Assembly (NCBI GenBank): GCA_025358085.1
Contig: JANYKT010000127.1
Coordinates: 1-39,194, forward strand
Reading direction: 5' to 3'
From: Deltaproteobacteria bacterium
GTDB lineage: Bacteria > Myxococcota > Myxococcia > Myxococcales > 40CM-4-68-19
DNA length: 39,194 bases
In this document: one piece after another, positions 1 to 39,194 of the stretch
How the letters are laid out: each line of letters starts with the position of its first letter
How positions within the stretch are numbered: position 1 is the first letter of the stretch
The notes under the pieces: generated by a model
The model's database searches: none
What the model saw: only the letters and a program-made list of their open reading frames with translations
Told to the model about the DNA's origin: nothing
Position numbers and translations under genes: made by a program

Positions 1-4
1 CAAG

Positions 5-442
5 ATGAAGACGGTGATGGGCAGCAAGGAGACCGTCCAGCGCAACTGGGTGGTCATCGACGTGAAGGACAAGGTTCTCGGGCGCACCGCGACGACCATC
101 GCGAGCATCCTGCGCGGCAAGCACAAGCCGACGTTCACGCCGCACGCCGACTGCGGCGATTTCGTGGTGGTGATCAACGCGGAGAAGGTCCGCCTGACCG
201 GCAAGAAGTGGACGGATAAAGAGTACATCCACCACTCGCAATTCCCGGGCGGACTCAAGGTCATCAAGGCCGACAAGGTCGTCGCCAAACACCCCACTCG
301 CCCCGTGATGGATGCCGTGCGGCGCATGCTTCCGCGCACCAACCTCGGCCGCGCGCTGATGAAGAAACTGAAGGTTTACGCTGGCGATCAACACCCGCAC
401 GCAGCCCAGCAGCCCACCGTTGTCGAAGCGATCAACGGTTAA
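5..442 (+). CDS. rplM: 50S ribosomal protein L13
   Basis: Large-subunit ribosomal protein that binds 23S rRNA early in 50S assembly. The 145-aa product follows the bacterial L13 family from end to end: an N-terminal [19 protein letters not shown] segment, the [16 protein letters not shown] block, and the C-terminal [16 protein letters not shown] signature. Length is normal (E. coli about 142 aa). The ATG at 5 gives an N-terminus starting MKT, as in E. coli; an internal ATG at 17 is less likely. Only four bases of upstream sequence are present, so its promoter lies outside the window. It is followed 13 bp later by rpsI, the usual L13-S9 operon. Confidence 0.97.
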
Positions 443-455
443 GGACGACAATCAA

Positions 456-854
456 ATGGCTACCAGGGAACTTCTCGTTACCGCTACCGGCCGCCGCAAG
501 GTCTCTATCGCCCGCGTGCGCCTCAAGCCAGGCACCGGCAACTTCGTCGTCAATGATCGCACGCTCGATGAGTACTTCGGCCGCGAGACCAGCAAGATGA
601 TCCTCAAGCAGCCGCTCGAGGTCGTCGAGCAGCTGGGCAAGGTGGACATCGCCATCAATGTCTGCGGCGGCGGGCTCTCGGGCCAGGCCGGCGCCATCCG
701 GCACGGCATCAGCCGCTGCCTGCTCAAGCTCAACCCGGACTTCCGCCCCGCGCTCAAGAAGGCTGGCTTCCTCACCCGCGACTCTCGCTCCGTCGAGCGC
801 AAGAAGTACGGCCAGCCGGGAGCCCGCAAGCGCTTCCAGTTCTCCAAGCGCTAA
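456..854 (+). CDS. rpsI: 30S ribosomal protein S9
   Basis: Small-subunit protein whose C-terminal tail reaches the P-site tRNA. The 132-aa product shows the S9 features: [17 protein letters not shown] near the N-terminus, an internal [17 protein letters not shown] block, and the basic C-terminus [18 protein letters not shown]. The ATG at 456 is preferred over an upstream in-frame start at 420 because AAGGA at 441-445 sits 10 bases before it and because the family begins close to this point. It follows rplM by 13 bp and is almost certainly co-transcribed with it. Confidence 0.97.
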
Positions 855-860
855 TCCCCG

Positions 861-910
861 GGGACACCATAGTCGTTACTGTCGAGACCCATTTACCAAT
901 GGTGTCCCCT
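861..910. repeat. 11-bp perfect inverted repeat, REP-like element
   Basis: GGGGACACCAT at 861-871 and its exact reverse complement ATGGTGTCCCC at 900-910 flank a 28-base loop. The motif resembles the GGGGACACCAT-type palindromes that are dispersed in many genomes and linked with RAYT/Y1 transposases; that link is from general knowledge, not shown here. No T-run follows, so a Rho-independent terminator for rplM-rpsI is a weaker explanation. It lies 7 bp after the rpsI stop. Confidence 0.6.
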
Positions 911-1032
911 GTGCGCTGCAGCAAGAGAAACCAGTCAAGACTTTGATAAGATCTCACTGGTAAAATCGATAAACTCTCATTCATAGAAACGCCGCGCCGC
1001 AGCAGCATTTTCTCTGCTAGCCTTCTCGCCCC

Positions 1033-2517
1033 ATGCGCGCCTTTCTTCTGCGGCTGCTGCTCCTCGCGGGCATCGGCGTCAACATCTCTTTCCTGCTCAT
1101 CAACCTCAAGCCCGAGCGCCCCCACCTGGGCTCCCGGCGCAAGGCGAAGATCCTGCTGCGCGCCAGCCCGACCCGCGCGCAGTGGATGAAGGAGAACCTG
1201 CTCTCCGAGTTTGGCGCGGCGCACGACATCGACTTCGAGCTCACCTCCGCCAAAGACTTCGAGGAGGTGGCTGCCACCCTGCGCGCCGAGCGCGACAAGC
1301 CAACCGGCATCGTGCTCGCCGACATCGACGACGAGACCGCCGATGACCTGCGCACGGAGAAGGCGCTCCGGCCCATGCAGGATTTAGCGCCGCCGGGCGC
1401 GGTCGAAGCGACCATGACCGAGTACGTGCCCGAGGCCATCGAGCGCTGCAAGGTCGAGGGCAAGTACTGGTTTTTGCCCAAACGCGCGCTGCTCGACATC
1501 GCTATTTACCTGCGACCTGCCGTCGAGGACGTGTACCTGCACTGGCAGCCGGACCGGCCGGCCATCGAGGCAGCGCTCAGGGAAGCCAATGGGTTCGGGC
1601 TGCCGCGCAACTATGACCTGGAGAAGATCCCCGAGGCCTGGGACATGTTCGATCTCTTCGTCGCCGGCTGGTACTGGGCGCATCACCCGGCCGCCTGGTC
1701 CAGCGAACCCGCCGTGCAGCCGCGCTTGGCGCTGCGCACCGGTCACAACGGCGAGGCGCTCGACGATCTCTTCGCCTCGTTCTACGCCCATGGCTGGACC
1801 GACAAGCAGCTCGCCCAGCCCGACTCGCCGGCCGTGCTGGACGCGCTCCAGTGGCAGGGCCTGTTCCGCAAGCACCACCTGCTCGTGAAGGAGGCCGAGG
1901 ACCCCAAGGGTCTCGACCAGTTCGGTGTCAACGCGATGTTCAAGGCGCGCAAGCTGGCCTGGGCACCCATCGACCAGGCTGACTCGCTCTGGGTGCACGG
2001 CGGCTCGCGGCGCGACGCGGAGCCAGGCATGATCGGCGCGACCGATATCGACTGGTCGACCCTGCCCGCCGGAGCCTCGCTGGAGTTGAAGGACGGCGAG
2101 CCGGCCAGGCCGGGCCGCACTTTTTCGATGGAGGAGGTGCACCTCTGGGGGGTGCCCATCCACTCGCCGCACCCGCAGCTGGCCTTCGAACTCGCGCACT
2201 ACCTGACCCAGCGCGGGCTGCACCAGCGCGAAACCGAAGCGCAGGGCATGCTGCCCATCCGCGCCGACATCGCGGCGGAGTATCCCATCCTCTTCAGGCT
2301 CGACTGGATGGAGCGGATGCTGGACGCGAGCTACCGCCAGACCCAGCGCGGCGTTGGCGACATGCCCGACGAGACCTTCACCAAGGACTACGACGAACTG
2401 TACCTGGCGCTTCGCGAGCATGTGCTGACCCAAAGCCCGGTGCCAGTCACTTTGGCTTCCGTCCGCCGCGCCGTCCAGACGTTCCAGCCGCCGAAGGAGG
2501 GCACCCGTGCCGAGTGA
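1033..2517 (+). CDS. Membrane-anchored extracellular solute-binding-like protein
   Basis: A 494-aa protein. Residues about 4-25 form a hydrophobic segment with no clear cleavage site, so it is probably anchored in the inner membrane facing the periplasm. The rest resembles family-1 ABC solute-binding proteins: a YWFLPKRALLDIAIYLR strand region, a FGVNAMFKARKLAWAP block like the substrate-cleft loop, and a C-terminal WGVPIHSPHPQLAFELAHYL ... GMLPIRADI segment that matches the usual hinge/C-lobe pattern. No ABC permease or ATPase gene is adjacent, so it may sense or scaffold rather than feed a transporter. The ATG at 1033 has no strong Shine-Dalgarno sequence. It overlaps the next gene by 11 bp, indicating co-transcription. 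Substrate unknown. Confidence 0.7.
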   Translation: MRAFLLRLLLLAGIGVNISFLLINLKPERPHLGSRRKAKILLRASPTRAQWMKENLLSEFGAAHDIDFELTSAKDFEEVAATLRAERDKPTGIVLADIDDETADDLRTEKALRPMQDLAPPGAVEATMTEYVPEAIERCKVEGKYWFLPKRALLDIAIYLRPAVEDVYLHWQPDRPAIEAALREANGFGLPRNYDLEKIPEAWDMFDLFVAGWYWAHHPAAWSSEPAVQPRLALRTGHNGEALDDLFASFYAHGWTDKQLAQPDSPAVLDALQWQGLFRKHHLLVKEAEDPKGLDQFGVNAMFKARKLAWAPIDQADSLWVHGGSRRDAEPGMIGATDIDWSTLPAGASLELKDGEPARPGRTFSMEEVHLWGVPIHSPHPQLAFELAHYLTQRGLHQRETEAQGMLPIRADIAAEYPILFRLDWMERMLDASYRQTQRGVGDMPDETFTKDYDELYLALREHVLTQSPVPVTLASVRRAVQTFQPPKEGTRAE

Positions 2518-3223
2518 CCCCAAGCCGCCCCCGGCTCCCCCAGGCCCAGTCCCTGGCCCTGGCGACCAGCGCAAGGACACCGACGAGACCCGGCTGTTGC
2601 GCGAGGAGGTGGCGCTGCAGAAGCAGGAAGCCGAGCTGCGCGAGGCGCGCGAGGCCGGCGAGGGCCAGCTCAAGAATCGGGTCTCGGTCGCCGCCATCAT
2701 CTTGACGACGGCGCTCTCCTTCATCGGCAATGTGAAGGGCGACCGCAGCGATGCTGCGCACTCGGCAACGTCCGCGGCCGAGTCGGCGCGGCGGCAGTCG
2801 GCCGAACTCTGGGCGTTCTACCAGACCAAGGTGGCGGAGAAGACCTCGCTCGAGATCGCGCGAGACCGCGTGAGGCTCGACCTCGCGAAGCGGGGGCTGT
2901 CGCGCGACGACGCCGCGGCGCGGCTCGATGCGCTCAAGCTGGGCGGCTACGAACAGCGCATCCGCGATTTCGACGGCGACACTGGCCGCGTCTATTTCCA
3001 CGTGCAGGATCTGGAGAAGCTCGAGGACGTCAGCTTGAGGAAGGCCATCGAGCCGGGCAGGTCGGTGGTGCGGTACGAGCTCGGCGCCAAGCTGATGACG
3101 CTGGCCTTGATCCTGCTTTCGGTCACCATCTTGTCCAACAAGCGCTGGCTCCTCTGGGCCGGAATTGCACTGGGCGCCATCGGACTTCTGATTGCGTTTG
3201 ACGGGTATTTCCTTTTTCTCTGA
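2507..3223 (+). CDS. DUF4337-family membrane protein
   Basis: A 238-aa protein starting at a GTG (2507) with AAGGAGG at 2494-2500, six bases upstream, which fixes the start inside the previous gene. Order: Pro-rich N-terminus (1-20), charged helical/coiled-coil stretch (about 24-55), one hydrophobic segment (about 59-74), a long helical region containing ELWAFYQTKVAEK, and two C-terminal membrane segments (about 193-210 and 216-237). The WAFYQ motif and the two C-terminal helices are typical of DUF4337, whose function is unknown. The 11-bp overlap with the solute-binding-like gene suggests the two proteins act together in the inner membrane. Confidence 0.72.
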   Translation: MPSDPKPPPAPPGPVPGPGDQRKDTDETRLLREEVALQKQEAELREAREAGEGQLKNRVSVAAIILTTALSFIGNVKGDRSDAAHSATSAAESARRQSAELWAFYQTKVAEKTSLEIARDRVRLDLAKRGLSRDDAAARLDALKLGGYEQRIRDFDGDTGRVYFHVQDLEKLEDVSLRKAIEPGRSVVRYELGAKLMTLALILLSVTILSNKRWLLWAGIALGAIGLLIAFDGYFLFL

Positions 3224-3224
3224 G

Positions 3225-3270
3225 CGGCACCTGGATTGACAAGCAGGTTCTGCTGACTCGAATCACAAAA
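3225..3270 (+). promoter_or_regulatory. Weak candidate promoter region for pilT
   Basis: The 123-bp gap before pilT contains TTGACA at 3236-3241, but no good -10 box at normal spacing. The same stretch partly resembles a sigma-54 element (GGCAC-N5-TTGA), but its -12 position reads GA instead of the required GC. The gap therefore probably holds the pilT promoter, with the exact site unresolved. Confidence 0.25.
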
Positions 3271-3346
3271 TAGTCAACGGTGACTTTTGCGATCCGGACT
3301 GCGCGGACGCTTTTAGACCGCTGCGCCGCAGTGCTATGTTTCCGCC

Positions 3347-4666
3347 ATGGAGCTGAACGAGATCTTGCAGGTGGCCCTCCGGGGCGGTGCCTCGGACATC
3401 CACCTCAAGGCCGGCCTGCCGCCGATGTTCCGGGTCGATGGCGCGCTGGTCCCGCTGAAAGATGCGCGCCGGCTTCCGCCCGAGGAAATCTCGCGGATGG
3501 CGTACGGCATCATGAACGACTACCAGAAGGAGAAGTTCAAAGCGCAGAGCGAACTCGACCTCGCCTACGGCGTGCCGGGGCTGGGCCGCTTCCGCGTCAA
3601 TGTCTTCCAGCAACGCGGCACCATCGGCATCGTGCTGCGGGTCATTCCCTTCAAGATCTCCAGCATCGAACAGCTGACGTTGCCCAAGATTCTGGAGAAG
3701 ATCGCGGGCGAGCAGCGAGGCCTCATCCTGGTCACCGGCACCACCGGCTCCGGCAAGTCCACCACGCTCGCGGCGATGGTTGATCACATCAACTCGAACG
3801 AGACCTGCCACATCATGACCATCGAGGATCCGATCGAGTTCCTCATCCGCGACAAGCGCAGCATCGTGAACCAGCGCGAGGTGGGCGTCGACACGCTGAG
3901 CTTCGCGCACGCTTTGAAAAGCTCGCTGCGGCAGGACCCGGACGTGATCCTGGTCGGCGAGATGCGTGACCTCGAGACCATCGAGACCGCGCTCACAGCC
4001 GCTGAGACGGGCCACCTGGTGCTGTCGACGCTGCACACGCTCGACGCCACCGAGACTGTCGCGCGCATCGTCTCGGCGTTCCCGCCGCACCAGCAGAAGC
4101 AGATTCGACTGCAGCTCGGGTCGGTGCTGCGCGCGGTGATTTCGCAGCGGCTGGTGCCGCGCGCCGACGGCAAGGGACGTGTAGCGGCCATCGAGGTGCT
4201 GATCGCGAATGGCCGCGTGCGCGAGATGATTGAAGACAAGGACCGCACCAAGGAGATCCCGACCGCTATTGCGCAGAGCTACATCACCTATGGGATGCAG
4301 ACCTTCGATCAGTCGCTGATGATGCTCTTCAAGCAGAACCTGATCACCTATGAAGAGGCACTGCGGCAGTCGTCGAATCCGGACGACTTTGCGCTGCGCG
4401 TCTCGGGAATCAGCGCGACCAGCGACTCTTCGTGGGACGACTTCGAAGGCGGCAAGGTGGAGCCGGCCAAGGCAGCCGCCGCCCGCGCTCCGGCTGCCCC
4501 GCAGCGGCCAACACCGGCCCAGCGACCCGCCGGCCCCGCGGTGCCTCTGGGGCGCACCACCACGGCCGCGATCAGGCCCGGCGGGAAACCGAGCGAGCCA
4601 GCCGCACCCAAGCCGGCGGCAAGCGCGCCGGCCGAAGACGATGACTTCCAGATCGAGCGCTTCTAG
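3347..4666 (+). CDS. pilT: Type IV pilus retraction ATPase PilT
   Basis: Hexameric cytoplasmic ATPase that powers type IV pilus retraction and hence twitching motility. The 439-aa product has the PilT N-terminal domain (GGASDIHLKAG at 13-23), Walker A GTTGSGKST at 131-139, Asp-box and Walker B regions (EDPIEFLI; RQDPDVILVGEMRD), the His box (GHLVLSTLHT), and the C-terminal YEEAL...NPDDFALRVSGI segment. The family usually ends near residue 365; here about 75 further residues rich in Ala, Pro and Lys form a disordered tail ending in acidic DDDFQIERF. No pilB or pilC is nearby. The ATG at 3347 gives the canonical N-terminus. Confidence 0.95.
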   Translation: MELNEILQVALRGGASDIHLKAGLPPMFRVDGALVPLKDARRLPPEEISRMAYGIMNDYQKEKFKAQSELDLAYGVPGLGRFRVNVFQQRGTIGIVLRVIPFKISSIEQLTLPKILEKIAGEQRGLILVTGTTGSGKSTTLAAMVDHINSNETCHIMTIEDPIEFLIRDKRSIVNQREVGVDTLSFAHALKSSLRQDPDVILVGEMRDLETIETALTAAETGHLVLSTLHTLDATETVARIVSAFPPHQQKQIRLQLGSVLRAVISQRLVPRADGKGRVAAIEVLIANGRVREMIEDKDRTKEIPTAIAQSYITYGMQTFDQSLMMLFKQNLITYEEALRQSSNPDDFALRVSGISATSDSSWDDFEGGKVEPAKAAAARAPAAPQRPTPAQRPAGPAVPLGRTTTAAIRPGGKPSEPAAPKPAASAPAEDDDFQIERF

Positions 4667-4701
4667 TCTCTGCTCGCGCGCGGTTGCTGGTAAGAAGAGC
4701 C

Positions 4702-5169
4702 GTGACCACCGCGATGGAGCGAGCGCTGAAGATGTTGGCGCGGAAGGCGCGCACCCAGGCCGAAGTGGAGCGCGCGCTGGCAAAATTTTCTGTCGCCGAA
4801 CGGGAAACCGCGGTGGCGCGACTCAAGGAGCTGGGATACATGGACGACTCCGAAGTGGGCCTGGGCCGCGCTCGCACGCTCCTGGCCAAGGGCGAAGCAC
4901 CGCGGCTGGTTGCACGGCGCCTTCTTTCGCAAGGAGTCGCAAGCCCTGTAGCGCGTTCCGCGGTAGCCGAGGCGGCAGGCGGAGCGGCCGAGGACGAGCT
5001 GGTAGCGCGGGCATTGCGGCTCAGGTTGCGCGGCCGGACGCCGCGGGACGAAGGCGAGCGGCGGCGGCTCTTCCGCTCGCTGGTGGCAAAGGGACATCGG
5101 GCTTCCGCCGTGGCGCGGGCGCTGCAGCTGACCTGGGAAGGTGATGATGACGATGCACTCGAGGAGTAG
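4702..5169 (+). CDS. recX: Regulatory protein RecX
   Basis: RecX limits RecA filament growth during recombination and SOS repair. The product is about 155 aa of short three-helix repeats, as in the family: ALKMLARKARTQAEVERAL, then RLKELGYMDDSEVGLGRAR, GEAPRLVARRLLSQGV, and a final RRRLFRSLVAKGHRASAVARAL repeat. The start is uncertain: GTG 4702 follows an AAGAAG-type site, ATG 4714 gives MERALKML, and TTG 4684 is also open. The acidic C-terminus DDDDALEE overlaps the start of the next gene by about 23 bp. No recA is in the window. Confidence 0.85.
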   Translation: MTTAMERALKMLARKARTQAEVERALAKFSVAERETAVARLKELGYMDDSEVGLGRARTLLAKGEAPRLVARRLLSQGVASPVARSAVAEAAGGAAEDELVARALRLRLRGRTPRDEGERRRLFRSLVAKGHRASAVARALQLTWEGDDDDALEE

Positions 5170-6232
5170 CTGGCTGCTCGCCGTTGCTATCGGACTCTGC
5201 GCCTGCGCGGGCGGCAGCAAAGACGGGGTCGATCTCGCCAAGCCAGTTACGGGCGAGGCCTCAAAGAGTGCCGAGCTCGCATACAAACGGGGCCTTGAAG
5301 AGAAGCGCGTGCAGAACTACCTCGAGGCGACGCGCTTCTTCGAGTACGTGCGCAACAACTTTCCCTACTCGCAGTTTGCGGCGCTCTCCGAGCTCACCAT
5401 CGCCGACATGAGCTTCGAGCGCGACGACTTCGCCGGCGCGGCCAACGCCTATAAAGACTTCGTCAAGGCGCACCCTTCTCACCCCAAGGCGGACTACGCC
5501 GCGTGGCGAGTTGGCCTGGCGAACTTCCAGGACAAGCCCTCCGACTGGTTCCTGCTGCCGCCTTCCTACGAGAAGGACCAGTCGCCGCTCAAAAACGCGC
5601 TCGATGCACTCAATCGATTCGTCGTCACCTATCCAAAGAGCGACTATCTCAACAAGGCAAAGGACCTGGTCACCGAGTGCCGTCGCAGGCTCGCGGCGCA
5701 CGAGCAGTATGTCGCCGACTTCTATTGGAAGCGCGAATCCTGGAAGGGCGCGGCAGGTCGCGAGCTGGTGTTGGCCGACACCTATGGAGACCTTGATAGT
5801 GGCAAGCTGCACGGCGAGGCCCTGTGGCGCGCCGGAGTTGCCTACGAAAATGTGAAAGACGTTCCCGCCGCGCGCAGGACGCTGACGCGGCTGTTGCAGG
5901 AGGCGCCCGGCAACCCGCACCGCCGCGACGCCGAAAAGATGCTGAAGGCGCTGCCGGCCGATCCACCGAAGGCGGCTGCCGCTCCACCGATTGAGGGGGA
6001 AGTCAAGGCTGCACCACTGACTCCGGCGGAGACGCCTGGAGCCCCGCAGCAGCGCCCGCAGGCGGACCCCGCGCCGGGCGTGCCGCCGGGCGCCGGCATC
6101 GGTCCGGCTCAACCGGAGGCCGACCCAAAACCCGCGCGCCCGACCACGCAAGAGCCCGGCCCGGCCTCGCCCCCGGCGCAGCCGCCGTCCCAGCAGCCGC
6201 CCACACCGCCACTGGCCGCGCCCGACCGCTGA
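5147..6232 (+). CDS. bamD: BamD-like outer-membrane assembly lipoprotein with Pro-rich tail
   Basis: Probable BamD, the TPR lipoprotein of the BAM complex that inserts beta-barrel proteins in the outer membrane. The signal peptide ends in a lipobox LCAC (Cys20 from ATG 5147). Residues about 40-270 carry TPR units with BamD hallmarks: AELAYKRGLEEKRVQNYLEA, FFEYVRNNFPYSQFA, FVKAHPSHPKADYAAWRVG, RFVVTYPKSDYLNKA and HEQYVADFYWKRESWKGA. From about residue 280 to the end there is a Pro/Ala/Gln-rich extension of roughly 80 aa not found in E. coli BamD. ATG 5147 fits GGGAAGG at 5135-5141; ATG 5144 and 5153 are alternatives. It starts inside recX, suggesting coupling. Confidence 0.85.
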   Translation: MTMHSRSSWLLAVAIGLCACAGGSKDGVDLAKPVTGEASKSAELAYKRGLEEKRVQNYLEATRFFEYVRNNFPYSQFAALSELTIADMSFERDDFAGAANAYKDFVKAHPSHPKADYAAWRVGLANFQDKPSDWFLLPPSYEKDQSPLKNALDALNRFVVTYPKSDYLNKAKDLVTECRRRLAAHEQYVADFYWKRESWKGAAGRELVLADTYGDLDSGKLHGEALWRAGVAYENVKDVPAARRTLTRLLQEAPGNPHRRDAEKMLKALPADPPKAAAAPPIEGEVKAAPLTPAETPGAPQQRPQADPAPGVPPGAGIGPAQPEADPKPARPTTQEPGPASPPAQPPSQQPPTPPLAAPDR

Positions 6233-6272
6233 GCGTCCGTGTTAGGTTTCCCGCACTTCGGAGGGCGCCTGC

Positions 6273-7013
6273 ATGGACGACCAGGTGAGGGAGCTGGTTG
6301 CCCTCGGCAAAGAGCATTTTCAGCGTGGCGAATACTCGCTCGCGGCCGGACACCTCGAGCAGGTGGTCGCTCGCGGCCTGGCCTTCGCCGACGTGCACCA
6401 CATCCTCGGCCTCATCTACCATCACCTCGGTGAGTTCGAGTCGGCGCAGCGCGCGTTCCAGAGGGCTCTCGACATCAACCCCGGCTACCTCGAGGCGGCG
6501 CTCAATCTCGCCATCGTCTGCAACGATCTGGGGCAGTACGAGCGCGCTCAAAGGGTTTATGGCGCTGCGCTCGCGCGAGCCCGGCAAAGCGGTCCGCGCG
6601 AAGCCAATGGCGACGCCCCCCTCGACCCTTTTGCGCGCGGCAAGATCGCAAACCTCCACGCCGCGGTGGCCGAGGGGTACCTGAGCGTGCGCCGGCCGCA
6701 GGACGCCGCCGCGGAATATCGCCGCGCACTCCTGCTCTGCCCCACTTTCATCGACCTGCGGCTCAAGCTCGCGGGTGCGTTGCGCGACGCGGGCGACAAT
6801 GCGGGAGCGTTGCTCGAGCTGCAGCTTGCGGTCGAGCACGCCCCTGCCTACGCCCCTGCACGAGTGGCCCTCGGAACCGGCCTCCACGCGAGCGGGAAGC
6901 TGGACGAAGCCGTGCGGCAATGGGAAGAAGTTGTCCGCATGGATCCAACCCACCGCACGGCAAGCATGTACCTCAAGCTCCTGCGCGTGCAGGGTCCGCG
7001 GAGCGCGCCATGA
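6273..7013 (+). CDS. Tetratricopeptide repeat protein
   Basis: A 246-aa soluble protein made of about five to six TPR units, for example ALGKEHFQRGEYSLAAGHLE, HILGLIYHHLGEFESAQRAF, NLAIVCNDLGQYERAQRVY, GYLSVRRPQDAAAEYRRAL and GLHASGKLDEAVRQWEE. No signal peptide or membrane segment. GGAGGG at 6260-6265 stands seven bases before the ATG at 6273. Its stop overlaps the ATG of the FHA gene (ATGA at 7010-7013), so the two are translationally coupled. TPRs are protein-docking modules, so a scaffold role with the FHA protein is likely, but the partner is not shown. Confidence 0.85.
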   Translation: MDDQVRELVALGKEHFQRGEYSLAAGHLEQVVARGLAFADVHHILGLIYHHLGEFESAQRAFQRALDINPGYLEAALNLAIVCNDLGQYERAQRVYGAALARARQSGPREANGDAPLDPFARGKIANLHAAVAEGYLSVRRPQDAAAEYRRALLLCPTFIDLRLKLAGALRDAGDNAGALLELQLAVEHAPAYAPARVALGTGLHASGKLDEAVRQWEEVVRMDPTHRTASMYLKLLRVQGPRSAP

Positions 7014-7945
7014 GCGACCGCGCTTACGCCCTGCGCTTCATCAGCGGCAAATACCAGGGCGGCGAGTACCCCTTGCAGGAGGCGGGCGAGTTGGTCATCG
7101 GCCGCTCGAGCGAACTGGATATGGTCCTGATTGAGGACATGGTCAGTCGCAAACACGCCAAAATATCGCTGGCGCCCGGCCAGGTCACCATCGCCGATCT
7201 CGGGTCGACCAACGGGACCTTCGTCAACGGAGAGAAGATCAAGCGGGCCCGGCTCAAGGAGGGCGACCGAATCCTGATCGGCACCAGCATCCTCAAGCTG
7301 GTGAGCATTACGCGGATGGCGGGCCAGAGCGTCATCGACGCCAAGGCAGCTCAGCAGCAACTCGAGCGCAGCGCGGCCGCGCAGGAGAAGAAGACTGGCG
7401 GGCGCACCGCCGTGCAGGGCCGGCTCGAAGAGGTACCGCTGGTCGATCTGCTGCAGCTGCTCAGCACCTCGAAAAAGACCGGCGCCATCGTCATCAAGGG
7501 ATACCGCGGGGGCCACGTGCACCTGCGCATCGGCAAGGTGGTCAACGCGGTCATCGACGCCGACCCCACCTTGCCGCCGAAGAAGGCGCTCTACCGGATG
7601 GTCGGCTGGACGCAGGGCGGCTTCGAGTTCGTTCCGCAGGAGGGAGAGATGCCTCCGATGCCGAACGAGATCACCGACGGCACCGAGATGCTGGTGATGG
7701 AGGCCATGCACCAGGCCGATGAGCTGGCACGCGGCAACCTGCCGGCGGCAACCGCTGCCATCGGCATCGCCATGCCGCTGACGCCGAAGCTGCGCGACCT
7801 GCCGTCCGATGAGATCGATCTGGTCCAGCTGGTGCACAACTACGGCGTCGTGCAGGCGGTGCTCGACCGCGCGGCGGGGTCGGACCTCGAGGTCTCGCAG
7901 AAGTTGCTGGCGCTGATCCAGCGCGGCTACCTGCGGCAGTTCTAG
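7010..7945 (+). CDS. FHA domain + DUF4388 (PATAN) signalling protein
   Basis: A 311-aa cytoplasmic protein. Residues about 20-98 are an FHA domain, which reads phosphothreonine, with the expected GRS at 31-33, SRKHA at 46-50 and GSTNGTFVNG at 65-74. Residues about 132-245 form a DUF4388/PATAN domain (AVQGRLEEVPLVDLLQLL... KTGAIVI ... LRIGKVVNAVID... ALYRMVGWTQGGFEF), common in Myxococcota signalling proteins. The last 60 residues are helical. The start at 7010 is chosen because it gives ATGA coupling with the TPR gene; longer in-frame versions lack FHA homology. It probably responds to a Ser/Thr kinase encoded elsewhere. Confidence 0.9.
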   Translation: MSDRAYALRFISGKYQGGEYPLQEAGELVIGRSSELDMVLIEDMVSRKHAKISLAPGQVTIADLGSTNGTFVNGEKIKRARLKEGDRILIGTSILKLVSITRMAGQSVIDAKAAQQQLERSAAAQEKKTGGRTAVQGRLEEVPLVDLLQLLSTSKKTGAIVIKGYRGGHVHLRIGKVVNAVIDADPTLPPKKALYRMVGWTQGGFEFVPQEGEMPPMPNEITDGTEMLVMEAMHQADELARGNLPAATAAIGIAMPLTPKLRDLPSDEIDLVQLVHNYGVVQAVLDRAAGSDLEVSQKLLALIQRGYLRQF

Positions 7946-8784
7946 GCCGTTCCCAACCCGTTTCTAAGCCCGGAGGAGGGCCACGTTTCGGCGACGTGCC
8001 CTCCCGCGACATGCGTCACCGTGGCGTGGACCACGGTCTCATCGCGCAGCAAGCGACGGTGGCCCAGGCGCGGCGCCGGCAGCAGCACAGCCTTGGGCCA
8101 CGCCGACACGAGCGCCTGTGCCTGGCTGAACGGCACTTCGCGGTCCGAGGGATCGTGGACGATCAAGGCTGCAACGTGCAGCGCGGGAGCCAGCGTCACG
8201 GGCTCGATCGCGGCCATCGGCATCCCCACGCGCCGCTCGATGGCATGAGCGACCTCGCGCTCGTGGCCCCCGAGGCCCAGGGCGCGTGCGAAACTGGCAG
8301 GAAAATGGTCCAGCTGCGCGGCCGGAGCGAGCAGCGCCACCCGGCTGGGCTTCAGGCCGCGCGACAGGGCGAAGGTGGTGGCCGCGGCGCCGAGCGAATG
8401 CGCGATCACCGCATGGACCGGGCCGACCCGAGCTGCCACCGCCAGCAGCGCATCGGCCATGGCCGGGATGCTGGAGGAGGTCCCCGGCGACTGTCCGTGC
8501 CCCGGCGCGTCCCAGGCCACCACGTAGAAGCCCAAGGCTACCAGCGGCGCAATGAAGGCTTCGAGATCTGCCGCGCTCCCGCTCCAGCCGTGCGCGAGCA
8601 AGACCGTCGGGCCCTCGCCGAAGTCCCAGGCAGCGACCGATCCTCCGGGGACGGCGATCTCGAAGCGGTGCCCCTCGATCCCGCGGGGCGCGGGTGGGCG
8701 AGCGCGGTGACGGTTGGGGCGAAGGAAAAGGCGGGCCGCCAGGTTAACCGCAACCGAGGGCGAGACCGCGTGCAGTAGACGCAT
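7942..8784 (-). CDS. Alpha/beta hydrolase under TetR control
   Basis: A 280-aa alpha/beta-hydrolase-fold protein. The oxyanion-hole HGWSGS is at 65-70, the nucleophile elbow AHSLGAA has Ser130, the acid is Asp211 or Asp214 in HDPSDREVP, and the base is His242 in LGHRRLL. It resembles esterase/lipase-like hydrolases of the same fold; the substrate is unknown. A start at 8784 is preferred over 8850 because the longer version would read through the operator-like element at 8800-8820. Its stop shares the palindrome CTAG (7942-7945) with the converging FHA gene. It is probably repressed by the adjacent TetR regulator. Confidence 0.85.
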   Translation of the reverse strand: MRLLHAVSPSVAVNLAARLFLRPNRHRARPPAPRGIEGHRFEIAVPGGSVAAWDFGEGPTVLLAHGWSGSAADLEAFIAPLVALGFYVVAWDAPGHGQSPGTSSSIPAMADALLAVAARVGPVHAVIAHSLGAAATTFALSRGLKPSRVALLAPAAQLDHFPASFARALGLGGHEREVAHAIERRVGMPMAAIEPVTLAPALHVAALIVHDPSDREVPFSQAQALVSAWPKAVLLPAPRLGHRRLLRDETVVHATVTHVAGGHVAETWPSSGLRNGLGTA

Positions 8785-8799
8785 GCCGTTCAAGATAAT

Positions 8800-8820
8800 A
8801 AAACGACCGTTCGTGCTTTT
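8800..8820 (-). promoter_or_regulatory. TetR operator in front of the hydrolase gene
   Basis: On the - strand the 21-base element reads AAAAGCACGAACGGTCGTTT plus T. It matches 18 of 21 positions of the element just upstream of the TetR gene at 9475-9495. It lies 16 bp before the hydrolase ATG and next to an AT-rich TATTAT-like -10, so bound repressor would block the promoter. Confidence 0.75.
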
Positions 8821-8868
8821 ATTGAGTGAGGCGATGGGACCTGGCTTCACAAAAAACCTTCAGAAAGC

Positions 8869-9471
8869 TCAGGAGCGGGAAATTGAAGCGCGGATGAGCC
8901 CGTCGAAGGCGTCGCGGGCGCGGCGCTCGGCGTTGGGGTCGCGCAGCAGCCGCAGGGCGTGGTTCAAGCCCAGCAGGATGCCGTACTCCTCGAAGGCGAA
9001 CTGATCGCAATCCAGGTCCTTGCGCAGGTGCCCCTCGTCCACGGCGAGACGCGCGGTCCGGGACAGCAAGCCGAGCAGGTCGCGCATGGACTGGACCAGG
9101 AAGTCGCGCGCCGGGCCTTCGCGATCGTCCAGCTCGATGCTGGCGGCCATGAAAAGACAGCCTCCCGGGAACGAGCGGTCCAGGGTACGCCGCGTCCAAT
9201 TTGCGAACACGGCGCGCAGTCGGGGCAGGCCGCGCGGCTGGGCGAAGGCAGGCCGGAGCACCTCGGCGATGAAGCGCGTGCTGAAGGCCCGCAGGGTCTC
9301 CAGCTGGAGCTCTTGCTTGGAGCGGAAATGGGCGAAGAGACCGCTCTTGGAGACGCCCAGGCTGTCGGCGAGCTGTGCGAGCGACAACCCTTCGAGCCCT
9401 TCGCGCGCAGCGAGACGCGCCGCCATGTAGAGGATGCGCTCGCGGGTGGCTTCGCCTTTGCCCATCTTCAA
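8869..9471 (-). CDS. TetR/AcrR-family transcriptional repressor
   Basis: A 200-aa regulator with an N-terminal helix-turn-helix (about 8-55; TRERILYMAARLAAREG, LSLAQLADSLGVSKSGLFAHF) and an all-helical ligand-binding domain that includes FPGGCLFMAASIELDDREG, seen in a TetR subgroup with TetR_C-type C-termini. Two in-frame ATGs (9471 and 9465) are possible starts. An operator-like palindrome begins four bases upstream, indicating autorepression, and a near copy precedes the hydrolase gene. The pair therefore looks like a small-molecule-inducible hydrolase switch. Ligand unknown. Confidence 0.9.
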   Translation of the reverse strand: MKMGKGEATRERILYMAARLAAREGLEGLSLAQLADSLGVSKSGLFAHFRSKQELQLETLRAFSTRFIAEVLRPAFAQPRGLPRLRAVFANWTRRTLDRSFPGGCLFMAASIELDDREGPARDFLVQSMRDLLGLLSRTARLAVDEGHLRKDLDCDQFAFEEYGILLGLNHALRLLRDPNAERRARDAFDGLIRASISRS

Positions 9472-9474
9472 ATT

Positions 9475-9495
9475 AAAAGACCGACCGGTCGTTTT
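9475..9495 (-). promoter_or_regulatory. TetR operator, autoregulatory site
   Basis: AAAAGACCGACCGGTCGTTT plus T contains the perfect 10-bp palindrome CGACCGGTCG (9482-9491) and sits four bases upstream of the regulator's start. It is the better of the two operator-like copies (18 of 21 shared with 8800-8820). Confidence 0.75.
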
Positions 9496-9567
9496 GTCAA
9501 GAGCTCTCTTCGCGACGCGCCGCCTCTGGCGGTCTGCAGATCGGGGAATGAGCCGCGGCGTCCTCGA

Positions 9568-10113
9568 TTACGGCAGCCGCACGAGCAGCGTGAGCGGGGT
9601 CTGCGCCCCGAGCACGCGCTCCTCGTCGGGCGCTTTTTCCCAGGCACCGGAGGACGCGTCGACGATGCGGCAACCGCTGCAGGCGACCGACGCTACGACG
9701 TGACCGGTTGGATCCTCGTCCAGCAGCACGACCTGGCGGCGGCCGCGCCAGTCGCCGCGACCTTCGGGCCAGCGCCCTTGCATGTCCAGACGCACCGCCA
9801 GGAGGGCCGTGGAGCTCTGCGGCTCGTCGAGGCCTTCGCCTCGCGCCGTCTGCTGCCCAAGCGCGACTTCGACGCCGTCCACCGTCACCCGCGTGCGCAG
9901 CGCGGCACTGCGCGCGAGGTGCTGTAGCAGCGCGCCGCGGTTCCCGGCGAACGCGGCGCGCAGCGACTGCGCGGGCGCGCCCGGCGAGACCAGGTAGTCG
10001 ACCCACACCAAGATGTTCGAAGGCGACAGCCGCAGCCGGTCCAGCTTCGGATGCGGAAAGTCGTGCGCCGCCGCCGCCAGCGCGACCAGCAGCAGCGGAA
10101 CCAGGCGCTTCAC
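9568..10113 (-). CDS. Secreted hypothetical protein
   Basis: A 181-aa protein starting at GTG 10113, overlapping the upstream lipoprotein gene by GTGA (10110-10113). Residues 1-19 form a Sec signal peptide (KRLVPLLLVALAAAAHDF). The mature part begins DFPHPKLDRLRLSP and continues NILVWVDYLVSPG, suggesting a beta-rich periplasmic or secreted domain; two cysteines lie close together in ACSGC. Longer open frames upstream run inside the lipoprotein gene and are not used. Family not recognised. Co-transcription with the lipoprotein gene suggests a shared envelope role. Confidence 0.7.
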   Translation of the reverse strand: MKRLVPLLLVALAAAAHDFPHPKLDRLRLSPSNILVWVDYLVSPGAPAQSLRAAFAGNRGALLQHLARSAALRTRVTVDGVEVALGQQTARGEGLDEPQSSTALLAVRLDMQGRWPEGRGDWRGRRQVVLLDEDPTGHVVASVACSGCRIVDASSGAWEKAPDEERVLGAQTPLTLLVRLP

Positions 10114-11540
10114 GGGAACGGAAACGCGACTGCGATTGGATTGTCCGGATTGGTGGCGCCGCCCCCAGGAGGGATTTCCGGGGCGCCCGGGTCGTAAGCG
10201 CGCTGCGGACCCGCGGTGACCGAGCACTCCTGCGGGCCGGTGGTGGTCGTGAAGCTGCTGTGATTGCCGTAGGCGGTGCCGGTCGTCCAGCTCAGGCGAT
10301 TGCCGGGTGCAATGATCCTTCCACCGCCAGCCAGTACGTTCGAGTCTAGATAGGACTCGAAGAGAACGCCTGGGTCGAGCTGGTTCAGCGCTGTGGGGCT
10401 GGCCAGGGTGACCTGCCCGTCCCCGGCTCCGCAGTTCGCGCTCCAATCCATGCCGTCACTTGCAGAAGGCCCGTCGGCGGCGAGCGCGTTGAAGTTCCGG
10501 TCGAAGAGCGTGAAGGTCAGGTCAGCCCCCGACTTGGTCATGAATACGTCGTGGGTGTTGCGGGTGGACCCCGACGGCGTCACCGCGGCCTCGCCGCTCC
10601 AGATGACCCGGTAGGCCTTCCAGATCAGGCGGTCCTTCATCTTTCCGTCCGGCGCGTCCCATTTGCCATTGCCGTTGTAATCGATGAACGCTTCGCCCGG
10701 GTCCCAGATGCCGTTGTCATTGGCGTCGACGAACGGCTCTCCTTGATCGTCGTAGCCTTTGACTCCAGGTACCGCGGCGATGAGTGTGGCAATGCCATCG
10801 CGCGGGTTGTGGATGACGCCCGGGACGTCGGTCCAGCACGGCTCGCCGGGACATTGCTTGGGGTCGAAGGGTGCGGCGACGCAGCCAGCCGGGCACGTCG
10901 CCTGCTCGTGACCGCTGCTGTCGAAGGGGCCAACGTCCTTGGGCAACGGGTCGTCCGGCCGCACGCTATAGACGAATTGCTGGTCGCCGTTGGCGTCGCG
11001 TGCCCAGTCGAGCGAGCCCGCCTCGGTGAGCGTCTGGACCGACGCGTTGGCGATCACCTTGTTGTCGAGACGGGCCGTCGCCACGCAGAGCAAATGCAGA
11101 GTGTCCTGCCGGCCGTGAACCAGACCGCCGATGTTCTGGTGCAGGCAATGGAACGAGAGCGTGGTGGCCGCGCCTCCTGCCGGCACCAGCGGCAGCGTGG
11201 CGTTGGCACGGACCTGCTTGCCGTCCACCGAGGCGCTGGCCGTGATTGTCACCTGGCCCCATCCTTGTCGCGGCGGGATCAGGTTGGCGGTCGCGAGGCC
11301 GGCGCTGGCCGCGATGTCCGCCACAAGTGGCGTCCCCGCCAGCGACTCCTTGAAGGTGCCCGTGGTGGTGGTGAAATGCACCATCGCGTCGACGGGGCTG
11401 CCTCCCTGCGTAACGTTGGCGACCACGGTTCCGGGCGTTACACCGTCCCCTGGAAGCGGGTCCGGCGTCGCCGTCAGCGTGAGTGCGGGCGTGCTAGAGC
11501 AGGCAACGCAAAGCAGGATTGTAGAGAGAGGAAGGCGCAT
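10110..11540 (-). CDS. Lipoprotein with Ig-like (Big/invasin-type) and Ca-binding-like repeats
   Basis: A 476-aa surface lipoprotein. A short signal sequence ends at CVAC with Cys14 as the likely lipid anchor. Residues about 20-130 resemble a bacterial Ig-like domain (TATPDPLPGDGVTPGTVVANV ... ATANLIPP). Around 265-295, VDANDNGIWDPGEAFIDYN and NGNGKWD look like paired EF-hand/dockerin-type calcium loops. The C-terminal half has several cysteines and a Thr-rich region. Likely displayed on the outer membrane; binding partner unknown. Its start is 63 bp from the divergent selD start, so the two promoters share that gap. Confidence 0.7.
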   Translation of the reverse strand: MRLPLSTILLCVACSSTPALTLTATPDPLPGDGVTPGTVVANVTQGGSPVDAMVHFTTTTGTFKESLAGTPLVADIAASAGLATANLIPPRQGWGQVTITASASVDGKQVRANATLPLVPAGGAATTLSFHCLHQNIGGLVHGRQDTLHLLCVATARLDNKVIANASVQTLTEAGSLDWARDANGDQQFVYSVRPDDPLPKDVGPFDSSGHEQATCPAGCVAAPFDPKQCPGEPCWTDVPGVIHNPRDGIATLIAAVPGVKGYDDQGEPFVDANDNGIWDPGEAFIDYNGNGKWDAPDGKMKDRLIWKAYRVIWSGEAAVTPSGSTRNTHDVFMTKSGADLTFTLFDRNFNALAADGPSASDGMDWSANCGAGDGQVTLASPTALNQLDPGVLFESYLDSNVLAGGGRIIAPGNRLSWTTGTAYGNHSSFTTTTGPQECSVTAGPQRAYDPGAPEIPPGGGATNPDNPIAVAFPFP

Positions 11541-11603
11541 TTGGTCGAGAAGTCTACTTTAGGATCTTCCAGCCTTGAATCGGACAACCGGCGCGAGCCG
11601 CGC

Positions 11604-12680
11604 GTGCAAGCACCCGCGCAGCCGCGTCTGTCGCAGCTCAGCCACGGCGCTGGTTGAGCCTGCAAGCTCCGCCCAGCGGAGCTCGCCCAGGTCCTGGGCG
11701 GCTTGCCGAAATATCGAAGGCCCCACCAGCTGCTGGTTGGCACCGAGACGCGCGACGACGCCGCGGTCTTTCGCATCAACGCGCGCCAGGCGCTGGTCGC
11801 CACGGTCGACTTCTTCGCCCCGGTCTGCGACGACCCGCGCGACTACGGTCAGATCGCGGCCGCCAACGCTCTCTCTGACGTCTATGCCATGGGCGGCAAG
11901 CCGCTCTACGCGCTCAGCCTGGTGGGCTGGCCACGCGGGCAGCCGTTCGAATGGCTCACCGAGATTCTCCGCGGCGGCGCCGAGAAGGCGCACGAGGCGG
12001 GCTGCCCCATCGTGGGCGGTCACAGCGTGGACGACACCGAGCCGAAGTACGGCTTGGCCGTCACCGGGATGGTCGACCCGCGGCGCATCGCCACGAACTC
12101 CGGCGCGCGCGAAGGCGACATCCTGCTGCTCGGCAAGGCCATCGGCACCGGCGTGGCAGTGAGCGCCATCAAGCAAGGCGTGGCGCCGGCGGAGCTGCTG
12201 AAAGCCGCGCTCGCGCAGATGAAGACGCTCAATCGCAAGGCCGGCGAGACCTACGCCCGCGAGTGGAAATCGGTGCACGCGCTCACCGACGTGACCGGCT
12301 TCGGGCTGATGGGCCACCTCGATTCGGCGATGCGCGCATCGAAGACACGCGCCCGGCTGGACGCCTCGGCGCTGCCGCTGTTGCCGCAGGTCCGCGCGCT
12401 CGCTGCGCAAGGAGTCGTGCCGGGGGGCAGCAAGGCGAACCTCGAGTTCGTCTCCGAGCGCGCCACCTTTCCCGAGGCGATGTCGCTCGCGGACCGCTTG
12501 CTCCTCGCCGACGCGCAGACCAACGGCGGCATGCTCGCGGCAGTGGAGGCGCGCGCGGTCCCGAAGCTTCTGCGCGAGCTTGCCAGCGCTGGCGCGCCCG
12601 CCGTGGTCCTGGGCGAAGTCACTGCTCGCAAGCGCCGCCCGCCGGGGGTGGATGTGGCCGGTGAAATGCGCGGCACCTGA
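11604..12680 (+). CDS. selD: Selenophosphate synthetase, itself a selenoprotein (in-frame UGA)
   Basis: SelD makes selenophosphate from selenide and ATP, the Se donor for selenocysteine and selenouridine. The frame upstream of the apparent start at 11703 continues through a single TGA at 11655-11657 and encodes LSQLSHGAG-U-ACKLRPAEL, matching E. coli SHGAGCGCK at catalytic Cys17/Lys20. Sec would be residue 18 and Lys21 follows. Downstream motifs fit: GTETRDDAAVF, ANALSDVYAMGGKP, GGHSVDDTEPKYGLAVTG, DVTGFGLMGHL, DAQTNGGML. The product is 358 aa from GTG 11604; the start is inferred (TTG 11541 is the other option). Conventional gene calling would drop the first about 33 residues, including the catalytic site. 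Confidence 0.88.
11655..11700 (+). promoter_or_regulatory. UGA(Sec) codon with SECIS-like hairpins
   Basis: After the TGA come two perfect stems: AGCTCCGC/GCGGAGCT (11665-11683, loop CCA) and CGCCCA/TGGGCG (11684-11700) with apical loop GGTCC. The second loop resembles the GGUCU loop of the E. coli fdhF SECIS that SelB recognises, at about 32 nt from the UGA, within the range described for bacterial SECIS elements. Which stem SelB uses is inferred. Confidence 0.6.
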
Positions 12681-12710
12681 GCGCGTAATGCCTGCAAGAG
12701 GAGAGCAGCC

Positions 12711-12938
12711 ATGCGCTTCGCCGCCACATTCGCCGTCATCGCAGTCGTCACCTGGGTCGCCTTCAAGCTCGTCTTCGGTGTCGCCGGCGGCATCATCGGG
12801 CTCCTCCTGGCCCTCGCATGGTTCGCGCTCAAGCTCCTTCTGCTCGTGGGCGCGGTCTACTTCGTGCTCACGCTCGTCGCACCCGACTTCGCTCGCAAGC
12901 TGCGCGAGCGGATTTCGGGCGAGCCGGGAAATCTCTGA
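12711..12938 (+). CDS. Small two-helix membrane protein
   Basis: A 75-aa hydrophobic protein with two membrane segments (about 2-24 and 28-56), a short Gly-rich turn (VAGGIIGLL), and a basic cytoplasmic tail (RKLRERISGEPG). AGAGGAGA at 12696-12703 precedes the ATG. No family recognised. It lies 30 bp after selD and 24 bp before an amidase gene, and may be carried on the same transcript. Confidence 0.75.
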   Translation: MRFAATFAVIAVVTWVAFKLVFGVAGGIIGLLLALAWFALKLLLLVGAVYFVLTLVAPDFARKLRERISGEPGNL

Positions 12939-12962
12939 CCAATACGGGGGGTTGTTGCTATA

Positions 12963-13910
12963 GTGAACGTCCCCGTGCGCGCCTCCCTCCTGCTGCTTGG
13001 ATTCGCCGGCCTGGTCGCAGAAGCTGGTCCGGCGCTGGCCACCGAGCAGGGCCCGCTGGTGGTCGTCCTCGACGCCGGCCACGGCGGCAGCTTTCCCCAC
13101 GACGGAGCTCACGGTCCGCACGGTCTGGTCGAGAAGGACATCGCTCTCTCGGTCACGCTCAAAGTCAAAGCGTTGCTCGAGGCGCAGGGTGCAACGGTAG
13201 TCCTCACCCGCGACAGCGACGACGACGTCCCGCTCTCGCAGCGCGCGGAGATCGCCAACGAGTCCGCCGGCGACGTGTTCCTCTCCATTCATTGCAATTC
13301 CATGGAGAGCCGCGAGGACCGCAAGATCACCCGCGGCGTCGAGACGTATTTCCTTTCGCCCGACCCCACCGACCAGGAAGCAAAGATGCTGGCCGAGATG
13401 GAGAACGGCAGCCCGGACGCGGTGCCGCTGCCGAAGACGGCCGATGCGGTCAGCGGCCTGCTGGCCGACCTAGCGCTGGGGCAGGCGCGCAACGACAGCG
13501 CGCACCTGGCGGAGATCATCCATCGCAGCGTCATCCGGGGCACCTGGGCTGCCTCGCGCGGCGTGCGCCAGGCGCCGTTCCTGGTGCTGAGCGGTACGCG
13601 CATGCCCAGCGCGCTGGTGGAAATCGGCTTCATCTCGCACCCGGCCGAGGGTCGATTGTTGGGCAAGGAGAGGTACCAGCGGCGCGTGGCCGAGGCGCTG
13701 GCCAAGGGCGTGCGGGAGTTCGCCAACAAGGTGCTGGCGCGAAGGCTCTTTGCCAAGGGTGATCCGGCGCTGGAACCGGCCATCGGACCTGCCGCTACCC
13801 TGGGTCCAACTGCCCAAGTCGACGCCGCGGCGCCCATCGGTGTTGCGACCTCCAGCCTCGTTCCCAGCGCGCCCGCGCCCAGAGTTGCAGCGCCGGTGCC
13901 GACGCGATAG
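12963..13910 (+). CDS. Exported N-acetylmuramoyl-L-alanine amidase (Amidase_3, AmiC-like)
   Basis: Zinc amidase that cleaves the MurNAc-L-Ala bond, typically at division septa. The 315-aa protein starts at GTG 12963 (GGGGGG nearby) with a signal peptide (about 1-27, ending ALA). The Amidase_3 domain (about 30-245) has zinc ligands His40 (DAGHGG), Glu57 (GLVEKD) and His110 (SIHCN), with catalytic Glu220 ([10 protein letters not shown]). A helical insert around 135-190 corresponds to the inhibitory segment of AmiB/AmiC-type enzymes. The tail is Ala/Pro-rich. Unlike the amidases of the 16-kb cluster, it carries a clear export signal. Confidence 0.9.
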
Positions 13911-13921
13911 TCACCGCGTCC

Positions 13922-14631
<710 letters not shown>

Positions 14632-14635
<4 letters not shown>

Positions 14636-15240
14636 AGCTGCTGGTCGCCACGTCGAACGAGGGAAAACTCGCAGAGGTACGCGAAATTCTCGGGTCGCTG
14701 CTCGGCGCCACACATGAGCTTGTCTCGCTGGCCGACCTCGCCCTTCCCGCTCCCGACGAGCCGTACGCGACCTTTCACGAGAACGCCGCGCAGAAGGCGA
14801 CTGTCAGCGCGCAGGCCTCGGGGCTGTGGACGCTCGGCGACGATAGCGGCCTGTGCGTAGACGGGCTCGGAGGCGGGCCCGGCGTGCACAGCGCGCGCTA
14901 CGCCGCGACCGACGAATTGCGGCGCACCCGGTTGCTGCGGGCGCTGAACGCGGTGCGCATCGGCCGCCGCGGCGCGCACTTCGTCTGCGCAGTGGCACTG
15001 GCCGCGCCCGACGGACGGCGGCTTTTCCGCGCCGAGGGTCGCGTCGACGGCAGCATCGCGCAAGGCCCTCGCGGAATGGGCGGCTTCGGCTATGACCCGC
15101 TCTTCCTCCCCGACGAGGCGCCCGGCAGGACACTGGCGGAACTCTCCTCCGCGGAGAAACACAAGCTCAGCCACCGCGGGCGCGCGCTCGAACGGCTGAA
15201 GCCACTGCTTCGCCAGCTGCTCGAAAAAGGCGAACCCTGA
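14632..15240 (+). CDS. rdgB: XTP/dITP pyrophosphatase (RdgB/HAM1)
   Basis: House-cleaning enzyme that hydrolyses dITP, XTP and ITP to monophosphates. The 202-aa product begins at GTG 14632, overlapping rph. Family motifs: [15 protein letters not shown] (7-21), [24 protein letters not shown] with the metal-binding Asp pair, PGVHSARYA, the [10 protein letters not shown] substrate loop, and C-terminal [12 protein letters not shown]. Normal length. Confidence 0.95.
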
Positions 15241-15287
15241 TGCTTGCACCGGCGAGGCAAACAGTGTACTTGCGGCGCTCGTTTTGG

Positions 15288-15361
<74 letters not shown>

Positions 15362-15382
15362 CTCGAACGCGGAAGGAAAGAT

Positions 15383-15456
<74 letters not shown>

Positions 15457-15486
15457 CCCATGAGGTCGGAAGGGAAGCGGAACTGT

Positions 15487-15559
15487 GGTGGCTGTAGATC
15501 AATGGTAGATCACTGGACTGTGACTCCAGGTGTTGCGGGTTCGAGCCCCGTCAGCCACC
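15487..15559 (+). tRNA. tRNA-His (GUG)
   Basis: Acceptor GTGGCTG/CAGCCAC with an extra encoded G at -1 (15487) pairing with C73, the histidine identity element. D arm GATC, anticodon stem CTGGA/TCCAG with loop CTGTGAC (anticodon GTG), T loop TTCGAGC. CCA is not encoded. Confidence 0.96.
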
Positions 15560-15573
15560 CCTCTCTTCCTTCC

Positions 15574-15602
15574 TTGACAGGCAGCGCGAGGCCACGCTAC
15601 AC
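15574..15602 (+). promoter_or_regulatory. Sigma-70-type promoter for tRNA-Lys
   Basis: TTGACA at 15574-15579 followed after 17 bp by CTACAC (15597-15602). The perfect -35 box, correct spacing and position 60 bp before tRNA-Lys support an independent promoter for that gene. Confidence 0.55.
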
Positions 15603-15661
15603 AGCGCGGCCTTCATAGGCAGCAGGGCCGCAAAACAGCCGCGGCACGCAGCGAAAAGTTT

Positions 15662-15734
15662 GGGAGCGTAGCTCAATTGGCAGAGCAATGGACTCTTAAT
15701 CCATAGGTTGACGGTTCGATTCCGTCCGCTCTCA
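15662..15734 (+). tRNA. tRNA-Lys (CUU)
   Basis: Acceptor GGGAGCG/CGCTCTC, D arm GCTC, anticodon stem ATGGA/TCCAT with loop CTCTTAA (anticodon CTT), T loop TTCGATT, discriminator A; CCA is not encoded. It is the tRNA gene nearest to the end of the large cluster. Confidence 0.96.
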
Positions 15735-15741
15735 TTTTCAG

Positions 15742-15771
15742 CCCTCGGGATCTCACGACTCCGGGGGTTTT
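15742..15771 (+). terminator. Rho-independent terminator after tRNA-Lys
   Basis: CCCTCGG (15742-15748) pairs with CCGGGGG (15761-15767), including one G-U pair, across a 12-base loop, and is followed by TTTT at 15768-15771 and a CTTT stretch. Confidence 0.75.
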
Positions 15772-16054
15772 CTTTCCAGCTGCCCTTCCCTGTGATCATT
15801 CGCCGAGCGGTTGCGCGAGGCGCAGGGGATCTCCGAAAGCACACTCTCAGCGCCGAACCGGCCTTCACCTCGGACTGGTGAAGCTCCCCCTGAGCGAAAT
15901 CGGTCGAAGTCCGGTTCCTCGCCCGCCGCGAACTCGCCATCGACTTCGCAGGCGGCCCGGGTCTATTGCGCGAGAACCTGGCCCGAGCGGCCACAGAAAC
16001 ACGGCTTCAGATTCCGGACGCCGATCAGCGCCTCGCATTCGCATCCAGAAGGCT
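15772..16054. other. Non-coding gap between tRNA terminator and cluster end; nested inverted repeats
   Basis: No convincing gene. An inner perfect stem CTTCACC/GGTGAAG (15863-15869 and 15877-15883, 7-base loop) lies inside outer arms GAACCGG/CCGGTTC (15855-15861 and 15911-15917). Next to it, CCTGAGCGAAATCGGTCGAAG resembles the CTGAGC-n-TCGAAG short palindromes dispersed in many genomes. The hairpin could also end the cluster transcript, but no T-run follows on the - strand. No integrase remnant or tRNA fragment was found. Confidence 0.4.
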
Positions 16055-17902
16055 TCAATTGAAAGCTGCCCGCTGGTCGACGCCGGTGGGAAAGCCTGAG
16101 ACCGCCCAGCCCGCCGCGACCGCGGGCACCGCCAGCAGCGCTCCGGTCTCGATGTCGAAGCCCATTGCTGTCGCGGCTACCGGCGTGACAATTCCATCGG
16201 CGTTGCCCCCCTCGAGCGCCTGTTGCCGCTTGACCCAGGCCATCACCGTGGCGCCGCTCATGATCCCGTCGATGGGTCCGGCGTAACGGCGCGAGGCCGG
16301 CTCGGCGGAGAGCGCGTTCTGCAACGCGATCACCGCGGCGCCGGTCGAGCCCTGCCGCAGGCGCCGCAGCCCGCCCACACTCGCGCCGCTGCAGGCCAGC
16401 CGCGCTTCGCGGCCGGTGAGCAGGAGGTACGGGAACGCGCGCCCGTTCTCGGCGGCGGGCGCCGTGAGCCGCGCGAGCCCGGCCCGCTCGCGGAAGTCCA
16501 CCCATCCAGGCCCGGTTCTGTGCGGCGCCTGGTGGCCCGCGGTGTCGCCGCCGCCACGCACGGTCTGGCAGCCCTCCGACGAGAAGGTCTCGCCAGTGGT
16601 GTCGCGGCTGGGGTGGATGTTGTCGCCGGGGTTGAGCAGGTCGAAGAAGTCCGAGGTCTGGTAGGTGGTGTCGTCGCGCGAGCGGAGCACGACGATGCGC
16701 GGCGCGTTCTCGACGAAGACTCCCTCGAGGTGCAGGCGGTCCGCGGCCGGCCGGTGCCCGCCGACGTGATACCCGTAGCGCCCCGTGAGCAGCAGGTTGC
16801 AGGCCTCGCCGCCGCCAGCATAGCGAGCCATCGCGCCAAGATTCGGAATCGTGGATCCGCGGAAGGCCGCCACCTTGCCGGCGGCGTCGCCCGACCGGCT
16901 CCAGACTCCCAGCACGCAGTGGTTTTCCCGGTGGTCGGGCAGGTCTTCCGAAAGCGCGACGCTGCTCGCGAAGCTGCCGTCGTAGGTGTCGTCGGTGAGG
17001 CGGCAGCCGCGCAGCCCGAAGAGGATCACGCCCCTATCGCCGGTGGTGGCGTCGAAGGCGTTCCACTCGCAGAGCGTCTGCAGTGCCGCGGCGGTGAGCT
17101 GGAACTCCGACGACATGCCGGCGGTCGCGTCTGCGAGGTGGCGATAATCGGGCGAGACGTCGTCCTGGGCCCAGCCTCCGATGCGGCGCACGCGCCGGGG
17201 ACTGCCGATGGCGGGATAGGCCTCGCCGTCGTCGCTGTCTATGCCGGCGCCGCGCTCAGCAATGAGCCGCACCAGTTCACGCGTGGCGTGCAGGTAGCGG
17301 TGAATGGCACGGGCGATGGCGCGCGCCAGGCGCTCCAGCCGTTCGTGGCTCTCGCGGCCGTCTTCGCGCCCACGGCCTTTTTCACGGTTGCCTTCCTCAC
17401 GGTCGCGGCCTTCCTCACGGTCGCGGCTATCGTGCTCACGAGCCTCCTCGCGCTCCGAGCCGTCCTCCTCATCGTTCAGCTCGTACAATTCCAGCAGGCA
17501 CGCCGCCGTCCGCACGCCCACCGCCTCGGGCCGCAGCACCGCGAGGTCCGCTGCTTTTACGCCGCGGTCAGTTCCCGCCTCGGCGGCGAGCTCGCGCTGC
17601 AGAGTGCCGGCCAGGTCGCGGGAAGCCCCGCTGGAGCGCGCGTGCACCCAAGTCTCGCGCTCGCGTCCGCCGTGAAGCGAGAGGAAGACGGCCGCGTTCG
17701 CATCACGCGCCAGCGCCGCCCGCGCCGCGAGCGGCACGGAGATGTCGCAATCGCGAGTCAGGATCACCTGCACCTCCGGCCCCAGCGCGCGCGCCACCCG
17801 CCGCGCCAGCAAGAGCGCCCGCGCCTGCTCGCGCGGCCTCGGCGACGATCCGCCCTGCCGTGCGCTTCCGCCGTGGCCGGGATCGATCACCACCGCCGTC
17901 AC
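16055..17902 (-). CDS. Cluster gene 16: Amidase_3 - charged linker - YkuD-like signature - PG-binding protein
   Basis: A 615-aa protein starting at GTG 17902 (GTGA overlap with the upstream gene). Residues 3-140 are Amidase_3: His10 (DPGHGG), Glu25, His77 and Glu138 occupy the zinc and catalytic positions, but surroundings are divergent (SLHGG for SIHxN, CLLELYEL for LVEVGF). Residues about 143-188 are a run of Asp/Glu/Arg, followed by an unassigned region. NIHPS (His430) and FSSEGCQTV (Cys445) recall the His...SxGC signature of YkuD L,D-transpeptidases. Residues about 510-582 resemble a PG_binding_1 domain (LRQGSTGAAVIALQNAL ... GPIDGIMSGATVMAW). No signal peptide. Last gene of the cluster. 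Amidase activity may be reduced; the YkuD link is tentative. Confidence 0.7.
   Translation of the reverse strand: MTAVVIDPGHGGSARQGGSSPRPREQARALLLARRVARALGPEVQVILTRDCDISVPLAARAALARDANAAVFLSLHGGRERETWVHARSSGASRDLAGTLQRELAAEAGTDRGVKAADLAVLRPEAVGVRTAACLLELYELNDEEDGSEREEAREHDSRDREEGRDREEGNREKGRGREDGRESHERLERLARAIARAIHRYLHATRELVRLIAERGAGIDSDDGEAYPAIGSPRRVRRIGGWAQDDVSPDYRHLADATAGMSSEFQLTAAALQTLCEWNAFDATTGDRGVILFGLRGCRLTDDTYDGSFASSVALSEDLPDHRENHCVLGVWSRSGDAAGKVAAFRGSTIPNLGAMARYAGGGEACNLLLTGRYGYHVGGHRPAADRLHLEGVFVENAPRIVVLRSRDDTTYQTSDFFDLLNPGDNIHPSRDTTGETFSSEGCQTVRGGGDTAGHQAPHRTGPGWVDFRERAGLARLTAPAAENGRAFPYLLLTGREARLACSGASVGGLRRLRQGSTGAAVIALQNALSAEPASRRYAGPIDGIMSGATVMAWVKRQQALEGGNADGIVTPVAATAMGFDIETGALLAVPAVAAGWAVSGFPTGVDQRAAFN
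17391..17426. repeat. Tandem 18-bp repeat inside the charged linker
   Basis: CCTTCCTCACGGTCGCGG occurs twice head to tail (17391-17408 and 17409-17426, identical). On the coding strand it encodes part of the Arg-Glu-Glu-Gly-Arg-Asp linker, which could change length by slippage. Confidence 0.8.
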
Positions 17903-20109
17903 GATGCGTTCCCCGCGAACTGCGCAGCCAGCCCGTCCGGGTTGTACTCCCAGTGCCACGACTCCATGCTGTAGGGATAGAACCCGAACAGCGCCGCATT
18001 GAGCAGCATCCATTTATACGCGGGCGTCCGGTACATGCGGACCATCAGCTCCATCGAGCGGGTGCCTTGCGGCCGCACCGGGAGTGCGGGCGTGCTCAGC
18101 ACCAGGTCGACCGCGAGACCGTACATATGCGCTGAGTTGCCCTGCGCCACGGCGTTGGGGTTGTGGTTCCGCCGGCGTTTCTCCTCCTGCTCCTCAGCGG
18201 TTCGATACGAGTCGCCGATGGAAAGCCGCACGCCATCGGCCTCGGCCGCACGCGCCATCCGCACGAAGGCTGCACTGGCGGCGGGCCAGAGCCGCGCGGG
18301 GCGTTGCCCCGGCACCGCTACCACCTCGGCGGAGACGTCCCGGTAGGTCACCATCCGCGGCACGCGCCGCTCGTGGCAGACCTGCGCCATGGCAGCGAAG
18401 AGCGCCTTCGCCTCGGACTCGCTGGCGCGGTCGGGACCTCTGCCAGGGAAGAACTGCTGCGACCAGTCGACGCCGTTGAGGAAGTGTTCGCGGCGTGCGG
18501 CGCTGGCGATGCGGTCGAGGCCCGAGCGACCCGTGTCGAGGATGAAAGCGACGTCGTCGTTGTGATCGAGGCCGAGTGCCGGCTGCCCGCGCCTGGGGGA
18601 CCCGAGCGCTGGCAAGGCGGCAGCCTGCGAGAGATTCGCGCGCTCCGGCGCGAGCAGCGAGGCGCAGTGCGTGGACGGCGGCAGCTCGACCGGCGCGGGT
18701 GTCAGCTCCTGCGAGGGGTCCACGAGCAGCTGCCACCCGAAGGTGTGCGGGATGGCGGGGTGCCCGACCTCCGTCCGTTCGACGCGATAGTAGCGGCCCA
18801 GGAAGGCGGCCAGCCCGGGGTCGGTCAGGGTCTGCAACGCGCACGAGATGATGTGGTGCAGCTTGGTGGAGGAGGGGGCCGTTCGACCAGCGGTGAAGAG
18901 GCACCGGAGCGATCCGCCATCGGTGCGCATGTACTGGCGCCAGGCTTCTTCGCTGCCCATCGGCGCGAGCGCGGCAGCGTCGCGGCGCAGGCGCGAGAGC
19001 ACCCAGCGGGCGGCGTTGGCCACGCCGTAGTAGGTGCAGTCGAACATCTCCACCTCGTGCGGATCGGCGTAGTGCAGTACGGCCTCCAGTGCCTGGCCGC
19101 CGGCCGAGTGCGCGCTGGCGATGAAGCGCTGCCCCGCGCCCGACAGGCTGCCGGCGGGCTGTGACAGCTGCGTGGTGGCGAATCGGTCGAGGCCCCAGTT
19201 GGTGAAAGCGTCCAGCGCTGCCGCGTCGCGGGCGACGGCGCTGAAGTCCACGTTGAGCGAGGCCGCCACCGGCAGGCCGGCGGGCGCGAGGCCCAGCGTG
19301 GGCCGGTCGCGCAGCGGCGGGTCGTCGCGCGTAGCGGCAGCGGGGTCGTTGAAGTCGAGCCCGCCCCGGTCGGCCTTCGCCTTGATGGTGGTGATGCCAG
19401 CGCCGTGGAAGTGCAGGAGCAGGTCCACACAGGCGACGCTCATCGGCTGCACGTTCCAGCGCAGCGCCGCGTTGGGCGACAGGTGCGAGGCCAGCATCGG
19501 CGCGTCGGTCTCCTCGGCGCCGCTGCCCACCGGGAGCCCGTAGCCGCGCCGCTTGCGTGCGTGCGCGGCCAGCGCGGAGGCCATCGATCGCGCCAGTGCG
19601 TCCAGCTCGCGCGAGTCGAGCAGCCGCGCCTCCCCCTGCGGATCGCTGAGGAAGTCCACCTCCACCAGGCAGGCGGCGGTGTCTTCCCCCAGAAGCTCGG
19701 GGCGCAAGATGGTGAGGTCGGCGGACTTGAGCCCTCGATCCCTGGAGCCCACCGACAGTGCGCGCTGCAGGGAGCGCGCCAGCGCGTGGGAGGCGCTGCC
19801 GGCGCGCGGGTGCACGAAGGTCTCGACGCCCCGCTCGCCTCTCGCGCCGGCGTTGGCGTGGATGGAGATGAAGAGATCCGCGCCTGCGCTGCGGGCCTTC
19901 CGCGCGCGGGTCTCGAGCGGCAGATTCACGTCGCCGTCGCGCGTGAGCTGGGCCTGGATCGAGCGAGGCAAGAAGCGCCGCACGCGCTCGGCGAGCTGGA
20001 GCGAGACCTGCTTCTCGCAGGTCCCGGACGGTCCGAGGCAGCCGAGCGCCGACGAGCCGCCCTGGTCGCGCGTGCCGCCGTGGCCTGGGTCGATGACGAT
20101 GAGCGACAT
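17899..20109 (-). CDS. Cluster gene 15: Amidase_3 - alpha/beta-hydrolase-like - VanY/M15 carboxypeptidase
   Basis: A 736-aa three-part enzyme. Residues 3-185: complete Amidase_3 with His10, Glu32, His84 and catalytic Glu150 (CLVEVDFLSDP). Residues about 225-450: alpha/beta-hydrolase-like, with FHGAG near 234-238 as oxyanion hole and AHSAGG with Ser335. Residues about 590-725: peptidase M15B (D-Ala-D-Ala carboxypeptidase) with YRTAEEQ, SAHMYGLAVDL (His661, Asp668) and ESWHWEY (Glu716, His719). It could cut both the sugar-peptide bond and the peptide stem terminus. AAAGGAG lies just before the ATG. No signal peptide: the catalytic core begins at residue 3. Domain calls at both ends are firm; the middle is weaker. 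Confidence 0.85.
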   Translation of the reverse strand: MSLIVIDPGHGGTRDQGGSSALGCLGPSGTCEKQVSLQLAERVRRFLPRSIQAQLTRDGDVNLPLETRARKARSAGADLFISIHANAGARGERGVETFVHPRAGSASHALARSLQRALSVGSRDRGLKSADLTILRPELLGEDTAACLVEVDFLSDPQGEARLLDSRELDALARSMASALAAHARKRRGYGLPVGSGAEETDAPMLASHLSPNAALRWNVQPMSVACVDLLLHFHGAGITTIKAKADRGGLDFNDPAAATRDDPPLRDRPTLGLAPAGLPVAASLNVDFSAVARDAAALDAFTNWGLDRFATTQLSQPAGSLSGAGQRFIASAHSAGGQALEAVLHYADPHEVEMFDCTYYGVANAARWVLSRLRRDAAALAPMGSEEAWRQYMRTDGGSLRCLFTAGRTAPSSTKLHHIISCALQTLTDPGLAAFLGRYYRVERTEVGHPAIPHTFGWQLLVDPSQELTPAPVELPPSTHCASLLAPERANLSQAAALPALGSPRRGQPALGLDHNDDVAFILDTGRSGLDRIASAARREHFLNGVDWSQQFFPGRGPDRASESEAKALFAAMAQVCHERRVPRMVTYRDVSAEVVAVPGQRPARLWPAASAAFVRMARAAEADGVRLSIGDSYRTAEEQEEKRRRNHNPNAVAQGNSAHMYGLAVDLVLSTPALPVRPQGTRSMELMVRMYRTPAYKWMLLNAALFGFYPYSMESWHWEYNPDGLAAQFAGNAS

Positions 20110-20130
20110 CTTGATCTCCTTTGCGAAGGG

Positions 20131-21387
20131 TCAGACGGGATAAACGGCGGGCTGTCCGGGGTGGGCCTGGAACGATTCGCGCACGCGCACTTCGCGCCGG
20201 GCGCCCTCGCCGCGGCCGCCGGCGTGGAGGATCTGCGTGCCGCCGCCATCGGCCTCGGCCGCGCTCAGGTTGCGTTGGAAGTCGCTGAAGGGGACGCTGT
20301 AGCGCTCGCCCTTCTCGATGGGCCACGGGTCCGCGATGCGCACCTGCGTCCCCGCGGGGGTGCCGTCGCCGTGCAGGCCGGTCACCACCACCGAGTGCAG
20401 GCCGGGGCTGGCCTCGCCCACCCAGAGCGGGCCGTGTTCCGAGAGCAGCCGCGCCAGATCGCCGGGGCCGCGGATGCTGGCGGTGGTCAGCGTCAGGCCC
20501 CAGGTAAGGGCCAGCGCCGGAACGTCGTGGGGCTGCAAGCCCTCGCGGTATTCGCGCCAGCGGCCGGCGGCGCGCGCCACGTCCAGCGGCTCCACATGCA
20601 GCCGGTCGCGCCAGCCCACGATCATGGCCGCGGCCGCCGCCCAGCAGCTCATGCCCGTCTGTTGTGGCACAATCGGAACCTCGTTCCAGATGTCTTGCGC
20701 CTCGCGCGAAAGCGACACCTCACCGCGCCCCTGCGGCTGCGCCACGCTCGCCGGCGGTTGAAGCTGCGGCCAGGGGCAGCTCACCCCGATGAAGCCCGAG
20801 ATGCCGGTGGCGATGGCCCGCGCGACCTGGTCCTTGTAAGCCGCGGTCTTGAGGCGCGCCTCCTCTGTCGGGTTGGAGAGGAAGCTGACCTCGGCCAGAC
20901 AGCAGGAAGTGCGCGGCTGGTGATTGGCGGGGTCCAGCACCACGAAGCCCTTGAGGCCCGCTCTGGCCGGCGTGGTCTTGACCCCGCGGTTGCGCAAGCC
21001 GAGGGCGCTGACCAGCTCGCCCTGCACTGAGCGGGCGAGATCGGCTGAGAGCGCCTGCACGTGGAGCAGCGGATTCCAGAGGAAGGTCTCGCTGCCGTTT
21101 GTGGCGGGGCGGGCGTCGCCGTTGAAGTGAATAGAGACGAAGATGTCGGCGCCATTGCTGTAAGCGACGCCGGCGCGATCGATGAGGCCCACGTTGATGT
21201 CCGACGTGCGGGTCATCACCACCGTCATCCCGCACAACCGCAACAAGGCGCGCACGCGCAGGCCGACATCGAGCGTGAGGTCTTTCTCGAGCAGCCCCGT
21301 GGGGCCCGTGGCGTTGTTCGGGCTGGAGCCGCCCACTATGCGGGTGCCGCCGTGGCCTGGGTCTATGACGACAAGGGGATTGGGCAT
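20131..21387 (-). CDS. Cluster gene 14: Amidase_3 fused to papain-like cysteine protease
   Basis: A 418-aa fusion. Residues 4-200 are Amidase_3 with intact His12, Glu34, His87 and Glu166 (CLAEVSFLSNPTEEA). Residues about 233-385 are a papain-like protease of the C70/AvrRpt2-like type: VPIVPQQTGMSCWAAAAAM with Cys248, GLHSVVVTGL with His331 and IADPWP with Asp353. A short C-terminal Arg/Gly-rich tail follows. No signal peptide. Two bp separate it from the preceding 1078-aa gene. The protease may process cluster proteins or act on target-cell proteins; neither is shown. Confidence 0.85.
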   Translation of the reverse strand: MPNPLVVIDPGHGGTRIVGGSSPNNATGPTGLLEKDLTLDVGLRVRALLRLCGMTVVMTRTSDINVGLIDRAGVAYSNGADIFVSIHFNGDARPATNGSETFLWNPLLHVQALSADLARSVQGELVSALGLRNRGVKTTPARAGLKGFVVLDPANHQPRTSCCLAEVSFLSNPTEEARLKTAAYKDQVARAIATGISGFIGVSCPWPQLQPPASVAQPQGRGEVSLSREAQDIWNEVPIVPQQTGMSCWAAAAAMIVGWRDRLHVEPLDVARAAGRWREYREGLQPHDVPALALTWGLTLTTASIRGPGDLARLLSEHGPLWVGEASPGLHSVVVTGLHGDGTPAGTQVRIADPWPIEKGERYSVPFSDFQRNLSAAEADGGGTQILHAGGRGEGARREVRVRESFQAHPGQPAVYPV

Positions 21388-21389
21388 CT

Positions 21390-24300
21390 TCAGCCTCCGA
21401 TCGATCGAGAGTCGGTAAAGGTGTTGCCGGCGTCATCGGTGACCGCGAGCGTGAGGACGCCGCGAGCGCCCGCTGCGGACTGGTACAACGGCCCCTCCAC
21501 GCGCAGGCCGTTGAAGAACCACGCGGCCGTGCCGCCGTCGTTGGTGTCAGCCCAGAACTGGCCACTGGCAGCAGCGCGAGCCACCACGTAGCGCGCGGGC
21601 ACAGCGGGCAGCTGCGGCGCGGGCAGCTCGGCGGCACTCCAGCCGTCGGTGGCCGTCACGCGGAGGACCGGGTCCACGCCGTTGCGGCGCAGGCGGCCGA
21701 GGGACAGCGTCACCGTGCGGTCGCAGGGAGCGGCGCGCGCCACCGGACACCAGCCGCGCCCCTGCGCCATCTCGATGGTCACCTGCGGCGACATGCCCTG
21801 CGAGTGGTGGTAGCTCCAGCCCACCGTGCTCCCCTCCAGGCGCAGCAACGACAGCTCCGGCGCACCGGGCGGGCGATCGAGCCGCTGCAACACCCGGGCG
21901 CCGGCGCGCAACTCGACGGTGACAATTTCTGCAGACATTGGCAGCAGGCAGGCGAACTCCACCGGCAGCCCGGCGCGCACCGCGGCGACGGGACGCACGA
22001 CCAGCTCGCGTCCCGCGCGGTCGAGCGCCACTGCGGTGAGGCCGGTGTCATGCGCGGCACCCGGACCGGTGGCGCGGGATTCGAGCCGCGCGGTGTCGAG
22101 CCGCAGCCGCAAGCGGCGGTCGATGCTGCCGCGCAGACGCAGCCGTGGCGCCACGGGTTCCGCTTCCGGCAGCGCGTCGAGAGCCTGCGCGAGGCCGCTC
22201 GCGGTGGACACGGCCACGCGCCGCGCGCACTCGGCGGGCGCGGTCACCACCAGCGCCGCCGGCCCGCCCACCGTCAAGTCCATGGCGAGCCGGTCTGGTG
22301 CCGGCACATCGGTCCAGGGAGCGTCGGGAAGCAGCGCGACCCAGCACGCGTCTTCCAGACCGGGCTGGCTGGCCGCGAAGCGTTCCAGCCGCTCCAGGAG
22401 GTCACTCGCACCGGGCGCGTCCGGCGCGCTGATCTCGCCGTTGACCACCAGGTCCTCGTCCTCCAGCCAGACCGGCTCGATGAGTTCGATGCGGTTGCCC
22501 AGCCTCGCCTCCGCGAAGGCGACGGCGCGCGCGAGCAAGGCGTCCGAGACCCGCGCGAACCCGCTCGCGAAGACCGCAGGCCGCACCGCGACCAGCCGGA
22601 TGGCCGCCGTGGGCTCAACGAAGCGCAGCGGTCCGATGGGCTTCGCGTCGCCATTCCTCGCGAACGCGCGGGACACCGCCAGGCCGCCGATGAACCCGTC
22701 CTTCGCCGCGCTACCGGGCAGTTCCACCACGGCCGCGAGGCCCGCGATCGCTCCGCTCACCGGCGCCGCGAGCCCGGGGCCGGAGACGAAGGTGAGGAGC
22801 GGGTCGGACAGGTCGATGGTCAGGGCTACGGGATCGGCGGTGGTCGTGGTGTAGACCGGCGGCGTGCTGCGGTCGGTCCAGAGGACGGTCGCGCGTACCT
22901 CGGCGGGTCCATCGCTCTCACCGCTCAGATCGGCGATGGACGAAAAACTGCCGGGCGCGCCATCGGGAAACGCGATGTCGCCGACGTTGATAGGCAGGCC
23001 GGCCTGCAGAACTTCGACGTGGACGCTCTGCACGTCGCCGGGGACGGAGACGACCGCGGTGACCGTGAAACCGTCGCGGACCGTCTGGGCCGCTTGCGGC
23101 GCGGCGATGCGAATGGACGGCGCCGCGGCCGGGCCCAAAGGCAGCGCCGGCGAAGACGCCGCCGCAGAGCCGGAGGACGGCGCCGGCTGCGGCCCAGGCG
23201 CGCCCCCGGGCTCCATCGTCGAGAGCAACGCGGGCCAGAACCAGCTGTGCGGAGCGCGGAAATGGAAAACGGCGTGCGCGGTGAACGGCTGGCCGGAGAC
23301 GAATCCAGAGGTCCGCGCGCCCTGCGTGACCCAGACGCGGTCAATCACTGGCGCGGCCAGCATCTCAGTGGCCGCCTCGCCGCAGCCGTTGGTCGCGCGC
23401 AGCGTGAGCTTGCCGTCGGCCGGCAGGGTGGCCTGGTCCAGCAGCATCGAGCCGTGCGCGGCCAGCTGGTCCGGCAGTGGCTCCAGCCGCAGCGTCACCG
23501 CGCCCTCGACGGACCACTCGAACGCGAGCCCGCCCGCCGCCGCGTCCACCAGCTGCGCGCGCAAGATGGTGGGCCGTCCGCCTCGGAAGCGGTTGGCACC
23601 GCCGGGTGGCGGCGAGGGCGGGTCGCCGAGGTCCCGGATGCTCTCCACCGGCACCGGCGTCCCGGCGAGCCCCGGGTTGCGCGCGTTCTGGTCGCGCCAG
23701 AAGCCGCGCAGCCGCGCACGGAGTGCATTGGCGGCGGAACGGATCTTGTCGTCGGTGTAGCCCAGCCAGCCCGCCGCAGCGCCTGCCGGAACCACCGCCG
23801 TCAGCCCTTCCGCGGAGAGCGTGGCCGGCGCGGCCCGGGGACGGGTGACACCGGAGGCGAAGACTGCGCGCAGGGTGGCGGGATCCTGCACCGAGAGCTT
23901 GCCCTTGACCTGCACCTGGCTACCCGCACACGCCTGGACGGGCTCGATGGCCGAGATGCCGCGCGCGAGTGCACCGTCCCAGGGCTGGTCGCTGCCGAGC
24001 TGCTCGAGCACCTGCGACTGGAGCGCGTCCAGCGTGGCCCAGCGCGCGCGCTCGGCGGGATCGGCCAGGAAGGAGCCCACCACGCTGCTCCACGCGGACG
24101 CGCGCGCTTCGGGATCGAGCAGGGCCGCCAACAACACCCGCAGTTGCGCGGGGGCGAGGCCGGCGGCGCCCTGGCCCGCGATGGCCTCGGCGATCCCCGA
24201 GGCGAAGGCGAGGCCGAAGACGGTGCGCGCCAGCTGGTGCTCGAGGCGGGTGGCGGCGCCGGCGCGCCCGGCGGCTAGCGCGACCAGGATCAGCACGCCC

Positions 24301-24626
24301 AGATCGAGCAGGCCCGGCGTGGCACCCGACGGATCGGGCGCGGGCGCGGCGCCGGGTGTCGCGACGTCTCCCGGGAGCAGCGCGCTGGAGGCCACCGGCG
24401 GGATGCCGTGGGAGCCGCCCGCCACCAGGAGCAGGCGCACGCGGCTGGCGGCGAGCGGGTCGTCGGCGAGCGCGGGCTCGGCGTCGGGCGCGAGCGCGGC
24501 CAGCAGCTCGAGCGGGAGGAGCAGCCGGGCGCGCGCGGGGGCAAGGCTTGGGTCGGCGGCGACGGCTTGATCGAGCTTCTGCTTCAAGAGCGCGAAGGGG
24601 CCGGGGAGCAGGATGGACAAGGTCAT
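21390..24626 (-). CDS. Cluster gene 13: 1078-aa Ig-like multidomain protein
   Basis: A very large protein with no assigned enzymatic function. ATG 24626 overlaps the stop of the preceding gene (TGATG), implying re-initiation coupling. Residues about 1-220 are helical and Ala/Leu-rich. Beta-rich segments follow: an IPT/TIG-like part (ACAGSQVQVKGKLSVQD, about 233), Ig-like parts around 340-450 and 515-620 (IRIAAPQAAQTVRDGFTVTA; a cadherin/Ig strand pattern), a mixed alpha/beta part around 690-790, and a final Ig-like part (GTAAWFFNGLRVEG ... VTDDAGNTFTDSRSIGG). A Pro/Ser/Ala linker lies near 480-510. No signal peptide. It may be a scaffold or adhesin-like component. Confidence 0.6.
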   Translation of the reverse strand: MTLSILLPGPFALLKQKLDQAVAADPSLAPARARLLLPLELLAALAPDAEPALADDPLAASRVRLLLVAGGSHGIPPVASSALLPGDVATPGAAPAPDPSGATPGLLDLGVLILVALAAGRAGAATRLEHQLARTVFGLAFASGIAEAIAGQGAAGLAPAQLRVLLAALLDPEARASAWSSVVGSFLADPAERARWATLDALQSQVLEQLGSDQPWDGALARGISAIEPVQACAGSQVQVKGKLSVQDPATLRAVFASGVTRPRAAPATLSAEGLTAVVPAGAAAGWLGYTDDKIRSAANALRARLRGFWRDQNARNPGLAGTPVPVESIRDLGDPPSPPPGGANRFRGGRPTILRAQLVDAAAGGLAFEWSVEGAVTLRLEPLPDQLAAHGSMLLDQATLPADGKLTLRATNGCGEAATEMLAAPVIDRVWVTQGARTSGFVSGQPFTAHAVFHFRAPHSWFWPALLSTMEPGGAPGPQPAPSSGSAAASSPALPLGPAAAPSIRIAAPQAAQTVRDGFTVTAVVSVPGDVQSVHVEVLQAGLPINVGDIAFPDGAPGSFSSIADLSGESDGPAEVRATVLWTDRSTPPVYTTTTADPVALTIDLSDPLLTFVSGPGLAAPVSGAIAGLAAVVELPGSAAKDGFIGGLAVSRAFARNGDAKPIGPLRFVEPTAAIRLVAVRPAVFASGFARVSDALLARAVAFAEARLGNRIELIEPVWLEDEDLVVNGEISAPDAPGASDLLERLERFAASQPGLEDACWVALLPDAPWTDVPAPDRLAMDLTVGGPAALVVTAPAECARRVAVSTASGLAQALDALPEAEPVAPRLRLRGSIDRRLRLRLDTARLESRATGPGAAHDTGLTAVALDRAGRELVVRPVAAVRAGLPVEFACLLPMSAEIVTVELRAGARVLQRLDRPPGAPELSLLRLEGSTVGWSYHHSQGMSPQVTIEMAQGRGWCPVARAAPCDRTVTLSLGRLRRNGVDPVLRVTATDGWSAAELPAPQLPAVPARYVVARAAASGQFWADTNDGGTAAWFFNGLRVEGPLYQSAAGARGVLTLAVTDDAGNTFTDSRSIGG

Positions 24627-26023
24627 CACGGCGCTCCTGCGGCAGGGAGATTGACGGCGGCTCCGGGCGGCGCTGCGGCTCCGGGCGGTGCTGCGGCTCC
24701 GTTCTGTCCCACGGACCCGGGCAGTGCGGCCGCGGTCGGGTGCGTTCCCGCGGCGGGCGGCGGATGCGCGTCACCCGCGGGAGGGTGGGCTCCGGCCGCG
24801 GGCGGCGTGACTGCCCCGGTCTGCACCCCGCCCTGCGGGTTGGTCCGCGGCGGCAGCGGCGGCGGCGCGGGCGGCGTGCCGGCGGCGGGCATGATCGCAG
24901 CAGTGGTCCCGGGCATGGGCGTGTTCTGGAGCAGGCTTTGGGGGTGATCGTCGGCGGGCACGCGCTGGTTCGCCCTGATGTGCGCGAGCGCTTCGCGGTT
25001 GGCCATGCGGTCGAGCGGGATCTGCTCGGTGCGGAACTGCACGTCCACGCTGGAGCGCAGCCCCGCGCGCGCCGCCAGCTCGTCGCGGTTCACGCTCGAG
25101 TCGCTCTTCACGTAACCCACCGTGGCGGAGACGCTGGCGCTCGCGCCCCACGCGCCCACGCCGAAGCTGCCCTGCGCCGCGGTGTTCACGCGCGTGTCGA
25201 ACTGGCTGGCCTGGCGCTGCTCGGTGGAGGAGCGCGCGTCCACCACCAGCTCCATGGTGGCGTGCAGCGAGCCCTGGTCCACCACCACCCGCTGCATCCC
25301 CATCATCAGCATGGTGTTGAGCATCTGCTGCCGGTTGCGGCCAATCTTGCGGCGCGCGGCGGCCACCAGCGTTGCGAGATCGCTCTCGTCGATGTTGCCT
25401 GCCTCGTCGTCGGTGAGGTCCAGCGCGCTCTTGAGCGTCTCCGCATCGGGCATCTCGGCGCCGTCGCGCAGCGCCACCACCGGATGGCCCTCCTCGCCCG
25501 TGGAGGCTGCGAAAGCATCGAAGCGCGAGAGAAGGAAGGTGACCGCCGCGTCCTGCGGGATCTGCGAATTGGCGAAGCTCGCGGCGGGCAGCTGCACGCC
25601 GTCGAGCAGGTTCGCGAACTCCTCCAGCTGCTGCAGCGTGCTGTGCGTGATGGCGTGGAAGACGCCGGTGATCAGGCTGGTCACGAAGGTGGGGAAGTCG
25701 AGCGCCTCGCGCAAATTGCGGACGGCCTGGCCCGCCTCGGTGGTGGCGCGCAGCGGCGCGGGCGGCGCATCCAGCGCGCGAGCGGCGAGGACCCGGCCCT
25801 GCCCGCGCGCCGCCGGCACCGCGCGCGGCGGCCGCTGCTGCCGGATCTGCGCCGTGATGCGCCGGTCCTCCTCGATGAGCCCGGCGGCAGCCAGCGACAC
25901 CTGCTCCATCCGCTCCAGCACCCGCTTGCGCAGGAGCGCGTCCTTGCGCAGCGCGGAGGTCGCGTCCACCACCGAGCGCACCGCGCGGCGGACCACGTCG
26001 CGGGTGCCGCTCTCGATCTGCAC
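24626..26023 (-). CDS. Cluster gene 12: paralogue A of five-member family (divergent)
   Basis: A 465-aa protein from GTG 26023. It carries the three family blocks in order: block 1 (about 104-170; ALDFPTFVTSLITGVFHAI), block 2 (about 226-262; RQQMLNTMLMMGMQRVVV) and block 3 (about 322-351; VDVQFRTEQIPLDRM). It is the most divergent member: IVDA in block 1 becomes ITHS, and NRIVVTDG becomes QRVVVDQG. Residues 370-465 are a long Pro/Ala/Gly tail with repeated AGxHP-like units. No signal peptide or membrane helix. Family function unknown; an oligomeric structural role is inferred from copy number. Confidence 0.75.
   Translation of the reverse strand: MQIESGTRDVVRRAVRSVVDATSALRKDALLRKRVLERMEQVSLAAAGLIEEDRRITAQIRQQRPPRAVPAARGQGRVLAARALDAPPAPLRATTEAGQAVRNLREALDFPTFVTSLITGVFHAITHSTLQQLEEFANLLDGVQLPAASFANSQIPQDAAVTFLLSRFDAFAASTGEEGHPVVALRDGAEMPDAETLKSALDLTDDEAGNIDESDLATLVAAARRKIGRNRQQMLNTMLMMGMQRVVVDQGSLHATMELVVDARSSTEQRQASQFDTRVNTAAQGSFGVGAWGASASVSATVGYVKSDSSVNRDELAARAGLRSSVDVQFRTEQIPLDRMANREALAHIRANQRVPADDHPQSLLQNTPMPGTTAAIMPAAGTPPAPPPLPPRTNPQGGVQTGAVTPPAAGAHPPAGDAHPPPAAGTHPTAAALPGSVGQNGAAAPPGAAAPPGAAVNLPAAGAP
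24661..24696. repeat. Tandem 18-bp repeat in paralogue A tail
   Basis: CTCCGGGCGGCGCTGCGG and CTCCGGGCGGTGCTGCGG follow each other, differing at one base. They encode Ala-Ala-Pro-Pro-Gly-Ala units in the disordered tail. Confidence 0.75.
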
Positions 26024-26026
26024 GCG

Positions 26027-26887
26027 CTACCGCCCCTCTCCGGACATCAGCCAGTCCGAGGCCGCCAGCACCACCGCATCTCCGCGCTGCAGCTGCACCG
26101 GCCCCGCCGCAAGGCTCCCCGCGACGTCCGCGATCCACCGCAGGATGCGCATCCCTGCCACGCCCTTGGAGAGCTGCGGCTCCGGGTCGAACTGGTGCCC
26201 GGTCAGCCGCGGACCAAGCCGCCGGATGACGAGCCACACGCTGCCGCCCCCCAGGATGGTCTGCAGCTCCGGGTCGCGGAGGATGGTCAGCGCCTGGCGG
26301 CAGTTGTCGACGACGTCGCGCGCGGCAAAGGCCACCACGCCCGCGGTGCGCGGCGAAAGGTTCTGGGTCAGGTCGCCGGCCAGCGACGAGATCCGCGCCC
26401 GGTAGGTGCCGCCGTCCTCGGTGGTGGGGGAGCGGCCGAAGGCGTCCAGCTCGGCGGCGAGCCGCGGAAAGAGCTCCGCGAACTCGTGGTTGGGGTCGTC
26501 GCTGCCCTGGCCTCCGAAGAGGTGGCTGTAGATGGACGCGCGCTCCTCCACCTTGAAGCGCTCGTGGCGGTCGCGGAAGTAGCGGAAGAGCAGGTGCCCG
26601 GCGCGGCCGATGGGCTCGACGATGGCGCCCTGCACGAACTGCTGCGAGAGCGCCTCCACCACCGCCAGCAGCCCGGCCTGCTCGGCGTGCAAGGCCCAGT
26701 AGAGCGGCGCCACCGCGCGCAGCTGGTCTGTCTCGATGGCGTCGCCTGCGAGCGGCGGCAGATCGAGCAGGCCCATGGCGGGCGCGCCCAGCCGCTCCTC
26801 CAGCGCGCGCAGGTGGGCGCCGCTGAGCTCGTCGCAGAGCTGCAGCGCCGGCGCCTCGGGACTCGCGGAAAGGAGCGCCGCGTTCAT
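26027..26887 (-). CDS. Cluster gene 11: unassigned helical protein
   Basis: A 286-aa, mostly helical protein I cannot place in a family. Visible features: an N-terminal Leu-rich region, YWALHAEQAGLLAVVEALSQQ near 64, RHERFKVEERASIYSHLFGG near 108 and a C-terminal hydrophobic stretch ADVAGSLAAGPVQLQRGDAVV. No signal peptide, no membrane segment. ATGA (26884-26887) couples it to paralogue B upstream, and its stop lies just before paralogue A, so it is nested within the paralogue series and probably a partner of it. Confidence 0.7.
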   Translation of the reverse strand: MNAALLSASPEAPALQLCDELSGAHLRALEERLGAPAMGLLDLPPLAGDAIETDQLRAVAPLYWALHAEQAGLLAVVEALSQQFVQGAIVEPIGRAGHLLFRYFRDRHERFKVEERASIYSHLFGGQGSDDPNHEFAELFPRLAAELDAFGRSPTTEDGGTYRARISSLAGDLTQNLSPRTAGVVAFAARDVVDNCRQALTILRDPELQTILGGGSVWLVIRRLGPRLTGHQFDPEPQLSKGVAGMRILRWIADVAGSLAAGPVQLQRGDAVVLAASDWLMSGEGR

Positions 26888-27972
26888 GCGGGCTTCGCCT
26901 TGCCACTGACGTCGGCGATCTGTCCCGGCGAGGCCAGCTTCTCCAGCGGGAAGGTCTCGCTCTTGAAGTTCACGCGCACCTCGCCGGTGAGGCTAGCGTG
27001 GGTGTCGACGCTGGAAGTGCTGTTGTCTTCGCGCGCCGAGGAGACGGTCACGTCGTGGTTCTGGTTCGCCGACGACGAGCTGCCCGAGAACCACCCGCCG
27101 CCATCGGACTGGTGCGAGTCATCGTGCTGGGCGTCGTACATCGAGGCGGTGTTCTTGCGCGTCGCCTTGTCCTTGGTCTTCACGTCGATGAGCACCTTGG
27201 CGTTGATCAGGCCGTCGGTGACCACGATGCGGTTGATGCCCATCAGCACCATGGTCGACAGCTGCTGCTGGCGCACCTTCGCCATCTGCAGCTGCGCGGC
27301 CTGGACCATCATCTGTTCGCCCGCCTCGTCCGACGGGTCGGGCTCGGACGACAGCCCCAGTTCCTTCTTGAAGTCCGGCGCCTGATCAGGAGCGCCTTCC
27401 TTGACCACCAGCTTCGGCGTCTCGCCGCTCGTATCGACGCCCAGGTGCTTCGGGTACTTGTTCGCGAGATAGTCGCGCGCCTGGTTCGGCGAGACGTGAT
27501 CACCCGCGTACTGCTCCACGCTTTTGGCCACCGCCTCCAGCAGCTTCTGGTACGCCTCCATCTGCCGGATCGACGCGTCGACGATGGACTGGAAGACGCC
27601 CTGGATCAGGCTCGAGACGAAGCCGGGAAAGTTGATCGCCTTCACCTGATCGCTCATCGCCTGCGCGCCCGCGGCGGCGGCGGGCGCGCTGAATTCCTTC
27701 TGCACGATGGGCTGGGGACTGGCGAGTGAGGTCTTGAGCTGCTCGGTCGCGGTCGGTTGCTGCTGCCCGGCGTCGAGCAGCGCGTGCGCGAGACCTCTCT
27801 GGCCCGCGACGGGATCGGAGAGGTAGCCGACCACTTTGACCAGGTCATTCGCGACCTGCTGGCGGCGGGCCGCGGGCAGGTGCCGGAAGGCTTCGGTGTT
27901 CTCCAGCAGCCCGCGGACCTGCGAGCGCACCTCGTCCAGCTGCCGGGGCTTGAGGGTGTCGATCGGCGTCAT
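26884..27972 (-). CDS. Cluster gene 10: paralogue B of five-member family (tail-less)
   Basis: A 362-aa protein. The N-terminal helical module (about 10-55; VRSQVRGLLENTEAFRHLP) is shared with C and D. Block 1 is at 111-176 (INFPGFVSSLIQGVFQSIVDA ... NQARDYLANKYP), block 2 at 230-264 (RQQQLSTMVLMGINRIVVTD) and block 3 at 328-354 (GEVRVNFKSETFPLEKL). Between blocks 2 and 3 lies a Ser/Asp/His-rich variable loop. Unlike A, C, D and E it lacks the Pro/Ala tail and ends KAKPA. It overlaps both neighbours by four bases. Confidence 0.8.
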   Translation of the reverse strand: MTPIDTLKPRQLDEVRSQVRGLLENTEAFRHLPAARRQQVANDLVKVVGYLSDPVAGQRGLAHALLDAGQQQPTATEQLKTSLASPQPIVQKEFSAPAAAAGAQAMSDQVKAINFPGFVSSLIQGVFQSIVDASIRQMEAYQKLLEAVAKSVEQYAGDHVSPNQARDYLANKYPKHLGVDTSGETPKLVVKEGAPDQAPDFKKELGLSSEPDPSDEAGEQMMVQAAQLQMAKVRQQQLSTMVLMGINRIVVTDGLINAKVLIDVKTKDKATRKNTASMYDAQHDDSHQSDGGGWFSGSSSSANQNHDVTVSSAREDNSTSSVDTHASLTGEVRVNFKSETFPLEKLASPGQIADVSGKAKPA

Positions 27973-29141
27973 GGGTGCGCTCCTGCGGCAGGGGAATGGG
28001 TTGAAGCCGGCGGCGCGGCGAGCGCGGGAGGCGCCGGTGCGATCTGGGCGGGGGCCGGTGCAGCCGGTACGCCGCGGCCCGGGTTGGCCAGGCTGGTGAG
28101 TTGGTCGATCTGGCCGGGGGCCATCATCTTGTCGAGCGGGAAGGTCTCGCTCTTGAAGTTCACGTGGACATCGCCCGAGAGCTGCGCCTTTACCTGCGCC
28201 TTCGATTCGCTGGAATCGTCCACGGCACTGGACACGGTGGCGACGTGGCTGGTGCTGCTGTACCCGCCGCCGCCGCCCCAGGGCGCTATGAAGCCCGCGG
28301 CCGCGGCACTCTCGCTCTTCGCAGTGTCCTGCAGCTCGGCCTTTGCCATCCGCTTCGCGGTGTCGCTCGCGCGCATGTCGAAGACCACCTTGGCGTTGAT
28401 GCGGCCGTTGGTGACCACGATGCGGTTGATGCCCAGCAACACCATCAGCGCCATGGTCTGCTGCCGCTGCTTCGCCATCTCCAGCTTCGCGGCCCCGACG
28501 AACGCGGCCTCGCCTTCGTCGCTGGAGAGGTCCACGTTGCCCGCGCCGGGCACCATCTTCGCGAGCTCGCTCGTGTCGCCGTCCTCGCTGGCGAGTGCAA
28601 GCTTCTGCCCGCCGCCCTCGCCGCTGGCGAGCTTGAGCTTGCTGGGATTGCGGTTCATCACGAAGTCGCGCGCCTGTGCGTCGGTGATGTGATCGTCGGC
28701 GAACTGCGAGGTCGATTTGGCCGCCGCCGCCAGCAGCTCGCCGTAGGCCTTCATCTGCTGCATCGACGCGTCCACGATGGCCTGGAAGACGCCCTGGATC
28801 AGGCCCGAGACGAACTCGGGGAAGTCCACCTTCTTGACCAGCTCGCCGAACTGCTCGACGCCCTGTTTGGTAGCGCCCGCCTCGAACTCCTTGCCGATCT
28901 GGCCGGGCTTCGCGGCAAGTCGCTGCTTGAGCGCGTCGACCGGATCTGCGAGCGTCTGCGCCACCGGCGGGGGCTTGCCCGCAAGCCAGGCGGGGTCGGC
29001 GAGGAATGAGCTCACCTTGACCATGTCGCCCGCCAGGCGACGGCGGTCCTCGGAGCCCAGCGCCTGGAACGCCGGCGACCGCTCGAGGATCCGGCGGACC
29101 TCGCTGCGAACGGTGTCGAGCTCTGGGATGGCCAGCTTCAT
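27969..29141 (-). CDS. Cluster gene 9: paralogue C of five-member family
   Basis: A 390-aa protein. N-terminal helices (10-55; VRSEVRRILERSPAFQALG). Block 1 at 102-168 (VDFPEFVSGLIQGVFQAIVD; QQMKAYGELL), block 2 at 221-254 (RQQTMALMVLLGINRIVVTN) and block 3 at 321-349 (GDVHVNFKSETFPLDKM). A Gly/Ser/Ala-rich loop lies between blocks 2 and 3. Residues 354-390 are a Pro/Ala tail ending PAAGAHP, like the units in A's tail. The stop overlaps B's ATG. No export signal. Confidence 0.8.
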   Translation of the reverse strand: MKLAIPELDTVRSEVRRILERSPAFQALGSEDRRRLAGDMVKVSSFLADPAWLAGKPPPVAQTLADPVDALKQRLAAKPGQIGKEFEAGATKQGVEQFGELVKKVDFPEFVSGLIQGVFQAIVDASMQQMKAYGELLAAAAKSTSQFADDHITDAQARDFVMNRNPSKLKLASGEGGGQKLALASEDGDTSELAKMVPGAGNVDLSSDEGEAAFVGAAKLEMAKQRQQTMALMVLLGINRIVVTNGRINAKVVFDMRASDTAKRMAKAELQDTAKSESAAAAGFIAPWGGGGGYSSTSHVATVSSAVDDSSESKAQVKAQLSGDVHVNFKSETFPLDKMMAPGQIDQLTSLANPGRGVPAAPAPAQIAPAPPALAAPPASTHSPAAGAHP

Positions 29142-29154
29142 GGCGATGCGCTCT

Positions 29155-30408
29155 TCAGTGCGCCGGAGCCGCGGCGGGTGCGAGAGCGGGAACGGGAGGA
29201 GGCATCGGGGCCGCGGCGGGGGAGGCTGCGGGCGGCGCTGGGGCGGCGCGTCCGGCGCCTGCCGACTGCAGCTGCGTCATCTGGTCGGTGTTGACCATTT
29301 TCTCCAGCGGGAAAGTCTCGCTGCGGAAGTTGACGCTCACCTCCCCGGAGAGCTGCGCGGTCGCATTGAGGTCGGCCTTGCTGGTGGTGTCGCTCTGATC
29401 CGAGACGCGGATCACGGGAGTCTCGGAACGCATCCGGTCCTTGACGATGCTGGCAACGCCGTTGCTGTCCACCCCCTCCGTCGAGGTTCTGTGGTCCTGC
29501 AGGTCGGTCCCGAGGTTGTCGTATTTGGTAGCGCTGTTGGTCCCCCTCATCGAGTCGCTGGCGGTGAAGTTGAACTTCAGCTTCGCGTTGATCCTGCCGT
29601 CGGTGACGATGATGCGGTTGATGCCCATCAGCACCATGGTAGCGAGCAGCTTCTGCCGGCCCAGCGCCACCTGGTCGCGCGCCGCCGGCACCATCTTCGC
29701 CTCGATGGTCTCCTCGTCCAGGCTGCTGACGTCCTCGTCGAGACCCAGGTCCTTTTTGAAGTTGGGCAATTCCTGGGAGTCGGCGCCGTCGCGCGGCGAG
29801 GCCCGCGGCTTGCCGTCGGTGATCTTGATCTGCAGCAGGTTGGGATACTTCGACACCAGGTGATCGCGCGCCTGGTTGTCGGTGACGTTCTGATCGCGGA
29901 AGTCGTTCATCGACATCGCCACCGACTGCACAAGCTCGCCGTACGCCTTCATCTGCTGGATGCTGGAGTCGACGATGGCCTGGAAGACTCCCTTGATCAG
30001 CGACGAGACGAAGTCGGGGAAGTTGACCTCGCGCAGGAGCTGCCCCGCCTGCTGCACGCCCTTCTCCAGGCCCGCGCCGAAGTCGCCGGTGGACTTCGAA
30101 GAGCTGGTCTTCGGCGGCGGCGCCTGGCCCGGCGCGAGCGGGACCAGGGGCTGCGGCGCGAGGTCGAGCGGCTGCGCCCAGGGATCCTCGGGCGCGCTCG
30201 TGCGACGCGGAGGCCGCGGGAGCCGCTGCGTGAGTGTGCCCTCCCCGCCGTGGCGCGCAAGCCCCTCGACCACGGCGGCCGTGTCCGCGAAGATGCGCGC
30301 GCGTTCGGCCGCCGGCATCAGCTGGTAGGCGCGGCTGGTCCCCAGCATCTGCTGGACCTTGCCGCGGATGATGGCCTGTTGTTGATCCCGGTTCAGGGCG
30401 GTGGTCAT
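29155..30408 (-). CDS. Cluster gene 8: paralogue D of five-member family
   Basis: A 417-aa protein from ATG 30408; AAGGAGAG precedes it, which favours this ATG over the TTG one codon upstream. N-terminal helices (about 12-52), then a Pro-rich spacer with DPWAQPLD also resembling a motif in paralogue E (DPYAQPLD). Block 1 at about 126-192 (VNFPDFVSSLIKGVFQAIVD), block 2 at 248-281 (RQKLLATMVLMGINRIIVTD) and block 3 at 353-381 (GEVSVNFRSETFPLEKM). Pro/Ala tail from about 384. It starts 21 bp after the preceding gene and ends 13 bp before C. Confidence 0.8.
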   Translation of the reverse strand: MTTALNRDQQQAIIRGKVQQMLGTSRAYQLMPAAERARIFADTAAVVEGLARHGGEGTLTQRLPRPPRRTSAPEDPWAQPLDLAPQPLVPLAPGQAPPPKTSSSKSTGDFGAGLEKGVQQAGQLLREVNFPDFVSSLIKGVFQAIVDSSIQQMKAYGELVQSVAMSMNDFRDQNVTDNQARDHLVSKYPNLLQIKITDGKPRASPRDGADSQELPNFKKDLGLDEDVSSLDEETIEAKMVPAARDQVALGRQKLLATMVLMGINRIIVTDGRINAKLKFNFTASDSMRGTNSATKYDNLGTDLQDHRTSTEGVDSNGVASIVKDRMRSETPVIRVSDQSDTTSKADLNATAQLSGEVSVNFRSETFPLEKMVNTDQMTQLQSAGAGRAAPAPPAASPAAAPMPPPVPALAPAAAPAH

Positions 30409-30429
30409 CAAACTCTCCTTGAGGGGGCG

Positions 30430-31461
30430 CTACGCGACCTCGCGCGAGCGCGAGGGCCGTGCGTCGTAGCCAACCGGCCGCAGGTAGATGGAAAGCCGCG
30501 CGCCCATCTCGGGCCGCACGCGGAAGCTGAGAACGCTGATGTCGCCGGGGTCCTTCTCGTCGTCGGGGGTCATGGCCTGCATCCAGGTCTGCAGCGCGCG
30601 CTGCGACTGGGGCCGCTCGGCCAGGGTCAGATTCACCAGCTCGCGCAGCTGCTGCGGCGGGTCGGCGACGCCGCCCAGCAGCACGTCGAGCTTCAGCTCC
30701 ATCCCCTTGGAGGTGTCGCGCAGCCCCAGGATGACCGAGCCCTCTGGCAGCACGAACCGCCCGCCCAGCACCACGCCGGTCGCTGCCAGCAGGCTGGGCA
30801 GCTGCTGCCCGATGCCCAGCCGGTTCAGGAGCGGTTCCAGGTCCAGCAGCCGCAGGTCTCCCTTGTGGAAGAAGTAGACCCGCTGCGCGCCGGCCGCGCG
30901 CCCGCACGCTATGCTGGTGAAGATAGGCGTCAGTCCCGGCAGGCAGGCCATGGCCACCCGCGAGGCGTGCTGCAGGTTTGCCGGGAGGTCGTCGAGCTGG
31001 TTCGGCCCCAGCTCGTAATAGACCTTGGCCTCCTGCACGCCGCCCTGATCGAAGGCGCCGCCAAACCAGGCTCCGAAGCGCGCGCCGCCGTGGATGCGGC
31101 TGCCGCGCCAGGCCTCGGACCTCGAGTCGAACCACTTCAGCGCGGGCGCGCCGAAGCTCTGGTTGACGATGCGTCGCATCTCGCGCCCGGCCTCTTGCTG
31201 CCGCGCTTGCGGCGAGGCCGAGGGGCCCAGCGGCTCCAGGTCCAGCCGCAGCGAGCTCCCCATCAGCTCGGAGTAGCTGTGTTCGAGCGGCATGTGCCCG
31301 GGCGTCAGGCAATTCTCCCCGTAGCGCGGGTCGCCCAGGGGCAGCTCGAAGCTGCGATCGAGCATGGCCCCGATGGTCTGGACGGGGTCGTGCGTCCCCA
31401 GCCTGCGGGAGGCGATGGTGAGGCGGCGCCGGGCCACCTCGGATGCGCGGACGTTGGGCAT
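30430..31461 (-). CDS. Cluster gene 7: unassigned alpha/beta protein
   Basis: A 343-aa protein whose ATG at 31461 is set by AAGGAGG placed at normal spacing, overlapping the stop of the upstream gene. Recurrent strand segments alternate with helices: EAKVYYELGPNQLDDLP, AQRVYFFHKGDLRLLDLEP, MELKLDVLLGG and VLSFRVRPEMGARLSIYLRP. This repeating alpha-beta-beta-alpha rhythm loosely recalls ABBA-type prenyltransferases, but I see no sequence motif that proves it. No signal peptide. Function unknown. Confidence 0.65.
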   Translation of the reverse strand: MPNVRASEVARRRLTIASRRLGTHDPVQTIGAMLDRSFELPLGDPRYGENCLTPGHMPLEHSYSELMGSSLRLDLEPLGPSASPQARQQEAGREMRRIVNQSFGAPALKWFDSRSEAWRGSRIHGGARFGAWFGGAFDQGGVQEAKVYYELGPNQLDDLPANLQHASRVAMACLPGLTPIFTSIACGRAAGAQRVYFFHKGDLRLLDLEPLLNRLGIGQQLPSLLAATGVVLGGRFVLPEGSVILGLRDTSKGMELKLDVLLGGVADPPQQLRELVNLTLAERPQSQRALQTWMQAMTPDDEKDPGDISVLSFRVRPEMGARLSIYLRPVGYDARPSRSREVA

Positions 31462-31472
31462 GGTGGCCTCCT

Positions 31473-33341
31473 TCAGGCGCGCGGAATGACGTTGCCGGGC
31501 ATGGCCACGTTGATCCCGCCCACGTTGGCAAGATTGCCGATGGAGCCGAGCATGTTCCGCACCGCTTCCGGCATCTGCTGCTGCGGCATCGGCGGGATGG
31601 TGGGGGCCTGCTGCACGTCCACCGGCGAGGAGAACTTGTCGATGGAGTCGTCGGCCGTGCCGGTGACCGCCAGCCAGCGCTCGACGTTGCTGCGGATGTC
31701 GGCGCCCTTGAAAATGTCGGCGGTGTTGGGCTGGAAGGAAGCGACAGTGGAGAGCTGCGGCGCATTCGCGGCGAGGAAGAGCATGACGTTCGCGCCCGCC
31801 TGCGCCGTGGTCTTGTAGCGCACGCTCGAGACCGCGCCGCCGAGGTACAGCGTCGAGACGCGATCGATGAGCTGCCACATGTCGCGCACTCCGTACGCCT
31901 GCAGCACGTCGGCGCTCGAGAGCATGTCCTTCACCGTGCCGACGAGCTTCTGCAGCTCGACCGCGATGAAGTGCGAAGAGGCGTAACCGTGGAGCGAGAG
32001 GTTGACCGCGAGGTCGCGGGCCGCCTTGACGGCCTGCTCGGAGGTGACGCGGGTGAGATCGGTGTTGATGACCTGGATGCCCGCGGTGTTGCCGAACTGC
32101 CGGTTATAGATGCTGACCGCCGAGAGGAACCGGATCCAGTTGTCGGAGAAGTTGCGGTTGAGCAGCGTGTCGGACGCCGCTCCCTGCGCCACGCCGAAGC
32201 AGCGGCCGTAGGCGTTGCGGCGCTCCACTTCGGTGATGCGGTTCGGCGCGGTCTTGAAGTAGTCGTAGATCTTCTGGCCGCCGGGCCCGCGCGAGATGGG
32301 CAGCATTCCCGCGAGGAAGTGCTCGACCACGCGGTCCACCACCGCGAACATCTTCATCTCCTCGAGCTGCGAGCTGAAGTAGATGGCGGCGAGCGCGCGC
32401 ACGTTGTCGGCGATGATGTCCACCACCGTGCCCTGGTCGAGGTCGGGCAGCGAGATATCGATGCCCGCTGAGGCGCCGTCGATCACGTCGCCCAGCATCA
32501 GCGCAAGCGAGTTGTCGATGCGCATGTTGATCTGCGGATCGCTGGGATCGACGCGCTCGTCCACCAGTCTGCGCGTTACGCCCGAGAGCTGCCGCGTCCA
32601 GACGGTGATGCGCGCCGGGTTGGTGGTGGTGCCGACCGTGCGCAGCCGGTCCAGGACCCTGCCGAAGAGCGAGGACGAGCTCTTGAACTCGCGCACTGCG
32701 TCGGCCATGGCGGCCGCGAAGCCGGGCACGATGTAGAAGGTGTTGGGACCGCTGCTGGCAGCGACGTTGCCGGTGGCCGGATCGATGGCGATGTCGTCGG
32801 GTCCAGGGCGCGCCGTCGAGGGCCGCCCCATCGACGGGTCGGTGCGGTTGTCGGCGAAGAGCAGGCCGTACGCCGAGAGGAAGGTGAGGCGGATGGCGCG
32901 GCTGGCGTCGGGCTCGGTGGGGTCGGGGCAGACCGCGAACGAGTCCGGACTGATGGGCACCACCTGCGCCACCGTGTCCGGCGAGGCCAGCTGGTACTGG
33001 TTGATGATCAGGTAGCGGACCGCGAGGTAGAGGTTCTTGTAAAGCGCGTTTTTGGCGTCGCGGTCGCCGGAGGAGACGGTGGTGTCGTCGGGACGGATGA
33101 AGATGTCCGGGTAGGAGGCGATGCACGAGGGCTGCGGAGGCACGGGCGTGCTGCCGGAGCCGGAAGAGCTGCCAGTAGGATTCGGGGGCATGGGCGGGAG
33201 ACCTCCAGGATTCGGCGGCGATGCGCCGGTCGGGGTGGATGATTCCGACCCAGCGGAAACGCTGGTCGGGTCTTGCGGCTCCGCCCCGTCCGCTTTTGGC
33301 GGGAGTGCGGCGGAAGAGTGGGGATGGTGGTGGTGGCTCAT
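31473..33341 (-). CDS. Cluster gene 6: unassigned 622-aa protein with His-rich N-terminus
   Basis: Starts MSHHHHPHSS, then a disordered Pro/Ser/Gly-rich segment to about residue 75. The remainder is a globular, mainly helical protein beginning YPDIFIRPDDTTVSSGDRDAKNALY and containing NLYLAVRYLIINQYQL, FNxxxR-like variants absent, DISLPDLDQGTVVDIIADNVRALAAIYF, AYGRCFGVAQGAA and a C-terminal Met/Pro-rich end (IPPMPQQQMPEAVRNML). No family recognised; no export signal. ATGA overlap with the subtilase gene upstream. Length and lack of catalytic motifs suggest a structural component. Confidence 0.65.
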   Translation of the reverse strand: MSHHHHPHSSAALPPKADGAEPQDPTSVSAGSESSTPTGASPPNPGGLPPMPPNPTGSSSGSGSTPVPPQPSCIASYPDIFIRPDDTTVSSGDRDAKNALYKNLYLAVRYLIINQYQLASPDTVAQVVPISPDSFAVCPDPTEPDASRAIRLTFLSAYGLLFADNRTDPSMGRPSTARPGPDDIAIDPATGNVAASSGPNTFYIVPGFAAAMADAVREFKSSSSLFGRVLDRLRTVGTTTNPARITVWTRQLSGVTRRLVDERVDPSDPQINMRIDNSLALMLGDVIDGASAGIDISLPDLDQGTVVDIIADNVRALAAIYFSSQLEEMKMFAVVDRVVEHFLAGMLPISRGPGGQKIYDYFKTAPNRITEVERRNAYGRCFGVAQGAASDTLLNRNFSDNWIRFLSAVSIYNRQFGNTAGIQVINTDLTRVTSEQAVKAARDLAVNLSLHGYASSHFIAVELQKLVGTVKDMLSSADVLQAYGVRDMWQLIDRVSTLYLGGAVSSVRYKTTAQAGANVMLFLAANAPQLSTVASFQPNTADIFKGADIRSNVERWLAVTGTADDSIDKFSSPVDVQQAPTIPPMPQQQMPEAVRNMLGSIGNLANVGGINVAMPGNVIPRA

Positions 33342-34783
33342 GCGGACGCTCCGGTTTGCGAAAGAGAGGCGGGCTCCGTGGCGGCTTCCAGCGCGCGCAG
33401 GGCGGCCGGCACGTCGAGGATCCCCGAGCCGAAGCCGGCGGCGCCTCCGCGGAAGGGCGCGGCCGACTGGACCAGCAGCGCGCGGACCTGGGCGGGCGAG
33501 ACCGGCTCGCTGCGGCGCGCGGCATGCGCGAGCAACAGCGCGCAGGCCGCGGTGACGAAGGGCGCGGCGAAGGAAGTGCCGGTGCTGAGCTGGTAGCCGC
33601 GCAGGCCTGCGGTGGGGATGTCTTCGCCCGGCGCGCAGAGCGCCACATGCAGGCCGCGGCTGCTGAACGGCGAGGGCCTTCCGCTCGCGCCCACTGCGCC
33701 GACTGCGATCACGCCCGGCAGTGCGGCCGGGAAGTAGCGCGTAGAGTCGCCGGTGTTGCCCGCGGCCGCCACCAGCACGCAGCCGCGCGTGAGCGCATAG
33801 CGGATGATCTCCCTGTGCGGCGCGGCTTCGCCTTCTTCCAGCGCGGTCTCGGGCGTGCCGAAAGAAAGGTTGAGGACGCGCGCGCCCAGGTCCACGGCGG
33901 CCTTCATGCCCGCGTCGATGTCGGGGATGGCGCCGATGGCGGTGACGCCCTGCTCCGCGCCCATGCGCGCGCCGGCGAGCACCCGCACCGGCAGCAGCCG
34001 CGCCGCGCCAGCCAGCCCGCGCGGCAGCCGCTCGCCCAGCGCTCCGATGATGCCGGCCGTCGCCGAGCCGTGGCCCATGTCATCGCGCGGCTCCTGGCGC
34101 CGGCCCGCTCCGGTGCGGATGAGCTTCACCCAGCGGGAGAGCCGTCCCTGCGGCAAGCTGACCGCGTCGACGCCGGGCCGCAGGCGACCGTGGAATTCCG
34201 GGTGGTCGAGATCGACGCCGCTGTCGAGCACCGCCACGATGAGCGCGCTGTCGCCGGGCTCCAGGCGCAGCGCTTCGGCGGCACCGATCTGCCGCGCGAC
34301 CGAGGCGCCGGCGAAGTGCGCGAGAGCCGCCTGGGAAGAACGTGGGCGGCCGTCCGCGCCGTTGTGCGCGTAATCGGCCGCAGCGTCGAGTGCGCCTCCG
34401 AAGGGCGTCTCGCACAGCCAGTGGCGCGAGGCCATCTCCACCGCGGCCAGGCCGCGCAGATCACGCACCAGCGCATCGAGGTCGGCGTCCGGGTCGAGGT
34501 CCACGCGGTAGGTGCGCGACAGGCCGGTGTCGACCTCGAGCGCGTCGAACCCGAGATGCCGGCGCCCCGGCAGCGCGACCGATCGAGCTGCGCCGAAGAC
34601 GCGCGAGACCTTCATCGCCGGAGTGAAACGCCGCAGCACGCGCTCGACCCCGCCGCCCTCGAAGCGCGGAAACGGCGAGCGCGCGCCCAGCACCACGTCG
34701 CCGTGGTGCGGAATGTCCGCAGGGTCCTCGCCGGGGCTGACCCGGAAGACGATGCGGCCTCGCACGGCGTGGCGGACCGGCAT
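33338..34783 (-). CDS. Cluster gene 5: subtilisin-like serine protease (S8)
   Basis: A 481-aa protease. Catalytic triad Asp187 (VAVLDSGVDLDHPE), His238 (DDMGHGSATAGI) and Ser404 (STGTSFAAPFV), with oxyanion Asn343 (AAAGNTGD). Residues 1-170 form a prodomain-like N-terminal part that lacks a signal peptide and starts in the overlapping stop/start TGATG shared with the upstream gene. Catalytically complete. Probable roles: maturation of cluster proteins or proteolysis in a target cell. It sits between the 283-aa IPT-like protein and the 622-aa protein. Confidence 0.92.
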   Translation of the reverse strand: MPVRHAVRGRIVFRVSPGEDPADIPHHGDVVLGARSPFPRFEGGGVERVLRRFTPAMKVSRVFGAARSVALPGRRHLGFDALEVDTGLSRTYRVDLDPDADLDALVRDLRGLAAVEMASRHWLCETPFGGALDAAADYAHNGADGRPRSSQAALAHFAGASVARQIGAAEALRLEPGDSALIVAVLDSGVDLDHPEFHGRLRPGVDAVSLPQGRLSRWVKLIRTGAGRRQEPRDDMGHGSATAGIIGALGERLPRGLAGAARLLPVRVLAGARMGAEQGVTAIGAIPDIDAGMKAAVDLGARVLNLSFGTPETALEEGEAAPHREIIRYALTRGCVLVAAAGNTGDSTRYFPAALPGVIAVGAVGASGRPSPFSSRGLHVALCAPGEDIPTAGLRGYQLSTGTSFAAPFVTAACALLLAHAARRSEPVSPAQVRALLVQSAAPFRGGAAGFGSGILDVPAALRALEAATEPASLSQTGASA

Positions 34784-35634
34784 CACGGCGCGCCTCCGTG
34801 ACCGTTGCGGGGACCGTCGTTCCACTGCGCGCCGTCGGGCCGCTTCAGCGCCTCGCCGCGCGGGCTGGGCTCGGGCGCTGCTCCCGGTCTCGGCGCAGGC
34901 TCGCCCGGCAGCCGGTAGAAACCCGTGGCGCGCTTCTGCCCGACCAGCACCTCGAACTTTCCCTCGTGGTGGTGGCTCATGGGCCGCACCAGCAGCTCGC
35001 GCGGGCTCGACTCCAGCACCTCGACCGGCTCGCCCGAGAAGAGAACCTCGGGGGGCGCGATGCCGTGCGCGAGGTTCGCGCCACGGATGCGCAGGAACGG
35101 CACGCCCAGCCCCCCCGCCACCACTTCCTGGCTGGTGACCTGTGGCTCGGCCGCCTGCAGCAGCAGGCTCTCGAGCTGCATCATGGGAATGCCGGTGAAA
35201 GCCTGCACCGACTTGGGGTCCGCGTTCTGCGAGAGCTTGCGCAGCTGGCCCACGGTGCGGACACCGGCCCACTCCAGCCGCTTGCGCGCGTGCGGATCCA
35301 GCGCCTGCGACGCGCCGATCTCGTCGAGCTGCCGCGGGTCCTCGTCGGCGGTGAGCGAGAGCGTGTTCTCCTCCACCATGCTCTTGGTGATGGTGGTGAA
35401 GGTGAAGTGCAGCGTGCTCGCACCCGCTTCGTTGGGACCGGCGTGGCGCATCAGCATCCGGCCGCCCTGGTCGGGCTCCCAGAAGACGTGCAGTTCCACC
35501 GCCAGATCGCGCAGCGCGAAGGTGAGCGGACGGCCGGTGCGGGCCTTGAGCGCGAGCAGGTCCTGCGCGCGATCGAGCTGGGCGGTGAAGGCCTGGACGA
35601 ATTCCTCGACCGGCATGGCGCGTCCCTGCGTCAT
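34783..35634 (-). CDS. Cluster gene 4: small beta domain - helix-hairpin-helix - IPT/TIG-like protein
   Basis: A 283-aa protein in three parts. Residues about 1-95 (VEEFVQAFTAQLDRAQDLL ... LTFALRDLAVELHVFWEP) resemble the trypsin-co-occurring (trypco) type of small domain associated with proteases in conflict systems; this is a resemblance, not a proven match. Residues about 108-160 (LDPHARKRLEWAGVRTVGQL) form a helix-hairpin-helix-like unit. Residues about 172-240 (PFLRIRGANLAHGIAPPEVLFSG) look like an IPT/TIG strand set, with HHH near its end. The tail is Pro/Gly-rich. No signal peptide. Directly coupled to the subtilase gene. Confidence 0.6.
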   Translation of the reverse strand: MTQGRAMPVEEFVQAFTAQLDRAQDLLALKARTGRPLTFALRDLAVELHVFWEPDQGGRMLMRHAGPNEAGASTLHFTFTTITKSMVEENTLSLTADEDPRQLDEIGASQALDPHARKRLEWAGVRTVGQLRKLSQNADPKSVQAFTGIPMMQLESLLLQAAEPQVTSQEVVAGGLGVPFLRIRGANLAHGIAPPEVLFSGEPVEVLESSPRELLVRPMSHHHEGKFEVLVGQKRATGFYRLPGEPAPRPGAAPEPSPRGEALKRPDGAQWNDGPRNGHGGAP

Positions 35635-35870
35635 GCCGCGCTCCCGCCGAGCACGAAGGTGAGCCGGACCCGGTCGAGCGGGTGATCGAAGCCGGTGGCG
35701 AGCAGGCCGCGCGGAAGAGTGGCCAACAGACCGGCGTCGTCGAAGCGGGCCTCGAGCGGCAGGTCGAGGCGCAGATCGGTGACCTGCACTGCGATGGAAT
35801 CGGCCGGGCCGCCCGCGCGGGACGGCACCGACTCGGCGAGCGCGACCACCAGGTGCTCGAAGGCGGTCAT
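35631..35870 (-). CDS. Cluster gene 3: small beta-domain protein (79 aa)
   Basis: A 79-aa protein beginning MTAFEHLVVALAESV. The motif DLRLDLPLEARF followed by GLLATLPRGLLATGFDHPLDRVRL suggests a compact beta fold, and its general pattern recalls the N-terminal part of the next gene. ATGA at 35867-35870 and ATGA at 35631-35634 couple it on both sides. Longer in-frame versions that run into paralogue E are not used because the ATG at 35870 is ideally placed. Possible adaptor; family not firmly assigned. Confidence 0.65.
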   Translation of the reverse strand: MTAFEHLVVALAESVPSRAGGPADSIAVQVTDLRLDLPLEARFDDAGLLATLPRGLLATGFDHPLDRVRLTFVLGGSAA

Positions 35871-37141
35871 TGCGGGGGGCCCCCGGCCGGGCGCGGGGCT
35901 GCGGGAGAGGGCACGGCCACTGCTGGGGCCGCCCCGGGCGCGGCCGCGGCGGGAGCTGCCACGGGCGCCTGCCAGCGCGCGTTCGAGTTGATCAGCTCGA
36001 TGGCGCGGCTGTCGGCGAAGCGCTCGAGCGGAAACGTCTCGGTGCGGAATTGGATGCTGACCTCGCCCATCAGGTCGGCCTTGATGGACGCGTCCGCCTG
36101 CGCGTTCACGCCCAGCGTGGACACCATCGTGCTGACGTTCGAGGGCGCGAGGCTGCTCTGCGCGATGTTCCCGATGCCGGTCTGGACACCGATGTCCGCG
36201 CGCACCTGCTCGCGCGCCGCCGCATGAAATTGAAGCTTGGCCTTGATCTGGCCGTTGTCCACCACGATGCGGCTGACACCCATGAGCACCAGGCTCGCGA
36301 GCGTCTGCATCCGCTCCTCGCCCAGCGCGTTGCGGCCCTTCTCCAGCAGCTCGCCGTCGGTCAGCTCCTCGGTGAGGTCGCGGCCGGCAAGGCCGTAGCG
36401 CGCCAGCCACTTCGGGCCCGGCGCGCCGTCCTCTTTCGGGAGCAGCTTCGGCTGCCCCGCCTTGCCGGGCTCCGGAAGCTGCAGCTTGAGGTCGTTCGGA
36501 TAGCGCTGGACAAACCAGTCGCGGACCTGGTTCGGCGAGACATTCTCGCTGGCGAAGTCGTCCACCGAGCGCGAGATGCTGGCCACCAGCTGCGCGTACT
36601 CGCGCATCTGCTGCGCGGTGGCGTCGACGATGGACTTGAAGGTGCCGGTGACGAGCCCCGACACGAACGCGGCGAAATCGACCGCCTCCAGCGCGCGCCG
36701 GGCGCGGTCGCCGATCTGCGCGGTACCCGGCGGAGGCGGTGGCGCCGTAGGCTCGGGCGGCGCGGTAGGCGCGGGCGGCTGCTGGCCAGTGCTCCGCTGC
36801 GAGGCCGGGAGCGGCCCTCGGCCGACGAAGCGCTGCTGCTCGCGCTGGCGCATGTCGCGCTCAATGGGCGATTCGTCGAGCGGCTGCGCGTAAGGGTCGT
36901 GAGCGTCCCAGGGGAGAGCGCGCGCAGGTGCTCGCGACCCGAGCCGCGAGTTTTCCTGCGAGAGAGCGCGGCCGGGCTCGTGCGCTTGCGCGCGGCCCGT
37001 CTCCTGCGGCGCAAGCGCGCGCTGGATCTGGCCCAGGTCGCGATCAAGCGCGCGGCGTTCCGCGTCGGCCAGCCCCGCGAGGCCGGCCGATGCGCGGATG
37101 CTCCGCAGCGCCGCAAGCGCGAGGGCGGCAGCGTCGGCCAT
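35867..37141 (-). CDS. Cluster gene 2: paralogue E of five-member family
   Basis: A 424-aa protein separated from the other four paralogues by five other genes. N-terminal Ala-rich helix, then a Pro-rich spacer (80-145; DPYAQPLD, APPEPTAPPPPPG). Block 1 at about 151-217 (AVDFAAFVSGLVTGTFKSIVD; NQVRDWFVQRYP), block 2 at 274-306 (MQTLASLVLMGVSRIVVD) and block 3 at 357-386 (GEVSIQFRTETFPLERF). Pro/Ala tail from 390. It starts three bp after the first gene of the cluster and overlaps the 79-aa gene by ATGA. Confidence 0.78.
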   Translation of the reverse strand: MADAAALALAALRSIRASAGLAGLADAERRALDRDLGQIQRALAPQETGRAQAHEPGRALSQENSRLGSRAPARALPWDAHDPYAQPLDESPIERDMRQREQQRFVGRGPLPASQRSTGQQPPAPTAPPEPTAPPPPPGTAQIGDRARRALEAVDFAAFVSGLVTGTFKSIVDATAQQMREYAQLVASISRSVDDFASENVSPNQVRDWFVQRYPNDLKLQLPEPGKAGQPKLLPKEDGAPGPKWLARYGLAGRDLTEELTDGELLEKGRNALGEERMQTLASLVLMGVSRIVVDNGQIKAKLQFHAAAREQVRADIGVQTGIGNIAQSSLAPSNVSTMVSTLGVNAQADASIKADLMGEVSIQFRTETFPLERFADSRAIELINSNARWQAPVAAPAAAAPGAAPAVAVPSPAAPRPAGGPPQ

Positions 37142-37144
37142 GCG

Positions 37145-39076
37145 CTACCCGGTCCCCACGGCAGCGTCGGAGAGCTCCTGCGCCTGTTGCAGCCGCTGCA
37201 ATCGGGCGTGCGCGGCCGTCCCGCGCGCGGCGTCCACCAGCCGGTCCAGCATCTGGGGAAGCGAGTCCACCGGCAGCGGCGCGTGCGCGCCCAGAGCCCG
37301 CACGGCGCCCGACAGCGCGGCGTGCGTGCGTCCGTCGAACGCTCCCGTTTCGGGCAGCTGCGACTTCCGCTGGAACGCGCGCACGTCATCGTGGCCGAGC
37401 GCCCGCAGCGCCGTTTCGCGATCGGCGTGCGTGCGCACCGGGCCCACGGCGCGCGCCACCCACGAGAGTCCCGCGGCGTTGCCCAGCGCCAGCGCGCGGT
37501 CGTGCACCAGCGCCAGTGCGCGCGGCGAGTCAAGGCCCAGCCAGCCGGCGGCCTCGAGCTGCGGGTCGAGAAACTCCAGCACCGCCACCTCGTTCTGCGC
37601 GGGGCACATGGCAGGCGATCCGGCAACGCTGCGCAGCCGCGAGAGCCACGGCTCCTCCCAGAGGTGGCGGCCATCTACGGCCTGGAGCCGACCGTCCGGC
37701 GAGGCGGCGCAGGTGACCTGCAGCAGCTCCTCCTGGCCCGGGCCGAAGCACTGCGCGAAGCCGGCGCGATCCCGGCGTTGCAGCGTGCGAAGCAGCTTGC
37801 CCAGCGCGCCGCTGCGCTGCGTGAAGCCGAAGAGCCCGAGCGCCACGCCCTCGTCCTCGCCGTGCTCTCCCGGAAAGCTCGCGTCCACCGAGCCGTAGCC
37901 CCGAGCCGTGGCCGAAGCGCGCGCCACGGCCCCGGCGACAGCGAGCTTCTGCTCGACAGTCAACGAGAGCGCACGCGGGGCCGCCGGTACGGCGCGGCCG
38001 TAGCGCTCGCCCGCGGGACCGGACGGCGCGAGCGGCTCGTAGACCACCTCGACGGGGAGCCCCAGTGCCGCCACCGCGGGGCCGTCCTCGGCGCCATCGG
38101 CGGCGGCGAGGATCTGGACCTTTGCGCCCAGCGCGCCCACCGCGGCGCCGTCCTCGAGGTGCCCCTGCTGGGCGTCTTCGTCGGAGAGCAGCGAGTCGTC
38201 CTCACCGGCGCGCAGCAAGGCGAAGCCGTCCTCGGGCGCGTCCGCTTGCTCATTTTCGAGAGCTTGGGGAGCGCGTGCGGCGGGCCGGCCATAGGTCTGC
38301 GCGCGCGCGGGCGGCTGTCCATAACCGTCGGGGTCTTCCGCGCGACGTCCGGCAGGGCGCGGGCCTGGCGAGCCGTACGCCTCGCCGCCGGATGGAGGCG
38401 CATCCGGGCCTGCAGATAGTTCGGGCGCCGCGCCGTCCAGGTCGTCGTAGCACTCCAGCTCCTCGGCGGCAGGCAAAGGTTCTGCGAGCGGCGGATCGAC
38501 CGGCACCTCCGCTGCGCCAAGCTGCGCCGAGTTCCAGAGCGCGCTGCCGTAGCCGTCGTCGTAACGTCCGCGGCCCGCGGGCTCGCGCGCGGCGGTGGCC
38601 AGGAGAGCGTCGTCGCCGCCCCAGGACAGCCGGTGCTGCGGGGAGGCTCCGTACCGCGCATCGGGCGCGGCGCCGACCCGCGCGCGATCGAGGCCGCGGC
38701 CGGTGAAGTCCGAGGAGAGCGCGATGGACGGTGCACGCTCCAGCGCCGCAGGGTGCACGCTGAATCGCGCGTCCTCGCCGCGCGGGCTCCCGTAGGTCGC
38801 AAGCGCGTAGTAGATGCGCTGCGCGCCAGCGAACTGCTGCAGCTGCCCCGACGGCAAGAGATAGGTGGTGTCGGGCCCGCTTGCAGCGATCAGCCCGCGC
38901 TCGCGAGTGGTGAAGAAGTTGCGCGGCGTGCGCTCCGCCTGCAAGTCGCGGTGGAACAGCCGGGGGTCAGTGGCGCAGGCGATCTCGATCCATCTTTGTC
39001 CGGGCGCTCGCACCGTGAACGAGGCGACGGGAAAGCGGTCGGAGATCTGCGTGCGGCCGGGTGTGATCGATTCCAT
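37145..39076 (-). CDS. Cluster gene 1: lysozyme/chitosanase-like hydrolase with PG-binding domain
   Basis: A 643-aa protein, first in the operon. Residues about 10-135: a conserved N-terminal module (RFPVASFTVRAPGQRWIEIA, NFFTTRERGLIAASGPD, AGAQRIYYALATYGS), often seen in otherwise unnamed proteins. Residues 135-365: disordered, acidic and Tyr/Gly/Pro-rich. Residues about 368-550: lysozyme-superfamily/GH46-like segment, with GLFGFTQRSGALGKLL and an FAQCFGPG...EELL pattern. Residues about 553-600: PG-binding-like unit (DDVRAFQRKSQLPETGAFDG). No signal peptide. An in-frame TGA just upstream fixes the ATG at 39076. Confidence 0.65.
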   Translation of the reverse strand: MESITPGRTQISDRFPVASFTVRAPGQRWIEIACATDPRLFHRDLQAERTPRNFFTTRERGLIAASGPDTTYLLPSGQLQQFAGAQRIYYALATYGSPRGEDARFSVHPAALERAPSIALSSDFTGRGLDRARVGAAPDARYGASPQHRLSWGGDDALLATAAREPAGRGRYDDGYGSALWNSAQLGAAEVPVDPPLAEPLPAAEELECYDDLDGAAPELSAGPDAPPSGGEAYGSPGPRPAGRRAEDPDGYGQPPARAQTYGRPAARAPQALENEQADAPEDGFALLRAGEDDSLLSDEDAQQGHLEDGAAVGALGAKVQILAAADGAEDGPAVAALGLPVEVVYEPLAPSGPAGERYGRAVPAAPRALSLTVEQKLAVAGAVARASATARGYGSVDASFPGEHGEDEGVALGLFGFTQRSGALGKLLRTLQRRDRAGFAQCFGPGQEELLQVTCAASPDGRLQAVDGRHLWEEPWLSRLRSVAGSPAMCPAQNEVAVLEFLDPQLEAAGWLGLDSPRALALVHDRALALGNAAGLSWVARAVGPVRTHADRETALRALGHDDVRAFQRKSQLPETGAFDGRTHAALSGAVRALGAHAPLPVDSLPQMLDRLVDAARGTAAHARLQRLQQAQELSDAAVGTG

Positions 39077-39194
39077 GCGGGATCTCTCGGGGCTCGAGGC
39101 CAGCTGCTTTGTTCACCTGCACCCGCCGCGCCAGCTCGGTAGGGCCGCAGCGGGCGCTCTGGCTGGGTGGCTGCCCAGCCGGGCATGGCCGATC
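39077..39194 (-). promoter_or_regulatory. Region upstream of the cluster; promoter not resolved
   Basis: The 118 bases to the window edge hold no gene I can support and no clear -35/-10 or sigma-54 element. A weak GAGAG lies before the ATG. The true promoter, or an additional first gene, may lie beyond the window. Confidence 0.3.

Follow-up and report, generated by a model that had tools for sequence, protein, structure and literature searches.

Predicted operon and its genomic context

This locus raises the question of what kind of system is encoded by sixteen closely packed genes that combine cell-wall hydrolases, proteases and several paralogues. The window, a stretch of 39,194 nucleotides, is the contig JANYKT010000127.1 of a Deltaproteobacteria bacterium, taken from a MAG assembly of 217 contigs (GCA_025358085.1). 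We find that the module it carries is a rare mobile unit matching no known system; the module itself is solid, and its function is what we infer. The ORF listing and codon-position GC bear out the initial annotation of 16 minus-strand genes in a row with gaps of at most 21 bp. These genes, g1 to g16, run consecutively from position 39076 to 16055, and neighbors are joined by 4-bp overlaps or separated by 2–21 bp. The contig ends at position 39194, and further genes upstream of g1 are possible.

The 3′ end of the operon lies 320 bp beyond tRNA-Lys(CTT) (15661..15735, plus strand), the final one of four tRNAs. Up to this tRNA the DNA is syntenic with three sister genomes, and the module begins where that synteny breaks off. 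The 22-bp 3′ end of tRNA-Lys has no second copy anywhere in the assembly in a search for attachment-site repeats, so the reading of the module as an island is drawn from the synteny break only. Hydropathy reveals no clear signal peptide or membrane helix in any module protein. Pfam searches of all 16 proteins found no ATPase, including the AAA+ type of ClpV and eCIS, and no sheath, tube, baseplate or spike gene was matched by Pfam (all 16 proteins) or PHROGs (10 proteins). Phage records, viral contigs and PHROG structural families all gave no match, and a prophage or tail machine was therefore rejected. A known anti-phage defence system was also discarded, as PADLOC, run on 10 of the 16 proteins, gives only generic subtilase/IetS-protease matches for g5.

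A conserved core spreads between phyla

The initial annotation had named a lack of co-conservation in other genomes as one finding that would overturn its proposal, and this objection fails. Far beyond chance, the gene order is kept in at least 16 other genomes across several phyla: those of 11 further species, one Burkholderia plasmid, and four that were located with g7 as the sole query and that all (4/4) carry the whole core. The kept order is cargo gene, g2, g3, g4, g5, g6, g7, g8, g9, (g10), g11, g12. Together with the profile searches, this conserved neighborhood supports a unit of unknown kind that has enzymes directed at peptidoglycan and proteins and is devoid of phage, sheath or ATPase parts. 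On sequence grounds, the conserved core is g2–g12 plus the cargo gene, and what varies is g13–g16 and the enzyme set. The same order recurs in isolates and on long contigs, including Bradyrhizobium, Ramlibacter, Albitalea and a 4.2-Mb contig, which rules out a MAG artefact.

The distance matrices of the genes correlate with one another (r 0.84–0.93; 0 of 2000 permutations as high). By contrast, the module tree conflicts with taxonomy, with Alpha adjoining Beta and Desulfobulbus adjoining Sphingomonas. Because gene distances agree while the tree contradicts taxonomy, the sequences indicate that the module moves horizontally as a unit; at least 11 genes that travel jointly between phyla must act jointly. 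Its presence is patchy: with the query genome counted in each case, it occurs in 5 of 399, 1 of 397, 1 of 294 and 2 of 195 genomes from four groups. Three relatives have a gene for a single-domain, PspF-like sigma-54 activator, together with a near-perfect sigma-54 promoter (one site with a single mismatch per interval, about 0.02 being expected in all three). These three copies are thus under predicted sigma-54 control. Searches of the open-access literature turned up no account of the cluster. On the Burkholderia plasmid, the single full copy with RefSeq annotation that was inspected, almost every core gene is labeled "hypothetical protein".

Cargo proteins and wall hydrolases

The first gene, g1 (37145–39076; this and all following genes on the minus strand), encodes an N-terminal domain (residues ~1–170), a disordered linker with a YDDG motif, and a GH46-like domain with a PG_binding_1-like C-terminus. 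The same N-terminal domain begins giant proteins that carry amidase, trypsin-like and C70 papain-like domains. Cargo proteins share one architecture: after the common N-terminal domain come a flexible linker and enzyme domains that are exchanged between loci, namely amidase_2/3, trypsin-like, C70 and C92 papain-like, VanY and GH46-like domains. Judged from this arrangement, the N-terminal domain looks like a cargo-docking module. It has no Pfam match and no PDB relative, and corresponds to no known trafficking domain (PAAR, WXG, TpsA, SpvB etc.). The assignment of the g1 C-terminus as GH46-like comes from its match to the chitosanase 6lwu in the PDB (E 1.9e-6) and from the Glyco_hydro_46 profile, which matches six of seven g1 homologues, though not g1 itself; the Pfam match to PG_binding_1 is weak. 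In g1 and its homologues, the N-terminal part of the GH46-like domain contains no invariant Glu or Asp, so the domain may only bind.

The variable end starts with g13 (21390–24629), a 1079-residue protein with a possible Ig-like stretch that is common only to the close relatives L008, L009 and L011. It is followed by g14 (20131–21387), composed of Amidase_3 and Peptidase_C70 (an AvrRpt2-like papain fold), g15 (17899–20109), in which Amidase_3 and a VanY carboxypeptidase flank a middle region with an AHSAGG α/β-hydrolase-like motif, and g16 (16055–17902), in which Amidase_3 precedes a middle region with an S-x-GCQ motif and a weak PG_binding_1 match; both motifs were identified by eye. The Amidase_3 profile scores above cut-off in g14 (E 4.7e-41), g15 (E 5.1e-33) and g16 (E 8.2e-19). 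Together with the VanY domain of g15, and with g1 as the fourth wall-related gene, this agrees with the four cell-wall-hydrolase-like proteins originally proposed. The papain-like protease domain noted earlier is the Peptidase_C70 of g14 (E 1.3e-26, 93.7 bits against a cut-off of 19), and the subtilisin-like protease is g5 (33338–34786), a subtilase of the S8 family (Pfam E 7.5e-40). Besides a conserved N-terminal region of ~170 residues, g5 possesses a catalytic triad, D187/H238/S404, that is invariant in 16 homologues, and it has no signal peptide.

g7 has a predicted prenyltransferase fold

By sequence, g7 (30430–31461) has no match in Pfam, NCBIfam or PDB profile searches, and its identity is visible only via the structure model. 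The AlphaFold2 model (pLDDT 91) consists of five α-β-β-α repeats that form a barrel, and Foldseek matches it to CymD, IptA and PriB with a probability of 1.00 and a TM-score of about 0.7, at a sequence identity of only 17–18%. Six residues are conserved (E60, R72, R96, K146, Y148 and R194); E60 is invariant in 17 sequences, R72, K146, Y148 and R194 are nearly invariant, and all five lie on the expected strands. By analogy with FgaPT2 rather than from a superposition, they are candidates for the catalytic Glu and the diphosphate-binding Arg, Lys and Tyr residues. On the strength of the model, we are confident that g7 is an indole-prenyltransferase-like PT-barrel (ABBA) protein with a conserved putative active site. 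In the Foldseek comparison it best resembles the free-amino-acid indole prenyltransferases, which need no protein substrate. Its settings are the hydrolase/protease operon or, once, a Tc-toxin locus, and never a known natural-product cluster.

Two paralogous families and the remaining core genes

The five paralogues reported in the initial annotation were recovered as family A, which comprises g2 (35867–37141), g8 (29155–30408), g9 (27969–29141), g10 (26884–27972), present only in the window-type clade, and g12 (24626–26023), the last gene of the conserved core, with a long Pro/Ala-rich tail. A second family, B, consists of g6 (31473–33341) and g11 (26027–26887), the latter being a paralogue of the C-terminal half of g6 (hhalign 99.9%). 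The core is completed by g3 (35631–35870), a conserved 79-residue protein with phmmer orthologues in six loci and no Pfam match, and g4 (34783–35634), a conserved protein with orthologues and a C-terminal IPT/TIG-like region; the TIG match of its Tolypothrix homologue lies just below cut-off (E 7.8e-4).

In the AlphaFold2 model of g9, a helical bundle is accompanied by two long strands that surround a Gly/Ser-rich loop of low confidence. The family A model, with a pLDDT of only 71, has no match among PDB or viral folds; weak rows for a FliF/EscJ-like fold (probability <0.15) were ignored. In family A, Trp is enriched 4-fold in the Gly/Ser-rich loop and occurs in 37 of 54 sequences, the significance being only indicative as the sequences are mutually related. 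Window proteins g8 and g2 have no loop Trp, and two genomes have lone family A genes that bear it but lack g7, which weakens loop-Trp prenylation as a necessary link between family A and g7. By these sequence comparisons, A and B are two new protein families and the cargo domain is also new; the module thus adds these three and a new setting for the prenyltransferase fold. Absent from the initial annotation were the g7 fold, the common cargo domain, the family B pair, the horizontal movement and the sigma-54 control of relatives.

Comparison with known systems

Polymorphic toxins combine a common N-terminal domain with varying C-terminal enzymes, papain-like or subtilisin-type processing peptidases and a patchy distribution (Zhang et al. 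2012, PMC3482391). The module resembles them in its distribution, in its papain-like and subtilisin-type peptidases and in the conserved N-terminal domain with exchanged C-terminal enzymes (amidase, trypsin, C70, C92 or GH46-like), but it lacks a known trafficking domain and no immunity gene was seen; several enzymes stand in tandem in its cargo, and it possesses a conserved 11-gene core, a prenyltransferase fold and two paralogous families that are new. With eCIS/PVC, tailocins and T6SS it shares an operonic multiprotein unit of cytoplasmic proteins with lysin-like and protease domains, whereas it lacks sheath, tube, baseplate, spike and AAA+ ATPase. Type 10 secretion relies on holin/endolysin/spanin cassettes that release large toxins (PMC10847048); despite the similar link between wall hydrolases and the release of large signal-less complexes, no holin or spanin was found in the module, whose hydrolases carry a fused docking-like domain and belong to a large core.

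Cyanobactin clusters encode the subtilisin-like PatA/PatG and PatF-class prenyltransferases acting on Tyr, Trp, Ser or Thr (PMC4663559). They likewise place a subtilisin-like protease and an ABBA-fold prenyltransferase in one operon. However, the module is much larger, contains wall hydrolases and has no precursor peptide, YcaO or macrocyclase, and g7 is closer to the CymD/IptA type. Compared to CymD, IptA and PriB, g7 has the same fold, with a conserved Glu on strand 1 and Arg, Lys and Tyr on later strands, but it has no Pfam or PDB sequence match and lies outside known natural-product clusters.

Possible functions of the module

We tentatively favor a reading, at somewhat less than even odds, in which the mobile module builds a cytoplasmic multiprotein complex armed with wall- and protein-degrading cargo; once loaded, this complex would probably be released against other bacteria. 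Families A (4–5 paralogues) and B would be the structural subunits to which the cargo N-terminal domain docks, the subtilase g5 would mature the complex or free the enzymes, and g7 might prenylate an aromatic residue of either a subunit or a small molecule, which could confer membrane affinity. The loaded complex would exit through lysis or in some other way and attack the walls of other bacteria. No structural homologue of family A among PDB and viral folds supports a particle, and no part for export, receptor binding or immunity was identified in the module. Also against this reading stand the two genomes whose lone family A genes lack g7 and the GH46-like domain, which may only bind; the wall hydrolases might act on the producer rather than on other cells. 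The immunity gene search in the window gave no obvious candidate; the small orphan g3 is a core member and is not tied to the cargo type. If the lytic-cargo reading is true, the module represents a bacterial weapon or lysis device of a new type and offers cell-wall-degrading enzymes in natural combinations.

The same enzymes might instead be turned on the producer, in a suicide or programmed lysis triggered by stress, phage or development, where the trigger is either detected by the subtilase or sets it free, and the subtilase then releases hydrolases that cut the cell's own wall, also releasing goods to kin. We consider this unlikely, though the likeliest of the rivals: every enzyme appears cytoplasmic by hydropathy, the PspF-like sigma-54 activators of three relatives suggest envelope-stress control, no immunity gene is required, and the patchy horizontal spread is like that of defence systems. 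It is at odds with the lack of an identified holin, spanin or pore-forming protein and of any PADLOC family apart from generic subtilases among the 10 proteins scanned; moreover, a core of 11–12 conserved genes is large for a suicide device, and the cargo enzymes vary as in weapons. Less probable still is a cyanobactin-like modification, in which the subtilase and g7 act on family A proproteins, at the conserved aromatic of the Gly/Ser-rich loop, to yield prenylated proteins or peptides, with the hydrolases as accessories. The protease–prenyltransferase pairing known from cyanobactin clusters (PMC4663559), the 4-fold loop-Trp enrichment (37/54 related sequences) and the retained putative active site of g7 favor it, yet Pfam and NCBIfam scans found no YcaO, precursor peptide or macrocyclase, g7 is nearest to enzymes for free amino acids, the loop Trp occurs without g7 in two genomes and is missing from g8 and g2 of the window, and the conserved cargo hydrolases are left unexplained.

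Wall remodeling, or spore- or cyst-type housekeeping hydrolases brought into one operon by happenstance, would fit the Amidase_3, VanY and GH46-like domains, which are common in wall turnover. It is very improbable for carriers that make up about 1% or fewer of the genomes per group, have unrelated lifestyles and encode enzymes devoid of signal peptides in a module whose tree contradicts taxonomy; simple wall-remodeling genes were rejected for their distribution and missing signal peptides. That the neighbors have no common function, through chance adjacency or mis-assembly, is scarcely credible despite the 217-contig source assembly, given the identical order in isolates and on long contigs and the whole core in 4/4 new g7 genomes.

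Returning to the armed complex, a more specific version of it is improbable as a whole: A and B would form a hetero-oligomeric particle whose hairpin loops, prenylated by g7 on conserved aromatics, insert into a membrane, and the docked multi-enzyme cargo would be delivered after maturation by the subtilase. If true, it would be the first case of an indole-type prenyltransferase used for building a nanomachine.

Organization and conservation of the operon

The ORF listing confirmed the run of 16 consecutive, tightly spaced minus-strand genes noted in the initial annotation, from g1 to g16 (39076 to 16055), with junctions of 4-bp overlaps or 2-21 bp gaps; past g1, 118 bp remain before the end of the contig at 39194. 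A Pfam scan of the 16 proteins gave above-threshold matches only in g5 (subtilase), g14 (Amidase_3 and Peptidase_C70), g15 (Amidase_3 and VanY) and g16 (Amidase_3), in addition to sub-threshold PG_binding_1 matches in g1 and g16. The five paralogues of family A (g2, g8, g9, g10 and g12) share 24-43% identity to g10, and the C-terminal half of g6 pairs with g11 (hhalign probability 99.9%) as family B. The middle regions of g15 (17899-20109), with an AHSAGG motif, and g16 (16055-17902), with an S-x-GCQ motif, each resemble a further enzyme domain and have no Pfam match.

With family A as the query, a single scan covering some 85,000 species genomes revealed 19 loci; at 17 of these, genes of the cluster are the neighbours and keep their order, with the cargo gene or g1 first, then g2, (g3), g4, g5, g6, g7, g8, g9, (g10), g11 and g12. 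This core is complete at 11 of the 17 (L008, L009, L011, L013, L014, L016, L017, L019, L022, L023 and L024), some with the first gene truncated at the locus end; five are interrupted by contig ends and one, in Cupriavidus (L020), is decayed. Among the hosts are Gamma-, Beta- and Alphaproteobacteria, several "Deltaproteobacteria", Acidobacteria, Chloroflexi, Gemmatimonadetes and Nocardioides. The module is also present on a Burkholderia pyrrocinia plasmid, annotated there as hypothetical proteins save for an S8 peptidase and an amidase; the version on a Tolypothrix plasmid is diverged and comprises S8, PG-binding, g6-, A- and g4-like genes. In an independent test, a search of 399 Burkholderiales genomes with g7 alone detected five, one already known and four additional ones, each of which possesses the whole core. 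The neighbourhood is thus co-conserved, the point on which the initial annotation had made its reading refutable. When g4, g5, g6 and g7 are compared, their pairwise distances are correlated (r 0.84-0.93), with no permutation as high.

At L020 (Cupriavidus necator A5-1), a natural remnant of the module, g2-g6 are absent and g11 and g12 broken, and g7-g9 persist beside a fumarase-like gene. Lone family A genes at L025:852-2216 (Erythrobacter MAG), followed there by a gene for a 173-aa Ser/Ala/Lys-rich protein, and at L026:2675-3544 (Alkalihalobacterium) point to a role for family A beyond this system.

Cargo proteins and regulation

In the second clade, g2 is preceded by the gene for a giant protein, about 1160-1760 aa long by stop-to-stop frames; Amidase_2, Trypsin_2 and one or two C70 domains are each present in most of these. 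The Burkholderia cargo gene combines Amidase_2, C92 and C70. The N-terminal ~170 residues of these cargo proteins are homologous to the g1 N-terminus and are followed by a low-complexity linker, in which a YDDGFG motif is frequent. Modules of the window type have this domain on g1, and the amidases, VanY and C70 are encoded separately by g14-g16. What stays constant across clades is a wall amidase and a papain-like peptidase with a common N-terminal domain. The g1 C-terminus is GH46-like (chitosanase 6lwu, E 1.9e-6; Glyco_hydro_46 in 6/7 homologues), and the alignment of homologues showed no invariant acidic residue at its catalytic end.

The module is closely preceded by a sigma-54 activator gene in the relatives from Burkholderia, Sphingomonas and Desulfobulbus, and all three have a -24/-12 site with one mismatch between activator and cargo gene, compared to about 0.02 such sites expected across the three intervals together. 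The Desulfobulbus copy has a second subtilase-like gene (L038:3000-4190) upstream of the activator.

Structures of g7 and family A

Sequence searches with g7 (Pfam, NCBIfam and PDB profiles) gave no match. Its AlphaFold2 model (pLDDT 91.1, pTM 0.89) displays the alpha-beta-beta-alpha repeats that make up a PT-barrel; a Foldseek search retrieved CymD, IptA, PriB and DMATS enzymes with a probability of 1.00 and TM-scores near 0.7. Among 17 sequences, E60 on strand 1 is invariant, whereas R72, K146, Y148, R194 and Y326 on later strands are nearly so, a pattern that, going by FgaPT2, we take to be the catalytic Glu and diphosphate-binding residues. In the myxobacterial relative G094, a g7-like PT-barrel homologue keeping this Glu (L031:14733-15734), the sole cluster gene in that genome, is flanked by a TcA gene with a C-terminal TcA_TcB_BD domain and an SpvB/TcB gene. 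This Tc locus is a second link to a large signal-less protein complex; no description of a prenyltransferase-like gene within a Tc locus was found in the open-access literature searched.

The g9 model (pLDDT 71) consists of a helical bundle and a pair of long strands flanking a Gly/Ser-rich loop of low confidence, and matched nothing among PDB and viral structures. Trp is 4-fold enriched in this family A loop (37/54 sequences). As the lone family A genes of two other genomes have the loop Trp in the absence of g7, its prenylation by g7 is proposed only as a hypothesis.

Comparison with known systems and proposed function

The module shares with polymorphic toxins (PMC3482391) the logic of a constant N-terminus, variable enzymes and processing peptidases; it differs in showing no known trafficking domain and no obvious immunity gene. 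Every tail-machine part is absent, in agreement with the initial annotation that this is no standard prophage, T6SS or eCIS. Despite similar parts, the missing hallmarks therefore place the module outside all these systems, cyanobactins included, and we call it, with caution, categorically new compared to the open-access literature.

By hydropathy, a crude measure, neither signal peptides nor membrane helices are convincingly indicated in any of the 16 proteins (g13 is borderline). The conserved unit, the cargo logic, the subtilase triad and the g7 fold are established or well supported; we infer the assembly, docking, modification, export and target of a complex as follows. Most likely, A and B proteins would assemble in the cytoplasm, the subtilase would mature the complex, and the g7 product would modify or accompany it; lytic enzymes, docked to the core through the shared N-terminal domain, would be carried along and, once the complex is released, act against other bacteria. 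The strongest rival is that the same enzymes serve self-lysis or abortive infection. A cyanobactin-like protein modification pathway (cf. PMC4663559) ranks third; neither the precursor gene nor the YcaO/macrocyclase genes known from cyanobactins are present in the module.

Horizontal mobility

In no group searched does the module occur in more than about 1% of the genomes, and a family A search of 12 family members detected it in the window's genome only. In the joint tree, Bradyrhizobium falls next to Albitalea, and Desulfobulbus next to Sphingomonas. Synteny at the DNA level with three sister genomes spans four tRNA genes (Pro, Arg, His and Lys; 15288-15735) and ends at the tRNA-Lys 3' end, beyond which the sequence differs in each genome compared. 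No attachment-site copy was found for tRNA-Lys, and insertion of the module there is therefore only suggested. Since the downstream DNA varies and the sister genome G003 has, about 9 kb downstream, what looks like a tyrosine-recombinase gene, the tRNA cluster may be an integration hotspot. In Candidatus Thiodiazotropha, an integrase-like gene (L008:17913-18935; integron/tyrosine-recombinase type by eye) directly follows the cluster. The long minus-strand frames at 11559-14713 are shadow ORFs, because sister genomes conserve the plus strand; the plus-strand frame at 12963-13910, with 72% protein identity in sister genomes, is amidase-like and distantly similar to g14 and g15.
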